In this document: piece after piece, positions 1 through 53,014 of the stretch
Numbering within the stretch: position 1 is the first letter of the stretch
Layout: every line of letters begins with the position of its first letter
Source of the DNA: Candidatus Moranbacteria bacterium RIFOXYB1_FULL_43_19
GTDB lineage: Bacteria > Patescibacteriota > Minisyncoccia > Moranbacterales > UBA11712
DNA: 53,014 nucleotides
Assembly (NCBI GenBank): GCA_001784875.1
Contig: MFSH01000018.1
Location: 13,968 to 66,981, forward strand
Direction: 5' to 3'
Made by a program: the position numbers and the translations under genes
Notes under the pieces: model-generated
What the model saw: only the letters and a program-made list of their open reading frames with translations
The model's database searches: none
What the model was told of the DNA's origin: nothing

Positions 1-283
1 TGGAAGAGTCGCAGCCCGGAGTAGCCGTCACCACCGGTTTTGCAGGCGGACCGGCGATATGCAATGACAGAACAGTGGATGATACTCCGGCCACTTTCCC
101 TTCGATATCCTGCTTGAGCGCTCCCGGCCCCAGCCAGAATCCCAAGCCGAGATACAAAGACAAAGCCGCAATTGTGAGAAGCAAGTGCCATTTGGTGATT
201 TTTCTCAAGGCGCTTTTTTTCTTTTTCGGCCTTGGTATTTTTCCGACTTTTCTTTTCGGACTTGTTTTTTTTCCCGTCGCCAT
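1..283 (-). CDS. Hypothetical single-pass membrane protein, N-terminal part
   Basis: Reading the minus strand from the ATG at 283 gives an open frame of 94 codons that runs off the window start without a stop. The first 30 residues are very rich in Lys, Arg and Pro, followed by one hydrophobic helix at about residues 33-52 and then a Val/Thr/Pro-rich, presumably extracytoplasmic stretch. The basic N-terminus predicts N-in, C-out topology. A promoter-like pair lies directly upstream at 296-324. I do not recognise the family; the C-terminal domain that would identify it is outside the window. Confidence 0.7.
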   Translation of the reverse strand, partial: MATGKKTSPKRKVGKIPRPKKKKSALRKITKWHLLLTIAALSLYLGLGFWLGPGALKQDIEGKVAGVSSTVLSLHIAGPPAKPVVTATPGCDSS

Positions 284-295
284 GATTCTATTCTT

Positions 296-324
296 ATTCT
301 ACACTATATCCCGTTTTGTTTGAA
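296..324 (-). promoter_or_regulatory. Predicted promoter of the partial membrane-protein gene
   Basis: On the minus strand TTCAAA (324-319), a 17-base spacer and TAGAAT (301-296) resemble a sigma-70 type promoter. A start about 7 bases after the -10 box leaves only a few bases before the ATG at 283, so the mRNA would have almost no leader. Confidence 0.4.
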
Positions 325-438
325 GTTTACCCCTCACCAATCCTGACAATAAATGAAACCAATATATGCCTTAAGGCGAAGCTGCTTAGTCCTTGAACGC
401 AAATTCACATAGACTTTGGCTGGGATTGGTGTGTGGGT

Positions 439-468
439 AAAAAAAAGAACTGCCTCTCTGGCAGTTCT
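439..468 (-). terminator. Rho-independent terminator after the DUF916-like gene
   Basis: The arms AGAACTGCC (446-454) and GGCAGTTCT (460-468) form a 9-bp stem with a 5-base loop. On the minus strand the stem is followed by eight T (439-446). It lies 18 bases past the stop codon of the 487-2487 gene. Confidence 0.85.
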
Positions 469-486
469 CTGAAAAGGATATCGATT

Positions 487-2487
487 TCATTTCCCCGCAA
501 TCAGTGTCAAGCTCTCTGCATTTCCATCTTCCGTGTTTTTTTCAACTCTTGTCTGATACTTGCCCGCGCGCAAAAACGCAGCCAGGTCTTCGGCGCTGTC
601 TTTTTGAACGTCGTCAGAATAAATCACCGCGAGCCCCTGGTTGTCTTTTCTTTGCGCTTCCCCGATTTCTTCTTCAGGTGTGAAGCCGCCCTGGTAAACA
701 AGCGTTTTGATTTTTTCCGTCTCTTCTTTTCCCGCCCCGCCTTCAAGTAATTTTATTTTCACGAGATCCCGCTTCACGGAAGCTTTGCTATCAAGAGATC
801 CGAGATCCAAAAGTTCGTCTTTTGGAAAGAGATTATAAACAATCACATCTTTTTCCAAGCCGCTGATTTCTTTGAGCTCCGCATCATCCCCTTTTCCCAA
901 ATCGTTTTTTACCATTTCGGCCTGGTCTTTTTTCGACGGCGCGTATTCAACCGTGATTTTCGAATACTGGCGGCCGGCCAAATCGGAAACCGGCGCGGCG
1001 TCATATCCCATAAGCTGCATTTTTTTGAGAAGCCTCGTTCCCGAAACCGGGTCAATCCCCGAGGGAGTGAAAACTCCCGCCCGGATACTCGACTTTTTGG
1101 CCGCTCCGGAAATCGTCTTTTCCTGGCTTTCCTGGGGCTGAGCCGCTTGTTCTCCGGCGGGAGACGGCGGCGGAGCTTGGAGAATTCTCGAGCGATTTTT
1201 GTATTTGTGGGCCCCGACTGCTCCGAAAACAACAACCAATCCGATCAGGATATACAGAATTTTTCTCATCTTGCTTTTTTTCATTTCGCTTTTTCCTTTG
1301 AGCGGGGGGTGAAGCCTGCTTTCCTCGACCATTTTCACGAGAAGGTCAATGTTGCGCCGACTGGTCGGGATGAAGAGCTTTTGTCCCGTTCTGACCTCAA
1401 AAGGTTTTCGAATTTCATTTATTTTCGCCAGTCTTTTCCAATTCACGAAAAACAGCGAAGACAGGCTTCCCAGCGTATCCCCTCCTTTTACCGTGTAAAC
1501 GGGCATTTTTTCTTTGCTGGCTTCGCGGAAATATTGGAAAATAAGTCTTGCCAGAACAAGAAGCACGAAAAGGGAAACGAGAATAATCGCAATTCGATAC
1601 GGAAACGCCCAAATCACAATTTCTTTTTCGCCTGTTCCGACTCCCTCCTCGGCAAAACTGACGGAGAGCTTGGCTTTGTATCGCCCCAGAAGCGGAGCTT
1701 TGTCCCAAATTAAAAAGGATTCTTTGTTTTCTCCCCGGGGAAAAATCATCCCGATTTCACCCTCGGGAACATCGGCTGTTTTTTGCCCGAACATATTGAA
1801 AACTTCGACTTTTGCTTTGGGAGAAATTCTCACGTTGCCCTTGTTTTTAAGGCCGATCAGAAAGGTTGTTTTTCTGTTGAGATCCAAAAGGTCCCTCCAA
1901 AGATTTCTTGTCTTTTTGGGATCGGTGCGCCATTCAAAGCGGGTGATTTCAAAATTCTTCTTAACCTCGCCCGGAACCGTTTCATAAATCCTCACTCCCA
2001 CCCGGGTGACGATTTTCACACCCGTTCCGGAAATTTTTCCTTGCTCGGCGCCTTCTATTTCCTGCATCACTATTCCGCCGGCATGGTCTCCAATGTCGGC
2101 GTCCTTGGGAATTGTCACGGTGAAAGGCACTGATTTTTCGGTGTTGGGAGGGAGCTCAAATTCGTTGGCAGCCAGTTTTACCCAGGCTCCGATATCCGTC
2201 CGTGACGCGTCTTCCGGAAGAAGAGCAAAGGCTCCATCGCTGGTGGTTGTCGCGTCAACGGCGTATAGCTTGATGACGACCGTCTCTTTTTTGTTGTTGA
2301 TGACCCTTACTGCGTCCTCTTTCGACTGTCCCAAGTCTATTTTATAGAGAAACCAGGCATCGGAAAATTTGACGTTTGGGTCAGGATGGGCCGGAAGGAT
2401 TCCGACAGTTTCCGTGTTTACGGCTTTTGTCACCGCCGGAAAAGCAAAAACAGCTATCAACAAAAAGAAGAGAATATTTTTCTTCAT
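487..2487 (-). CDS. DUF916-like / LysM / LytR_C membrane protein (possible WxL-interacting protein)
   Basis: 666 residues. A signal peptide (1-22, cut near TKA) is followed by a beta-sandwich region at about 27-145 that resembles DUF916, the peptidoglycan-binding domain of WxL-interacting proteins (a GGIV motif at 137-140 follows the predicted last strands). A second Ig-like region covers about 175-290. Then come a membrane helix (296-318), a LysM domain (329-374, starting YTVKGGDTL), a second helix (408-428), a Pro/Gln linker and a LytR_C-like domain (466-550), possibly with a second degenerate copy to the end. LysM and DUF916 domains both bind peptidoglycan. In Gram-positive bacteria DUF916 proteins are encoded with WxL proteins, and three WxL-like genes lie 9 kb away. 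The LysM call is firm; DUF916 is by fold pattern and LytR_C is moderate. Confidence 0.75.
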   Translation of the reverse strand: MKKNILFFLLIAVFAFPAVTKAVNTETVGILPAHPDPNVKFSDAWFLYKIDLGQSKEDAVRVINNKKETVVIKLYAVDATTTSDGAFALLPEDASRTDIGAWVKLAANEFELPPNTEKSVPFTVTIPKDADIGDHAGGIVMQEIEGAEQGKISGTGVKIVTRVGVRIYETVPGEVKKNFEITRFEWRTDPKKTRNLWRDLLDLNRKTTFLIGLKNKGNVRISPKAKVEVFNMFGQKTADVPEGEIGMIFPRGENKESFLIWDKAPLLGRYKAKLSVSFAEEGVGTGEKEIVIWAFPYRIAIILVSLFVLLVLARLIFQYFREASKEKMPVYTVKGGDTLGSLSSLFFVNWKRLAKINEIRKPFEVRTGQKLFIPTSRRNIDLLVKMVEESRLHPPLKGKSEMKKSKMRKILYILIGLVVVFGAVGAHKYKNRSRILQAPPPSPAGEQAAQPQESQEKTISGAAKKSSIRAGVFTPSGIDPVSGTRLLKKMQLMGYDAAPVSDLAGRQYSKITVEYAPSKKDQAEMVKNDLGKGDDAELKEISGLEKDVIVYNLFPKDELLDLGSLDSKASVKRDLVKIKLLEGGAGKEETEKIKTLVYQGGFTPEEEIGEAQRKDNQGLAVIYSDDVQKDSAEDLAAFLRAGKYQTRVEKNTEDGNAESLTLIAGK

Positions 2488-2534
2488 ACAAAAAACTAGG
2501 TTAACTTATTAGGATCTTGTTTTTTCTTGTTATT

Positions 2535-2563
2535 ACTATACACAATCCACGGAAAAAATGGAA
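2535..2563 (-). promoter_or_regulatory. Possible promoter of the DUF916-like gene
   Basis: TTCCAT (2563-2558), a 17-base spacer and TATAGT (2540-2535) lie upstream of the ATG at 2487. The -35 box is poor, so this is tentative. Confidence 0.35.
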
Positions 2564-2564
2564 G

Positions 2565-4172
2565 CTATGGTCGCCTATAGATGGAGGCCAATCCGTCTGA
2601 ATAAACTTTTTTCCAGCCGATTTTTAAATAGGCGGTGTCGTTGGCCCAATTGCTGTAGAGAATAGCAAAGTCAATGTCGTATTTTTCCAAAGTCTTTTCC
2701 CAGCCTTCGTTATAGCGCACTGTATTGTTGAATTCCTCGAAAATCTTGAAGTCCCCCAGTCGCCAGCTGGGCATCCGCCCGTCAATATAGACTTTTTTCT
2801 CCGGGTATTGCCAGATGAGAAAACCTCCCCAGTTATATTCGTTGAGCATATTTCCCTCAATTGGATTCTCCTGAAGATATTTCACTGCGCCGAAGGGATA
2901 GCCTCCGTCGAAGGCCAGCTTTTCGATTGAAAATGAAGTTTTCCAAACGGGATAAATTTGCTGCCTTCCGAGAAGAAACACGGCCAAGACCATCAGCGCC
3001 AAAAACCATTTTCGGTGCATTATTCTTTCGAGCTCTCCGCCCGTAATCATCTCAACGATATAGACCCAAAAAGGAGTGCTGATAATCAAGAACACCGGCA
3101 TATGCCGCCAACTCGCAAAACCGAGATATAAAAAAGGAAGAGCTACCAATAAATATGAGCAGTCCAGTTTCCGCCAGCTGAAAAGAAGGAGAATTCCGAG
3201 AAGGGTGAGATAAATCAAAAATTGCCAGCTCATTGGGTTTTGGGCCGTCACCGGAAGCCATTCGCCGATATTTTGCTTCGCGTATTCGTCAAAAATCGTG
3301 GTGACGACTTCAATATACACCCGCCAGCTGTAGGGATTCGCGAGAGTCGCGAGGGCCGAAGCGGAAAATATTATCCCAAGCTTTGCGATTTTCCCGAGAG
3401 CCAGCGTGTTTTCCTCAAGTATTTTTCCGAATTTCAGAAATATTTCCGATCGAGATATTCTTGCCCACATCGCCGGATGCCGTTCAAACAAAATATTGCC
3501 CTTTGGAGATACGGGATAATTCTGGAATCGCAAACCGAATTTTCGCATTCCAAAAATAAGCACTCTCTTCGCCATTTCAACGGCCAAAAAAACTGCTATG
3601 AAAAACAAACCCACCGCAAACCCACCGTGGAAATTTACCCAAAGAAAAAATATTGCCGGCAACCAACATATTTTTCTTGTGTCCGGGTTTTTACGGAACT
3701 GAAAAATTATATAAATGACAAGCGCGAGACCCAAGAGCGTGATCATCTGCGGACGGACTCCGGTGATCGGAAGACTGGCAATGGCCGCGAGGATAGCCGC
3801 CGTAATTTTGTATTCCAGTTTGGCTTTGATTCCCAGCGTAACGAGGAGAAACGCAAAGGTAGTGATGATGGCGAAAATAACCGAAAGAACAAAAAGATTC
3901 AGCCAGCGGGAAACGGCAAACATCCAGATGTCGGTCACCCATTCGTGCATAATAAGCGGAAATTCGGCCATCGAATGGGAAAAAATGTCCTTTTGAGCCG
4001 CCTTCAAATGATGGTTCAACAAATATTCCCCGTCCGCAAGATGCCAACCCATGTCGGGATCAACGGGAGATTTCAAGGCAACGAAGAAAATGATAAAAAC
4101 ACCGAGAATAATGAATATGTTTCGGGCGGTTAGATGGATAAATATTCTTTTGAGGAAATTTTGGGAGTTCAT
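2565..4172 (-). CDS. Polytopic GT-C-like membrane protein
   Basis: 535 residues with about ten hydrophobic helices. Near the N-terminus a D-P-D-M-G-W-H-L segment is followed by a short amphipathic region, the layout of the first extracytoplasmic loop in GT-C glycosyltransferases, where an acidic motif binds the lipid-linked sugar donor. The C-terminal soluble part contains YNWGGFLIW and YIDGRMPSW, a signature I associate with uncharacterised GT-C-like proteins of candidate phyla. It lies upstream of the DUF916-like gene on the same strand and downstream of a second GT-C-type gene, separated from it by a 145-base repeat-rich gap. A role in lipid-linked sugar transfer or protein O-glycosylation is inference. 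Confidence 0.65.
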   Translation of the reverse strand: MNSQNFLKRIFIHLTARNIFIILGVFIIFFVALKSPVDPDMGWHLADGEYLLNHHLKAAQKDIFSHSMAEFPLIMHEWVTDIWMFAVSRWLNLFVLSVIFAIITTFAFLLVTLGIKAKLEYKITAAILAAIASLPITGVRPQMITLLGLALVIYIIFQFRKNPDTRKICWLPAIFFLWVNFHGGFAVGLFFIAVFLAVEMAKRVLIFGMRKFGLRFQNYPVSPKGNILFERHPAMWARISRSEIFLKFGKILEENTLALGKIAKLGIIFSASALATLANPYSWRVYIEVVTTIFDEYAKQNIGEWLPVTAQNPMSWQFLIYLTLLGILLLFSWRKLDCSYLLVALPFLYLGFASWRHMPVFLIISTPFWVYIVEMITGGELERIMHRKWFLALMVLAVFLLGRQQIYPVWKTSFSIEKLAFDGGYPFGAVKYLQENPIEGNMLNEYNWGGFLIWQYPEKKVYIDGRMPSWRLGDFKIFEEFNNTVRYNEGWEKTLEKYDIDFAILYSNWANDTAYLKIGWKKVYSDGLASIYRRP

Positions 4173-4317
4173 TTATGATCTTGGCTGTGAGTAACAAAGT
4201 GATGAGCAGTGGGACAGGTTTTAGGCTGTGGGTTATTAGCTTTTCCCAATGACTAATGACTCACCGCCCACATCTTTGTTACCCACAACAAATATGTACT
4301 GCCCACAGCCATGTTCC
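4173..4317. repeat. Intergenic repeat with inverted GGCTGTG / CACAGCC arms
   Basis: This gap between the two GT-C-type genes contains ATGACTAATGAC followed by a segment ending CTTTGTTACC. The same order recurs at 49892-49932 in front of rbfA's neighbour infB. A GGCTGTG with GTAACAAAG on the left side is mirrored by CTTTGTTAC and CCACAGCC on the right, so the transcript could fold into a long imperfect hairpin. No gene is visible here. Confidence 0.6.
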
Positions 4318-5790
4318 CTATAAATTTTTTCTGAACAACAAATACCCGTCTTCATCAAAAATCAAATCATATTTATCCGACCTCTTCAACTCCTCGATAT
4401 TTTCCTGCCATTCGAGCGTGTCCATCTGCAGAGCATATTCAAATCCGAAAATCTGCTTGGGATTGTCCGCAAACGGGTCGAAAGTATCGAGCAGGACATA
4501 TTCCGCCTCGTCTTTTTTCAGGGGAAAACGGTAGATGAATTGCCGCTCCGAAAAATGAGGGCCCAGATTGTGCTGGATGGAAAGCGAGGCATCGGCCGGA
4601 ATCATTTTTTTTACTTCGCCGATTTTTTTGGCGTGGGCGCTCGGGAGATAGTCGCTTATTTTGTAATTCGGCGACAGCGGAAAAACTCCATAGAGAATAC
4701 TCGATCCCAGGCTAAAAGCAAAAACAAGGATCGCAAACATCCAACGCAAGAATTTGTCCTCCAAAAACCACTTTTTATAAGTATAAATGGAGGCAAAAAA
4801 CACGAAAGGCGCGAAAATCGCTGAATGATAGAAAGAAACGCTGAAAGTCATCGGATTGCTGCTCAATATCCCGATAAAAAGAACCGGCAAAATTATCCAA
4901 AATGGCCAGGAGAAAAGGGCCAGTGAAAAAACCGGAGCAACAAGAATAAAAATATACTTTAGTCTTTCATAAGAAAAAATCACTTTGAAAATTGTCAGTG
5001 GATGGAGAATTATATTTTTGGCTATTTCCGAAAAACTTGAACCGAGCCAGGCGTAGCGTGACGGATACATTGATTCGCTATAGATAAGCGCCGGCTTTCC
5101 CGTCGAGGAAAAATAGGGAATAAGAACCGTCATAACAAGAAAAAAATATAGGAGGGAAACCCCGCTCACGATAATCCCGAATTTCTTTCTTTTTTTTATG
5201 AAAATGAGATAAAGCCCCATCATAAACACCAAAAGCGGCAGGTGTTCCTGGCTCAAAGCTAGAAGCGCGGCAAAAAAAATGAACCATCTGTCATTCTCAT
5301 TTTCAAGAAAATATAAGGCCCAAGCGGCGAAAAAAACAGCCAAAACAATTTCATGGAAATCATAAAGGAGGCCGTTTCCAAGCGCTGGATAGAGCAAGTA
5401 TCCAGCTAGCATCAAAAGCCCCAGCTTGCCGCTTTTGAATTTTTCTTTGGCAAAAAGATAAATAGGGATCGCGCTTCCTCCCACCGCGAGAGACTGAAAA
5501 AACAAAAGCCATTTCGGCGACGCAAAAATGAAGTAAAAAGGCAAAAAAATCATCAAAATTGGACTGAAATGAGCGCCGAGATAGTTATCTATATTTACCA
5601 TACTTGAAGTGAGATGGAAAAAATTTCCGTGAACCGTGCTCCAGAGCGCCTGGTCATAAGTTCCCAGATCGTTGAGATAGGATTTCAGGGCGTCATGCCT
5701 CCCGAATGAAAGCGCGGTGAAAACAAGCACAAAAACGATTATGAGAAGAAGAGCTATTTTTTCGGTTTTTGCCTTTCCGATCGAAATCAT
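4318..5790 (-). CDS. DUF2079 family polytopic membrane protein
   Basis: 490 residues from the ATG at 5790. That start makes an ATGA overlap with the stop of the methyltransferase upstream; a longer frame to 5907 would run deep into that gene. The sequence after the first helix (LNDLGTYDQALW, then a histidine-containing loop before FSPILM) is characteristic of DUF2079, a GT-C-like family of predicted membrane proteins. About eleven helices are visible, with YDFHEI in a loop and an SQEHLP motif. DUF2079 has no proven reaction; by fold and context it is probably a glycosyltransferase using a polyprenyl-linked donor. The four-base overlap implies translational coupling with the methyltransferase. 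Confidence 0.8.
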   Translation of the reverse strand: MISIGKAKTEKIALLLIIVFVLVFTALSFGRHDALKSYLNDLGTYDQALWSTVHGNFFHLTSSMVNIDNYLGAHFSPILMIFLPFYFIFASPKWLLFFQSLAVGGSAIPIYLFAKEKFKSGKLGLLMLAGYLLYPALGNGLLYDFHEIVLAVFFAAWALYFLENENDRWFIFFAALLALSQEHLPLLVFMMGLYLIFIKKRKKFGIIVSGVSLLYFFLVMTVLIPYFSSTGKPALIYSESMYPSRYAWLGSSFSEIAKNIILHPLTIFKVIFSYERLKYIFILVAPVFSLALFSWPFWIILPVLFIGILSSNPMTFSVSFYHSAIFAPFVFFASIYTYKKWFLEDKFLRWMFAILVFAFSLGSSILYGVFPLSPNYKISDYLPSAHAKKIGEVKKMIPADASLSIQHNLGPHFSERQFIYRFPLKKDEAEYVLLDTFDPFADNPKQIFGFEYALQMDTLEWQENIEELKRSDKYDLIFDEDGYLLFRKNL

Positions 5791-6662
5791 TTTTTTCGAG
5801 CGATGAGAAAAATATTGTCGCGGAGATTGAGATAAAAATTTATCCGTCCCATCCGGCTTTTCAGAAAATAATTGGATATTTTTCTTGAAACGGGATTTTC
5901 TTGCCAATTGGCCAAAACCTTGAAGACAGTTTGCAGGCTGAATTTTTTTCCGACGCGGGATATCTTCATGACTTCAAAGCCGTTTTTCTCGAGAACCGCT
6001 TTCAGATTATCGCAATTGAACAGATTGAGATGGTTCGGGGGAACAATCGCGTGCCAGCGTTTTCCGAATATTCTGGCTAACACGCTTCGGGAATCAGGGG
6101 TGTTTATGGCCAGTATGCCGCCTGTTCTCAAAATCTTTCGAGCCTGCTTAAAAGCCAAATCGGGTTTTCCGAAATGCTCAAGAACATCCCAAAAAGTGAC
6201 CGCGTCAAAACAATTTTCAGAAAATTCATGATTTTCAAAATCGCCGACCGCGATTTCCAGTCCCTTTTTTCTCGCTTTTTTTGCCGCGTATTTTGAAATT
6301 TCAATGCCGCTCGCCTCCCAACCGTTTTTTCGCGCCAGCTCAAGAAAATGCCCGGTCGCCGCTCCGACATCGAGAAGTTTTCCTTTTCGCGGCAAAATTG
6401 CTTCGGTTTTTTTGAGATATTTTTTGAAAGTTCCGCCGAGTATCTCGCGGTCGCTTTCATAATCGGCATACCCTAATTCGTTTTTCGCCCCGGAAAAATA
6501 ATCTTCCTCATAGAGCGCGAAGTGATTTTCCGGCACAGGCCAAACAAAAATCAAACCGCATTCCCGGCAAAGAAAAACGTCGCAACCGTTTTTTTGCGTG
6601 AAAAAACTGGCATCCTGGCCTTGGCAAGCCAAACAAGTCGTTTTTTTCAATTTGTATGCCAA
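5787..6662 (-). CDS. Zinc-ribbon class I SAM-dependent methyltransferase
   Basis: 291 residues. An N-terminal zinc ribbon is formed by C10, C13, C32 and C35. The methyltransferase core follows: the SAM-binding loop LLDVGAATG (96-104), an acidic residue at the end of strand 2, and FWDVLEH followed by a proline-rich strand 5. This arrangement (zinc ribbon plus Methyltransf_23) is common in glycan and surface-polysaccharide loci, where members methylate sugars or lipid-linked glycans. It is the first gene of a minus-strand operon with the DUF2079 gene. It is divergent from the GT2 gene at 6746 across only 83 bases, so the two promoters must lie back to back. The substrate is unknown. Confidence 0.85.
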   Translation of the reverse strand: MAYKLKKTTCLACQGQDASFFTQKNGCDVFLCRECGLIFVWPVPENHFALYEEDYFSGAKNELGYADYESDREILGGTFKKYLKKTEAILPRKGKLLDVGAATGHFLELARKNGWEASGIEISKYAAKKARKKGLEIAVGDFENHEFSENCFDAVTFWDVLEHFGKPDLAFKQARKILRTGGILAINTPDSRSVLARIFGKRWHAIVPPNHLNLFNCDNLKAVLEKNGFEVMKISRVGKKFSLQTVFKVLANWQENPVSRKISNYFLKSRMGRINFYLNLRDNIFLIARKK

Positions 6663-6739
6663 ATTATCGCTTCTTATATATTTTCATTTTATCACCAAAT
6701 TTGACCCGCAACAAGGCTGGATTTTCGCAAGATGTCCGT

Positions 6740-6757
6740 GCTAGAATGAAAAAAATG
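6740..6757 (+). promoter_or_regulatory. Extended -10 promoter with leaderless start
   Basis: TGC followed by TAGAAT (6742-6747) is an extended -10 element. Exactly seven bases later is ATG (6755), so transcription would begin at or next to that codon. No Shine-Dalgarno sequence is visible. The same spacing occurs in front of the GT2 gene at 11488. Confidence 0.45.
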
Positions 6758-7630
6758 CTCAAATGCTCTGTGGGCGTGATGGCTCATAACGAAGAAAAAA
6801 ATATCGCCCGGCTGCTCGAAGCTCTTCTTGGCCAAGAGCTGCTTGGTGTTGAGATTTCCGAAATTATCGTCGTCGCCAGCGGATGCACGGACCGAACCAA
6901 AAAAATCGCATGTGAAGTCGCGGAAAAAAATCCGAAAATAAAAGTGCTGGTTCAAGAAAAACGGGAGGGCAAAGCTTCAGCCGTCAATCTTTGGCTTAAA
7001 AAAGCCGCGGCTGATATCATGGTTATGGAAAGCGCCGACACTATTCCCGAAAAAGACACGATCGAAAAAATAGTCATTCCCTTTGAAAATCCAGAAATCG
7101 GCATGGCTGGCGCGCGGCCGGTTCCGACCAATGATCCCAAGACTTTCATGGGATTCGCCACCCATCTTCTCTGGAACCTTCATCATCATATTTCCCTCAA
7201 AAATCCGAAGATGGGAGAACTGGTTGCTTTTCGAAAGGTGATTTCTGAAATTCCCGTTGATACCGCCGTTGACGAGGCGGAAATCGAAGCCGCCGTGAAG
7301 AAAAATGGCTATGGAATAAAGTATGTTCCCGATGCAGTCGTTCAGAATCGGGGACCGGAAAACATCTCCGATTTTTTGAAACAGCGCCGCCGGATTCAGG
7401 CCGGCCATCTGGCCCTCAAAAAAAAAGGCCACTCTGTTTCCACTTCAAACGGAGGAAAAATATTTCTTCTGCTTCTCCGGAACATGGACTGGGACCTACG
7501 TTCTCTTGTTTTCACTCCTCTGGTCGTTTTGCTTGAAGCTTGGGGCAGATTCTTGGGATGGTATGACTGGAGAATCAAAAGAAAAAAGCATCATATTTGG
7601 GAGATTGCCAAAAGCACGAAGAAACTATAA
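6746..7630 (+). CDS. Family 2 glycosyltransferase (GT-A fold), membrane associated
   Basis: About 294 residues. The start is ATG 6746 or ATG 6755; the frame is open upstream to 6656, but that would overlap the divergent gene. GT-A features are the N-terminal VGVMAHNEEKNI nucleotide-binding strand, ASGCTDRT, EGKASAVN and the metal-region ESADT, followed by an acceptor-loop region and QRRRIQAGH, the Q-x-x-R-R-W-like motif of processive and dolichyl-type GT2 enzymes. A hydrophobic stretch (LVFTPLVVLLEAWGRFLGW) near the C-terminus suggests membrane attachment. It starts the plus-strand glycan block, followed by the radical SAM gene after 18 bases. The donor sugar cannot be predicted. Confidence 0.85.
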   Translation: MKKMLKCSVGVMAHNEEKNIARLLEALLGQELLGVEISEIIVVASGCTDRTKKIACEVAEKNPKIKVLVQEKREGKASAVNLWLKKAAADIMVMESADTIPEKDTIEKIVIPFENPEIGMAGARPVPTNDPKTFMGFATHLLWNLHHHISLKNPKMGELVAFRKVISEIPVDTAVDEAEIEAAVKKNGYGIKYVPDAVVQNRGPENISDFLKQRRRIQAGHLALKKKGHSVSTSNGGKIFLLLLRNMDWDLRSLVFTPLVVLLEAWGRFLGWYDWRIKRKKHHIWEIAKSTKKL

Positions 7631-7648
7631 AAGATAAAATTCTTAATA

Positions 7649-8809
7649 ATGTTTTCTCTCGCTCCAAAAATCCCACTTTATAAATCCTTCCGCCGGTTCG
7701 GAAAACCGCGGCTTTTGCCGCTGAATTTGACTTTGAATGTCACTTTTCGCTGTAATTCACGCTGCGCGACCTGCAATATCTGGAAGAAAAAAGTGGATTC
7801 GTCCTTCATCACTTCTCATGAAAGAAATATGCAAGCTAAAAATATTCTAAAAACCGACCAATTTGAAAAAGTGGTGAGGGACGAATTGACGCTTTCCGAA
7901 TGGAAAAAAATATTCCAAAGTATCGGCCCGAGGAAAGTTTTTTGGCTCATCCTTTCCGGCGGAGAGCCGTTTTTGAGAGCCGACTTGGCCGAGCTCTGTC
8001 GGCTGGCGGGAAAATATTTGAGGCCGAAAATAATCAACATTCCCACGAACGGATATTTATACCAAATTATTCCGGCCAGAGTGGAAGAAATTCTCGCCGC
8101 CGCTCCCAAATCAAAAGTGGTAATAAATTTTTCTCTAGATGGAATCGGCAAAGCGCACGACAAAATCAGAAACCTCGAAGGCAGTTTTGAAAATTTGATG
8201 AAAAGCTACAGGGCTGTGCGAAATATCAAGAATCCCCGCCTTACTGTCGGTGTCCACAGTGTCATATCAAAATTAAATTACGATAAAGTATCCGAAATTT
8301 ATGATTTCGTTCAAACGGAACTCCAACCCGATTCTTATATCAGTGAAATAGCCGAACAGCGAACGGAGCTCGACAATTTCAATTTGGACATTTTCCCGAA
8401 GAAAGAAGAATATTTCGCGGCGGTGGATTATCTTCTTGAAAAGCTGGGCGAGGAAAAATCAAAGGGCCTTTCGAGAATCACCTTGTCCTTGAGAAAAAAT
8501 TATTATCGGCTGGTGAAAGAAATTCTCCGAAAAAAAATCCAGTTCATCCCCTGTTATGCCGGCTTCGCCTCCGCCCAGATTTCGGCCGAGGGTGAAGTTT
8601 GGCCCTGTTGCGTGCGGGGCGACAGTATGGGAAACTTGCGGGAGAATAATTTTGATTTTCCAAGAGTGTGGGCGGGCAAAAAAGCCCAAAACATCCGCCA
8701 GAGCATCAAAGAAAAAGAATGCTGGTGCCCCTTGGCTTCGGCGAGCTATACCAATATGCTGATGCATGAACCGTCTCTCGCGAAAATCGTAAAAGATTAT
8801 TTTTTATAG
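7649..8809 (+). CDS. Radical SAM protein with SPASM-like C-terminal cysteines
   Basis: 386 residues. The radical SAM cluster motif C-x3-C-x2-C is at C35, C39 and C42 (FRCNSRCATC). The GGEPFL motif that contacts SAM follows at about residues 105-110, and NFSLDG occurs later in the barrel. C302, C320, C321, C358 and C360 form a SPASM/Twitch-like auxiliary Fe-S region. Such proteins modify peptides or take part in lipid and cell-surface metabolism. Placement between a GT2 gene and a sugar epimerase points to a glycan or lipid modification, but no small precursor peptide is visible nearby. The insertion after the Cys motif (about 50-70) is longer than usual. The specific reaction is unknown. Confidence 0.85.
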   Translation: MFSLAPKIPLYKSFRRFGKPRLLPLNLTLNVTFRCNSRCATCNIWKKKVDSSFITSHERNMQAKNILKTDQFEKVVRDELTLSEWKKIFQSIGPRKVFWLILSGGEPFLRADLAELCRLAGKYLRPKIINIPTNGYLYQIIPARVEEILAAAPKSKVVINFSLDGIGKAHDKIRNLEGSFENLMKSYRAVRNIKNPRLTVGVHSVISKLNYDKVSEIYDFVQTELQPDSYISEIAEQRTELDNFNLDIFPKKEEYFAAVDYLLEKLGEEKSKGLSRITLSLRKNYYRLVKEILRKKIQFIPCYAGFASAQISAEGEVWPCCVRGDSMGNLRENNFDFPRVWAGKKAQNIRQSIKEKECWCPLASASYTNMLMHEPSLAKIVKDYFL

Positions 8810-8825
8810 AACAGACTCAAGGCCA

Positions 8826-9827
8826 ATGAAAATATTTCTTACTGGAGGAACCGGTTTTATCGGAAAAGCGCTGTTGGAAGCTCTTGTTGAAAAGGGATAT
8901 TTTGTGCGAGCTTTGGCGAGAAATGAAACTCAAAAAAAAGAGCTGGAAGGCTTGGGCGCCGAGGTGGTTCTTGGATCCCTTGAAAATGCCAAAATGGAAT
9001 TGCTTGGAGGAATGGAAGCCGTTTTTCACCTCGCCGCCATCCGCTACGAATGGGGGCATCTTCCAGAAGATTATGAAAAAGTGAATGTCGAAGCGACCAA
9101 AAACCTCCTCAAAGCCACGAAAGAGGCGGGGGTGAAAAAATTCATTTTCGGCAGTTCGGTTTTTGTTTTCGGCTATCCAAAAAAATTGCCGATTGACGAA
9201 ACTTTCCCCTATGCGCCGACGACACAATACGCCCGCAGCAAAATGGAGGCGGAAAAAATAGTCAAGGGATATTTCGGGAAATTCGAGATGGACACAATTA
9301 TTTTGCGCCCGACAATCACTTATGGCCCAGGCGACACAAAAGGAATGCTGCTGAAACTGGCAAAGCTGATCAAAAGCAAAAAATTTGCTATAATCGGAAA
9401 TGGCGAGAACTTTCTCCATCTCACGCATATCGATGATATCATCCGAGGATTTCTCAACGCCCTGCAAACAAAAGGTGCGAGCGGCGATTTCATTCTCGCT
9501 TCTCCGAAAGGAATCACTCAAAAAGAATTGGCCGCTCTTGTTGCAAAAGAGCTTGATGCAGAAATTTCGCGATTGAAAATCCCTTGCTGGCTTGCAAAAT
9601 CAGCGGGACTGGCAAATGAAATAATATACGGATTGGGAATGAGACTTGGGATCAGATATTTTTTTCGCGAACCTTTCATCAGCCGAAGCAAAGTGGACAT
9701 CATCGCCCGAAGCCAAAGATACGAAACCTCGAAAGCCCAAAAAATTCTTGGTTTCGAAGCTCGAATTAGTTTTCCAGAAGGCGTCAAAGAAGCAATTGTC
9801 TGGTACAAAAAGAATGGTTATCTATAA
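8826..9827 (+). CDS. NAD-dependent epimerase/dehydratase (extended SDR)
   Basis: 333 residues, the normal length of the family. The Rossmann motif GGTGFIG is at 7-13, an SS pair at 110-111 lies in the catalytic serine position, and Y135-x3-K139 (YARSKM) is the catalytic Tyr/Lys. LRPTITYGPGD is the usual substrate-loop motif. These enzymes epimerise or dehydrate nucleotide sugars or act on related hydroxy compounds. The gene lies 16 bases after the radical SAM gene, and its 3' end overlaps the start of the next small gene by 14 bases. Likely role: supply of a nucleotide sugar for the adjacent glycosyltransferases. Substrate not assignable. Confidence 0.85.
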   Translation: MKIFLTGGTGFIGKALLEALVEKGYFVRALARNETQKKELEGLGAEVVLGSLENAKMELLGGMEAVFHLAAIRYEWGHLPEDYEKVNVEATKNLLKATKEAGVKKFIFGSSVFVFGYPKKLPIDETFPYAPTTQYARSKMEAEKIVKGYFGKFEMDTIILRPTITYGPGDTKGMLLKLAKLIKSKKFAIIGNGENFLHLTHIDDIIRGFLNALQTKGASGDFILASPKGITQKELAALVAKELDAEISRLKIPCWLAKSAGLANEIIYGLGMRLGIRYFFREPFISRSKVDIIARSQRYETSKAQKILGFEARISFPEGVKEAIVWYKKNGYL

Positions 9828-10005
9828 ATTGGCAAAATTCATATATAGCTATCTCATTATTCCTCTTTGGATAATATTTTTTGTGATGACGACAATCGCG
9901 CTGGTCGGACTCACGGCCAACGCCTGGATCTCAAGAAAAATTTTCAAAAAATCACATTCACCTGATTTTAAGCCTCGAACAATCTTTCCCTATGGAGACC
10001 ATTAG
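9814..10005 (+). CDS. Small membrane protein (63 aa)
   Basis: The ATG at 9814 lies inside the 3' end of the epimerase gene, and the stop lies inside the start of the following methyltransferase gene (14-base overlaps on both sides), so the three are probably translationally coupled. The protein is one long hydrophobic segment (about residues 11-38) with a basic tail (SRKIFKKSH). A longer frame upstream from 9646 is antisense-like and out of register with the epimerase. I do not recognise it. It could anchor the neighbouring methyltransferase or glycan enzymes at the membrane. Confidence 0.6.
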   Translation: MVIYKLAKFIYSYLIIPLWIIFFVMTTIALVGLTANAWISRKIFKKSHSPDFKPRTIFPYGDH

Positions 10006-10855
10006 GATCAACGAGGGCATCGGAGGAGCCTACGAAAGAATCGCCTATTCAAATATGCTCAAGCGCCTCGCCCGCCAGCACAATTGCCGGACAGTCTTGG
10101 AGCTGGGCGCGACATATATCGCCGGCATACCCGGCTTCAACAGCTGCCTTCTCGCCCAGGACGGATTTTCTGTCACCGTGACCGTCCATTCCCGCGATTA
10201 CGCGGATACGCTCAAAGTTTGGGAAAATGTTCCATTCAAAGGCGAGACAAAAATCATTGAATGGAACGACAATCTCAAAACAAATTTTTCCGACGGCCAG
10301 TTCGATCTGGTCTGGAACCATTTGGCTTTCGAGCATTATAAGAATCCGGTCCCGCTTGTTGAGGAGATGAAGAGAATTTCCAAAAATCTCGTGGTGAATT
10401 TGACGTTAAGCCCTTTCAATATTGGCTTTCCTCTCCATTGGCTCTCCCACAAAATAAACAGAAAAAAGTGGGACCACGGCTACTTCAAAAACACGCTCAT
10501 CTCCACAATGGAAAAAACCCACCGCAAAGCCGGCCTCAAGCACATTGAGTCCGGCGGCTGCGACGTTCCGCCTTGGATGGATACGGTGGATGCTCAAATG
10601 GGCGGGACGATGACATATCTCGACTATTCGCCGAAATTCGTGAAAGACAAGTGGGTCTGGAATTCGGCTCTTTCGGAATGCCAAAAAAGTCGATGGGTCA
10701 AAATGCTTTGGAACTGGGAAAAAAATATGCCGGAATGGTTCCGGCGACTCTCCGCACATCATCTTTATACGGCAAGTAAAAAGTCAAATCAAGCCAAACC
10801 GCAATTTCCAAACAATCCACAAGGCCTCCCAGACAATCAGGCGGGAAATTTTTGA
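9992..10855 (+). CDS. Class I SAM-dependent methyltransferase
   Basis: 287 residues. The motif-I region is VLELGATYIAGIPG, a slightly divergent SAM loop, and motif IV/post is FDLVWNHLAFEHYKNP, typical of Methyltransf_11-like enzymes. The C-terminal 120 residues, with many Trp and Lys, do not match a domain I know and may bind the acceptor. It overlaps the preceding small membrane-protein gene by 14 bases. Its 3' end overlaps the convergent GT2 gene by 72 bases, so the last residues (after about 263) are encoded opposite that gene's C-terminus. Likely modifies a glycan or lipid intermediate of the same block; substrate unknown. Confidence 0.75.
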   Translation: METIRINEGIGGAYERIAYSNMLKRLARQHNCRTVLELGATYIAGIPGFNSCLLAQDGFSVTVTVHSRDYADTLKVWENVPFKGETKIIEWNDNLKTNFSDGQFDLVWNHLAFEHYKNPVPLVEEMKRISKNLVVNLTLSPFNIGFPLHWLSHKINRKKWDHGYFKNTLISTMEKTHRKAGLKHIESGGCDVPPWMDTVDAQMGGTMTYLDYSPKFVKDKWVWNSALSECQKSRWVKMLWNWEKNMPEWFRRLSAHHLYTASKKSNQAKPQFPNNPQGLPDNQAGNF

Positions 10856-11488
10856 ACTTCCGGAGTGGCGTCCGGCAAAAACGATAGGAATTTCGCGGAT
10901 GGCGAAATTTTTTTTGTGAGCCCGGTATTTCATTTCTATCTGAAAGGAATATCCGTTGGAGCGAATTTTATTCAAATCCAGGCCTTCCAAAACTTTTCGC
11001 CGATAGCATTTGAATCCGCTCGTCATATCGGTGAGCGCGACACCGGTGACAAGAGCCGCATAGCGATTCGCGAGAAGGCTCATGGTAAGCCTCCCAATCG
11101 GCCAATTGGTGATGCTGATTCCGTTCTTATAGCGGCTCCCGACAATCAAATCATGGCCGCCTGCGGCTTCCAAAAATTTTGGTATCGCTCTGAAATCATG
11201 AGAGAAATCGGCATCCATTTCGAAAATGTATTCGGCGCCCCGGTCGAGAGAGTAGCGAAAGCCGGCGAGATAGGCCGTTCCCAGCCCCATTTTGCGCGGA
11301 CGGCTCAAGAGATGAACGCGATTGTCGGTCCGCTTTAACGTTTCAACAATTTTTCCCGTCCCGTCGGGCGAGTTGTCATCAACAACCACTATTTCCAGCT
11401 CTTCGATCCCCAAAGAAAAAATTCTCGGGATAAGCCTTTTGATGTTTTCTTTTTCGTTGTAGGTCGGAATGATTACGGCGATTTTCAT
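10784..11488 (-). CDS. Polyprenol-phosphate mannose synthase-like glycosyltransferase (GT2, Dpm1-type)
   Basis: 234 residues from the ATG at 11488 (a TTG lies one codon upstream). Motifs match Dpm1-type enzymes: IPTYNEKENI, VVDDNSPDGT, the metal-binding FEMDADFSHD, VGSRYKNG, TSGFKCYRR and a conserved arginine/serine loop near AGRHSGSSKIS. Length matches the soluble catalytic Dpm1 without a GtrA-like membrane part. The enzyme would transfer a sugar from GDP or UDP to polyprenyl phosphate at the inner membrane face, giving the donor used by GT-C proteins, two of which are in this window. An extended -10 sits seven bases before the ATG. Confidence 0.9.
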   Translation of the reverse strand: MKIAVIIPTYNEKENIKRLIPRIFSLGIEELEIVVVDDNSPDGTGKIVETLKRTDNRVHLLSRPRKMGLGTAYLAGFRYSLDRGAEYIFEMDADFSHDFRAIPKFLEAAGGHDLIVGSRYKNGISITNWPIGRLTMSLLANRYAALVTGVALTDMTSGFKCYRRKVLEGLDLNKIRSNGYSFQIEMKYRAHKKNFAIREIPIVFAGRHSGSSKISRLIVWEALWIVWKLRFGLI

Positions 11489-11504
11489 CAAAGTTATTAT
11501 AGCA
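11489..11504 (-). promoter_or_regulatory. Extended -10 promoter with leaderless start (Dpm1-type gene)
   Basis: On the minus strand TGC-TATAAT (TATAAT at 11501-11496) is followed by seven bases and ATG at 11488. No good -35 hexamer is visible, as is usual for extended -10 promoters. Transcription would start at the A of the start codon. Confidence 0.5.
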
Positions 11505-11624
11505 AATCCGGCAGGACAACTTCGAATTTACTCTTAAGCCTATACTTAATATCAATAGTATACTCGATATATCTGTATTTGTCTTTTAAGGCCCAACAAA
11601 TTTTGTTCGAACTTGTACTGCCGG

Positions 11625-11660
11625 GAAAAAACAAAAGAGCTTTCCAAAAATCGGAAAGCC
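11625..11660 (-). terminator. Rho-independent terminator after the WxL-like genes
   Basis: GCTTTCC (11639-11645) and GGAAAGC (11653-11659) form a 7-bp stem, and on the minus strand it is followed by TTTTGTTTTTT. It ends the three-gene WxL-like group, 25 bases past the last stop codon. Confidence 0.8.
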
Positions 11661-11684
11661 CGATGATGCGCGGATCAACCTGGA

Positions 11685-12269
11685 TCAAGTAAGAGTAAGC
11701 GTAAGAGTGTTCTGATATGTCCCGGCTGTCTGGTTGGCCCAGCCATAATACTGAATATTGAAATTGAGGGAGTTTACCCGATAGTTTCCAAGTCCGTAAT
11801 CCACCCCGGAATTGACCAAAGTTCTCAAGCTGTCGAAATAGCCGTCGGATCCCTTGGCAATTCCCGAAGTGCTGGAGCCTTCAAGGCCGATTAGGGTCAA
11901 GTTTTGCGGAAACCAGGCAATATTCCCGTTTGAAAGAAAGTTTCTAGCTCCCGCAGTGCTGGTGAACATATCATTCATGCCGCCCGTTAGGCTCCAATTG
12001 CCGCTTCCCCCGCGATAGTCCCGAAAATTGACATAGTCCATATTGGCATGCGAGTTGGCCGCAATTCCAATAGTCAAGTCGACGAAGCCAAGGCTGGCCG
12101 GCGATTCAATGCCCAAAGTTCCGGCCACGAAATTCTGAATGAGATTTGTGGCGTCGTCCACGGCCCACGAATTTCTCACGCTCACCGCCCCAAAAAGCAT
12201 CGTAAACATAAAAGTCGCGATCAGCACGGCGAATATTTTTTGTTTGATTTGTTTTTTTCTGGTTTCCAT
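11685..12269 (-). CDS. Secreted WxL-like domain protein 1
   Basis: 194 residues. The signal peptide has a basic start (METRKKQIKQK) and probable cleavage after SWA at 36. The mature part keeps the WxL-domain layout: a strand with NFRDYRGG followed by N-W-S-L (W92-x-L94, a true WxL motif), a long loop, GLGNYRVN, and a final strand ending TYQNTLTLTLT, where Gram-positive WxL domains have TATLTWTLS-like ends. WxL domains bind peptidoglycan non-covalently and display proteins on the cell surface. It is the last of three tandem paralogs and lies 25 bases after the second. It is the most divergent of the three and the only one to keep W-x-L in the first position. Confidence 0.75.
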   Translation of the reverse strand: METRKKQIKQKIFAVLIATFMFTMLFGAVSVRNSWAVDDATNLIQNFVAGTLGIESPASLGFVDLTIGIAANSHANMDYVNFRDYRGGSGNWSLTGGMNDMFTSTAGARNFLSNGNIAWFPQNLTLIGLEGSSTSGIAKGSDGYFDSLRTLVNSGVDYGLGNYRVNSLNFNIQYYGWANQTAGTYQNTLTLTLT

Positions 12270-12294
12270 GGTTGCTCTTTATACCATTATCTCG

Positions 12295-12867
12295 CTAAGC
12301 GATAGTCAGTGTCAAGGTGTTTTGATAGGTTCCCTGGTAGTCCTCGGCGATGATGAGAAGATTGAGCGTCGTCCCATTGATGACATAGTTTCCCATTCCG
12401 TTGCCGCTTGAGGCGCCGGTGAGATTGCGCGCCCCGTCGCCGAAATTGCCGGAGTAATCCGGCCCGGCGGTCACTCCGTCATTTGAAGCACCGTCGAGGG
12501 CATAGATGTCGCCGGGAGCCCAGCTCAATCGGGTGTTCGGAATGGTGGCAGCATTCGCGGCTGTCATCGCATTGGCTGTTGCCGTTGCCGCCCATCCACC
12601 GCCCGTTCCGGTGTAATCACGCATGTTGACTTGCGTCAAATTGGCCAAACTGTTCGCACCGCTGCCGGCAGTTTGGCTGTTGAAATTGACCTGCGTGGGA
12701 GATTCGAGTGACAAACTGCCTCCCGTGAGTACTTGCTGGAGAGTGGTGTCGTCGCCAATCGCCCGGACATTTTTCAGACTGATCATTCCTCCCATCATCG
12801 CCAGCATGAAAACAATGACGAGAGTCGCGAAGATTTTTTTCTTCAGTTCGGATTTTCTGGTTTTCAT
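12295..12867 (-). CDS. Secreted WxL-like domain protein 2
   Basis: 190 residues, paralogous along its whole length to the genes at 11685 and 13007. Signal peptide 1-36 (hydrophobic core IFATLVIVFMLAMMGGM). The WxL-type signature strand is NMRDYTGTGGGW followed by A-A instead of x-L at W92. The rest reads PDYSGNFGDGARN, GNGMGNYVING and a TYQNTLTLTIA end. DDTTLQQVL just after the signal peptide is also shared in type with the paralogs. The own promoter is at 12925-12953. A 95-base tract (12374-12468) is identical to the third paralog. Expected location is the cell surface, bound to the wall or to a DUF916-like partner. Confidence 0.75.
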   Translation of the reverse strand: MKTRKSELKKKIFATLVIVFMLAMMGGMISLKNVRAIGDDTTLQQVLTGGSLSLESPTQVNFNSQTAGSGANSLANLTQVNMRDYTGTGGGWAATATANAMTAANAATIPNTRLSWAPGDIYALDGASNDGVTAGPDYSGNFGDGARNLTGASSGNGMGNYVINGTTLNLLIIAEDYQGTYQNTLTLTIA

Positions 12868-12924
12868 TTGTTTTTATTTTCGATGCAATGGCGGAATTAA
12901 AAATCGAAAATGACAATTGCTGTT

Positions 12925-12953
12925 ATTATAAAACAACGGGAAGATATGCGCAA
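12925..12953 (-). promoter_or_regulatory. Promoter of WxL-like gene 2
   Basis: TTGCGC (12953-12948), a 17-base spacer and TATAAT (12930-12925). The start would leave a leader of about 50 bases before ATG 12867. A second candidate, TGC-TATAAT at 12994-12986, lies further upstream next to the end of gene 3. Confidence 0.7.
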
Positions 12954-13006
12954 TAAAATATTAAGCAGAAACTGCGGATAGATCTATTATAGCACAAAAT
13001 GGAAAT

Positions 13007-13582
13007 TTAGGAAATAGTCAGCGTCAAGGTATTGTGATAGGTCGTGGCTGGAGTGCTGGAATCGACCGTGAGATTCAACAAAGTTCCATTGATGACATAG
13101 TTTCCCATTCCGTTGCCGCTTGAGGCGCCGGTGAGATTGCGCGCCCCGTCGCCGAAATTGCCGGAGTAATCCGGCCCGGCAGCCACTCCGTCGTTCGATG
13201 CGCCGTCCAAGGCATAGATGTCGCCGGGAGCCCAGCGCAGCCAGATATTTGAGATTTCAGAGCTGTTGGCCGCCGTGAGGTTGTTGGCCGAACCGGTCGC
13301 CGCCCAACCCGCTCCCGACCCGCGGGCATCGCGCATGTTGACCTGAATCATATTGGCCGTCGTGTTCACGGTGACGGCATTCAGGGTGACACCGGCAAAA
13401 TTATACTGGCTGGCCGCCTCGATAGCCAGCGATCCGGCCGAAACAATGAGCTCCAGAGTGGCGTCATCCGCCTCGGCGCTTGTCCGGCTCACTTTCACCA
13501 TGCCCGAAACCATCGCCAGCATAAAAACAACAACAAGCGTTGCCACGATTTTCTGCTTGAGTTCAGCTTTTCTGATCGGCAT
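13007..13582 (-). CDS. Secreted WxL-like domain protein 3
   Basis: 191 residues. Signal peptide with core IVATLVVVFMLAMVSGM. The WxL-like domain contains VNMRDARGSGAGW (W93) followed by AAT, then NLTAANSS, PDYSGNFGDGARN, GNGMGNYVING and the C-terminal strand TYHNTLTLTIS. The match to Gram-positive WxL domains (V-D-x-R-G-x-G-A-G-W ... G-M-G ... YxxTLTxTxS) is best in this copy, although the residue two after W is Ala. It is the first gene of the three-gene group and has the strongest promoter. The three genes probably yield differently exposed forms of one surface protein; that is inference. Confidence 0.78.
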   Translation of the reverse strand: MPIRKAELKQKIVATLVVVFMLAMVSGMVKVSRTSAEADDATLELIVSAGSLAIEAASQYNFAGVTLNAVTVNTTANMIQVNMRDARGSGAGWAATGSANNLTAANSSEISNIWLRWAPGDIYALDGASNDGVAAGPDYSGNFGDGARNLTGASSGNGMGNYVINGTLLNLTVDSSTPATTYHNTLTLTIS

Positions 13583-13617
13583 TTATTTTTGTTTTCTACA
13601 AGAAAAGACCTATTACT

Positions 13618-13646
13618 ATTATATACGATGTATTTTTTTCCGGCAA
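13618..13646 (-). promoter_or_regulatory. Promoter of the WxL-like gene group
   Basis: TTGCCG (13646-13641), a 17-base spacer and a perfect TATAAT (13623-13618) precede the ATG at 13582 with a predicted leader of about 29 bases. Confidence 0.75.
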
Positions 13647-13664
13647 AGCAAGCTGTGGATAAGT

Positions 13665-13919
13665 TCACCCTGTCAAATAAGACTTGAGCCTATTTTTAAT
13701 AAACATTTTACCATAATGGGTCTTTAAATACTTTTCTCGATGTGTCGCGTCTTTTTGGCTTAGGCAAGCTTCATAGTAAACAAGAATTAGCGGTCTTCTA
13801 TTTTTTGTGGATTTTACGAGACTTTTTTGGTGTTGCTCAAGTCTTAGTTTTAAATTTTTTGTATAACCAACATAATTCATGAAGTCTTTTTCACTCCTCA
13901 ATAAATAAACATAGTGCAT
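13665..13919 (-). CDS. GIY-YIG nuclease domain protein (84 aa)
   Basis: A minimal GIY-YIG domain: the H-Y-V-Y-L-L-R-S strand stands for GIY, N-Y-V-G-Y-T for YIG, followed by a conserved Arg (LKLRLEQH), a histidine and REKYLKT with the catalytic glutamate region. This size and sequence match the short stand-alone UPF0213/GIY-YIG proteins. They are DNA endonuclease-like, of unproven function, and often move between genomes. Base use is more A+T rich than the flanking genes. The gene is bounded by 13-base inverted repeats (13667-13679 and 13944-13956), the left one lying in its last codons. It sits between the WxL-like group and the giant gene, so it looks like a small inserted cassette. Confidence 0.85.
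   Translation of the reverse strand: MHYVYLLRSEKDFMNYVGYTKNLKLRLEQHQKSLVKSTKNRRPLILVYYEACLSQKDATHREKYLKTHYGKMFIKNRLKSYLTG
13667..13679. repeat. Left 13-bp inverted repeat of the GIY-YIG cassette
   Basis: ACCCTGTCAAATA here is exactly inverted as TATTTGACAGGGT at 13944-13956. The left copy overlaps the stop end of the nuclease gene. I see no target-site duplication outside the arms. Confidence 0.75.
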
Positions 13920-13943
13920 TTTTATTTTTAAAAAATTTAAAAC

Positions 13944-13956
13944 TATTTGACAGGGT
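13944..13956. repeat. Right 13-bp inverted repeat of the GIY-YIG cassette
   Basis: TATTTGACAGGGT, exact inverse of the arm at 13667-13679. It lies between the nuclease start and the stop codon of the giant gene (13962-13964). Confidence 0.75.
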
Positions 13957-13961
13957 AAATC

Positions 13962-16900
13962 TCACTGCAGCGTGAATGTCATCGTCGCCTGGTCGCCTGT
14001 TTCGGCGTGGAGGGTATTGAGGTTTTCAAAGCGTGAGGTGATTTGAATGTCATAATCTCCTTCTGCATCATTACCATGGGCAATATTTTGGACAGAATCA
14101 AGCGATAAATTTCCATTGACTGATTCCGTAACTTTCCCGTCGTTGGGGCTTATGACCGTAGGAGTTGAAGTGACTGTTCCGTCGCCGCTCAACTTTATGT
14201 TTGTATTGGCCAGATTATTTTGCGCGCCCGTGAGATTGGTGGAATAAACAGTAAGATCCCACTCAGGATTACTGCCAGTATCAGTTACTGTACATTTTTC
14301 CGAAGAAAGAAAATCTTTGATATTATAATTATTTGTATCGCCTAGAGTATAGTCAGGCATTGCCGCACCAGCAGCGCAGGAAAGGCTCAAGACTATTCCG
14401 CTGCCGGAATCATCCCACCGCAGCATTCCCGGATCGGCTTCGTTCGCACCGTCGTCTCCGTCATACGACTCACCGTCATAGGTTCCGGTCGAGGCGTCGA
14501 AATCCCAGTATCCGGTATCGTCCGTTCCGGTCCGGTTCACGTTGAATTCAACGGAGGTGTCGGTCCGGTCGAAGTTGACGCCCGTGATCGTTTTCGTGCC
14601 GGAGCCGATCACTGCGCTGGCAACCGTGATGTAAGCGTCGTTTGTGGCGGCGCTGCCGACCAGATTGTCAAAATCGGTGTAGTCAAGTTTTGTCACGGTT
14701 GCACCGGATTGAATATCCAGTCCCAATGTTCCGTCCTGATGGTCAAAATTGGCATATTCAAAATTGATCGTCCCGCCGGAGAGGATCGACATTTCATATC
14801 CGCCCGAAGCTCCCTGCCGATCAACCGTCGTCCGATTTGATGAAGTTCCAATCGCGTTCAATGTATCTCCGGATTCGACAGTCACCTTGGCGGCCGGATC
14901 GATCCGCACATCGACTTGTCTCGTCACCGCCGCGTTGTCAAAATCGGCCGCGTAACTCCAGTAATCATTTGTATTCACATGATAGTCTCCCCAGATATAG
15001 AGATCCCCATCCGTATTGGCATGGTCCATGGAATAGAGAGAACCGGAGGAATCAACAGTATAGGGGGTGGTCGCATTGACGGCATTTGACTGCCACATCC
15101 GGATGTCGGTGTTGGCGCCGATCTGCAATTTGTCATAACTTTCCGCGTTTTGCGTTTTTGAACCGATGGTTTGTGAGGTCCCGTTGAGATAGAAAATCGA
15201 ACCCGTGTTCCAGGTTGTGGCGGAAGTTTCTGCGTTGGCGATCGAATATGTCCCCGTCACTTCCAATGTCCGGCTAGCAGCGAGTGCCCAGGCGGAAACA
15301 TCGGTGATGGTGAGGTCAACCGCTTTCATGTCATTCGTTTGGATTGTCCAGCCCCCGCCGGAATTGTTGAAGATGACGTCATGAAAAGGTTTTCCGGCTC
15401 CGGTCCCGCCGGCGTCGATCGTTTCCCCGGTATCGGCCGAGTCAAAAGTGACCAGCGAAGAGTTGGGCGTGAAGGTTCCGGCGTTTGACCAGCTTCCTCC
15501 GACATTGATGGCATAATTCGTCCCGGTATCGAGAGTGGAATTGGAATTCGCGATCGAAAGGTCGTTTTCAACGTCGATGGCAGCTTGCATGGTGATAGTC
15601 GCCGAAGCGGACTTGGAGATCGTAAGGTTATAGAAATCGTGGTTTTCATCCGTCCCACCCGGAGAAAGATTTCCGGAAGAGCTTTCGTCAAAGGTGACAG
15701 TCGTCGGATAGGTATCTGATTCTTGGGCAGTGAACGTTCCCCCGCTGGCCACAGTCCAGGTAGTTCCCAGATTGATGTTGGTTCCGTTTCCGGAGGTGGC
15801 TTGAGTGCCATCAAGGGTTCCGTTCACCGTGATGAAGGTGGCGATGTTGAGATCCCAGCCTTTGGTATTCAGCCGGTCTCCAGTTGATACCGTCAAGCTG
15901 TCCGCTGTCATATCCGAGCTCATATTGATCGTGGCCGGAGAGGCTCCGATCTGAACCGTGCCCATATTTTGCTTGGTGGAATTTTTGTCGTTGAAATATA
16001 CAAGGTTTGTGTCATCGCCTCCGTCGAGAATGAGAGTTCCCGATCCAGCCGTCCAGGTGCTCCCCGATTCAAGAGTGAAGTCACCCAATGCTGCCCCGTC
16101 CGTTCCGACGGTGATGTTTCCCGAACCGCCGGTGAAAGTTCCATAATTGTTCATTGTGAAGTCGCCACCGATGGTGAGCGCCGGATCATTTGTCGTCGCG
16201 TCAATTGTCACCGGTTCCGTCCCCGACCCGTCGTTTATGGTCAAATTTCCAGCCACGGTGATTCCTCCTGAAGCAAGGGTCAGCTTATTCCAATAGACAT
16301 CCGTATTGTCGGAATAGAGATAATCGATCTGCGACGACCCGCCGTTGTTGAAGCGAAATGACCATTTTGCCTTGACATCGTAATTTTCTGCACCTACGAG
16401 ATTAGTTTCTCCTAGCCAACTCCCATTATATCTATCGTAATCAATATGACCCATGAGAGATTCAACATCAGTATAAAAAACATATATGTTCGTTCCATTA
16501 ATCGCAATCGACGGCTCATATCCAGGGTTTGAATTGGTATACGTATCCCACGCGCTCCAAGCCGCGCCGTGAGCATGCCTGACAAGAGTTATATAATTTG
16601 TCGTCGCGTCTACATACACCACCCAAGTGTTGCCGGAAGAGTCAACGGCGATGGAGCATCCTGCTTGGCTCGCAGTGACATTGGGAGTCGAATCAACGTT
16701 ATACTCGTCAGGAAAAGAAGTGGCGTTGTTGGCATTGCCCCTTTCCACAGTCATCTCATCTGTCGTCTGGTCAATAACATAACTAATTTGGGGGATATCA
16801 TCTTCGTCAATCGTAATATCTGCAGATCTTATCGCCATTCCGGCTTGAGATTCAACAATAATGCGGGCATTCCATGAGCCGCCAAAACGGTTGCCATAAT

Positions 16901-19900
16901 ATAAAGTTGGAGTGGCTCCTAAACCCTCCTCTCCTTTCATTAAAATATGAGGAATATTATTGGAATCAAGTGTAATTGCTTGGGGTATATAAGTAGATTC
17001 CGTCGGATTGCCATCGTAGATGAGAGCAGGACTCCCAAAAGAAGAACCGGAAAATGTTACGTAATATGTGTCCAAAGAATCAGTTGTCTGATAAATAATA
17101 TGAATCGTATTATTCCCATCAATCGCCGCGGCGACATTTGAGTTGGCGATTGTCGCGGCGGGCGAGTTGCCAGAATCCTGTTCCGTCCAGCTTGTTCCGT
17201 CGGTTGATTTCCAAACTTCAAGATCGTCGTTTGTGTCGTCCAAAAGAACAGCGTATAAATTTCCCGAAGAATCCCTGACAATCTGTCTCGATGAAGCTTG
17301 CAGATCTCCAAAATCCGATGCGTCGTTTATTTTCACCGCCGTGCCGTTGGATTCCGTCGCCGCGCCCATCAAAGTGTAGGTCGGCGTTCCTGTTCCGGAG
17401 GGCGAGAGCTCCAAATTGTTATAGGTTTCATCTTCAATATCCACATTGGCGCTGTAGCCGGTGTATTTCACGGTCGAATTCGTTCCTTCAGTGAGCGTCC
17501 CGTCAACAATAAATGGCCGCGATGAGCCGGTTCCAGCTCCGGTGAGGGTGAGGATATCCGAAGTGATATCAAGATAGTCATCCGAACTATTCACCATGAG
17601 TGAAGTCACTTTCACATTGCTGTTTGTTGAAAGCGTAGTATTTGTTGCTGGGCCAACTGAAACCGCACCAAGGTCCTGTCCGGAAGTCAAATCAGTTATG
17701 GATTGGGAACTGCCGTTGAAAGTCATCGTCGCTGGCAGATCCGATTTGGTCCAAGTGGTGTAGTCGTTGATCGTCAAATTGCCGCCGATGTTGATGGTTG
17801 GGTCGTATGTATCCCAGCGCACCCCCAGCGTTTGCGTCCCAGAACCATCATTGACCACAAAATTGCCATTCACATTTATGGTTTGCGAACCGGCGGTGCC
17901 AAGGGTATAAGCTATTACACTCATAGATGGAAAGAGATGCAAATTATTATATGTGGTGCTTGTTATATTCATGTTGGAACCTGAGCCATAAACAACCGTT
18001 GAATTGGTAACTGTGAATGTTCCGGTAGTATGAACAAAAGCAGCACCCGAACCAGTTATTGTTAAAGTATCGTCGGTAATATCCAAAGTATCATTACTTC
18101 CTATATTAATGTTTGCAACCTTCATCGAGCTGGCCGTCGAAACAGAAGTCGTTGTGGCTGCGGTTCCGACATACACAAAGTTCAACACTTGTCCGGATGA
18201 AGAATCCGTGAAGGATTGAGAGACACCATCAAAAGTCCATCCTCCTGCTCCAGATGTGACAAAAGCTGAAGAACCAATTGTCACGTCTCCAGCCATCTTG
18301 ACCTCTGGATTTCCACTGGTGAGTATGAGATCTCCGTTAGTGATGTTGAAAGCGCCGTTCACGTCAAGGTTTCCTGAAATCGTCACATTGTCATCCGTAC
18401 CATCGGCGCCGGTGTTGTTGAGGGTAACGATATTATACTCGGCCGCATTTGTTGTGAATGTTTGGGCGGTTGAACCGTTGAAATTTATCGTACTCGTGGA
18501 AGCCGTGAATGTTCCCGCGTTTGTCCAGTTGTGGGCGATATTATAGATGCTGTTTCCGCCCGAAGTGAGAGTTCCGGTGATCGTGAGGTCATATGTCGTC
18601 AAAATTTCTGTTCCCGCGACCGTCAAGGTATCTCCTGAAAGAATATCGATTTTTTCCGTCGCATAGTCATCCCCGCCGTCAACAGTCAAAGTGAAGTTGG
18701 GATCCGTCCCACTGCAGAGGTGCATCACGTCTTCGTCGTCGCCGTTGTCATAGTTATAAGAGGCGTTGCAAAGGTCAGCGACTGTCACGCTTCGCGTTCC
18801 CGCGTCTCCGATTGAGAGGACATTCGTGTTCAAAATCATTCCAGTCACGCTTCCCGAACCGCTGTATCTCGTGATGCCGGTCGATTCCGACGCGTCCGCG
18901 ATGTCCCCGTCCCCGTCCGTCGCGAAAACAGTGACGATGCTGTTGGCTCCGGGCTGGGTGACTCCGGCAATCGACCAGCTTGTGTCCCCCTGAACTGTTC
19001 CCGTTTCTCCCTGGAGCGATCCGCCCACCGCCACCGCCACGGTCGTACCAACCCCGATATTTGAGTTTCCGGCAATGAGAAAAGGGGTTGCCCATTGCAG
19101 CATCCCCGGGTCGGCTTCGTTGGAGCCGTTGGCTCCGTCGTAGGCCTCTCCGAAGAATGTCCCGCTGGGCGGCTCAAAATACCAGTATCCGGTATCGTCC
19201 GTTCCAGTCCGGTTCACGTTGAAGTTTGCATAGCTTCCAGTGTTGTCAAAATTGGCGCCGGTGATCGTTTTGTTTCCGGTTCCGATGACCGCCGAGGCGA
19301 CAGTGATGAAAGCGTCACTTGAAGAATTGTCAATCAGGTTGTCAAAATCGGTGTAGTCAAGACTGGTGACAGCCGCGCCGGACTGGATATCAAGCCCCAG
19401 AGGGCCGTCCTGATGGTCAAAATTGGTATATTCAAAATTGATCGTCCCGCCGGAGAGGATCGACATTTCATATCCGCCCGAAGCTCCCTGCCGATCAACC
19501 GTCGTCCGATTTGATGAAGTTCCAATCGCGTTCAATGTATCTCCGGATTCGACAGTCACCTTGGCGGCCGGATCGATCCGCACGTCAACCTGGCGTTCTG
19601 AACCGCCGGAAAGCGAAGTTCCGTCAAAATCGGTGGCATAACTCCAGTGGTTGCTGACAAGAGTATGATAATCTCCCCAGATATACAGGTCGCCATCCGT
19701 GTTGGCGTGATCCCTCGAAAAAAGCGATCCGGTGGAATCGACTTCATAGGGTGTCGTCGCGTTGACCGCCCGCGAATTCCACATTCGTACATCGGTGTTC
19801 GCGCCGATCTTCAGCTTGTCATAATCTTCAGCCGATTGGGTTTTGCTCCCTACTCCATATGCAGTGCCGGAATTGAGATAAAGGATTGACCCGCTGCCCC

Positions 19901-22900
19901 AGGAGGTGGCGCCGGTCTCGGCGTCCGCGATGGAATAGGTCCCGCCGACTTCAAGCGTTCGGCCGGCCGCCAGCGTCCACCCGGAAACATTGGTGATGGC
20001 CAGATTGCCGGCCGCTTTCATATCGCTGGTCTGAATCGTCCATCCGCCGGAGCCGTTGTTGAACTGGACGCCGGAGAAAGCCTTTCCGGATCCAGTTCCG
20101 CCGGCCTCGATTGTTTTTCCGGTCGAGCCGGCGTCAAAAACGACTGTGGCCGAGCTGTGGTTGAAAGTCCCCGAGTTCGACCAGTTTCCGCCCACATTGA
20201 AATGTCCCGAGTCGGAAGCGGTATAAGTCGCGGACGAGGCAATCGTGAAATTTCCATTGATGTCCACTTCCGGATCGTTGGTGTTGGCAGTGGCCGTCAC
20301 GGCGTTTACTCCGTCCCCGACAGTCAGATTGTTGGCAACAATGGAGCCCGTTGATTCCGAGCCGAAAATGAGATTGTTCCACCAGACATCCCCGCCCGCC
20401 CCTTCGGAATAGAGGTATCCGATTCGCAGATCCCCCTGATTGTTGAAATTATACGACCATTTCGTTTTCACGTCCTGAAAGGTTCCCGCGGACAGCGCCG
20501 TTTCCCCGCTCCAGCCGCTTTCATAAACGTCATAGACAATGTCGTCCGCGTCATCAGTATAGAAAAGATAGGATTTGGCTCCTTTGAGAGCCAGGGACGG
20601 TTCGAACCCGACGCTTGAGTTGTTGTAGGTCGTCCAGCCGCTCGCCCAGCCGGAAGCGGCGTCGTGCTTCGCCAGCGAGACGTAATTGGTCGTTTGGTCG
20701 ACATAGGAAACCCAGGCGTTTCCGGCCGTGTCAAAGGCTATGTTGGCCGCCGTGTTGGACGTGGCAATGGAGGTATCCGGATTGGCTTCGGTGAAAGCGG
20801 CGGCATCGTTGTCGTCTCCAAGCTCGGCCCAGAGATTGGTGTTGTTGGAAAAAATATGGGCGATGGCCGGAACGTCGCTCGCGTTCACCGTGATGGCGCA
20901 GGAAATGAATTCATTGACATTGTCCTGATGGACTTCGAATGGACTTTTCCAGGACGCGCCGACTTTGTTCGAATAGTGGAGATAATATTTTGTCGGAGAA
21001 ATAGTATTGTACTTGAACACCACGTGCGGCTTTCCGCTTGAGTCAAGGGTGATGTCATGTCCGGTGATGGCAAAGTTGGCGTTGGACACGATGTTTTCCG
21101 GCGCGCCGAACTGGTTGGTTCCCGTGTCAAAAATGACGTATTTCAAATCTCCGCCTACGGCGTAAACGACATGCAGGTTGTCGGAACCGTCAATCGCGAC
21201 TGAAATTCCGTCCCCCTGGTCGCCGGCCGGGGAGTCGCCGGCATCCTGCTGGCTCCAGGAGGATCCGCTGGCCGAGCTCCAGACCTCGACATAGGTGCCG
21301 TCGTTCACCACCGTATAAAGCGTCCCTCCGCTGGTCCGGACCAATTGCCGTCCGGCGCCGGGAAGAGTTCCGAAGTTGGACGCGTCGTCTATTTTATAAG
21401 ACGTATTCGTGGTATCGGTTCCGGCCATTCCCAAGGTATAAGTAGGGTTGCTCCCGCCGGACGGGGAAATTTCCAAATTATGGAAAGTTTCTCCGGCGAT
21501 GTCGGTGTTCGATGTCCCGGTGAATTTCACGGTCGAATTCGTCCCTTCGTTCAAAGTTCCGCCATCTATATAAAGGGGGCGGGAAACCAGCGTGCCGGAT
21601 CCTGAAAGCGTAAGGGTATAACCGGATGAGCCAAGATTGAGGGTCGTCCCGGTATTCACGGTCGCCTGTCCCCCGACTTCCAAATTGCCCGCCAAAGTCG
21701 TCGCGGCGGTTCCGTCCAGGATGAAGTTCCCGCTGATGGAAGCCGTACCGGACTGCAAAGTTTTGGTTCCGCTGTTCGACAGAGTGAGGTTGTTGTAATT
21801 TATCGCTCCCACGGTCTGGGCCGCGCCGTTGTAATCCACGGTCGAGCCGGTGACGGTATAGGAATTTGTCCCGACGGTGAACGTGCCGCCGATTCCGATT
21901 GTGCCCGACGATGCCAAAGTCCTCGATCCGGATCCCGAGCTTGAAAGGTTGCCGTAGTCCACGGCGGAGATAGTTTGCGCCGAATCGGAGACATAGGCAA
22001 CGGTGAGATTGGTGAGCGTTTTGTTGGTTATTGTATATTGCGAGGAGAAATCCGGGGTAGCCGCCGTCCGCGTCACTTGCGCAGTTCCCGATCCGGTGAG
22101 CGTCCCGGACCCGTTCATGACCACCCCCGCCGCCGGAGTGAGAATGGCGCCCGCGCCCACCGTCAAAGTCCCGCCGGTCGAAAAATTGGTGCTTGCCGAA
22201 ACCGCCGCCGAAGAATTGGATATGTTCAAATTGTTGAAAGTCGTCGCCGTCGTCCCGTTGATCGTCTGCGCCACCGAGCCGTTCATATTCACCGTGCTCG
22301 ACGACTGTGTGAAAGCGCCGTTGTTCGTCCAGTTATGGGAAACATTATAGACGCTCTCCCCGCCCGAAGTGAGAGTTCCGGTGATCGTGAGGTCGTATGT
22401 CGTCAAAGTTTCCGTTCCGGCGATTGTCAGAGTGTTTGCGGACAGAACGTCTATTTTTTCCGCGATATAGGTTTTCAAGCACCCCTCCACGCTCAAAGTG
22501 GAAGAGGAGAAGGCGTGCATCACGTTTCCGCCGCCCGATGAAGCGCAGGTGAAATCATCCGCTTCGGCTGAAGTGACGCCGGAGCTGTTAGCGCTTCCGA
22601 TCGAAAGCGCGTTGGCGTCAAGCACCATCCCGGTCATATCGCCGTCCCCGTCCCACTTGGTGATGGCAGTGGACTGGTTGCCGGCTGTGGCCGTGTCCGT
22701 CCAGACAATCACCGAGTTTCCCGAGGCTATGTCAGCCGCGGGAATAGAGATTGACCAGTTTCCCGTGTCGGCGTCAATTGTGCCAGTGTTGGCGTGAACC
22801 GTCCCGTTGATGGCCACTTTGACCGTGTCACCGGTTCGCATGTCGGAAGCTCCGGAGATAATTTTCGGCACTGCCGACAATCTGAAAGCAAAGTCAACCA

Positions 22901-25900
22901 CATCCGTGGTCGCGGAAGCGAGCGAATCTTCCAGGAATGCTCCGCCGCCAGTCAGATCCGTCCAGGCCGTCCCGTCCGTTCCCGCTCCGTTCCAGGTGTC
23001 CGCCCACAGGTCGCTGTTCTGGTCAGCGGTGAGCAGCAAGACTTTGTCGGCATTGGGATAGTCAAAAAGGTCAACGAAACGTGTCGCGCCTCTGGATCTC
23101 GCATTAACAGTCAAATTAGCTGAAAGATCGCCGGAGCCATACGTCCACCAGCTGATATCGTCCGGGGCGGCACTGGAGGAAAAAACGGCAACGGCATTAT
23201 AAGTGGAGTTGAAATTTGTTACAGCAGCCAATTGATAGTTGGCCGCCCAAGTCTGCAGGTTCGTATCTCCATCACCATCATCGTCTATCCCGGTGCCGGT
23301 CCAGGCAAAACCTTCCGACAAGGTTGTCGCCGCCACCCCGTGAGTCTCAATGACGATCACGTCACTTGACGAACTGGGTTCCTGAAGATCCGCAAAGCCG
23401 GTTATCACATCCACCCCGGTTGCTGTTGAAATTGTCCATGTCGTTCCTGACAATTGGCCGTAAGCGACCGTGCCGGCTGACGCTAAAGGCGCGGCCACGA
23501 ACATATCTCCCGATGTTCCTTCAAAAGACACGTCAAACTTTCTGACATTCCCAGTGGTCGCGCTAGCGGTGATCGGAACGGATGGCGGTTCGTCGGCCGC
23601 GGCCGAGCCGTTCCATCGAAACGCGCTCACGTCGTCGTTGGTATCCGAATAGGCAATGCCGATCTGGTCACTGCCGGGCCTTGATGTCAATTCGACCCAC
23701 TCCACTGTTCCGCTAGTCCGGTTCAAGGCGATGGCGGCGTCATTCGCCCACGACCCGCCGGCTCCACCCGACCATTCAATTTTTCGCAGCGTATCGGCCG
23801 TGGACGTTCCATACACCAAAATGGCTTGGCCGGTGGATTGTTGTTCATAGGCGACATCAAAGTTTCTGAAGTTGGCTCCGCCTGACGCCGTGATTTGCGT
23901 CGGAGTGCCGCAAGACACTCCGCCGTCAACACCGGTGCACACCTGCGCCTTTATCACATTTCCCGTGTCTTTGGTGGCAATGATCCATTCATCATTCACG
24001 GGACTGGCGGCCACGCGGATCCAGGCTATCGCGTTTGAACCGACCGACGATGCGTTTTGTTCGCTTCCAAATCCAGTGGTGTCATCGAAGGTCTTATATT
24101 TGGGAGTGCCCGTCGTTCCGTCGGCATAAACCAGCAGCCCGCCGGAATATTGGGCGATCGGCGCATCCACCGCGATCTGCCACTGGCGTGCTTCCTCAAA
24201 AAGAATGTTCGACGAAATGCCCGTATCATGGGACGCCACCATATTTTTTTCAATAAACCGAAGCGGGCCGAGAAGATAGAATTGCGGCGATTCATCCGGC
24301 GCGTCATATTCGTATGAAAGTTCGAATTTATCTCCCTTTTTTACATCCACATCCCAGACAATATTTTTTTCACCAGAATTTTTGTCATTGGAATTTTGGA
24401 TTTCGAATTTATTTAGTGCTTCGGATTTAGGATTTAGGATTTCGAAGCTGTCGGGAACAGCTTCGCGTATCTCTCCCGTGAAATCCTGGTTGGCTGTGAT
24501 ATCAAACATCACCGGATACTTGTTTCCCGGAAAAATTCTGGTCGCTGTTGTCCGTTCCACATCGAACGCAATCGTGTTGCTCACCTCAAATTTGTCTTTG
24601 ATCGTGTGCGTTCCATTGGCTGTTTCCGCGACGAGCGTCATTTCATAGGTCCCCCATTCGCCGACTTTATACTCCGCCGCGTAGTCCGGATCGAGCGTGA
24701 ATTCTTTCGACTGACATGTTTCTTGGTTCACTTTTATCGTCCCGTCTTCAGTCGATAACTTTAGGATTTCGGATTTCGGATTTAGGATTTCCAAGCGAAG
24801 CTTGGCATCGCATACCATCGCCCCGCTCTCGTTCAAAACCGCCAGCGAAATTTTGGCCGTCTCGTCGGGAGAATAGATTGATTTGTTCACGTTGATTGCC
24901 AGCACTCCCCAGCTGAAATCCTGGGTGGAAGTGAGAACTTGCGTCCCGTCTGATGAGAGCATTTCCACCCGCAAACTGTATTTTCCCGGTTTGAAAACCC
25001 GCTCCGGCTTCACGACGGTGATTTCGGCTTTCCCGTTTTTTTCCTCAACCAGAGTGGCAATTTCTTTTTGCGGCTCCCCTGATGCGTCGAGCACCTCGGC
25101 CTTGATGACTCTCTCGCCGGCCGCGCCGGCTTCTTTCGGCCCGATCCATTTTCCCATCTTGCTCCAAAATGCCGCTGACAATTTTTTCTGCTGGCCGGAA
25201 GCCAGATTTTGGTGCTTATGAAAAAAATCGGTGAGCCGGGCGAATTCCTTTTTTGTCATTCCGATTTTTTCAAAATCCTTTTTGAGGTTTCCAAAAAAAG
25301 AGGCTGTCGCTGAAGCGCTCATCGGGCTCGGCATTCCACCAAAGGCCAGCGGAACGCCCGGGCCGGCTGTGTCAAAATAGGGAGCCTCGCTTTCATTTTG
25401 GCTTTGGCTTTCCTCTTCCCCGGCGCTCAAATTTTCCTGGCCCGAATTTTCCGGGTTGTTTGAGCTTTTCCCGCCGAAAGCTCCCGGGTTTTCAGATTCG
25501 GAAGAATTGTCTTCGCCATCGCCGCTTTGGGGAAAATCTTGGTCATCGGCGCCTGGTTCTTCGGTCAGCGCTTTTTCTTGCGGCAATATGCCCGCTTCAT
25601 CAGAAGGATCATTGTTTTCGTTTTCGCCCAGATTCAGATTTTCCAAAATTTCATTTTGGACATTTTCCAAATTGATTTCGACGGGCGACAGCGGCGGCTG
25701 GCTGTCCGGAATCTCAATGACAAATTGCGGATCCTCAGCAACCTGAAAATCTTTTCGCACGTCTTTTCCGCCAGAGGCGGATCCGCCTTGGGCGGAGAAA
25801 ATATCTTTCGCGTCAACTTCCACTCTCGGCAATTTGCTTGCTTCGTCTTTCTCTTCGGCAGTTTCGTTGGAAGATTTATTTTTTGCAAGGCCAGTGAGCT

Positions 25901-26207
25901 TGTAGCTGCCAAAATTTCCAAGCATGAAAACGATCAAAATTGAGGAGACGAGGAAGGCCCGCGACTGAAGGAAAGAAAAATTTATTTTTACCTTTTTATT
26001 TCCCTTTTTTTCGGGATGACTGTTTCCGGAAAAAATATTTTGAAAATATTTGAAGAATTTTTTTCTTTTCGAATTTCTCTGGGAAGGCAAACTCCTCCGC
26101 CAGTCCGTCAGCCGCCTATTCACGCTATCTATTTTTTTTGCCTGCCCCGTAGTTGACGCATTGGCATCATACTTCGGGGTTTTTTTATTTTCCTCCAACA
26201 TATGCAT
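13962..26207 (-). CDS. Giant membrane-anchored surface repeat protein with C-terminal WxL-like domain (4081 aa)
   Basis: One uninterrupted frame. Residues 1-83 are basic and cytoplasmic and 84-103 form a membrane helix, followed by an acidic Ser/Glu/Asn-rich linker to about 320. About 330-640 hold Ig/MG2-like strands ([22 protein letters not shown]). The rest is a long array of beta-helix type repeats ([20 protein letters not shown]) alternating with BNR/beta-propeller-like blocks ([12 protein letters not shown]) and Ig-like units. A super-repeat of roughly 1270-1560 residues occurs twice (for example [13 protein letters not shown] near 1290 and 2560; [10 protein letters not shown] near 2180 and 3740). 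The last 132 residues (3950-4081) end in a WxL-like domain with W3983-D-L and a TMTFTLQ terminus. Predicted: a long fibre held in the membrane at its N-terminus. Two low-complexity/palindrome insertions and one larger palindrome lie in frame. Adhesin or sheath function is inference. Confidence 0.85.
14731..14909. repeat. 179-bp direct repeat, copy A (in giant gene)
   Basis: Nearly identical to 19405-19583: 14754-14909 matches base for base at an offset of 4674, and one mismatch lies at 14753. Surrounding repeat sequence is clearly more diverged, including silent positions, so this tract was copied or converted recently. Confidence 0.85.
19405..19583. repeat. 179-bp direct repeat, copy B (in giant gene)
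   Basis: Partner of 14731-14909. It encodes the conserved block beginning before [12 protein letters not shown] and including [14 protein letters not shown]. Confidence 0.85.
24391..24465. repeat. GGATTT-type repeat plus palindrome inside giant gene, site 1
   Basis: GGATTTAGGATTTAGGATTT-like copies (24391-24442) run directly into the palindrome CGAAGCTGT-CGGGA-ACAGCTTCG (24443-24465). The frame is kept and the encoded protein shows [12 protein letters not shown] related composite is at 24761-24805. Confidence 0.75.
24761..24805. repeat. GGATTT-type repeat plus palindrome inside giant gene, site 2
   Basis: Four related GGATTT units (24761-24790) abut the palindrome CCAAGC-GAA-GCTTGG (24791-24805). 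The encoded [11 protein letters not shown] repeats the peptide of site 1. Confidence 0.75.
25767..25796. repeat. 30-bp GC-rich palindrome inside giant gene
   Basis: TCCGCCAGAGGCGGA and its inverted partner TCCGCCTTGGGCGGA lie head to head and encode [10 protein letters not shown] in the linker. A relative with the same order of arms lies in the 5' leader at 41194-41225. Confidence 0.75.
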
Positions 26208-26240
26208 ATGCTGCGTGTTATGTGTTCCATGTTATGTGAT
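26208..26240. repeat. TTATGTG-type intergenic repeat
   Basis: TGTTATGTG occurs twice, separated by TTCCATG, and fills the 33-base gap between the giant gene and its upstream neighbour. Related words (TGTTATGTG, CCATGGAACA) form an inverted repeat at 42024-42071. Confidence 0.55.
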
Positions 26241-26684
26241 TCACTCCCCCTGTATCACCGAAATGTTTCTCACATACTCGTCCTTGCCGACCTCGATGGT
26301 GATGTTCCCGCTTTCGTCTTTCCGGACTTTGTATTTCGCGCAGGCGCTGTCCTGTTTTGACTTCACATAGCTGTTCGCCCCGAAGAGAACTGCCCCCACG
26401 AATATCACTCCCGCGAGAATCAGCGCCCATCGGAAATTGACGGACGCCATTTTTATTTTCTCCGCCGGCACCTCGACGTTTAGGTTTTCCTGGTGGGCAT
26501 AACTCGCTTCGGCGACTTTGCGCATATATCTTTCCACCGCTTCCCGGGTCGTATACCACTTTCCTTTCTCCTTAAAGCCCTCGAGTCGGCCTTTCCGGAT
26601 CAAAAGACCCAGATAATCCGCGCTGTAGGGAGTCATATTGCTGGCTTCTTGGAGGGAGATCAGTTGTTGATGGCTGGTGTTCAT
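26241..26684 (-). CDS. Membrane-tethered HTH protein
   Basis: 147 residues from the ATG at 26684; an earlier in-frame ATG at 26741 would add 19 residues without homology to the HTH. The N-terminus (ISLQEASNMTPYSADYLGLL, then IRKGRLEGFKEKGKWYTT and REAVERY) is a MerR/excisionase-like winged HTH. A single helix at about residues 86-103 (WALILAGVIFVGAVLFGA) is followed by a short extracytoplasmic tail containing SACAKYKV. It is the gene directly upstream of the giant surface protein, separated only by a 33-base repeat. A membrane-bound DNA-binding protein that reports envelope state to this operon is a plausible but unproven role. Confidence 0.7.
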   Translation of the reverse strand: MNTSHQQLISLQEASNMTPYSADYLGLLIRKGRLEGFKEKGKWYTTREAVERYMRKVAEASYAHQENLNVEVPAEKIKMASVNFRWALILAGVIFVGAVLFGANSYVKSKQDSACAKYKVRKDESGNITIEVGKDEYVRNISVIQGE

Positions 26685-26891
26685 ATTTGCTTTGCTTATG
26701 GGGATTCGATACTGTATCGGAAGATTTATCACTCCCTCCATTTTCCTTTTTTACGGAAGTTTTTTCAACGCGGCGCCCGGAGAATGGACGACTTTTTTTC
26801 GAAGGCGAAAAATAGTCCGATTTCGAAAACTCTTCGCTTTTCTTCTCTAGAACCGCTATATTTTCCCGGTTTTGGCGAAATAGATATTGCA

Positions 26892-26919
26892 CAAAACAAA
26901 AATCGGCTTTTGGAGCCGA
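26892..26919 (-). terminator. Terminator or attenuator hairpin
   Basis: TCGGCT (26903-26908) and AGCCGA (26914-26919) pair, and on the minus strand are followed by ATTTTTGTTTTG. It lies downstream of a strong promoter and upstream of the HTH gene. Confidence 0.7.
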
Positions 26920-27028
26920 CTTTGGATTCTTTCCCCTGAAAAAATTTTATTCCGATATTTGCCTGCTATATAGATTTTTCTTCCATCATGTTATGCGCCA
27001 AATTTAAATCTACTTCCGTGATGGGAAT
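26892..27028 (-). ncRNA. Candidate small RNA or attenuated leader
   Basis: A strong promoter (27035-27064) and a terminator-like hairpin (26892-26919) bracket about 137 bases. The only ATG frame inside encodes seven residues. Either a free RNA is made, or read-through past the hairpin controls the HTH/giant-protein operon. Confidence 0.35.
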
Positions 27029-27034
27029 TGGGAA

Positions 27035-27064
27035 ATATTATTTATCGATTTTTCCTTTTGTCAA
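27035..27064 (-). promoter_or_regulatory. Strong promoter upstream of the HTH / giant-protein operon
   Basis: Consensus TTGACA (27064-27059), an 18-base spacer and TAATAT (27040-27035). It sits just after the prepilin terminator and is the best -35 box in the window. Confidence 0.7.
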
Positions 27065-27106
27065 GCCGGATAAATTTTTTGAACGGACTTTTTTGATACG
27101 GGAAAA

Positions 27107-27137
27107 TAAAAAAACAAAACGCTTCTTTAAAGCGTTT
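27107..27137 (-). terminator. Terminator of the prepilin gene / pilus cluster
   Basis: AAACGCTT (27117-27124) and AAGCGTTT (27130-27137) form an 8-bp stem followed on the minus strand by GTTTTTTT. Confidence 0.85.
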
Positions 27138-27165
27138 GCGCATATTGTCGCTGGTTGATGATCTA

Positions 27166-27726
27166 TCAGCGGGTCACGGAAATCGTTTCTTCCAGTTCTG
27201 CTCCTGGGGCACAAATTGTGACGCGACTGTTGGCGTCTTTGACGGCAAGATAGCCGACTCCATTTGCCGTTGCATATGGTCCGCTTGGGTCTTGTGGCAT
27301 TGAAACCAGATATCTCCCGCTGTCGGTAAGTTCCGAAAGATTGACGTGACAATAATCGCTGTGCCCGGTTTGGCAGATTTCTGCTTCGCTTGCGTCCAAA
27401 CAATTCGCCGCGCTTTGAATACCGTCGGGAAGATTGCCATTGTTGTCCAAAGCATATTGGTAAACCGCGTTGAGAATAGTGTTCGTGTCAACTTTGCGCT
27501 GGGCATTGCGCGCCTGTGCGAGCTGGCGACCGGGATTGATGGCGAAAATGACGATCACGGCCAAAATCGCGATGAGGGCAATGACCAGCAATATTTCAAG
27601 AAGCGTGAATCCCGCGGAGAAATTTTTACCCCATACCAAATCTTGGCAAAAAAACCAGTTGCATTTTTTGTCGCTACTAATTTTATTCATACGGTATTTA
27701 GTATGGGGTTCATTTTCCTGATTCAT
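27166..27726 (-). CDS. Type IV major prepilin-like protein
   Basis: 186 residues from the ATG at 27726 (further in-frame ATGs are at 27735 and 27690). The class III signal is S-A-G|F-T-L-L-E with the conserved Glu5, followed by the hydrophobic assembly helix (ILLVIALIAILAVIVIFAINP) and RNAQRKVDTNTILNAVYQYALDNNGNLP, the hallmark of abundant Patescibacteria pilins. Four cysteines (NCLDASEAEIC, DYCHV, ICAPG) lie in the globular domain and could form disulfides. The leader is unusually long at about 38 residues and contains a 14-bp inverted-repeat element (27628-27641 / 27696-27709). It is the distal gene of the pilus cluster, separated from the other pilins by the RAYT gene. Confidence 0.85.
   Translation of the reverse strand: MNQENEPHTKYRMNKISSDKKCNWFFCQDLVWGKNFSAGFTLLEILLVIALIAILAVIVIFAINPGRQLAQARNAQRKVDTNTILNAVYQYALDNNGNLPDGIQSAANCLDASEAEICQTGHSDYCHVNLSELTDSGRYLVSMPQDPSGPYATANGVGYLAVKDANSRVTICAPGAELEETISVTR
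27628..27709. repeat. Inverted-repeat element inside the prepilin leader
   Basis: ACCCCATACCAAAT (27628-27641) is inverted as ATTTAGTATGGGGT (27696-27709), 13 of 14 bases matching, with 54 bases between. It encodes most of the cleaved leader peptide. Confidence 0.6.
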
Positions 27727-27810
27727 TTTTATCATAGCCTCGACTGGCAAAATACAAAAACTTCTTCTCTTTTTATTATTATACGACATCCCCTTTTTCC
27801 GCACAACCCC

Positions 27811-27835
27811 TTTCCCAAGATCCCATCTTAGGAAA
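27811..27835. repeat. RAYT-associated palindrome, left
   Basis: TTTCCCAAGAT-CCC-ATCTTAGGAAA: 11-bp arms with one mismatch and a three-base loop. It lies 9 bases past the RAYT stop codon. Confidence 0.8.
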
Positions 27836-27843
27836 GAGTTACT

Positions 27844-28518
27844 CTATTCCAACAACATTTTTTCGTCGAACTTTTTCTCCCGAAAATGTTTTGCGTTTTC
27901 TTGGGCATACTTTTTATAATCACCACCACTTTTGAAATTATCAAGAATTATTTTCTTCCCTTTTCCGCAAAGGCCTTTTTTTGATTTCTCGATGTATTCC
28001 GGAAAACTTGACCAGAGGTAGTCTTCAGCGTGCGATATTCCGTGAATCTGTGCGTTGCAATTGACATAAGCGGAGAGATAGAGCAGATGGGAAGTAGACT
28101 TGATATGAGTTGATTTGACACCGCCCTGAAACAAAACGCCCGTACGGTCATAGCGTTTATTGAAATACATTGTATATCCAATTCCTATTCTTTGCATAAA
28201 TTTTTCTATACCGCGATCATGAGTCTGTTTTAAAATAAAATGATAGTGGTTCGGCAACAGTGAGTAACAAACAATTTCAACCAAAAGCTTCCCAAGATCC
28301 CATCTTGGGACAGCCAGAAATGTTTCTAAATCAGCGCTTGGATTTGTTGTTTTATAATCACGCCACTGTTGCATGAGATTCCCTGTCTCGAAATTCATTA
28401 GTCTCATTGACAAGAGCCAGCGTTGATAATCGGCATTATCCAGAAATATCTTGCGCTTATCGGTTCCCCGATTATATACATGGTAGAATTCTTTGTTTGC
28501 AAAAGGCACTTTTCTCAT
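27844..28518 (-). CDS. REP-associated tyrosine transposase (RAYT, Y1/IS200-like)
   Basis: 224 residues. The N-terminus EFYHVYNRGTDKRKIFLD is the typical RAYT opening; the HUH motif is in LLPNHYHFILKQ, and the catalytic tyrosine lies in GIGYTMYFNKRY. LFQGGVKS and the SAEDYLWSS-like region are also family features. RAYTs are single-copy HUH nucleases that cut and join single-stranded REP palindromes. Here three copies of one palindrome lie at the left end, the right end and inside the gene, the internal copy encoding V-P-R-W-D-L-G-K. The gene is inserted between two prepilin genes. The frame is intact and all expected motifs are present, so the enzyme may be active. Confidence 0.92.
   Translation of the reverse strand: MRKVPFANKEFYHVYNRGTDKRKIFLDNADYQRWLLSMRLMNFETGNLMQQWRDYKTTNPSADLETFLAVPRWDLGKLLVEIVCYSLLPNHYHFILKQTHDRGIEKFMQRIGIGYTMYFNKRYDRTGVLFQGGVKSTHIKSTSHLLYLSAYVNCNAQIHGISHAEDYLWSSFPEYIEKSKKGLCGKGKKIILDNFKSGGDYKKYAQENAKHFREKKFDEKMLLE
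28290..28310. repeat. RAYT palindrome, internal copy
   Basis: TCCCAAGAT-CCC-ATCTTGGGA, perfect 9-bp arms, within the RAYT coding region. It carries the same arms as the copies at 27811 and 28537. Confidence 0.85.
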
Positions 28519-28536
28519 TTTTTTTCCCTATATTTC

Positions 28537-28557
28537 TCCCAAGATAGGATCTTGGGA
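28537..28557. repeat. RAYT-associated palindrome, right
   Basis: TCCCAAGAT-AGG-ATCTTGGGA, perfect 9-bp arms, 18 bases upstream of the RAYT start and 14 bases from the stop of the PilX-like gene. Confidence 0.85.
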
Positions 28558-28571
28558 AGGTTGTCTATGGC

Positions 28572-29030
28572 TTAAAAATCCACCACTTCCCGCCAGGAAT
28601 CGAGAGTCGGGGCGGGAAGATCCGGTTCGGGCGGAATTGTTCCGGAAAGATCCAGATGCACTTTCCGCGCGGCGCTAGCGGCCGTTCCGGAAGAATCAAC
28701 TTGCCATTCAATCGCGGTATCAACGGTTTCGGAGGTGACAGCATAACTACAATCCCCATCGGAAAACGACAAATTTTCCGTTCCGGTGAAGTAGGGGTCG
28801 TCTTTTATTTTTTGAATGGAAGATTCAGCGCAAAGGTCGGCAAGAGCTTGAGCGTCTTTGGAGCGCTGGATATCAAGGGCGAAACGGGAAGACCCGATGG
28901 CGAGAGTGAGGGAAAAAACCGCAATCGAAACACCGATGGCAAAAATGAAAAGAACAGCAAGTAAAGTGGCAAACCCCTTTTGCGGCTGGAAATTATTTTT
29001 TAATTTTTTAGCGCAGGGCAGCGGAAGCAT
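28572..29030 (-). CDS. PilX-like pilus assembly protein
   Basis: 152 residues from the ATG at 29030; a longer frame to 29096 would lie inside the neighbour. The N-terminus QKGFATLLAVLFIFAIGVS is a prepilin-like helix in which Glu5 is replaced, as in PilX_N proteins. RSKDAQALADLCAES is the typical post-helix region of PilX, followed by a small beta domain with two cysteines (DLCAES, DGDCSY). It overlaps the PilW-like gene by 23 bases, so the pair is translationally coupled. PilX-type minor pilins sit at the pilus tip and prime assembly. Confidence 0.8.
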   Translation of the reverse strand: MLPLPCAKKLKNNFQPQKGFATLLAVLFIFAIGVSIAVFSLTLAIGSSRFALDIQRSKDAQALADLCAESSIQKIKDDPYFTGTENLSFSDGDCSYAVTSETVDTAIEWQVDSSGTAASAARKVHLDLSGTIPPEPDLPAPTLDSWREVVDF

Positions 29031-29583
29031 AAAAAGTTTTTGAATATTGATAGGCCTGGGTCTGTCCCTCGGAAGCGTAGGATAGCGTGAGCTCAATCCG
29101 CACGATTCCCGGCGTGCCGTCGCGGCTCAAATTCCTGAAATGGATTTCATCTACCCAAACGCGGTTGCTGGTGAGCGCAGTGGCGGAGCTATCCCCTTCT
29201 TTGATTCGAAGAGTCTCTTGGGAAACATCAAAAACAGTCGGGCTTTTGGACGCGTCAGAAACGGCAAGCGAAAGTTCGGAGGAAGAATCGCCCTTAGCGG
29301 GAGAGTTTATGTCTTCGGCGTTCCTGATTGTCTGGGTGATGAGATTGAGCGTCTGGACTCCCTGCTCCTCAACTTCCAGGATAGCCTGATTTTTCACTTT
29401 TGATTCGAGGAGATTATGGATGAACACGGAAGCAAAAACAACAATCAGCGAAGCGATAGCGAGATACAAAATCAACTCGACTAATGTAAACCCCTCATCT
29501 TTTCCCTTGGAAAAAGGGAGGGATGAACCCCCTTCGGAATCAGATAACAATTTCAATTTTATTTTCTGGACGAGTATTTTCAT
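29008..29583 (-). CDS. PilW-like minor prepilin
   Basis: 191 residues from the ATG at 29583. The prepilin signal is D-E-G|F-T-L-V-E with Glu5, followed by LILYLAIASLIVVFASVFIHNLLE. The C-terminal domain has the long strands usual in PilW proteins and ends YQYSKTFYASAALR. The leader before the cleavage site is about 31 residues and contains an imperfect palindrome (29496-29525) encoding S-S-L-P-F-S-K-G-K-D-E. It sits between PilV-like and PilX-like genes in the standard minor-pilin order. Confidence 0.85.
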   Translation of the reverse strand: MKILVQKIKLKLLSDSEGGSSLPFSKGKDEGFTLVELILYLAIASLIVVFASVFIHNLLESKVKNQAILEVEEQGVQTLNLITQTIRNAEDINSPAKGDSSSELSLAVSDASKSPTVFDVSQETLRIKEGDSSATALTSNRVWVDEIHFRNLSRDGTPGIVRIELTLSYASEGQTQAYQYSKTFYASAALR

Positions 29584-29590
29584 AATTTTA

Positions 29591-30043
29591 TTACGGCGAT
29601 GGAACTTGCTGGTTGACGAAATAGGTGGCAAGTGCCATTTGGCCTGGCTGGAACATTCCCATCCAGCTCACCGTTGAAACAACTTTTTTGGTATTCGCGT
29701 CAACGGCCGAAATCTCAATTTGGCGCGAAAATATGTTCGTCGTGTCCGGTTCGCCGGTCAGGCGCCAGACCCCATCCTGGATGACAAGGCCGTGGAAGCC
29801 GTCCTCTAGATTGGAAAAATCTTCGTCGCGGATGTTGCGCACCGCCTCCAGACCCTCTTGGGCGACAAACACAGCGCGGGAAAAATTGCCGGCGGAGAAA
29901 GCGCTTTGCTGACCGTATATCAGCGCGCCGGCAAAAACAGCCGCGACAAGAGACAAGAGCGACATAGCCAAAATCGCTTCAACCAAGCCAAATCCAGGAG
30001 AACTTGTTTTTGATATTTTTTTTTCCGCGGCAGTTTTTTTCAT
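29591..30043 (-). CDS. PilV-like minor prepilin
   Basis: 150 residues. Cleavage site S-P-G|F-G-L-V-E-A with Glu5, hydrophobic helix ILAMSLLSLVAAVFAGALI, then FSRAVFVAQEGLEAVRNIRDEDFSNL, which is typical of PilV-family proteins. Seven bases separate its stop from the ATG chosen for the PilW-like gene. It probably acts with the neighbouring minor pilins at the pilus tip. Confidence 0.85.
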   Translation of the reverse strand: MKKTAAEKKISKTSSPGFGLVEAILAMSLLSLVAAVFAGALIYGQQSAFSAGNFSRAVFVAQEGLEAVRNIRDEDFSNLEDGFHGLVIQDGVWRLTGEPDTTNIFSRQIEISAVDANTKKVVSTVSWMGMFQPGQMALATYFVNQQVPSP

Positions 30044-30061
30044 GGAATTTATCTAGAGCAA

Positions 30062-30099
30062 AGGTGTCACATATATCCATATGGTTGTATTTGACACCT
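30062..30099. repeat. AGGTGTCA palindrome in the pilus cluster
   Basis: AGGTGTCA (30062-30069) and TGACACCT (30092-30099) surround CCATATGG in the middle, giving an imperfect 38-base palindrome. It lies in the only sizeable gap (30044-30155) among the pilin genes. Confidence 0.7.
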
Positions 30100-30155
30100 C
30101 CGATGGCTTTCCGCAAAAAAATAATAAAAAATATTTGCAAAGAAATGTTCAAGCT

Positions 30156-30611
30156 TCAATAAGAAAGACTCCCCTTCTCCCCCACACTGATTTCACGGCT
30201 CGCGCCGGAGGCGGCTTCAAGAGAAACCGAACCAGTTTCACGAGGCTCGCCGGAAAATTCAGCGAAAATGATTTCCGAAAGCCCGGAAACGAAAAAGGGA
30301 GCGGAAAATTCCAGCGTTTCGTCCTTGGAGGTGTCACGACCCGCAAAACTTTCGCCTTTGAAAATCACAAGCCGGTCTTCAAAAATTTTGACTCCCCAAT
30401 CGTCTTCGCCAAAAACCCCCTGTGACAGAAGCTGGGCCCGCCGGACGGATTGGACGATACCCGAAACGGCCACGTCCATATCGTTTCCAAATTGAAAATT
30501 GCGAAAAGTCGCGAAAAACGCACCTGTCAAAATACCAATAAGAGCAATCGTAAGTATAATCTCGAGAAGCGTAAAGCCTTTTTGGCTGTGCCGATTTTTG
30601 CTCCGGATCAT
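30156..30611 (-). CDS. FimT/GspH-like pseudopilin
   Basis: 151 residues. Cleavage site Q-K-G|F-T-L-L-E with a short leader, then IILTIALIGILTGAFFATFRNFQFGNDMDVAVSGIVQSVRRAQLLSQ, whose order of helix and QSxRRAQ matches GspH/FimT. The remainder is a small beta domain (WGVKIFEDRLVIFKG). FimT/GspH proteins are minor pilins that nucleate pili or take part in DNA uptake. The start is 28 bases downstream of the pilC stop. Confidence 0.85.
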   Translation of the reverse strand: MIRSKNRHSQKGFTLLEIILTIALIGILTGAFFATFRNFQFGNDMDVAVSGIVQSVRRAQLLSQGVFGEDDWGVKIFEDRLVIFKGESFAGRDTSKDETLEFSAPFFVSGLSEIIFAEFSGEPRETGSVSLEAASGASREISVGEKGSLSY

Positions 30612-30639
30612 AGAAGAAATGTTTTATCAATTTAGCCCG

Positions 30640-31746
30640 TCAGCGATTGATTCCCCCGATTAAGTTATATATCGGCATGATGATGGCCAGAGCGATGAAA
30701 ACCACTCCCAGCCAGATGGTGATGATGAGAATCGGCTCGAGAAACGTGGTGAGATTTTTCGTTGTCACTTCCGCCTGGGCTTCAAATTTTTGCCCGATGG
30801 AAAGAAAGGCCTCCGGAAGCTTTCCTGACTGCTCGGCAGCCATGATGAGATACTGGACCGACGGCGGGATCAATTTTCCTGTTTTTGGATAAGACGCGAA
30901 ATTTTGAGCAAAGGACATACCCTCCTCGGTGCCTTGACTCAAATAGGAATACAATTTTTTATAAGCGTAAGAGTTGGTCGCTTCCGCAAGAGATTCAAGA
31001 GATTCAACCAGAGGAATGCCTGTTTTAAGGAGGGTTCCTAAAAGATACCCAAAACGAGCCAGTTCTGTTTCCATGATAACTTTTTTTATTCCCGGCAGCC
31101 GGAAAAGAAACGCCTGTCCGAGAAATTTTGTTTTTTTGAAAACAAAGAGGAAAAAAATCCAAAAAAGCAAAAAGGCAAAAAAGGCGGGAATGGCAATTTT
31201 TCCCCAGCGAGTGAGAAACGTCCCGACTTTTATCAAGATGCGGGTGAGAAGCGGCAACGGAATGTTCATCTGTGAAAAAACGGACGCGAGGCGCGGCAAG
31301 ATGAACCAGCTGATGCCCAGCCCCAAAACAACCGCCAAACACAAAACAAAGGCCGGGTATAGGGTAGCGGAACGTATTTTTGAGCGAAAATCGTGCTCTT
31401 TTTGCTCCTGGTCGCTCAAAATGTTCAAATTTTCAACGATTTTTCCGGTTTGCTCACCAATTCGCAGCAAAGTGATGTAGCGCTCGGCCAGAATTCCCGA
31501 CTTTTGGAGAGCAAGCCAAAGCGGAGTCCCCTTTCCGATTTCACTTTGCAGAAAATGAAGCACTCGCTTCATCCGCGGGGATTTTGTCCCGGACTCGATT
31601 ATCTCAAGAGCCGTATCCGGATTGATGTTGGCGCCCAAGAGCATCCCCAAATTTTCGATGAAATATTTTTTTTCTTCCCGCAAGCCAAATTTCGGAAAAC
31701 GGATACTTTGTTCGACGCGCGAATTTTGTTTTTTTTCTTTGGGCAT
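30640..31746 (-). CDS. pilC: Type IV pilus inner-membrane platform protein PilC
   Basis: 368 residues with two T2SF (GspF) domains. Each domain has a cytoplasmic helical bundle; the domains are separated by the hydrophobic helix pair at about 125-150 and 190-205, and a last helix lies at 340-362 (ILIITIWLGVVFIALAIIMPIYN). The motifs ALEIIESGTKSPRMKRVL, LRIGEQTGKI and MAAEQSGKLPEAF are standard. PilC anchors the pilus base and couples ATPase movement to pilin insertion. It follows pilB after a 166-base gap that includes a 10-bp inverted repeat. Confidence 0.93.
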   Translation of the reverse strand: MPKEKKQNSRVEQSIRFPKFGLREEKKYFIENLGMLLGANINPDTALEIIESGTKSPRMKRVLHFLQSEIGKGTPLWLALQKSGILAERYITLLRIGEQTGKIVENLNILSDQEQKEHDFRSKIRSATLYPAFVLCLAVVLGLGISWFILPRLASVFSQMNIPLPLLTRILIKVGTFLTRWGKIAIPAFFAFLLFWIFFLFVFKKTKFLGQAFLFRLPGIKKVIMETELARFGYLLGTLLKTGIPLVESLESLAEATNSYAYKKLYSYLSQGTEEGMSFAQNFASYPKTGKLIPPSVQYLIMAAEQSGKLPEAFLSIGQKFEAQAEVTTKNLTTFLEPILIITIWLGVVFIALAIIMPIYNLIGGINR

Positions 31747-31791
31747 TTAGAATTTAAAATTACTGAAGAATTGCGAGTGACTTCTTGCCCC

Positions 31792-31862
31792 GCACCAATT
31801 TTTCGTTATTAAGACTTTTAGCTGATCCAATGGCACTAATATAAATAGCGGTAAATTGGTGC
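31792..31862. repeat. Inverted repeat in the pilB-pilC gap
   Basis: GCACCAATTT (31792-31801) and AAATTGGTGC (31853-31862) are exact inverted 10-mers 51 bases apart. A stop-to-stop minus-strand frame without a plain ATG runs through here; I call no gene. Confidence 0.5.
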
Positions 31863-31912
31863 AGGCTGAAGGTGAGTGAAAAAATGGAATCTTCAGTGTT
31901 TTAGAAAATTCT

Positions 31913-33562
31913 CTACTCCTCCGGCGGCGTGGCCACCCGCAAAAGTTCTTTGAGAGTCGTCACTCCGCTTCGCACTTTTTCTATACCGTCTTCAAAAAAC
32001 GAATGCAAGCCCTGCTTTTTGGCCAGAGCCGCAAATTCTGATGCCGCCGGTTTTTTGAGTATCAGTTCCCTGATTTCGCTGGTGATGGGCATCACCTCAA
32101 AAATGGCTGTCTGGCCCGCGTAACCCATCCCCTGGCAGGCATTGCATCCTTTTCCTTCATACAGCGTGGCGGTCGGACCAGGAAAATATCTCTCGGGATG
32201 CATAAGGTCGTTTTTCAGCTTTTCTTGGTCAGCCGTCAGGCTGTGGCGACAGGCCGGGCAGATTTTTCTCACCAGCCGCTGGGAAATGATGAGTTCGAGC
32301 GTCGAGGATAAAATCGAAGGCTCAATATCCATATAGAGAAGGCGGCTGATGGTGGTCGCCGCGTCAACAGCGTGGAACGTCGAAAGCATCAGGTGTCCCG
32401 TGAGCGCCGCGTTCACGGAAATCTCGGCCGTTTCCGTGTCACGGATTTCTCCGACGAGAACGATATTCGGATCCTGGCGGACGATGGACCGCAGACCCCG
32501 CGCGAAAGTCAGTTCGGTTTCAGTGTTCACCTGAATCTGGTTGATGCCAGAAATTTTGTATTCGACCGGATCTTCAATTGTGGTGATGTTCACCTCCGGC
32601 GTGTTGAGATTTTTAAGAATGGTGTAAAGCGTCGTCGTCTTTCCCGAACCGGTCGGGCCGCTCACCAAAATCATCCCGGCCGGTTTTTGGATGGCTTTTG
32701 AAATTAGCTCCTGCTTCTCGGGGGAAAAACCAAGATCAGAAAGGGAGAGGATGTGGACATGCCTTGCCAGTATCCGCATGGCCGCCTTTTCGCCCTCTAC
32801 GGTGGGAGCAATGGAAACGCGGATATCCAGAAAATTCCCGCCTGTTTGGTATCTTATGGCTCCGTCCTGCGTCCGGTTGTGCTCGTCAGACCGGAGATTC
32901 GCCAAAACTTTGATTCGGTTGAGGATGTTGAGATAGTATTCTTTCGGAATCATACCGGCAACATAAAGAACTCCACTGATACGAAAACGGATAATGACTT
33001 TTTTTCCACGGGGTTCAAAATGAATATCGGAAGCTTCAAAAAGCAGGGCGTCTTTTATGATTTCATCGATGATTTCCGGCGCCACTCTTTCCTGCGTCCG
33101 GACAATTTCGGCGAAACGGGTGGTGAGCGGCCGGCGATAGAAAATAAAAAGCTTTTCAATGTCTTCAGGAAAAGAAAAAACGAAAGAAACGGTTTTCCCC
33201 GGAAAGACATTCCCGATCACCGCCACCAGTTCCTGATCCGGCGGAGCGGGAACGGCGATGAGAACCCGACCATCTTTCTCCGAAATGAGCGCGACCTTGA
33301 ATTTTCTGGCGATCTCCTCCGGAATTTTCAAAACTTCTTCAGCGGCGGGACTTTGGCTCTCAATGTTGCAGAAAGGCAAATTGAATTTTTCGGCCAGAGC
33401 CTGGCCGAGATAGTCTTTTTTGATGAGATCAAGCGAAAAAATCGCCTCGGCAAGAGAAATGTTGCGGCTCTCGGCGAATTTATCGGCCTGCGAAACTTTT
33501 TCCTCGGAGAGATAATCGCCATCAAGAAGGGCTGATTTTATCGTCTGATTGTCCAGTTTCAT
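31913..33562 (-). CDS. pilB: Type IV pilus assembly ATPase PilB
   Basis: 549 residues. The N-terminal GspE/MshEN domain is followed by the ASDIHFEP motif, the Walker A motif SGPTGSGKTT (301-310), an aspartate box (TIEDPVEY), Walker B (ILVGEIRDTETAE) and the histidine box (LMLSTFHAVDA). A tetracysteine zinc motif (ICPAC ... GCNAC) marks the GspE/PilB rather than PilT type. The protein hydrolyses ATP on the cytoplasmic side to extend the pilus. No pilT is seen in the window. The gene lies next to a CheY-like regulator, suggesting regulated motility or adhesion. Confidence 0.95.
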   Translation of the reverse strand: MKLDNQTIKSALLDGDYLSEEKVSQADKFAESRNISLAEAIFSLDLIKKDYLGQALAEKFNLPFCNIESQSPAAEEVLKIPEEIARKFKVALISEKDGRVLIAVPAPPDQELVAVIGNVFPGKTVSFVFSFPEDIEKLFIFYRRPLTTRFAEIVRTQERVAPEIIDEIIKDALLFEASDIHFEPRGKKVIIRFRISGVLYVAGMIPKEYYLNILNRIKVLANLRSDEHNRTQDGAIRYQTGGNFLDIRVSIAPTVEGEKAAMRILARHVHILSLSDLGFSPEKQELISKAIQKPAGMILVSGPTGSGKTTTLYTILKNLNTPEVNITTIEDPVEYKISGINQIQVNTETELTFARGLRSIVRQDPNIVLVGEIRDTETAEISVNAALTGHLMLSTFHAVDAATTISRLLYMDIEPSILSSTLELIISQRLVRKICPACRHSLTADQEKLKNDLMHPERYFPGPTATLYEGKGCNACQGMGYAGQTAIFEVMPITSEIRELILKKPAASEFAALAKKQGLHSFFEDGIEKVRSGVTTLKELLRVATPPEE

Positions 33563-33604
33563 TTTTGTTTTGAAGTTGTCTTCGTTTCCACCCTAGGGCT
33601 TGTC

Positions 33605-34009
33605 TTACGCTTGCGCTATACCAAGATGGCGCCTGACTTGATTTATGATTTCGCGGAAAGAAACATTGGCTTTCACGATATAACCAAGCGCCCCCGCTTC
33701 CATCGCTCTTCGCTTGTCCTCTTCTTGGCCCAGATTTGAAAGAACAACAACCTTGATGTCTTTCAGCTCGGGATCAGCTTTCAGCTCCTTGAGAGCCTGA
33801 AAACCGTCTTTCGCCGGCATAATGAGGTCGAGAAGGATAATATCCGGTTTGTTTTTTCGGGCAAGCGAGAGCGCTTCGTTGCCGTTTCCGGCGACAAGCA
33901 CCTCGAATCCTTCTTTGGACAGCTTTTTTTTGTGGACATTTAAAAGAAAAACATCGTCTTCGACAACCAGCACCAGAGGTTTCTTCTTTTCCGGGATGTT
34001 ATTTTCCAT
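33605..34009 (-). CDS. Single-domain response regulator (CheY-like)
   Basis: 134 residues, receiver domain only. The acidic pair is E17-D18-D19, the phosphoacceptor D61 (LLDLIMP), the switch residue S91 and the conserved K113 (YIVKANV). No output domain follows, so it probably acts by protein binding. It lies 42 bases upstream of pilB and 18 bases after the PAS/coiled-coil gene. The only complete histidine kinase in the window is the CbrA-like protein, a likely partner. It may control PilB activity as CheY-like proteins do in other pilus systems; that is inference. Confidence 0.9.
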   Translation of the reverse strand: MENNIPEKKKPLVLVVEDDVFLLNVHKKKLSKEGFEVLVAGNGNEALSLARKNKPDIILLDLIMPAKDGFQALKELKADPELKDIKVVVLSNLGQEEDKRRAMEAGALGYIVKANVSFREIINQVRRHLGIAQA

Positions 34010-34027
34010 GTTATATAAAAAAATTAA

Positions 34028-34696
34028 TTATTGAGAAGCAGGCATTGCTTCCAGTTCTCGAATTCTCTTTTTCAGCTCCAGCATCTTAAGCTCCCTGCCG
34101 GTGGTAAGCGTGTTATACCTCTCAAGTTCAACTATTTTATTCTCGAGCTGCTCCTTTGTTTTTCTTATTTCTTCCGCCTTTCTTTTCAACTCGGTCATCT
34201 GTTTTTGATACAAGTCAATCACTTCCAGGATATATTGGGATCTTTTCAGGGCGGTCTCCATGTCAGATTTCTGAAGAACCTTGCTCTTCACTGGCATGGC
34301 AAGATGCAGATAACCAATGTGCTTTCCTTTCTGGACGATTGGCGACGCCACCACATTGACAAGAAATTCTTTGCCCTCTTTGTCTAGATGCGTGTGGACT
34401 TCAACCGCCGTTTGGCTGGTTTGGGTCAGCTTTTCAATCGGGCAGGGATCTCTCGGAGGTTCACACTTACTCGTCCTGTTGTGCGTCATTGCGTAGCAAA
34501 ATTTTCCCAGCACTTCTTCTTTGCTCCTTCCTGTCTTCTCCAGGAATGTGGCATTGGCAAAAAGTATCTCAAAGTCTTTCGAAATGATAAGAATTTCCTG
34601 GTCAAGGCAGTCCAAAACCAGTTCAGCTTCTATTTTCAAGCGCTTATCGGTTATCAAACCGATGGAATCACTTTGGATTTGCATGTTGTTGCCCAT
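34028..34696 (-). CDS. PAS domain protein with Cys/His cluster and coiled coil
   Basis: 222 residues. A PAS domain occupies about 25-145 (LDCLDQEILIISKDFEILFAN, GKFCYAMTHNR, and a strand reading GYLHLAMPV). It carries C67, H72, C78 and C85, the spacing of PAS domains that bind a metal or heme. The C-terminal 75 residues form a coiled coil ending GRELKMLELKKRIRELE, nearly the same tail as in the CHASE4 protein at 38299. There is no kinase or DNA-binding domain, so it is a sensor or adaptor. The order PAS protein, CheY-like protein, pilB suggests a small signal chain. Confidence 0.8.
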   Translation of the reverse strand: MGNNMQIQSDSIGLITDKRLKIEAELVLDCLDQEILIISKDFEILFANATFLEKTGRSKEEVLGKFCYAMTHNRTSKCEPPRDPCPIEKLTQTSQTAVEVHTHLDKEGKEFLVNVVASPIVQKGKHIGYLHLAMPVKSKVLQKSDMETALKRSQYILEVIDLYQKQMTELKRKAEEIRKTKEQLENKIVELERYNTLTTGRELKMLELKKRIRELEAMPASQ

Positions 34697-34772
34697 AATC
34701 TTTATCTTTAATGCTTATGGTACGGATCATTTAAATTTGAAAAATTGTTAGCCCATAGCGCCTCGAAACAGG

Positions 34773-37700
34773 CTAAGATGCCTTAGCCACCGGGAGCTCA
34801 ACAAAAAATGTCGTCCCTTTCCTCTCCCGGCTCTCAAACCAAATTCGTCCTCCGGCTTCTTCTATGTATGATTTTACCACACTCAAGCCCAGACCGGAAC
34901 CTTCGGTTTCTTTGAGCGCGGCGTTCGAAGCCCGGAAAAACTTTTTGAATATTTTGTCTTGTTCGTCCTTAGGAATGCCGATGCCGGTGTCGGAAACGCT
35001 GATGGTCACTTTATTTTCTTTGAAATCCACGGAAACTTTCACACTTCCTTCTTTGGGAGTGTATTTGACGGCGTTGGATATCAAATTTTGCAATACCTGA
35101 AAAAAATGCCTGGGTCCGATCTCGACTATAGGGTTTAGCGCGCATATTTTTTCGTAAGAAATGGATACGTGCCGCTCTTTCGCCAGTCCCGCCATACTTT
35201 CCGCTGCATCTTTGAGCTTTTCGCAGATATTGACGGAAATAGGATCTTCTTTTGATTTTCCCATGTTGATTTTGGAAACGTCCAAAAGGTCATTGATGAG
35301 GACAATCAGGCGCTGATTATTTTCATAAATTTGATCAAGAGTCTTTTGGGCTTCCGTGGGAAGTTCTCCGTCGTCGCCCTCCAGGAGCGACTCAATCATC
35401 CAGCGAATACCGGAGAGGGGGGTCCGCAGCTGATGAGCCGCGATTGAGAGAAAATCGTCCTTTTCTTTTTCGAGATTATGGCGCTCGGTGATATCCTGAA
35501 ACACGCAAATGGCTCCCAGGTTTTTTCCACCCTTGGCAAACGGAGAGCAGATTCCATCAATAGGAATGTCTTTTTGTCCAGTACGCAGATAGCTGTTTTT
35601 TGGGAACTTGAACGAGCTGCTGTGCTCGAGAGAAGACATGACGGGATAAACAGGCTTTTTCTTGTTTCCTTCTTCCTCGACGAACTGAAAGGTGTCTTGG
35701 GCTTTTTGCAGTTCCACTTGATCCCGCGTCTCCTTTGGGAGCAATGATTTAGCGGTGCGGTTTATAAAGACTATGTTTTCCGAAACATCCGTGGCAAAAA
35801 CGGCTTCGGCAATGGATTGCAGATAGTTCAATATGCTTTCCGCGCGCTCCTTCTGCAGAGCGACTGATTCGTGAGCGAGCCGCTCTTTTTCTTGCGCTTC
35901 CTTGAAATCTTCCAGAAGATTCAACATCGCCTTTTTTGAATTTTCCAGCTCTTTGTTTTTTTCCTCCAGGTTTTTCGTCCGCTCTTTCACTATTTTCTCA
36001 AGCTCCGCGCTCTGTTTCTTCAGCAATTCTTCCTTTTCCGCGTAGTAGTCGATTTTTTCATGGAGCTCTTTGGGCGTCAATTTCAGTTCGGCCGCCTTTT
36101 GAGCATAAAGCGCGGAAAGGTGCTCCGTTTCTTCTTCGCTGATCAATTTTTCCTCGGAAACGGCTACGTTTGCCGCCGGAGCGCCAATATAGCTGGACAG
36201 TGTTCTTTCCGTCGCGCTGTTGAACTCAATAAGCTCGTCAAGGGTGATTTCGCTTGTATTTTCAATATTTGCTTTTTCCCGGCATTGTTCCGCCAAATTC
36301 AGAGCCTCGCCCTCACTCACGTATTTTCCGAAAATAGAAGCAACAATTTTCTTTTTTTCTTCCAGATTGATTTTCTTTTCTTGAAGAGCGGCTCCTGCCA
36401 AAAAATAGTTCCTTTTTTCTCCGTCGCCGAAAAAATCGGGAATGGTTTGTTTTTCCTTTTCGCTCTGCCCAAAAAACAAGGACCCGACAATGAAAAATCC
36501 GACGTTGAAAATCATGCTCCAGAGAACCGTGAGCGCCAGAGGATCAAGACTGGTGATTCCAAAAAGGTTTTCCGGCCTCAAAAACCGGATTCCCCCGGGC
36601 CCGTCAGAAAGAATCGACATGTTTAGCCAGTCGCTTCTCACCAAAGCCGGAAAAAGTGAGGTATAGAACCAGACGAGAAATCCGGCGGCCATCCCAATGA
36701 GAGCGCCGGTCCGGCCGGATTTTTTCCAATAAAGTCCGCCGATCGTGGCCGGGGCAAACTGTAAAACCGCGGCGAAAGAAATCATGCCGATTTTCACCAG
36801 AACGTGGGACGACCCTATTTTTATTTCGAAGACATAAGCGATGAGCATCAGCGCGATGACCGCCAACCAGCGGACAAGCAAAAGACGATGGCGGAAGAAA
36901 CTCAGCCATTTTGTTTTTTCAATGATCGGAGCCACTAGATAGTTGGTAGTCATTGACGCAATTGCGATTCCGGAAATCAAAATCATGCTGAAAGCGGCTG
37001 AGATCCCGCCAATGAAAACCAGAAGTGAAATCCACTGACTGCCGTGACTCAAGGGTATATGCAGAATAAAGTTGTCGGCAACACTGGCATCGTGCCCGTG
37101 CAGCAGACCGTGCATAGCTATCGGGAAAACAAAAACCGTGATGACAATGAGATAGAGGGGCAAAAGCCAGACGGCCGTGCGTAAGTGTTTTTTGTTCGAG
37201 TTTTCCACCACTGCCATATGAAACTGGCGGGGGAGAAACATAATGGCCGACACTGACAAAATAGTGTAAGCGAGAAAAAGGGACGGCGAAGGAGCGTTGG
37301 CCCGCAAGGAAGACAAAATTTTCTCATTGGCCGCGATCTGCGAAAATATGTCGCCAAAGCCGTTATGGAGAAAATAGGTGACGAATATCCCGACAGCTAG
37401 AAACGCCGCCAGCTTCACGACCGATTGGATAGCAACCACCATGACCAAACCCGGATGCCTTTCTGTCTGGTCCAGCTTCCTCATCCCGAAAGAAATGATG
37501 AAGATCACAATGATAGACAGCAATGCCCAGTCAATTTGCGCCCGATTGGTGTGGATGACGCTTCCGGTGGTGACAAAAGCGTAGGAAGAGAAAATCGCCT
37601 TGAGCTGAAGGGAGAGATAGGGGACGATTCCGACAAGAGCGATCAGCGTGGCTAGCACCGCGACGGACTGCGATTTTCCGTAGCGCAGCGACAAGAGGCC

Positions 37701-38009
37701 GGCGATGCTTGTCACGGCGTATTTCTCTTTCAATTTGAGAATTTTGCTGATTATTTCTTTCCAAAAAATGAAAAACAGGGTTGGTCCGATATAAACGCCC
37801 AAAAACAAAAAACTGGTTGTTGAGGCAAGGCCTACGTTTCCAAAGAAAGTCCAGGCCGTGCAATAAATTGCCAGCGAAAGAGTGTATACGACCGCGTTGT
37901 CAGTGAAATTTTTATCTTGGGTATATTTTTTCTCGACGAAATACGCGACCGCGAACAGCGCGGCGAAATAAACCAGAGTTATTTCCACTATGATCAACGG
38001 ATTAATCAT
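34773..38009 (-). CDS. CbrA-like sodium/solute symporter-histidine kinase fusion
   Basis: 1078 residues. The first about 500 form an SLC5/SSS transporter with 13 or so helices (for example TAWTFFGNVGLA, IAIASMTTNYLVAP), followed by a linker, a long coiled coil (about 600-700), a PAS domain with a QDITERHNLEKEKDDFLS exit, HisKA with H859 (IAAHQLRTPLSG), and HATPase_c with the N box (NLISNAVKYTPKEG), DTGIGIP and GSGLGLSVV. This order is that of CbrA, which links nutrient uptake with signalling. A receiver domain is absent; the free CheY-like protein may be the target. It overlaps a small membrane-protein gene by eight bases. The transported solute cannot be told. Confidence 0.92.
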   Translation of the reverse strand: MINPLIIVEITLVYFAALFAVAYFVEKKYTQDKNFTDNAVVYTLSLAIYCTAWTFFGNVGLASTTSFLFLGVYIGPTLFFIFWKEIISKILKLKEKYAVTSIAGLLSLRYGKSQSVAVLATLIALVGIVPYLSLQLKAIFSSYAFVTTGSVIHTNRAQIDWALLSIIVIFIISFGMRKLDQTERHPGLVMVVAIQSVVKLAAFLAVGIFVTYFLHNGFGDIFSQIAANEKILSSLRANAPSPSLFLAYTILSVSAIMFLPRQFHMAVVENSNKKHLRTAVWLLPLYLIVITVFVFPIAMHGLLHGHDASVADNFILHIPLSHGSQWISLLVFIGGISAAFSMILISGIAIASMTTNYLVAPIIEKTKWLSFFRHRLLLVRWLAVIALMLIAYVFEIKIGSSHVLVKIGMISFAAVLQFAPATIGGLYWKKSGRTGALIGMAAGFLVWFYTSLFPALVRSDWLNMSILSDGPGGIRFLRPENLFGITSLDPLALTVLWSMIFNVGFFIVGSLFFGQSEKEKQTIPDFFGDGEKRNYFLAGAALQEKKINLEEKKKIVASIFGKYVSEGEALNLAEQCREKANIENTSEITLDELIEFNSATERTLSSYIGAPAANVAVSEEKLISEEETEHLSALYAQKAAELKLTPKELHEKIDYYAEKEELLKKQSAELEKIVKERTKNLEEKNKELENSKKAMLNLLEDFKEAQEKERLAHESVALQKERAESILNYLQSIAEAVFATDVSENIVFINRTAKSLLPKETRDQVELQKAQDTFQFVEEEGNKKKPVYPVMSSLEHSSSFKFPKNSYLRTGQKDIPIDGICSPFAKGGKNLGAICVFQDITERHNLEKEKDDFLSIAAHQLRTPLSGIRWMIESLLEGDDGELPTEAQKTLDQIYENNQRLIVLINDLLDVSKINMGKSKEDPISVNICEKLKDAAESMAGLAKERHVSISYEKICALNPIVEIGPRHFFQVLQNLISNAVKYTPKEGSVKVSVDFKENKVTISVSDTGIGIPKDEQDKIFKKFFRASNAALKETEGSGLGLSVVKSYIEEAGGRIWFESRERKGTTFFVELPVAKAS

Positions 38010-38241
38010 TTTTGTTTTTCTCGTTTTTCTCCACGCTCTCCAAAATCAAAAAAAGTTCCAGCGCTAGCCACACGGAGAAATAATAAACAAAATAAAAAAG
38101 GAAAGACCTGTCGCCTGCCCCTGCCAGAAAAGGCCACCCCAAAAGAAAAAGAAAGGCAAACAAAACGAAAAACTTGAATTCAATCCTCGCGAAGACGGAA
38201 ATCATTCTCCGAAAAAAATTTTTTCTTTTTATTTCGTCCAT
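38002..38241 (-). CDS. Small membrane protein coupled to the CbrA-like kinase
   Basis: 79 residues with two hydrophobic helices (about 22-41 and 47-67) and charged ends. Its stop overlaps the ATG of the transporter/kinase gene by eight bases, so translation is coupled. Small two-helix membrane proteins precede several SSS-type symporters as accessory subunits, and pseudomonad cbrA is preceded by the small gene cbrX (from memory). No sequence family recognised. Confidence 0.7.
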   Translation of the reverse strand: MDEIKRKNFFRRMISVFARIEFKFFVLFAFLFLLGWPFLAGAGDRSFLFYFVYYFSVWLALELFLILESVEKNEKNKND

Positions 38242-38298
38242 CTCGTTCAGAACCTACGCTTTTGAGTGTGATTCGCGTAAGTCCTATTTTTCAAAAGG

Positions 38299-39870
38299 TT
38301 ATGTTTTTCGCCCATTTTGCTCCAATCGCTGCTTCAACTCTTCGACCTCTTTTTTAAGCTCAATGATTCTCATTTCCCGTCCCATCATCAGCTCGTTTGC
38401 CTTTTTTAAATCCTCGGATTGTTCTTTTTCTTTTTCAGACTGCTCCCTGTATTGGGTGATATCGTTTCCGGAGCTAACCGTTCCGATCACGTTTCCTCCC
38501 CCGTCTTTCAAGATAGTATTGTGCCAAGCAATCAGCCTTTCCTCTCCTTTTTTCGTCAAAACCAGATTTTCATAATAATCGCTTTTCTTTTCCCCCGCGA
38601 TTGTATCGTTGAACACTTTTTTCACTTCCGGCCGTATTTTTTGCGGAACGAAATTGTCAAGCCAATTCTTGCCGATGATTTCTTCGTCAGTGGCCACACC
38701 CAAGATTTCTTTGGCGCTCTGGTTGGCAAAAGAGACATTTCCGCTTGAATCCAGCGCCACAAACATGCTTGCCATTACCTTGAGGTAGGATTGGGCCTTT
38801 TGATGTTCAGCTTCGGTTTCGGAAGACGCTCGCTCGAGAGATTCAAGCATCGAATTGACATTGGCGGCCATGCTGGATATCTCGTCGCCGCCATTCACAA
38901 CGATCCTCTTCGAAAAATTCTTGCTTTGGGCGATTTCGGCAATTTTCGCGTTGAAGTTGAAAATTCTCCCCAGCACCAAGACTCCCAAAAGCAGGCCGAC
39001 TATTGCCAAAACAGTCAGGCCGCCGGCAGCCGAAATAATCAAAAAATAGCCAACCGCCTTTGAGCCCTGCTGATATATATCTCTCGAAAAATTGATGCCC
39101 AGAAGAAGCGCCGGCTGGTTGTAGATGTCTTTTATCAGCGAATATCCCCTAAGTTCTTTTTCGCTGATTTCGGAAATCTCGACCGGATTTTTCGCGACAA
39201 TCAGGGCTTCCAACGCCTTCCTGTCTTTCTGCTCCGCGACTTGGGCGACAGGGTCAATATTTATGTCCAGCCTGGTCAACTGGGCCAGTTTTTCAATCTC
39301 TTTCGCGCCAAAATATTTCGCGAAAATCAAAGTTCCCCGGCTGGGACCTTCCGCGAGAGAATTCAGAATCGGATGAGAAGCAAAAACCACTGCTCCTCCG
39401 GCCGCCGAAATCAGCCCCGTTTTCGATTTGTTTTCGTCATAATCCGTGAGCAACTCGCCCGTTTTCAGATGTTCGGACCAGCCGCCAAAATCAGTGATTG
39501 GCTGGCCTTCGTTGAAATTATATCCCTTTTGGAAAACCACCTTGCCTTCAGAATTGGCAAAAATTATGAAATCGATTTTGAGATTTTCAAAAGTTGTATC
39601 CGTGAGATTGCTTTCGACATACTCGCTGTTTTCGTCAGTCACAAATTGGTAGGTGTCGTCCCAATTGGACCAATCAGAAACCACGGAACTCAAATTTTCA
39701 AGTTCGTGGTAATAGGCCTCCGTGACGCGCCCAACATTGGTTTTAGCCTTTTCAATCTCAATTTCCCTGAAACTGGGCAAGATTATTTTCCAGGAAAGAG
39801 CCATATTCAGCAAAACAAGGCCGACCAAAACAATGCTCAAGAGCAAAGGAATTTTGTAGCGTATGGACAT
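38299..39870 (-). CDS. CHASE4-HAMP-PAS sensor protein without kinase domain
   Basis: 523 residues. Helix 1 (8-29) and helix 2 (about 275-300) flank a periplasm-type sensor domain with DWSNWDDTYQFV, the hallmark of CHASE4. A HAMP segment, a PAS domain (about 365-480, VALDSSGNVSFANQSAKEILG) and a C-terminal coiled coil follow, ending GREMRIIELKKEVEELKQRL. No HisKA, GGDEF or methyl-accepting region is present. The coiled-coil tail resembles that of the PAS protein at 34028, so both may dock on the same partner, perhaps the CbrA-like kinase. It has its own promoter at 39919. Confidence 0.85.
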   Translation of the reverse strand: MSIRYKIPLLLSIVLVGLVLLNMALSWKIILPSFREIEIEKAKTNVGRVTEAYYHELENLSSVVSDWSNWDDTYQFVTDENSEYVESNLTDTTFENLKIDFIIFANSEGKVVFQKGYNFNEGQPITDFGGWSEHLKTGELLTDYDENKSKTGLISAAGGAVVFASHPILNSLAEGPSRGTLIFAKYFGAKEIEKLAQLTRLDINIDPVAQVAEQKDRKALEALIVAKNPVEISEISEKELRGYSLIKDIYNQPALLLGINFSRDIYQQGSKAVGYFLIISAAGGLTVLAIVGLLLGVLVLGRIFNFNAKIAEIAQSKNFSKRIVVNGGDEISSMAANVNSMLESLERASSETEAEHQKAQSYLKVMASMFVALDSSGNVSFANQSAKEILGVATDEEIIGKNWLDNFVPQKIRPEVKKVFNDTIAGEKKSDYYENLVLTKKGEERLIAWHNTILKDGGGNVIGTVSSGNDITQYREQSEKEKEQSEDLKKANELMMGREMRIIELKKEVEELKQRLEQNGRKT

Positions 39871-39918
39871 GGGTTTTGTTTTTTATTTCTTATGCAAGAA
39901 GCGTCTTTTCCTGTTGCA

Positions 39919-39947
39919 ATTATGTCATACTATCACGAATAGGTAAA
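39919..39947 (-). promoter_or_regulatory. Promoter of the signalling operon
   Basis: TTTACC (39947-39942), a 17-base spacer and CATAAT (39924-39919) before the ATG at 39870. A terminator for the gene behind it begins five bases upstream. Confidence 0.6.
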
Positions 39948-39951
39948 CAAT

Positions 39952-39981
39952 AAAAAAACTCCGCCGATATGCCAGCGGAGT
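39952..39981 (-). terminator. Rho-independent terminator
   Basis: ACTCCGC (39958-39964) and GCGGAGT (39975-39981) with seven T after the stem on the minus strand. It lies directly after the TGA at 39985-39983. Confidence 0.88.
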
Positions 39982-39982
39982 G

Positions 39983-40102
39983 TCATTGATTTTGGGAATT
40001 ACTCACTTCCGGATCTTCTACGGAAGGCTCGGCGCGGTTTCCGGAAGTGAGATTGGCCACTTCGATGATTTTCCCGCTCGATGGCCGATAGAGCAGCACC
40101 AT
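39983..40102 (-). CDS. Possible 39-aa frame or shifted C-terminus of the preceding protein
   Basis: A minus-strand frame starting ATG 40102 with normal residue composition (LLYRPSSGKIIEVANLTSG) and a stop two bases before the terminator hairpin. It has no Shine-Dalgarno sequence. More likely the true C-terminus of the 40505 frame after a one-base indel than a separate gene. Confidence 0.3.
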   Translation of the reverse strand: MVLLYRPSSGKIIEVANLTSGNRAEPSVEDPEVSNSQNQ

Positions 40103-40505
40103 ATTTATCTAAAATAATGAAAACATCAGCTCCGTTGAATAAGAAATCGGTAGTCTTCCCTGTATTATCTGGCACAAAAGATGAGAAGTTTATATCCGTG
40201 TTTCCATCCGGCCTCTTTTTATACTTATTCGTTATGTCTCGCGAGTCTGCCCTTAAAGTTTCTCTGCCTCTTTTGCTGAAAACAAAAAATAAAGAAAAGA
40301 TAATTCCAATCCGCTGCCCGACAAAAATAGGCCTGCTGCTTAGTAAATATTCAAATAGAGAAAGAGAGATAAATAAGATCACGAATCCAAGAATTGTAAA
40401 AAAGACAAACCAAAAGACAAGAGCTGCCAGATAAAAAAATACACTCCGATAGCTTAACACCCCCCTATACGACAGGAACAAAGTCCTTGGAATACAATCT
40501 TCCAT
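39999..40505 (-). CDS. Hypothetical two-helix membrane protein, C-terminus possibly frameshifted
   Basis: 168 residues. Two hydrophobic helices (about 23-54 and 66-76) are followed by a charged domain (RADSRDITNKYKKRPDGN) and a segment reading DVFIILDKYGAAL. The last 20 residues are almost all Arg/His/Ser, as in an out-of-frame reading. In another frame the same DNA encodes VLLYRPSSGK ... EDPEVSNSQNQ, ending at 39983 right before the terminator. Codon use is more A+T rich than the neighbours. I do not recognise a family. Either two overlapping genes or a frameshift is present. Confidence 0.5.
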   Translation of the reverse strand: MEDCIPRTLFLSYRGVLSYRSVFFYLAALVFWFVFFTILGFVILFISLSLFEYLLSSRPIFVGQRIGIIFSLFFVFSKRGRETLRADSRDITNKYKKRPDGNTDINFSSFVPDNTGKTTDFLFNGADVFIILDKYGAALSAIERENHRSGQSHFRKPRRAFRRRSGSE

Positions 40506-40578
40506 ACTCTCTCTGCGAAAGCTTTTTTTTGTGAGAAAAAATACTTCTTACGCCCATATATTTATATTTGCTTTGTTA

Positions 40579-41175
40579 TCACAGAACTTTTTTATAATAA
40601 AATCCTACGTCCCGGACCCATTTGGCTTCACCGCGCGCGCCGGATCGAGTACAAGCATCTCCGCACTTCCACATGACCATCTCGCGCGGAGTGTCCACTT
40701 TCTGGGCAACCAGATTTTTGATTCTTTTTCCAACCACGTTCACAGCGTGACGCGGAGAGGAAAAACAGCTGTATCCCGACGAAGTCGGATTTTCCGGACC
40801 CCGGTATCCCCAATAGTTATAACAGCTTTTTCCATTCTTTTCCGGAGAATATATGCCCCAGTTGCTCTCTTTTTTCGCGATGGCCACCAAAAAAGCGGCT
40901 GTTTTTTTGTCTTTTCTGGCAATATGGGATGCCATTTCCTCAATCGGATAGCCTTTTACTAATTTTCTGATGTTTTTTTCTTTAGCGGCGGATCCTTTCG
41001 CTTCTGTCACTTGAGGAAGGGAAACTGGAATTGCGGCCACACTTAAAAAACATAGAAAAGCAAAAACGAGCGAAACTGATACCAAAAAGCCAAAGAAAAA
41101 ATCTTCGGGCGTGGAAGGCCTTTTTGGATTTTTTTTGTCTGCCTTTTTTTCCTTTTTGTTTTTCCCCTTTTTCAT
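40579..41175 (-). CDS. Membrane-anchored lysozyme-fold protein (muralytic enzyme candidate)
   Basis: 198 residues. A strongly basic N-terminus, one helix (26-49), then a domain with IARKDKKTAAFLVAIAKKESNWG, where E103 is in the catalytic position of lysozyme/lytic transglycosylase folds. It is followed by CYNYWGYRG, a cysteine-containing SGYSCFSSPRHAV, and YYKKVL at the end. Conserved cysteines suggest disulfides outside the cell. Such proteins cleave peptidoglycan glycan strands during growth or when envelope structures are inserted. It has its own promoter behind tRNA-Gly and a leader of about 117 bases that carries a GC-rich palindrome. Confidence 0.75.
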   Translation of the reverse strand: MKKGKNKKEKKADKKNPKRPSTPEDFFFGFLVSVSLVFAFLCFLSVAAIPVSLPQVTEAKGSAAKEKNIRKLVKGYPIEEMASHIARKDKKTAAFLVAIAKKESNWGIYSPEKNGKSCYNYWGYRGPENPTSSGYSCFSSPRHAVNVVGKRIKNLVAQKVDTPREMVMWKCGDACTRSGARGEAKWVRDVGFYYKKVL

Positions 41176-41193
41176 ACCTGTCGATTCGCAATT

Positions 41194-41225
41194 TCCGCCA
41201 AAGGCGGACCAGCCTTTGGCTGGCG
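41194..41225. repeat. GC-rich palindrome in a 5' leader
   Basis: TCCGCCAAAGGCGGA followed by CCAGCCTTTGGCTGGCG; two head-to-head hairpins related to the element at 25767-25796. It lies 19 bases upstream of the start of the lysozyme-fold gene. Confidence 0.75.
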
Positions 41226-41264
41226 CATTATCATTTATTCACGGATTTGCACAGGATACAAAGC

Positions 41265-41288
41265 AAAAGAACGGGACTTCACCCGTTC
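41265..41288 (-). terminator. Terminator after the tRNA-Gly gene
   Basis: GAACGGG (41269-41275) and CCCGTTC (41282-41288), followed on the minus strand by TTTTGCTTTG. It begins at the start point of the next promoter. Confidence 0.6.
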
Positions 41289-41298
41289 CATTGCATAT

Positions 41299-41327
41299 AT
41301 TATAGCACACTAATTCATATAAATCAA
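41299..41327 (-). promoter_or_regulatory. Promoter of the lysozyme-fold gene
   Basis: TTGATT (41327-41322), a 17-base spacer and TATAAT (41304-41299), with a TGC extension before the -10 box. Confidence 0.7.
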
Positions 41328-41336
41328 GAAAATTTG

Positions 41337-41408
41337 AGCGGGTGAAGGGAATCGAACCCTCGTCCTCAGGTTGGAAACCTGATGTAATAGCCATTATACA
41401 ACACCCGC
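41337..41408 (-). tRNA. tRNA-Gly(UCC)
   Basis: Acceptor GCGGGTG (41408-41402) pairs with CACCCGC (41344-41338), and the discriminator is U. The anticodon arm is TCAGG-TTTCCAA-CCTGA with anticodon TCC, and the T arm contains TTCGATT. CCA is not encoded. Confidence 0.95.
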
Positions 41409-41452
41409 TTATGCCAAAATCCTAATTGAAAAATTATTTTTTATCAACTTTT

Positions 41453-41523
41453 TCGGAGTGCTGGGAATCGAACCCAGTCAACGTGCTCCCAAAGCACGCG
41501 TACTGCCGGTATACGACACTCCG
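41453..41523 (-). tRNA. tRNA-Pro(UGG)
   Basis: Acceptor CGGAGTG/CACTCCG with A discriminator. Anticodon arm CGTGC-TTTGGGA-GCACG, anticodon TGG. T arm CTGGG-TTCGATT-CCCAG. CCA is not encoded. It follows the hup terminator directly. Confidence 0.95.
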
Positions 41524-41525
41524 AC

Positions 41526-41559
41526 AAAAACTTTGCCCCACGAAAAAAGCGGGGCAAAG
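41526..41559 (-). terminator. Terminator of the HU gene
   Basis: CTTTGCCCC (41531-41539) and GGGGCAAAG (41551-41559) form the stem, followed by TTTTTG on the minus strand. Confidence 0.8.
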
Positions 41560-41592
41560 GATATATACAAAAATTTCCTGAATCTAAATTCA

Positions 41593-41931
41593 TTACTGCG
41601 TAAAAGCCGTTTCCGCTTGCACCGGAGCTGCCTCGGCTGTCTTTTGAGATCGCACTGCTTCCTTTAGGCGTTTTCCGGCCGTGAATTTCGGGGTGTTTAC
41701 CGCCTGAATGGTTATCCTCTGCTTGGTTTGCGGGTTGATTCCCTCCCGTGCGGCCCGGTGAGTCACCTTGAAAGTTCCAAAGCCGGCAATCGTCACTTTT
41801 CGATCACCATGAAGCGCGTCTGTTATCGTGTCAACCACCGCATCAACCACAATTTCCACTTCCTTTTTTGTTTGCCCAATTTTGTTGGCCACCATCTCGA
41901 CCAGCGCTTCTTTGTTTATATCAGTTGCCAT
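41593..41931 (-). CDS. hup: HU-family DNA-binding protein
   Basis: 112 residues. The canonical HU body is MATDINKEALVEMVANKIG, the arm region GDRKVTIAGFGTFKVTHRAAREGINPQTKQ and the closing PKFTAGKRLKEAV. It has a 20-residue extra tail rich in Ala, Gln and Glu. The GFGTF core and NPQT loop for DNA binding are intact. HU compacts and bends DNA as a dimer. It is a monocistronic gene with a consensus promoter and its own terminator, followed by two tRNA genes. Confidence 0.95.
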   Translation of the reverse strand: MATDINKEALVEMVANKIGQTKKEVEIVVDAVVDTITDALHGDRKVTIAGFGTFKVTHRAAREGINPQTKQRITIQAVNTPKFTAGKRLKEAVRSQKTAEAAPVQAETAFTQ

Positions 41932-41971
41932 TTTACACCCCGCTTTCTAGGTTATCCCTTAAGGTATGTAT

Positions 41972-42000
41972 ATTATAATATTTTCCCTCAAATAAGCCAA
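41972..42000 (-). promoter_or_regulatory. Promoter of the HU gene
   Basis: TTGGCT (42000-41995), a 17-base spacer and TATAAT (41977-41972). A GGGGTG Shine-Dalgarno-like element precedes the ATG. Confidence 0.8.
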
Positions 42001-42023
42001 ATTTATATTAACACCTTCGCCTT

Positions 42024-42071
42024 CACATAACACATACCATGGAACAAAACTTCTTCATGTTGTGTTATGTG
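42024..42071. repeat. CACATAACACA inverted repeat between rny and hup
   Basis: CACATAACACA (42024-42034) and TGTGTTATGTG (42061-42071) are exact 11-bp arms. Words are shared with the gap at 26208-26240. It could act as the rny 3' hairpin, but no T run follows. Confidence 0.6.
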
Positions 42072-42097
42072 TTACGTGTTTAATGTTACATGAAATT

Positions 42098-43630
42098 TTA
42101 TCTCGCCATTTCCACGGCTCTTGTTTCACGAAGAACATTCACTTTGATCTCTCCCGGATATTTGAGTTCGTCTTCAATTTTATCTGCGATTTCCCGCGCC
42201 AGCTTGATCGCTCCAAGATCATCGACTTCTTCGGGCTTCACAAATACTCTGATCTCTCGTCCAGCTTGAATGGCATATGATTTTTCAACAGCCGGAAAGG
42301 ATTGAGCCACATTTTCAAGGTCCCCAAGGCGCTTCAGATAATCTTCCAGGGTGTCCTTTCTTGCCCCAGGACGTGAAGCAGAAAGAGCGTCCGCTGCTGC
42401 AATGATCATCGCTTCATTGCTTTCAAAAGGGAAATCCTCGTGGTGTGATTTCATGGCGTTGATCACCGCGTTTCCAATGCCGAATTTCTTGAGAATATTC
42501 ATCCCGATCTCGATGTGCGTTCCCTGCACTTCGTGATCAATGGCTTTTCCGATGTCGTGAAGCAAACCAGCTTTTTTGGCCACACTCACATCGGCTCCCA
42601 ATTCTGCCGCAAGAGCCCCAGACAGATGCGCCACCTCAAGAGAATGGAGAAGAACATTCTGACCATAGCTGGTCCGGAATCGGAGCCTCCCCAAAATCTG
42701 GATGAGTTTCGGATCGAGCCCTGCTATTCCGACGTCATAGGCCGCCGCTTCCCCGGCTTCTTTGATTTTGTTGTTCACCTCCGTTTTGGCAAAATTAATC
42801 GCTTCTTCGATTCTGGTCGGGTGAATCCGGCCGTCCTCAATCAATTTTTCAACGGCAATCCTGGCGATCTCGCGCCGGACCGGATTGAATCCGGAAAGGA
42901 CAATTGCCTCCGGCGTATCGTCAACAATCACTTCAATTCCTGTGAGGCGCTCCAGTGTCTTGATGTTTCTTCCCTCGCGGCCGATGATTCTTCCTTTTAT
43001 TTCATCCGATGGTATGGAAACCGTTGATGTAGTCGTTTCCGCGGCATGGCTCCCGGCGTATCTTTGGAGAGCCGACGTCATGATATCGCGCGCCTTTTTC
43101 ACCAGCTCTTCGTGATTCTGCTGCTCCATTTTTTTGATTTGTTTGGCCAGAATTTCCTTATTTTGTTCTTCAGCCAGCTGGAGCAGGACTTTTTTGGCAT
43201 CTTCCTTGGAAAGATTGGCTATTTTTTCGAGTCTTTTGAGCTGTTCCTGGCGAGCCGCCTCTGTTTCCTTCCTGATTTTTTTGATTTCTTCCGCTTTTTT
43301 GATAAGAAGGTCTCTTCCTCGTTCAACTTCGTCCAATTTCCGGTCCAGATTTTCCTCGCGCGATTCAATTCTTTTTTCCAGCCGGAAAATCTGCTCCTGG
43401 CGCTTCTTTTCGTCTTTTTTGGCTTCCTCCAGAATTTCGACCGCCTTGTTTTTTGCCTCAAGCAAAGTAGACTGGGCCTGGGCTTCAGCGTCGGTGAGCA
43501 GTTTATTCACTTTTCCTTCGGCTGTGCCGAGCTGCTTCTTAGCAATTGACTGGCGGGCCAAATACCCCAGAACCGAGCCGACTGCTAAACTCAAAATTCC
43601 AATAAAAAGAAGGCTGAAACTTAATTCCAT
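42098..43630 (-). CDS. rny: Ribonuclease Y
   Basis: 510 residues, normal length. An N-terminal membrane helix (about 4-24) is followed by a long charged coiled coil (30-190), the KH domain with [15 protein letters not shown], and the HD domain with [12 protein letters not shown], then [18 protein letters not shown]. RNase Y is the membrane-bound endoribonuclease that starts mRNA decay in many bacteria lacking RNase E. All catalytic HD residues are present. It lies upstream of hup on the same strand, separated by a repeat-filled gap. Confidence 0.97.
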
Positions 43631-43728
43631 AATTTTTCGCGCTATTCAGCTGATAACACATAATTGTCATTCTTGTTGATGAACTTAGTTTTCGTAGTTT
43701 TTAGCCTATTTAGATAATGCCCAATAAA

Positions 43729-43798
43729 AATACTAAATACCTGCCCGAAATTGCAACATTTTTGCAGGCGGGCACAATACTAAATACTAGATACTAAA
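43729..43798. repeat. ACTAAATAC repeat interrupted by a hairpin
   Basis: AATACTAAATAC at 43729-43740 and 43776-43787 flank a stem of GCCCG/CGGGC plus TGCAA/TTGCA (43743-43773). The right copy continues into AAATACTAGATACTAAA (43782-43798), found again at 51748-51764. Confidence 0.7.
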
Positions 43799-43865
43799 TC
43801 TGTTACCAATTGAAGCTTTGTGATTAATTTAATAACAAAATAAATGATACCTTAAGATTGTTTTT

Positions 43866-43895
43866 TTGTCAAAGCCAACCATTTTGTGATAAAAT
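43866..43895 (+). promoter_or_regulatory. Promoter of gpmI
   Basis: TTGTCA (43866-43871), an 18-base spacer and TAAAAT (43890-43895). The leader would be about 30 bases. Confidence 0.6.
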
Positions 43896-43933
43896 TAGGA
43901 AACAATAATATATTTTAGCGGCTGCTGACAAAA

Positions 43934-45505
43934 ATGATCAAACCTGTCTTTCTTATCGTTCTCGACGGCTGGGGAGAAAATTCCTCTTTTGAGGGAAACG
44001 CCATCGCGCAGGCCAAAACACCGACTATCGACAAAATCACGCGTTTTTATCCCGAGACGCTCCTTCAGGCCTCGGGAATTTCTGTTGGCCTCCCGTGGGG
44101 AGAAATGGGAAATTCCGAAGTGGGACATCTAACACTGGGAGCCGGCCGGGTTATATACCAAAATCTTCCCCGCATCACCCTTTCTATCCAGGATGGAACT
44201 TTTTTCAAAAACGAGGAGTTTCTGGCTGCCGCAGAAAACGTCAAAAAAAACGGAAGCGCCCTCCATCTTATGGGACTGGCCTCGGAAGGCGGAGTGCACA
44301 GCTCCCTTGACCATCTTTATGCCCTCATCGAGCTCGCCAAAAAAAGCGGACTGGAAAAAGTATTTCTGCATATTTTCACGGACGGGCGGGATGCCCCGCC
44401 AAAATCGGGACAGAAAATAATCGGCGACATCGAAACCCGAATTTCCGAATATTCCTGCGGGAGAATTGCTTCGATCACGGGAAGATATTTTGCCATGGAC
44501 CGGAACGATAATTGGAACCGGACGGAAAAAGCTTACAATCTTTTTGTACTGGGTCAGGGAAAAAAAGAGAAAAGCGCCCTTGAAGCCATCCAAAAATCCT
44601 ACAGTGCCAACATAACGGATGAATTTGTCGAACCGACTCTTATTGATGACGGAAAAGGGGAATTGGGAACAATAAAAGAAAAAGATTCGGTTATTTTTTT
44701 CAATTTTCGCGAGGATCGCGCCCGGCAGCTCACCAAAGCTTTTGTCCTGCCGACTTTTACCAAATTCAAAAGGGAGAATTATCTTTCCGATCTGGAATTT
44801 GTCTGTCTGACTCAATACGAAGACAGTCTCCCCGCCCGAGTCGCTTTTCCTCCCGTTGGCATAACCAACGGTCTGGGCGAAGTTGTGAGCCGGGCCGGAC
44901 TTCATCAGCTGCGGATTGCTGAAACAGAAAAATACGCCCATGTTACCTATTTTTTCAACGGCGGACGAGAAGAACCTTTCCCCAATGAAGAGCGGATTCT
45001 CATTCCTTCCCAGTCAGTGTCCACTTATGACAAAATGCCGGAAATGAGCGCCCCGGCTCTCACGGAAAGAATCATCAAGGAATTAGGCAAAGGAAAATAT
45101 TCTTTTGTGCTCGTGAATTTTGCAAATCCGGACATGGTGGGACACACGGGAAATATGCAAGCGGCAATTTCCGCGATTGAAACTGTCGACGTTTGCCTTG
45201 GAAAAATAGTTCCCCAAGTGCTGAAAATGGGAGGAAGCCTTTTTATCACGGCTGACCATGGAAACGCTGAGGAATTGGCCAATCCCCGAACGGAAGAGCC
45301 TGATACTGAACATTCTGTCTTCCCTGTCCCGTTTTGGTATGTCGCCCCCGAAAAACAACGCCAAAGGTCGGAATCTGAAATTATGGGAAGCAAAAACAAC
45401 GTCCGAGGAATTCTGGGGGACGTTGCGCCAACCGTGCTTTCTGCAATGAATCTTCGAATCCCGCCGGAAATGACAGGACAAAATCTGCTCGAGATACTGA
45501 AGTGA
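43934..45505 (+). CDS. gpmI: 2,3-bisphosphoglycerate-independent phosphoglycerate mutase
   Basis: 523 residues. The metal site near the N-terminus is LIVLDGWGEN, and the nucleophile serine is S61 in GEMGNSEVGHL. DGRDAPP, GRYFAMDRDN-like GRYFAMDRND, FFNFREDRARQ, and the late metal motifs NFANPDMVGHTG and ADHGNAEEL are all present. The enzyme interconverts 3- and 2-phosphoglycerate in the cytoplasm and needs Mn2+ or Co2+. It is the only central-carbon gene here, transcribed alone on the plus strand and convergent with the ZIP gene, with 6 bases between the stops. Confidence 0.97.
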   Translation: MIKPVFLIVLDGWGENSSFEGNAIAQAKTPTIDKITRFYPETLLQASGISVGLPWGEMGNSEVGHLTLGAGRVIYQNLPRITLSIQDGTFFKNEEFLAAAENVKKNGSALHLMGLASEGGVHSSLDHLYALIELAKKSGLEKVFLHIFTDGRDAPPKSGQKIIGDIETRISEYSCGRIASITGRYFAMDRNDNWNRTEKAYNLFVLGQGKKEKSALEAIQKSYSANITDEFVEPTLIDDGKGELGTIKEKDSVIFFNFREDRARQLTKAFVLPTFTKFKRENYLSDLEFVCLTQYEDSLPARVAFPPVGITNGLGEVVSRAGLHQLRIAETEKYAHVTYFFNGGREEPFPNEERILIPSQSVSTYDKMPEMSAPALTERIIKELGKGKYSFVLVNFANPDMVGHTGNMQAAISAIETVDVCLGKIVPQVLKMGGSLFITADHGNAEELANPRTEEPDTEHSVFPVPFWYVAPEKQRQRSESEIMGSKNNVRGILGDVAPTVLSAMNLRIPPEMTGQNLLEILK

Positions 45506-45511
45506 GATTTT

Positions 45512-46258
45512 TTATTCAAGAAAAAGCAAACTTGCCATGACCGCAATTCCGAGAAGAATTGCTGCCAGCTGCCCGATTGAGGTAGCTATTTTAGTTTCGT
45601 GCTTGAGCTCGGGAATGAGGTCCGATCCGGCAATATAAAGAAATCCACCGGCAGTCACAGGAAGAAGAAAAAGGATTTTTTCCTGAAGATGCGGACCGGC
45701 TAAAAGGACCAGGAAAGCGCCCACTATCGCGGAAGTTGCAGAAAGAAAATTGAAAAGAAGCGCTTTTCGAACCGTAAGTCCCCCGAAAAGAAGCACTCCA
45801 AAATCTCCAATTTCTTGCGGAATTTCATGAAGAATGACTGCTATTGAAGTTGTGATTCCAAGCGGGATGCTGATCAAAAAACTCCCGGCAATGATCACCC
45901 CATCGATGAAATTATGGACAAAATCTCCGATAATATTCATGGAAACCACCGGATGAAGATGTTCCTCGGATCCCAGTACGTGGCAATGCCGCCAATGGAT
46001 GAATTTTTCAAGAACAAAAAAGAAGATTATGCCCAGCAAAACAAGAAGGGAAACCGTGAAGCTTGATTTTATCCCCTCGAATGATTCGGGAAGAAGATGA
46101 ATTATCGCATCTCCAAAAAGCGCACCGGCGGCGAAGCTGACAAGAAAAACAATCATTTTTCTCAACTTTTCTTTCCCAACAGACAAGGAAAAAACACCAA
46201 CGAGTGAAACCAGGCTGATTATTGTTACGCTTGCCAAGGTATAAATCCAGATATTCAT
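45512..46258 (-). CDS. ZIP family metal transporter
   Basis: 248 residues, eight predicted helices. The central metal-site motifs are complete: HNFIDG in helix 4 and HEIPQEIGD in helix 5. A histidine-containing loop (HWRHCHVLGSEEHLHP) before helix 4 is the usual variable metal-binding loop. ZIP proteins bring divalent metals, most often zinc, into the cytoplasm. The ATG overlaps the stop of the deacetylase gene by four bases (ATGA), so the two are coupled. Confidence 0.93.
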   Translation of the reverse strand: MNIWIYTLASVTIISLVSLVGVFSLSVGKEKLRKMIVFLVSFAAGALFGDAIIHLLPESFEGIKSSFTVSLLVLLGIIFFFVLEKFIHWRHCHVLGSEEHLHPVVSMNIIGDFVHNFIDGVIIAGSFLISIPLGITTSIAVILHEIPQEIGDFGVLLFGGLTVRKALLFNFLSATSAIVGAFLVLLAGPHLQEKILFLLPVTAGGFLYIAGSDLIPELKHETKIATSIGQLAAILLGIAVMASLLFLE

Positions 46259-46980
46259 TTTATGAAATTGCTGATTAAATTATATTCGCTCTCTCTTTCC
46301 GGATGGCAGGAAATTTCTGCTTCTCCGTCTGGAATATTTTTCAAAAATCCGTCGAAATCTTTTGTCCAGTCCAGGCTCGCGAAATAATCAGAAGAAGAGA
46401 TTCCCGACCGAAAGAACTTTTTTCTATTCGGCCAGTGCAAAATTTTCAGGATGAAATTTACGCTGTTCCGCTCTCCCAGAAAACCTTTTTTTCCAAAACG
46501 GATGGAATTGATGTCATATTTTTTTGCCAGATCAAGGGCAATTTTGAAGTAGGCCGGAAAATAGTGGGTATGTTCATGCGAACTTATTCCGTCTGGCGAT
46601 CGGCCGAAAATTTTTCGAAATTTTTCGATCTGTCCCCTCCATTCCCGCTCGACAGAAACTTTCCCGCTTCGAGGATGCTCCGGAACCGGCCAATCGCCCC
46701 AAAAATAATTTACCAAAAAAACAATTCCCTGTCTCAAAGTGTTGTCTTCGAGAAGATTCCTTCTTCTTTTTTGCCAAATAAGCTCAAAATGAATGTCCAG
46801 TTTCACGCCCGAACCCAAAAGATTCTTGATTTCCTCTTCGCTGAAATCGCCTTCAATCATCACCGAAACTCGATCGAGTTTTCCCGCTTCAGTAAGGCGC
46901 AAAATATTTTTGTTCGCCTGCCCGCTTTTTCCAAAATCGTCAGCGGTGAGAATCAAATTTTTTTTGTTCGTTTTTTCCAT
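46255..46980 (-). CDS. ChbG/YdjC-family carbohydrate deacetylase
   Basis: 241 residues from the ATG at 46980, which shares one base with the stop of the MazG gene (TGATG); a TTG at 46989 is also in frame. The metal ligands are visible: TADDFG, LDIHFEL, and SSHEHTHYFP, and a last histidine in ISCHPE. The family deacetylates N-acetylated sugars such as chito-oligosaccharides or lipid-linked hexosamines. It uses a divalent metal, which fits the downstream ZIP gene. The exact substrate is unknown. Confidence 0.88.
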   Translation of the reverse strand: MEKTNKKNLILTADDFGKSGQANKNILRLTEAGKLDRVSVMIEGDFSEEEIKNLLGSGVKLDIHFELIWQKRRRNLLEDNTLRQGIVFLVNYFWGDWPVPEHPRSGKVSVEREWRGQIEKFRKIFGRSPDGISSHEHTHYFPAYFKIALDLAKKYDINSIRFGKKGFLGERNSVNFILKILHWPNRKKFFRSGISSSDYFASLDWTKDFDGFLKNIPDGEAEISCHPERESEYNLISNFIK

Positions 46981-47312
46981 CACTTCCAAATTCTATTTTT
47001 GTTTATCTCCTCCTTTTCACGAAAAGCTTTTTCCAGATCAACATCAAGATAATTACAGATATCAAGAAGATACATAAAAACATCCGCTATCTCGTGTTCA
47101 AGTTCAAAATTATTTGAATCTTTATGGCTCTTGATATGCTTATGTTTTTTTCGAATTGCCTTTGCCATCTCACCACATTCTTCGATAAACAACATAAATA
47201 CTTCCGGCAATTTCTCATTGTCAAAACCTCGCTCTTTAACCATTTCAGCAACATAATTCTGAAAATCCCGAAGAGTGGGTTTCGATTTTAAATATAAATT
47301 GCTTTTAGTCAT
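46980..47312 (-). CDS. MazG-like nucleotide pyrophosphohydrolase
   Basis: 110 residues. The four-helix MazG core shows the metal-binding E44-E-x-x-E48 (FIEECGEMAKAIRK) and E74-x-x-D77 (HEIADVFMYLLDI), then ANK-like DVDLEKAFREKEEINKNR. These enzymes hydrolyse (d)NTPs to monophosphates and clear damaged or alarmone nucleotides. It is first of the three-gene run mazG-like, chbG-like, ZIP. Confidence 0.9.
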   Translation of the reverse strand: MTKSNLYLKSKPTLRDFQNYVAEMVKERGFDNEKLPEVFMLFIEECGEMAKAIRKKHKHIKSHKDSNNFELEHEIADVFMYLLDICNYLDVDLEKAFREKEEINKNRIWK

Positions 47313-47400
47313 AAATATAAATAATCATCCCGAAGCGATACCAAAAATTTTAATTTTTACTTTTTCATTTTAACTTTGTGTGTGCCCGGGGTGAGACTCG

Positions 47401-47427
47401 CCCCGCACTATGCAAGCAAATGCGGGG
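47401..47427. repeat. CCCCGCA palindrome copy B (in tRNA-like T-loop)
   Basis: CCCCGCA (47401-47407) and TGCGGGG (47421-47427). It interrupts the T-loop of the tRNA-Leu-like sequence. Confidence 0.75.
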
Positions 47428-47444
47428 TAAAAACTCACAACAAG

Positions 47445-47527
47445 TGCCGAAGGTGGGACTCGAACCCACATAGAGCAAGCTCCACGAGATTTTAAGTCTC
47501 GCGCGTATACCATTCCGCCACTTCGGC
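47445..47527 (-). tRNA. tRNA-Leu(UAA)
   Basis: Acceptor GCCGAAG/CTTCGGC, A discriminator, anticodon arm CGAGA-CTTAAAA-TCTCG with anticodon TAA, a long class II variable arm (GGAGCTTGCTC) and T arm GTGGG-TTCGAGT-CCCAC. No CCA encoded. Confidence 0.95.
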
Positions 47528-47550
47528 TTTTTAAATATCCCTCGTGCCTG

Positions 47551-47585
47551 CCCCGCACTTATCGCTAAGTGATATAGTGCTGGGG
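47551..47585. repeat. CCCCGCAC palindrome copy A
   Basis: CCCCGCAC (47551-47558) pairs with GTGC-T-GGGG (47577-47585), and inside CACTTA-TCGC-TAAGTG (47556-47571) forms a perfect second hairpin. Relative of copy B at 47401. Confidence 0.7.
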
Positions 47586-47619
47586 TATACCATTCCACCA
47601 CCCGGGCAAAGTAATTTTG

Positions 47620-47690
47620 AGGCCGCGCCCGGAATTGAACCGGGGTACGAGGATTTGCAGTCCCCTGCGTAGCCACTCCGCCACGCGGCC
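47620..47690 (-). tRNA. tRNA-Cys(GCA)
   Basis: Acceptor GGCCGCG/CGCGGCC with U discriminator as usual for Cys. Anticodon loop CTGCAAA gives GCA. T arm CCCGG-TTCAATT-CCGGG. No CCA encoded. Confidence 0.95.
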
Positions 47691-47728
47691 ATATATACAA
47701 TCTAAAGTGAAAATGAGAAAATGTAAAC

Positions 47729-48391
47729 CTAAAACAGCGCTTCTTGTTTCTTCTTTTCTTCGAATCTATTTCTTCCATCTTTTCTCTCCCGATTTTCCCT
47801 GTTATCTAAATTATTTTCTTTGTTCTTTTCAATCGCCTCAATCACTTTCGGGATTTTTTTGAAATCCGTTTTGAGAGTTTCACGCAGGCTGCCCTGATAG
47901 AGCGCAGCGGCCGGGTGGTAGAGCACATAGAAAACCTGCTTTCCAATCTCCAGAATTTCACGGCGCATGGCTTGCCCGTGAATCTTTGAAATTTTTTGGC
48001 CCGGAAGAAATCTTTCCATCGCATGCCGACCCAGAAGGACAACCAGCTTAGGCTTGATTATTTTTATCTGTTCCATCATCCAAGGCCAGCAAGCCTTGAC
48101 TTCCTCCGGAAGCGGATCACGATTTCCCGGAGGACGGCACTTGAGGACATTTCCGATGAAAACGTCCTCGCGATTTTTTCCAATCAGAGAAAGCATTTCC
48201 TCCAGAAACTTTCCCGCTGCTCCGACAAAAGGGCGGCCTTGTTTATCTTCATTTTCTCCCGGGCCTTCGCCAATGAACATAATGTCGGCCTCGAAATTTC
48301 CTTCCCCCGGAACAACCTGCAGGCAAGTATCCCGAAGATGGCATTTCCGGCAAGCCTTTATTTTTTCTTCAAGGATTTTATAACTATTCAT
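47729..48391 (-). CDS. Family 4 uracil-DNA glycosylase (Fe-S type)
   Basis: 220 residues. Cysteines C14, C17 and further ones in NVLKCRPPGNRDP and KACWPW are placed as 4Fe-4S ligands. The active-site region is GEGPGENEDKQGRPFVG, and HPAAAL is the second catalytic motif. A Lys/Glu/Asn-rich 30-residue tail is extra. The enzyme removes uracil from DNA in base-excision repair. It starts a minus-strand group with the tRNAs downstream; the gap upstream holds an 18-bp palindrome. Confidence 0.93.
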   Translation of the reverse strand: MNSYKILEEKIKACRKCHLRDTCLQVVPGEGNFEADIMFIGEGPGENEDKQGRPFVGAAGKFLEEMLSLIGKNREDVFIGNVLKCRPPGNRDPLPEEVKACWPWMMEQIKIIKPKLVVLLGRHAMERFLPGQKISKIHGQAMRREILEIGKQVFYVLYHPAAALYQGSLRETLKTDFKKIPKVIEAIEKNKENNLDNRENRERKDGRNRFEEKKKQEALF

Positions 48392-48435
48392 TTATTGAAT
48401 ATAAAATTCTGCAACTAATTATATCAAAATAAATC

Positions 48436-48453
48436 GTCCCGCTCTAGCGGGAC
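48436..48453. repeat. GTCCCGCT-CT-AGCGGGAC palindrome
   Basis: Perfect 8-bp arms with a two-base centre, in the 102-base gap between the UDG gene and the DHH gene. It looks like a REP-type unit of yet another family; a T run is missing, so it is not a typical terminator. Confidence 0.7.
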
Positions 48454-48493
48454 ACAATAATTTTGGTTTTTGATATTTGATTTTTGATTTATT

Positions 48494-49471
48494 TCATTCC
48501 ACTTTCCAGCCATCTTTGCCCTTCACAAGCCTACCCTTAATTTCAAAACCTCCTGCCAGCCGGTGCCCGCCACCTCGAAGAAGCCTGGCAATTTCCGAAA
48601 CATCCGTATTCTTATACTCCTCGCTACGAAGACTCCCTTTCAGTTTGTTTTCTCCCCGCTCGGAAAGAACCAAAGAAAACTTGGTTCCCGAAACGGTGTT
48701 CAGTATTTCCGCGACTCCTGAAATGTCCTCGGCATCTCCTTGCAGCTCCTCAAGATCCTGTTTTGTCACATAGGACACAATGGCTCCCGTTTTGGAATTG
48801 ATTTCTGCCCGTTCCATAGCTCGCCCCCAAAGCTTCAGAGTCTTGAGATGTTTGTTTTTGAAAACTAAACGGATGATTTTGGAAAGCGAAGCCCCTTTTC
48901 TCATAAGATTGGCTGCTATTTCCATTACTTTCGGAGTGGTATTGGCATGCTGGAAGATTCCTGTATCCCCCAAAATTCCGAGAAGAAGATATTCCGAGAT
49001 TTTCCTGCTTGTTTCAATGCGGTGAAAATCAAAAAAATCAAAGATGATTTCACAGACGGAAGAGTATCTTTCGTCACTTACAACAATATCCGGCTTTATT
49101 TTTTTCATTCGGAGCGTAGTATGATGGTCAAGCAGAATTATTTTTTGATTTTGTCCTTTTTCAACAACCACTTTTTCAAATCCCCGTTCGACAGCATCGC
49201 AGCCTAAGATCAAATCAAATTTTTCAAAATTTATACTTTCCGGAACTTCGATATTTTCTTTTCCCAAAAAATCCTTGAGATACTGCGGTAAAAAATCAGG
49301 ACAGGTAACAGTTGCCCTTTTGCCCAGGCTGGAAACCAGATACTCCTTGAGAGCGAAGGAGGATCCAACTGTATCTCCGTCCGGAGCCGAATGCGCCACA
49401 ATCAAGACCTCCTTGGATTTTTCCAGTTCTTTCTTGAGTTGGGTAAATTCTTTTGCAAATCCATAATTCAT
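48494..49471 (-). CDS. DHH/DHHA1 phosphoesterase (NrnA/RecJ-like)
   Basis: 325 residues. Motif I is H27-x3-D31-x-D33 (AHSAPDGDT), motif III D115-H116-H117, and the DHHA1 domain ends with RGGGHRLAGGFE. The size and order fit NrnA-type oligoribonuclease / pAp or cyclic dinucleotide phosphodiesterases rather than RecJ. It lies next to rbfA and infB, an arrangement also seen in Firmicutes where nrnA-like genes follow rbfA. It probably degrades short RNA fragments. Confidence 0.9.
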   Translation of the reverse strand: MNYGFAKEFTQLKKELEKSKEVLIVAHSAPDGDTVGSSFALKEYLVSSLGKRATVTCPDFLPQYLKDFLGKENIEVPESINFEKFDLILGCDAVERGFEKVVVEKGQNQKIILLDHHTTLRMKKIKPDIVVSDERYSSVCEIIFDFFDFHRIETSRKISEYLLLGILGDTGIFQHANTTPKVMEIAANLMRKGASLSKIIRLVFKNKHLKTLKLWGRAMERAEINSKTGAIVSYVTKQDLEELQGDAEDISGVAEILNTVSGTKFSLVLSERGENKLKGSLRSEEYKNTDVSEIARLLRGGGHRLAGGFEIKGRLVKGKDGWKVE

Positions 49472-49486
49472 AATTTCTCACTCTCT

Positions 49487-49822
49487 TTACTTTATTTCTT
49501 TCAGCAATTTCTCGATTTTGTCAGCCTCGACTTCGGTTTTATCCGCCACAAATTCAATTCTCGGCAGTGGTTTCATGTGAAGCTTTTTATTGAGTGTTCC
49601 TTGGATCGAATATATCTTTTTTCTTAAAAGATCGATAGTTTTTTGAAATTTCCTTTCTGGGAAAACACTGACAAACACCCTAGCGTAGCGCAGATCCCTC
49701 GAGGTGTCAACCTTCACGACCGTCAAAAAAACGCCGGGAGAAATCTCGGCTTCTTCCTGAATAATCTCGGCTAGAGTTTCTTTGATTAGTTCGTTGATGC
49801 GATCAATTCTCGAATAGGTCAT
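49487..49822 (-). CDS. rbfA: Ribosome-binding factor A
   Basis: 111 residues. The KH-like core shows RINELIKETLAEIIQEE, the strand FLTVVKVDTSRDLRYARVFVS and the C-terminal LNKKLHMKPLPRIEFVAD. RbfA matures the 5' end of 16S rRNA in the 30S subunit. The order infB, rbfA, DHH phosphoesterase is a conserved translation/RNA cluster. Confidence 0.95.
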   Translation of the reverse strand: MTYSRIDRINELIKETLAEIIQEEAEISPGVFLTVVKVDTSRDLRYARVFVSVFPERKFQKTIDLLRKKIYSIQGTLNKKLHMKPLPRIEFVADKTEVEADKIEKLLKEIK

Positions 49823-49891
49823 TGGGAAAATAGTTATGAGCTGTGAGACAAGTCATTGGTCTTGAGTTATATGAAAAATATCCATTGACCC

Positions 49892-49932
49892 ATGACTAAT
49901 GACCAAACCCACCGCCAATAACCTTGTTACCA
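49892..49932. repeat. ATGACTAATGAC intergenic repeat
   Basis: ATGACTAATGACC followed by CCACCGCC and CCTTGTTACC. The same words in the same order lie at 4249-4292. It occupies most of the gap between infB and rbfA. Confidence 0.6.
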
Positions 49933-49937
49933 AAGGC

Positions 49938-51746
49938 CTACAATGTTTTCTTCACAACTTCCTCGTGGAAACAAACCAGGATGTCGCCTTCTTTTATCTT
50001 CGCGTCTCCCAAAAATGTGATTCCGCATTCCAGTCCTTGTTTCACTTCATCGACATTCACTTTATTTTGCTGAAGATTGGAAAGCTTTCCGCGCCCAATA
50101 CTTTTGTCGTCTCTCAAAATTTCGAGATTTTCCTCGTTTACCATTTTTCCGGAAGTCACTTTTCCGCCCACTATCATATCTTCCTTTCCGGTTTTGAAAA
50201 CCGCCAAAACTTTCAGCTTTCCGAGATCCGTCCGGATGATGTCTTCGCCAAGCATTGCTTCGAGCCTTCTTTTGATATCTTCGACCAATTCATATATCAC
50301 TTTGTAGGTTTTGATTTCTACATTGTTCACTTCCGCAAGACGCTTGGCAACCGTAGTCGGCTGGCTGTTGAAGCCGAAAACAACCGCTCCTGAGTTTTGC
50401 CCGCTTCGCCCCCGAGAAGACGAGGCGATTCCGAGCTTCACGTCCGACTCAGTGATGTCCCCCACGCCCTGTTTGACATAGTTTATTCCAACTTCTTCTG
50501 ATTTGATTGTTCCCAAAATCTGGTCAATCGCTTCAAGCGACCCCTGAACGTCAGTCTTGAGAATGATATTCAGACGGCTCACATTTTGGTCTTCAATGCT
50601 TTTGAGCATTGACTGCGAATCAAATTTTTTCATGCCGCCTTCGTTTGCTCCGAAATCTTTCTGCATAGCTTTCGCCGATTTGAGATCAACCATCCCCTGC
50701 AAAACATCATTCACGTTCGGCGATTGGTTGAGGCCAATGACTGTCACCGGCGTTGAAGGCCCGGCTTCTTTCATTTGCCGGCCTTTGAAATCTTCGAGTC
50801 TTCTCACTCGTCCGGCGATTGTTCCTGCCAGCACGTCCTGCCCCTCCTTCAGGATTCCCGTCCGAACCAAAACCGTGGCAATGTTCCCTTTTTGCGGATC
50901 AAGATGAGATTCAATAACAACTCCAAGAGGCAGCCTTCTGTAGTCCGCCCGCAAATCCTCTACCTCGGCCACAAGAAGAATCATATCGAGAAGTTCGTCT
51001 ATGCCAATATTTTGCTTGGCTGAAATTTCTGCCGCAACCACATTGCCGCCCCATTCCTCAATCACAATTTCTCTGTCCGCCAGCTCCTGTTTCACTTTTT
51101 GCGCGTTGGCATTGGGCTTGTCAATTTTGTTTATCGCTACCACCATCGGGATTTTTTTCTCTTTGAGATATTGGATTACCTCTTCCGTTTGGGGACGCAC
51201 TCCGTCGTCTGCCGCCACGACTAAAATGGCAATGTCCGCAAAACTCACCCCGCGCTCCCGCATCGCCGAAAATGCTTCGTGCCCCGGAGTATCGACGAAG
51301 GTAATGATTTCCCCCTTCTTTTTCACTTGATAGGCACTGATGTGCTGGGTAATTCCGCCTGCCTCTTTTTCAACAACAGAAGTTTTCCGGATGGTATCAA
51401 GAAGTGTTGTCTTTCCGTGGTCAACATGTCCTAGAATTGTCACAACTGGTGGACGGTGCCGGAGATTTTTCCCTGATTCTTTTTCCTTTTTCAAAATTTC
51501 GTCAAGCTGTTCGAGCGTCATCGCCCCGCTTCCTGTCGCTTCAAGGTCAACCTCCGTTTCAAACCCAAGATCGGAAGCAATCACCGCTGCGGTGTCATAA
51601 TCAATTTCATCGTTGATCGTTGCCAGAATTTTGTTTTTCATGAGTTCTTTGATGACATCTGTCACCCCCAAACCCAAAAGCTCCGCGAACTTTTTCACAG
51701 ATACTAAGGAGGGAATCTTAATTTTTACCTTCTCCGTGGCTTCCAT
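49938..51746 (-). CDS. infB: Translation initiation factor IF-2
   Basis: 602 residues, a short form with only one N-terminal IF2N-like domain (about 10-60). The G domain has G1 GHVDHGKTT (106-114), G2 GGITQHI, G3 DTPGHEAF and G4 NKIDKP. The domains II-IV follow, with the C2 domain ending [13 protein letters not shown]-2 is the GTPase that places initiator tRNA on the ribosome. It is transcribed with rbfA downstream and 19 bases after the DUF4446 gene; that gap is filled by a 17-bp repeat. Confidence 0.97.
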
Positions 51747-51747
51747 A

Positions 51748-51764
51748 AAATACTAGATACTAAA
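51748..51764. repeat. AAATACTAGATACTAAA repeat, second copy
   Basis: Identical 17-mer to 43782-43798, filling nearly the complete gap between infB and the DUF4446 gene. Confidence 0.75.
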
Positions 51765-51765
51765 A

Positions 51766-52287
51766 TTACGCCTTTTTCACGGCTTTATTGCCCGCGTCCG
51801 CTCTTTTGATAGCTTCCTGCTCTTCTTCGGTCAGCGGATATTTCACTGCACGCCCTTTTTCAACCGGCTTGGAATAGACCCGATTCCCTTCCCGCGTGTG
51901 AAGGGCAGAGAATACCACGCCGGAATTCTCTCCGTCAAGGAGCGCTACTGAAAAACTCTGGTCGCCTCCCAAATCTTTGAAAGGATTGAAGCGAACCACG
52001 CCGACTTTGTGAACAGATTTTTTGGCAAGATCATTTATCTGGTTTGATATTCCAAAGAGGTCTTGGATATCCTTGTCGAGCTCTTTGATATTTTTTGTGT
52101 GCTCAAGGATTGTTTTTTCGAGGTCAACTCCATTTTTTCCGGAAAAAAATTGCTGCTGGTTTTTTTTGATCCGGCTGATGTCCAATTGCAAAAATATGTT
52201 CCAAATCAAAAGCAAGACAGAGATCACAACCGCCCCAATCACACTCAATCCCAAATTGTCTTGGATGATAGCCGAAAAAGAGTTCAT
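51766..52287 (-). CDS. DUF4446 family protein
   Basis: 173 residues. An N-terminal membrane helix (about 14-33), a coiled coil (35-80) and then the conserved block HKVGVVRFNPFKDLGGDQSF, ending VFSALHTREGNRVYSKPVEKG and YPLTEEEQEAI, which defines DUF4446. Function is unknown; homologs in Firmicutes lie near chromosome-partition genes. Here it precedes infB. Confidence 0.9.
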   Translation of the reverse strand: MNSFSAIIQDNLGLSVIGAVVISVLLLIWNIFLQLDISRIKKNQQQFFSGKNGVDLEKTILEHTKNIKELDKDIQDLFGISNQINDLAKKSVHKVGVVRFNPFKDLGGDQSFSVALLDGENSGVVFSALHTREGNRVYSKPVEKGRAVKYPLTEEEQEAIKRADAGNKAVKKA

Positions 52288-52324
52288 AAAATTATTCGTA
52301 TATTCTTTGAGAAATCCTTATATA

Positions 52325-52353
52325 AACTTAGCACTGAAAAGCGAGTATGTAAA
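52325..52353 (-). promoter_or_regulatory. Promoter of the DUF4446-infB-rbfA group
   Basis: TTTACA (52353-52348), a 17-base spacer and TAAGTT (52330-52325) with a TGC extension. It starts directly after the terminator of the gene behind. Confidence 0.55.
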
Positions 52354-52380
52354 GAAAAACTCCCGTGAAAAGGGAGTTTT
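52354..52380 (-). terminator. Terminator of the HD-domain gene
   Basis: AAACTCCC and GGGAGTTT arms (52357-52364, 52372-52379) with GTGAAAA between. The stem is followed by a T run on both strands, so it may work both ways. Confidence 0.8.
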
Positions 52381-52412
52381 ATGCAACTCACGAGATAGAC
52401 AAAAAAAGCATT

Positions 52413-53014
52413 TCATAATTTTCCTTCCCACTCTTTGAAAAACCTGCCTAGAAATTCTTCCATATATTTATGTCTTTCTTCTGCCATCACTTGACCTGTT
52501 TTAGTGTTCATTAAATCTTTCAGTAGCAGCAACTTTTCATAAAAATGATTGATTGTTGAACTTTGGCTTGATTTATACTGCTCGAACGAGCTGTGCATTT
52601 CTGGTTTTATATCCGGGTTATACATCTCTCTTCCTTTCGCTCCGCCAAAAGCAAATGTTCTTCCTATCCCGATTGCTCCTATGGCATCCAGCCTGTCTGC
52701 ATCCTGAACAATCATTCCTTCTTTAGTTTTCATTGTCGAATCAACCTTTGCTCCTTTAAACGACATCGTTTCGACTATTCCTAATATATTGTATATTATT
52801 TCCTGGCTTACTTTTTGTTTTTCGAGCCATTCTTTTGCACGCTTTGGCTCGTCTGTTTCACCCCCCTCACGTAGTTTATAATCGTCTAGATCGTGCAATA
52901 AAGACGCAAGTTCGATTAAAAATGAATTACCCAGCCGCAGCAAGCTGCGGGGTATCCTGTTAAAATTTAAACAGCCTGAGTTGATTTGATTGAACTTTTT
53001 CCTGATGGTCGCCC
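52413..53014 (-). pseudogene. YedJ-like HD-domain hydrolase, 5' part disrupted or outside the window
   Basis: The frame stays open to the window edge. From residue ELASLLHDLDDYKL onward it matches the HD-domain phosphohydrolases of the YedJ type (VQDADRLDAIGAIGIGRTF, GGAKGREMYNP, MEEFLGRFFKEWEGK). The first histidine of the HD motif, expected 25-30 residues before LLHD, is missing. Instead the frame reads R-I-P-R-S-L-L-R-L-G through the palindrome at 52935-52950. A TTG at 52943 would give 176 residues. Either the gene was broken by palindrome insertion or it starts differently. Truncation by the window end cannot be separated from this. Confidence 0.65.
52935..52950. repeat. CCGCAGC-AA-GCTGCGG palindrome in the HD gene
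   Basis: Perfect 7-bp arms around AA, with looser outer complementarity (TACCC / GGGTA). It lies where the HD protein should have its first helix. Confidence 0.75.

What the first reader, a model, noticed from the sequence alone, without database searches (positions are those of the whole stretch)
487..26207. A WxL-type surface system in a CPR-like genome
Four proteins end in WxL-like domains: three tandem secreted paralogs (11685-13582) and the giant protein (W3983-D-L in its last 132 residues). A DUF916-like protein lies 9 kb away. In Firmicutes, WxL proteins and DUF916 proteins form one locus and a wall-bound complex. Seen: conserved R-D-x-R-G-x-G-x-x-W strand, GMG motif and TLTLT-type ends. 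Inferred: these parts form one surface complex here. The giant protein is anchored by an N-terminal helix, so its WxL domain would sit at the far tip, the reverse of the Gram-positive arrangement. Two paralogs have W-A-A instead of W-x-L, so ligand binding may differ.
Basis: partly seen in the sequence, partly recalled or inferred. Interest (0 to 1): 0.85.

Follow-up and report, generated by a model that had tools for sequence, protein, structure and literature searches.

The report
Patescibacterial WxL surface cluster with glycosyltransferases
A tiny, probably host-dependent bacterium carries a divergent version of the WxL cell-surface protein system known from gut Firmicutes, and across its phylum this system is linked to membrane enzymes predicted to attach sugars to the surface proteins, which makes it a candidate attachment apparatus in bacteria whose host-binding machinery is mostly unknown.

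Summary
The 487-2487 protein has a true WxL-interacting-protein (WxLIP/DUF916) domain. The three small secreted paralogs and the last 142 residues of the 4081-aa protein are divergent WxL-family domains: a profile built only from Patescibacteria recognises annotated Enterococcus WxL proteins, and it found the giant's C-terminus before that sequence was used. In a sample of 380 Patescibacteria genomes, 11 have a Pfam WxL match and all 11 also have WxLIP (p about 1e-6), usually within 4 kb. Two claims fail. The second Trp of the dual W-x-L motif is absent in all 27 domains aligned. The 'reversed' orientation of the giant is not supported: comparable large proteins carry cleavable signal peptides. 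The 14 best hits of the second membrane protein all lie within 1.9 kb of a WxLIP gene. Best reading: a WxL/WxLIP surface complex with its own predicted protein-glycosylation enzymes, a new variant of a known kind. No paper in the held library links WxL to Patescibacteria.

The parts
487..2487 (-). WxL-interacting protein (WxLIP): signal peptide, DUF916/WxLIP_PGBD, second Ig-like region, TM helix (about residues 299-317), LysM (331-374), second TM (about 409-427), LytR_C-like tail
   Evidence: Pfam PF06030 E 1.7e-12, LysM 1.3e-9; profile of 10 orthologs matches the solved E. faecium EfmWxLIP1 (PDB 9i25/9i1y) E 1.1e-9; hydropathy
2062..2391 (-). DUF916 / WxLIP_PGBD domain, residues 33-142 of the product
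2565..4172 (-). Polytopic membrane protein 'GTCB', inferred GT-C-like glycosyltransferase (invariant DPDxGWH and HEW motifs, N-Y-WGG-LIW-PE-K-V-DGRM motif)
   Evidence: No Pfam family; alignment of 5; the 14 best phylum hits (>350 bits) all lie within 1.9 kb of a PF06030 gene, 10 of them within 250 bp
4318..5907 (-). Polytopic membrane protein DUF2079; its place in distant clusters is taken by PMT_2 (protein mannosyltransferase-type) proteins. True start probably near 5790
   Evidence: PF09852 E 2.5e-66; PMT_2 above cut-off in the same position in G184, G228, G257, G215
5787..6662 (-). SAM methyltransferase, conserved neighbour
   Evidence: PF13489; 49% identical neighbour in G007 cluster
10784..11491 (-). 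Family-2 glycosyltransferase resembling polyprenyl-phosphate sugar synthases (AglJ, PgfS, PpgS), next to the WxL genes
   Evidence: PF00535 E 7e-32; NCBIfam similarities, all below equivalog cut-offs; 65% identical homolog next to the WxL genes in G107
11685..12269 (-). Small secreted WxL-family protein (W-S-L first motif)
12295..12867 (-). Small secreted WxL-family protein (W-A-A first motif)
   Evidence: PF13731 E 1.1e-3, below cut-off
13007..13582 (-). Small secreted WxL-family protein (W-A-A first motif)
   Evidence: PF13731 E 8.2e-5, 23.1 bits vs cut-off 25; AF2 all-beta model, pLDDT 66
13962..26207 (-). Giant 4081-aa secreted protein: basic N-region and hydrophobic segment, weak MG2-like Ig region, long duplicated repeat block, C-terminal WxL-family domain; the 'large WxL' of the cluster
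13962..14390 (-). C-terminal WxL-family domain of the giant, residues 3940-4081, first motif W-D-L
   Evidence: 27-38 bits with Patescibacterial WxL profiles, controls 7 bits or less; 37% identity to the small secreted protein L031:10001-10717 adjacent to WxLIP in a same-genus genome
26241..26741 (-). HTH_17 plus one TM helix; conserved neighbour of WxL/WxLIP or other large surface genes, possible membrane-tethered regulator
   Evidence: PF12728 E 5e-5, below cut-off; homologs near these clusters in G001 (74%), G107 (45%), G007:C14, G111

Best explanation
The locus encodes a divergent WxL/WxLIP cell-surface complex with its own predicted protein-glycosylation enzymes. Shown from sequence: secreted small WxL-family proteins, a giant secreted protein with a C-terminal WxL-family domain, a WxLIP (DUF916) protein with a membrane helix and a LysM domain, and two polytopic membrane proteins, in a gene order that recurs in distant Patescibacteria. 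Inferred: the small WxL proteins and the giant are exported by Sec. The two polytopic proteins (one DUF2079/PMT-like, one GT-C-like), using sugar loaded onto polyprenyl phosphate by the neighbouring family-2 glycosyltransferase, add sugars to the Ser/Thr/Asn-rich surface proteins as they emerge. The membrane-anchored WxLIP then captures the incomplete WxL beta-sandwich by lending it a strand, as modelled for E. faecium. Small WxL domains form the platform, and the giant docks on it through its C-terminal WxL domain and projects its repeat regions outwards, presumably for adhesion to a host or prey cell.
For: WxLIP domain well above cut-off and matching the solved E. faecium WxLIP by profile. 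Profile evidence that the small proteins and the giant's tail are WxL-family; the Patescibacterial profile finds annotated E. faecalis and Paenibacillus WxL proteins and a Niallia relative at 18-40 bits without having been trained on them. Co-occurrence 11 of 11 against a background of 114/380, p = 1.2e-6; 8 of 12 Pfam WxL hits lie within 4 kb of WxLIP. Gene order small WxL - PMT_2 - GTCB - WxLIP - large secreted protein in G184, G215, G228, G257, with the WxL tail of the large protein confirmed by profile in G184, G215 and G142; close variants in G142, G007, G107. GTCB hits split sharply into those next to WxLIP and those unlinked. GDP-mannose 4,6-dehydratase lies inside the G007 cluster.
Against: Function is inferred from family membership and gene order only; nothing shows that the proteins touch or that the surface proteins carry sugar. 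No Pfam or NCBIfam family recognises GTCB, and DUF2079 has no proven activity that I know of. In the window itself WxL and WxLIP genes are about 9 kb apart, with genes on the opposite strand between them. LysM follows the membrane helix, which would place it in the cytoplasm. The AF2 model of the giant's tail failed (pLDDT 45). DUF3324 was not detected. Genomes in the sample are related, so the p-value overstates independence.
Confidence: 0.68

Rival explanations
1. A WxL/WxLIP surface complex as in Firmicutes, in which the membrane glycosyltransferases are neighbours serving a separate glycan (capsule or cell-wall polysaccharide) rather than modifying the WxL proteins.
For: The window and G007/G107 clusters contain many other sugar and methyltransferase genes. 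GTCB relatives are also found away from WxLIP in many genomes. The Firmicute and actinobacterial DUF916 loci that were annotated show no GT-C neighbours.
Against: The closest GTCB subfamily is next to WxLIP in all 14 best cases, in the same order across distant families, and PMT_2, a protein-mannosyltransferase-type domain, fills the DUF2079 slot.
Confidence: 0.22
2. A donor-strand fibre: small WxL proteins are pilin-like subunits that polymerise by N-terminal strand exchange, WxLIP acts as a membrane-bound chaperone, and the giant is the tip adhesin with a C-terminal pilin domain.
For: The AF2 model (pLDDT 66, pTM 0.54) has FimA structures as its five best Foldseek hits, prob 0.97-0.99, E 4e-3 to 2e-2, and VIA Z up to 7.1 over about 131 residues with many chaperone-usher pilins below. 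Hassan 2023 (PMC10599100) models a WxLIP strand completing the WxL sandwich in parallel. Small proteins mostly match the profile from position 1-3 while large-protein tails start at 5-14, i.e. lack the N-terminal extension.
Against: Z below 8 is common for beta-sandwiches and no Foldseek E-value is below 1e-3. No sequence-profile kinship to E. coli K-12 pilins or chaperones. No usher or other polymerisation machinery was identified.
Confidence: 0.12
3. The small proteins and the giant's tail are generic secreted beta-sandwich domains that resemble WxL by convergence or low-complexity composition.
For: Window hits to PF13731 are below the curated cut-off; the second W-x-L motif is absent; Thr/Ser/Asn/Gly-rich composition.
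Against: Several Patescibacterial relatives are above the Pfam cut-off, the profile recognises real WxL proteins, reversed and sliding controls are clean, and WxLIP co-occurs.
Confidence: 0.05

Closest known systems
WxL / WxLIP gene clusters (Csc clusters) of Lactobacillales and Bacillales (PF13731, PF06030, DUF3324; PMC9772566, PMC10599100)
   Same: Secreted small WxL proteins, a large protein with C-terminal WxL domain, one DUF916 protein with C-terminal membrane helix; conserved Asp at W-8 and R-G-x-G turn before the first Trp
   Different: Second Trp lost in all 27 domains aligned (also lost in an annotated Paenibacillus WxL protein); WxLIP extended by LysM; DUF3324 not recognisable; membrane glycosyltransferase genes embedded in the cluster; no LPxTG protein seen; the large protein is 4081 aa rather than 500-1000
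WxL-like/DUF916 pairs on actinobacterial plasmids (Streptomyces goshikiensis, Cellulosimicrobium, Clavibacter)
   Same: WxL-family domain next to DUF916, and endings without the second Trp (TLTLTL and similar)
   Different: Partner genes are RICIN, LamG or GH43 proteins; no GT-C neighbours in the annotated stretches
GT-C protein glycosyltransferases (PMT_2 / DUF2079) with polyprenyl-phosphate sugar synthases, e.g. the Pgf adhesin-glycosylation system of Streptococcus (from memory)
   Same: Adhesin-like secreted substrate, polytopic GT-C enzymes and a family-2 polyprenyl-phosphate glycosyltransferase encoded together
   Different: Linked to WxL/WxLIP instead of a collagen-binding adhesin; activity untested; GTCB matches no Pfam family
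Chaperone-usher pili (FimA/FimC/FimH)
   Same: Possible fold similarity of the small WxL model to FimA; large protein with adhesin-like part plus C-terminal subunit domain
   Different: No usher found, no sequence kinship, fold match weak

Membership tests
WxL domain (PF13731) | Match above the Pfam curated cut-off | tested here: not met
   Window best 23.1 bits vs cut-off 25; met in 5 other Patescibacteria genomes of the phylum sample
WxL domain (PF13731) | Two Trp-x-Leu motifs | tested here: not met
   First motif W-S-L or W-D-L in two of four window domains, W-A-A in two; second Trp replaced in all 27 domains aligned
WxL domain (PF13731) | Homology by profile to authenticated WxL proteins | tested here: met
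   Patescibacterial profile finds annotated E. faecalis small WxL proteins (18-38 bits) and Paenibacillus WxL (25-33 bits)
WxL domain (PF13731) | Asp at W-8, Arg at W-6 and G-T-x-A-G turn | tested here: met
   Asp invariant in 27 domains; Arg in two of the three window paralogs
WxL domain (PF13731) | Binds peptidoglycan | not testable with these tools
   Needs a binding assay
WxLIP (DUF916-DUF3324-TMH) | DUF916 / WxLIP_PGBD domain | tested here: met
   PF06030 E 1.7e-12, above cut-off; PDB EfmWxLIP1 match E 1.1e-9
WxLIP (DUF916-DUF3324-TMH) | DUF3324 second domain | tested here: inconclusive
   No Pfam DUF3324 match at E 1 or below; a conserved second beta-rich region of the right size precedes the TM helix
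WxLIP (DUF916-DUF3324-TMH) | Signal peptide and TM helix after the two domains | tested here: met
   Hydropathy: TM helix in 14 of 14 orthologs, signal-peptide-like N-terminus in 13 of 14
[quoted passage not shown]
   In the window the genes are about 9 kb and more than four genes apart; met in G184
GT-C protein O-glycosyltransferase | Recognised PMT-type domain | tested here: inconclusive
   PMT_2 above cut-off for the equivalent gene in G184, G228, G257, G215; the window protein is DUF2079, and GTCB has no Pfam match
Chaperone-usher pilus | Pilin/chaperone sequence kinship | tested here: not met
   hhalign of WxL and WxLIP profiles against K-12 pilins and chaperones gives probabilities under 3%
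Chaperone-usher pilus | Incomplete Ig fold completed by a donor strand | tested here: inconclusive
   FimA is the best fold match but Z 7.1 and Foldseek E 4e-3

The most novel reading that the evidence does not exclude
Patescibacteria build a glycosylated, donor-strand-linked WxL fibre or platform: small WxL domains polymerise or dock by strand exchange, WxLIP is their membrane-bound chaperone/anchor, the giant protein is the adhesin, and the embedded GT-C enzymes decorate it. It would be a host-attachment apparatus, spread across the phylum, distinct from type IV pili.
Probability: 0.12. Interest if true: 0.9.

Novelty: new variant of a known kind. Interest (0 to 1): 0.66.

Why it matters
Patescibacteria live largely attached to other cells, and most of their attachment machinery is unknown. 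This locus gives a concrete candidate: a WxL/WxLIP surface system, so far described in the papers I could read almost only from Bacilli, recurring across the phylum and coupled to predicted protein-glycosylation enzymes. It also suggests that the second Trp of 'WxL' is not essential to the family, which bears on how the domain works, and it links two polytopic membrane protein families (DUF2079/PMT_2 and the unnamed GTCB) to likely substrates.

Tried and rejected
Direct PDB sequence search with WxL profiles or an E. faecalis small WxL protein found no solved WxL structure. AF2 of the giant's tail was too poor to use, so the giant's WxL assignment rests on sequence profiles. Searches of viral contigs for WxLIP, small WxL and the giant's tail found no relatives, so nothing suggests a viral origin. 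Short (about 300-350 aa) DUF916-TM proteins in this order sit beside other secreted proteins (SANYKI-type and others; L034-L037), but these score at most about 12 bits with the WxL profiles, so I do not count them as WxL clusters. Kinship of WxLIP and WxL with FimC and FimA by profile-profile comparison was not found. The 10865-11338 plus-strand ORF was rejected as antisense to the family-2 glycosyltransferase at 10784-11491. hhalign between the family-1 WxL set and the G021/G024/G128-type set was weak (37%); those joined only by iterated profile search. C-terminal WxL tails of the large proteins in G228 and G257 were not clearly resolved by the profile.
Full report
WHERE IT LIES. The window is part of a 1.0-Mb, 96%-complete genome.

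THE OBSERVATION. The three tandem small proteins, the 4081-aa protein and the 487-2487 protein are all real ORFs. The 487-2487 product has a WxLIP_PGBD (DUF916) domain above the curated cut-off and a LysM. Two of the small proteins match Pfam WxL just below cut-off. Their first motif keeps the Asp at W-8 and the R-G-x-G turn that PMC9772566 describes for WxL. The second motif, T-L-T-W-T-L or similar in Firmicutes, reads T-L-T-L-T-I here.

IS IT WxL? I built a profile only from Patescibacterial relatives of the three paralogs and iterated it. The profile before the giant or its nearest relative was added finds the giant's last 142 residues at 27 bits over nearly full length; other slices of the giant and reversed sequences stay at 7 bits or less. 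The same profile finds annotated WxL proteins of E. faecalis and Paenibacillus, a Niallia relative, and WxL-like domains beside DUF916 genes in Streptomyces, Cellulosimicrobium and Clavibacter. So these are WxL-family domains. They are not classical dual-W-x-L members: in 27 aligned domains the only invariant column is the Asp at W-8, and none keeps the second Trp. The actinobacterial and Paenibacillus ones lack it too, so its loss is not a peculiarity of this genome.

WxLIP. A profile of ten Patescibacterial proteins matches the solved E. faecium EfmWxLIP1 (9i25, 9i1y) at E 1.1e-9 over the DUF916 half. A second beta-rich region and a membrane helix follow, as in WxLIP, but DUF3324 is not recognised. 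A LysM follows the helix in both full-length orthologs scanned with Pfam.

SYNTENY. Among 142 relatives the small-WxL profile hits only this genome, G007 and G107, and these are the three genomes with the best PF06030 scores, on the same contigs. In G001, same genus, a small secreted relative of the giant's tail overlaps the WxLIP gene by 4 bp and follows a 74%-identical copy of the HTH_17-TM gene that precedes the giant here. In 380 genomes across the phylum, 11 have a Pfam WxL match and all 11 have PF06030 (114 of 380 overall; p = 1.2e-6). Eight of twelve WxL hits are within 4 kb of PF06030. Genomes are related to one another, so the p-value overstates independence.

THE MISSED PART. Between WxL and WxLIP lie two polytopic membrane proteins. 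One is DUF2079 (E 2.5e-66). In distant clusters (G184, G215, G228, G257) that slot holds PMT_2 proteins above cut-off. The other, GTCB, has no Pfam family but invariant DPDxGWH and HEW motifs of the kind seen in GT-C glycosyltransferases (from memory). Its 14 best matches in the phylum all lie within 1.9 kb of PF06030, ten within 250 bp; of the weaker matches checked against the listed PF06030 hits, none is close. The order small WxL - DUF2079/PMT_2 - GTCB - WxLIP - large secreted protein recurs. A family-2 glycosyltransferase resembling polyprenyl-phosphate sugar synthases stands beside the WxL genes here and in G107. This is why I propose that the surface proteins are glycosylated. That step is inferred.

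STRUCTURE. AF2 of a small WxL protein gave an all-beta model of moderate confidence (pLDDT 66, pTM 0.54). Its best matches are FimA pilins, but Z is below 8 and sequence profiles show no kinship. Combined with the published model in which a WxLIP strand completes the WxL sandwich (PMC10599100), this keeps a donor-strand fibre open as the most novel reading. It does not establish it. AF2 of the giant's tail failed.

ORIENTATION OF THE GIANT. The large secreted proteins of G142, G054, G215, G228 and G257 show what look like cleavable signal peptides (read by eye). The giant has a long basic N-region, a hydrophobic segment from about residue 79 and a plausible cleavage site at A108.

LITERATURE. 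Searches for WxL or DUF916 together with Patescibacteria or Candidate Phyla Radiation showed no paper holding both. The library lacks most subscription journals and all preprints, so absence there is not proof of novelty.

VERDICT. A new variant of the WxL/WxLIP surface system, spread patchily through Patescibacteria and coupled to predicted protein glycosyltransferases. The homology and synteny are solid; the function is inferred.

Noticed in passing
487-2487, residues 299-427: LysM lies between two membrane helices (and, read by eye, behind the single helix in distant orthologs), so by the positive-inside rule it would be cytoplasmic, where a peptidoglycan-binding module makes little sense. 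In G142 the tail after the second helix matches T2SSG.
   Followed up: partly
27166-34009: Type IV pilin-like and pilus assembly genes lie beside the giant-gene cluster; pilus genes also sit near a DUF916 locus in G098 (L037).
   Followed up: no
26241-26741: HTH_17 domain fused to a single membrane helix with a short outer tail recurs near WxLIP, WxL or large 'NYQGRL'-type surface genes in G001, G107, G007 and G111; a possible membrane-bound regulator.
   Followed up: partly
13665-13919: Solitary GIY-YIG nuclease-domain ORF (E 1.3e-15) between the giant and the first small WxL gene; similar ORFs occur near DUF916 loci in G021 and G111.
   Followed up: no
13962-26207, residues about 2000-2370 and 3560-3930: The giant contains a long internal duplication at an offset of about 1558-1564 residues, up to 95% identical over 60 residues, suggesting recent duplication or gene conversion.
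   Followed up: partly
L034, L035, L036, L037: Pairs of short DUF916-TM proteins beside secreted proteins ending in T-x-T-x-T strands occur in the order but are not recognised as WxL; they may be a parallel partner family.
   Followed up: partly
27844-28518: IS200-like (Y1_Tnp) transposase-domain protein, just below cut-off; a 52% identical copy sits near the WxLIP locus in G001.
   Followed up: no

Follow-up and report, generated by a model that had tools for sequence, protein, structure and literature searches.

How an intact tRNA-Leu(UAA) gene comes to lie between the pieces of another tRNA-Leu gene, and whether the outer gene can still yield a tRNA, is the question raised by positions 47383-47607 (minus strand) of the window, by which we mean the whole stretch of 53,014 nucleotides analysed here. 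The window comes from Candidatus Moranbacteria bacterium RIFOXYB1_FULL_43_19 (G000; G numbers denote genomes and L numbers extracted loci), the assembly of which has 23 contigs, 1,005,247 bases and a completeness of 96.4%. The boundaries of the outer pieces were set with the intact gene of GW2011_GWC2_40_12 (G001, locus L091), a member of the same genus, as the reference. The locus consists of the following features.

47729-48391, minus strand: uracil-DNA glycosylase gene, the synteny anchor (PF03167, E 4.4e-35)
47619-47690, minus strand: tRNA-Cys(GCA), a conserved neighbour (ARAGORN); order kept in L090, L091 and other relatives
47586-47607, minus strand: 5' piece of the outer (native) tRNA-Leu(UAA), GCCCGGG..GGTATA, with the acceptor 5' strand and the D-arm to A22; identical to G001/L091
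47547-47585, minus strand: 39-nt palindromic insert at the end of the D-loop (CCCC..GGGGCAGG); the intact relative has no insert, and boundaries were set by comparison
47538-47546, minus strand: outer piece CACGAGGGA, the D-stem 3' strand and anticodon-stem 5' strand; identical to G001/L091
47528-47537, minus strand: AT-rich linker TATTTAAAAA preceding the inner tRNA (read from the sequence)
47445-47527, minus strand: inner intact tRNA-Leu(UAA) (ARAGORN, 47444-47527; Rfam RF00005, 64.6 bits)
47439-47444, minus strand: linker CTTGTT after the inner tRNA (read from the sequence)
47432-47438, minus strand: outer T-stem 5' strand and first two T-loop bases (GTGAGTT); identical to G001/L091
47401-47431, minus strand: 31-nt palindromic insert (TTTACCCC..GGGG) in the T-loop between TT and CGA; the intact relative has no insert
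47383-47400, minus strand: outer 3' piece CGAGTCTCACCCCGGGCA, the remaining T-arm, acceptor 3' strand and discriminator; identical to G001/L091

The first-pass annotation had described a tRNA-Leu gene split around another tRNA-Leu, with a perfect match between the halves in the 7-bp acceptor. This arrangement was confirmed, all pieces being present on the minus strand and the acceptor pairing being perfect. Both palindromes that it had reported were also found, with extents that had to be revised from 47551-47585 to 47547-47585 and from 47401-47427 to 47401-47431. The linker CTTGTT may be what is left of the outer variable arm. In the window, the inner tRNA is not directly flanked by a clear inverted repeat, and an endonuclease gene is absent at this locus; many sister units have one.

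A query with the uracil-DNA glycosylase gene returned four close loci, all from Candidatus Moranbacteria/Moraniibacteriota. In L090 and L091, tRNA-Cys and one intact tRNA-Leu(UAA) lie beside the glycosylase gene, and G007 likewise has an intact syntenic tRNA-Leu(UAA); no tRNA was found in L093, and L092 ends inside the glycosylase gene. The outer pieces of the window equal the intact gene of G001/L091 at 31/31 and 26/26 bases, and are therefore no chance match; the corresponding values were 30/31 and 23/26 for G007 and, in an ungapped comparison, 22/31 and 24/26 for L090. These sequences identify the outer halves as the native tRNA-Leu(UAA) gene of the locus. The 27 bases between CACGAGGGA and GTGAGTT, which hold the anticodon loop, the 3' anticodon stem and the variable arm, were lost in the window, and their place was taken by the inner tRNA and short linkers. 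The inner tRNA-Leu(UAA) differs from the native gene of G001 (80% identity over the aligned part), and a search for its donor gave best outside matches of 85-86% in G117, G118 and G003, which were not decisive. The outer copy looks dead. A former tRNA has decayed here at a site where relatives keep a normal leucine tRNA gene, the finding that the first-pass annotation had said would favour a plain pseudogene. This status of the outer copy does not account for the nested replacement, and 'plain pseudogene' says too little because the gene was not only broken but also replaced on the spot, and because this recurs. That the outer gene has no anticodon loop or variable arm, and that the arrangement recurs across the genome, had both gone unmentioned in the first-pass annotation.

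The recurrence was evaluated on 41 intact tRNAs with their flanks, taken from 42 tRNA matches in G000. The flanks were compared with the 5' and 3' ends of one tRNA of G001 or G003 at a time, with neighbouring intact tRNAs masked, and a two-sided score of at least 10.5 was required; 205 controls made by shuffling the bases of those flanks (five per locus) reached a maximum of 10.0. By this test, 13 of the 41 tRNAs lie between the halves of another tRNA, and no two-sided relic was seen for the other 28. The best outer match had the same amino acid in all 13 and the same anticodon in nine (Glu, Ala, Leu CAG, Leu GAG, Leu UAA, Lys, Gly, Ser and Phe); the nests with a sister anticodon as best match were those of Thr, Pro and two Arg. 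The suggestion of the first-pass annotation that a tRNA gene had been destroyed and a second one nested in it is thus supported by the intact syntenic orthologues and by 12 further two-sided cases in G000. L048 holds a triple nest, in which a Leu(GAG) of the G001 type lies outermost and encloses a middle Leu(GAG), and this in turn an intact Leu(GAG). The tRNA-Phe of G000 has no intron and is nested in a split copy of the native tRNA-Phe; ARAGORN found tRNA-Phe genes with a long anticodon-loop intron in G001 (369 nt, L189:2076-2444) and G003 (315 nt, L211:547-861).

Nests were also seen in relatives. By eye, all 12 tRNA-bearing repeat elements collected from other genomes lie within split tRNAs of the same isotype, with varying clarity. 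When these 12 and five other elements were subjected to the scripted two-sided test (four shuffles per locus, maximum 10.0), 10 of the 17 scored above the shuffles and seven did not. The best match had the same amino acid in eight of the 10, the exceptions being Val(UAC) of L246, which matched Ile, and Ile(UAU) of L323, which matched Val. In G014 (L250), three alanine tRNAs are nested, and both outer ones are split in the anticodon loop with the ends TTCACCCC..GGGGCAAG. A Pro(CGG) cassette has a single outer gene immediately around it in G003, whereas in G000 it is enclosed by an additional proline half; we take this to mean that the cassette has moved.

Palindromes of two kinds were found, a long one of ~100 bp (CCCCGCACC..GGTGCGGGG) and a short one of ~27-40 bp, and both kinds also occur within protein genes and between genes. 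The word GTGCGGGG occurs 75 times in G000 as compared to 11 times for the reversed word. The long inverted-repeat pattern was present in 26 of 128 genomes of the order and in nine of 379 genomes of a phylum sample, G000 included in both counts, with no occurrence of the reversed control in either. As in MITE-like elements, several CCCCGCACC..GGTGCGGGG copies have terminal inverted repeats and no transposase of their own (G000 and 25 other genomes of the order). A candidate single autonomous element at G000:C8:36344-38176 was rejected, since its two motif hits belong to distinct small elements and no transposase was recognised in the DNA that separates them. Inspection by eye placed the short kind in tRNA relics at two positions, namely in the T-loop between TT and C (window, L048, L050, L246 and L260) and at the end of the D-loop (window, L048 and L049). 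The palindromes of the window, which had been suggested to be what destroyed the tRNA gene, are better explained as additional insertions at fixed positions in the loops than as what split the gene.

Rickettsia palindromic elements and other small palindromic repeats are short palindromes inside genes, also in frame in protein genes. The elements described here are like them in placing short palindromes within genes, and unlike them in carrying complete tRNA genes and sitting in cognate tRNA genes. In L041 (G000:C20:9893-10362), a palindromic element lies in a protein gene, and by eye the frame seems to run through it; L034 and L035 also have palindromic elements within protein genes. The long inverted-repeat element also lies in what was identified by eye as the 16S rRNA gene of G024, where it replaces a helix tip (L172/L223, G024:C6:87934-88038), and a near copy of it occurs in G049 (L224).

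GIY-YIG genes cluster with tRNAs. The Cys-Leu(UAA) locus of G003, which corresponds to that of the window, contains a 160-aa HNH ORF together with a different tRNA-Leu(UAA). Seven GIY-YIG hits in G001 comprise one long ORF of UvrC size and six small ones, and every small gene has a tRNA no more than 125 bp away (Gln twice, Asn, Ser, Tyr and Gly). Among the five small GIY-YIG genes of G000, one lies ~50 bp from tRNA-Trp, one ~310 bp from tRNA-Arg, and three are distant from tRNAs. GIY-YIG genes passing E 1e-14 were found in 94 of 118 genomes of the order, and among the matches listed, 15 of 30 loci lie within 150 bp of a tRNA, for which the chance expectation is ~2.7% per locus assuming 45 tRNAs per Mb. 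Eighteen endonuclease-tRNA units were examined for relics with the two-sided test and four shuffles per locus. Two-sided relics of the same isotype were obtained for Tyr in L182 (score 22.5), where a GIY-YIG gene and tRNA-Tyr lie inside a split Tyr tRNA, Pro in L307 (17) and Gln in L302 (13.5), and at lower scores for Val in L298 (11) and Trp in L080 (10.5), with Gln in L314 borderline (10.0). A two-sided relic was thus seen in six of the 18 units, one of them borderline, and most units have no clear one; L292, L303, L304, L309 and L313 have only a 5' half of the same isotype, and the other units were not clear-cut.

An inverted repeat scoring at least 13 surrounds the domain in 11 of 31 GIY-YIG loci (the 30 above and that of the window), with one shuffle per locus giving a maximum of 10. 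In a second set, in which L339 repeats L313, eight of 20 loci scored at least 14, with five shuffles per locus giving a maximum of 12. Several of the ends are similar to those of the tRNA cassettes (CCCCACACCAATT in L342, CCCCCACACCAAT in L343, CCCCTCACCA in L334 and CCCCCACCA in L337), and others are not. The window itself has one such gene.

13665-13919, minus strand: small GIY-YIG ORF bounded by an inverted repeat (ACCCTGTCAAATA / TATTTGACAGGGT), a candidate palindrome-ended element with no adjoining tRNA

In L300, L305, L319, L320 and L348, the GIY-YIG genes are away from tRNAs and have on either side inverted copies of a TGTCATCCTGAACTTG-type palindrome, a type common to different genera. 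The GIY-YIG gene of L331 (G000:C9:52500-54000) has an inverted repeat of 20 bp and lies in what was identified by eye as the 5' part of the 16S rRNA gene of G000. Homologous HTH-bearing ORFs (34%) lie directly upstream of tRNA-Tyr in G000 (L078:446-1054) and of tRNA-Gly in G001 (L193:319-990), where other loci have GIY-YIG or HNH genes. They were considered as homing endonucleases and set aside, no library naming them endonucleases; a possible resemblance to LAGLIDADG proteins was not counted as evidence.

Three other explanations were weighed against replacement by a mobile element. The outer tRNA might still be functional, its halves being united by complementary palindromes and spliced or joined in trans, with the inner tRNA in an intron-like insert, much as the first-pass annotation had imagined an odd precursor joined in trans. 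The perfect outer acceptor and the strong fold of the whole 225 nt (z -3.14) are consistent with such a precursor, as are the inverted repeats around many inner tRNAs, which could pair. When the outer halves were rejoined at junctions set by the analyst, three of 11 nests (Leu GAG middle, Leu CAG and Phe) read as the cognate tRNA; however, eight of 11 were not recognised as such, and the rejoined halves of the window read as a nonsense 'tRNA-Stop' and not as tRNA-Leu. Trans-joining of the outer halves of the window is therefore unlikely, since rejoining gave a cognate tRNA in only three of 11 nests and the window is not among them. In addition, the outer copies lack anticodon or T-loop bases relative to the native genes, as that of the window lacks its anticodon, no group I intron core was found at the locus, and in the window only tRNA families reached the Rfam gathering score. 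We consider a functional outer tRNA highly improbable.

Ordinary recombination could instead have duplicated the genes, with palindromes landing by chance in the dead copies. The Arg UCU nest of L248, in which inner and outer are nearly identical apart from the acceptor, looks as a local copy would. However, tandem duplication does not repeatedly place an intact copy inside another at loop positions, and it accounts neither for the inverted repeats around the copies nor for the linkage with GIY-YIG genes, nor for one cassette sequence in different outer genes, as partly seen for Pro CGG. Duplication and decay is thus a rather unlikely account. According to a further explanation, REP-like palindromes are moved by RAYT (Y1) transposases and take tRNA genes along. 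G000 has seven Y1_Tnp genes, one of them RAYT-like in the window (28060-28281, minus strand), and the palindromic hairpins have short flanking tetranucleotides, in which we take them to resemble REPs. Yet none of the seven RAYT loci has a tRNA within ~1.5 kb, a scan for these motifs there gave isolated hits and no bounding pair, and the link to tRNAs and the inverted repeats both belong to the GIY-YIG genes. We give this explanation little credence.

We consider it probable that the native tRNA-Leu(UAA) was split by a second tRNA-Leu(UAA) as part of a wider mobile-element process in Moranbacteria in which only cognate insertions survive. Replacement of the tRNA in situ is well supported by the comparisons above, and the mobile engine behind it is probably driven by endonucleases, which would make the break. 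Palindrome-ended elements would enter conserved loops of tRNA genes, some carrying a GIY-YIG (or HNH) endonuclease and others a complete tRNA gene alone. The endonuclease-bearing units would be the active form; tRNA-only units and bare hairpins would either be moved in trans, which is how we suppose elements lacking an endonuclease to be mobilised, or be leftovers after its loss. A break in a single-copy essential tRNA gene would be survivable only if the incoming tRNA serves the same codons. The isotype match would then be the result of survival filtering: only cognate insertions survive, and therefore nesting is within the same isotype. Several rounds would nest same-isotype tRNAs in one another. 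The outer halves in the window would be relics that additionally took palindromic inserts in the D- and T-loops, and the inner tRNA is presumably the expressed copy now serving the cell. The locus, having neither an endonuclease nor clear repeats at the inner tRNA, may be a decayed or minimal case. More tentatively, these elements could form a tRNA-replacing gene drive, in which palindrome-ended elements powered by GIY-YIG or HNH endonucleases persist by carrying the tRNA that they destroy. In that event, the host would depend on the element, the tRNA set of minimal genomes would be turned over gene by gene, and repeated rounds would nest tRNAs in Russian-doll fashion.

Transfer RNA genes are usually viewed as slow and vertically inherited, and as sites where elements land harmlessly, restoring the gene as they do so. 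In the genomes described here, it appears that single-copy tRNA genes that the cell cannot do without are broken time and again, with a tRNA of the right isotype taking over from inside the broken gene. If endonucleases are responsible, this would be homing without self-splicing, in which the damage is repaid by a whole spare gene, and the reading predicts which DNA the tRNA-linked GIY-YIG proteins cut. There would be consequences for tRNA annotation, tRNA-based phylogeny and codon-usage work in Patescibacteria.

Among known systems, the mobile ORFs of fungal mitochondria appear to work most alike. As far as the available part of the source describes them, they bring a replacement gene end, for example in atp6 of Allomyces and in atp6, atp9, cox2 and nad3 of Glomus (PMC3630166). 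In both cases, an endonuclease-bearing element enters an essential gene and supplies a foreign replacement part, and the native relic stays. In the fungal case, the 3' end of a protein gene is replaced, whereas in Moranbacteria a whole tRNA gene lies inside the broken one, and the units, unlike the fungal ORFs as described there, often lack an endonuclease and lie between inverted repeats. According to the accessible parts of two other papers, phage SegB is linked to tRNAs (PMC13096335) and mycobacterial tRNA clusters contain HNH genes (PMC6582537), so that there, too, GIY-YIG or HNH genes adjoin tRNA genes whose spread they aid; those parts describe no nesting in a split cognate tRNA. In Moranbacteria, unlike in these phage and mycobacterial clusters, replacement affects individual tRNAs on the chromosome of free or episymbiotic cells. 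Archaeal split and intron-containing tRNAs, so far as the available text presents them (PMC2237900), share tRNA halves with complementary GC-rich flanks; unlike them, the outer copies here mostly lack essential bases and enclose an intact tRNA of their own kind. A search of the open-access literature, which is no proof of absence, found no paper on nested cognate tRNAs in bacteria, and the IOLA paper (PMC8155191) was rejected as a precedent, 'nested' in its available text referring to nested PCR.

The first-pass annotation had proposed counting the leucine anticodons in case one was otherwise missing. None is missing: all five (GAG, CAG, CAA, UAG and UAA) are present as intact genes in G000. 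Asn GUU, Ile GAU, Lys UUU and Ala UGC are absent from the tRNA list of G000 and present in G001, so these genes may lie within gaps of the G000 assembly. Elsewhere in the window, slightly less than one quarter of the sequence is occupied by an ORF of 4081 aa (13962-26207, minus strand).
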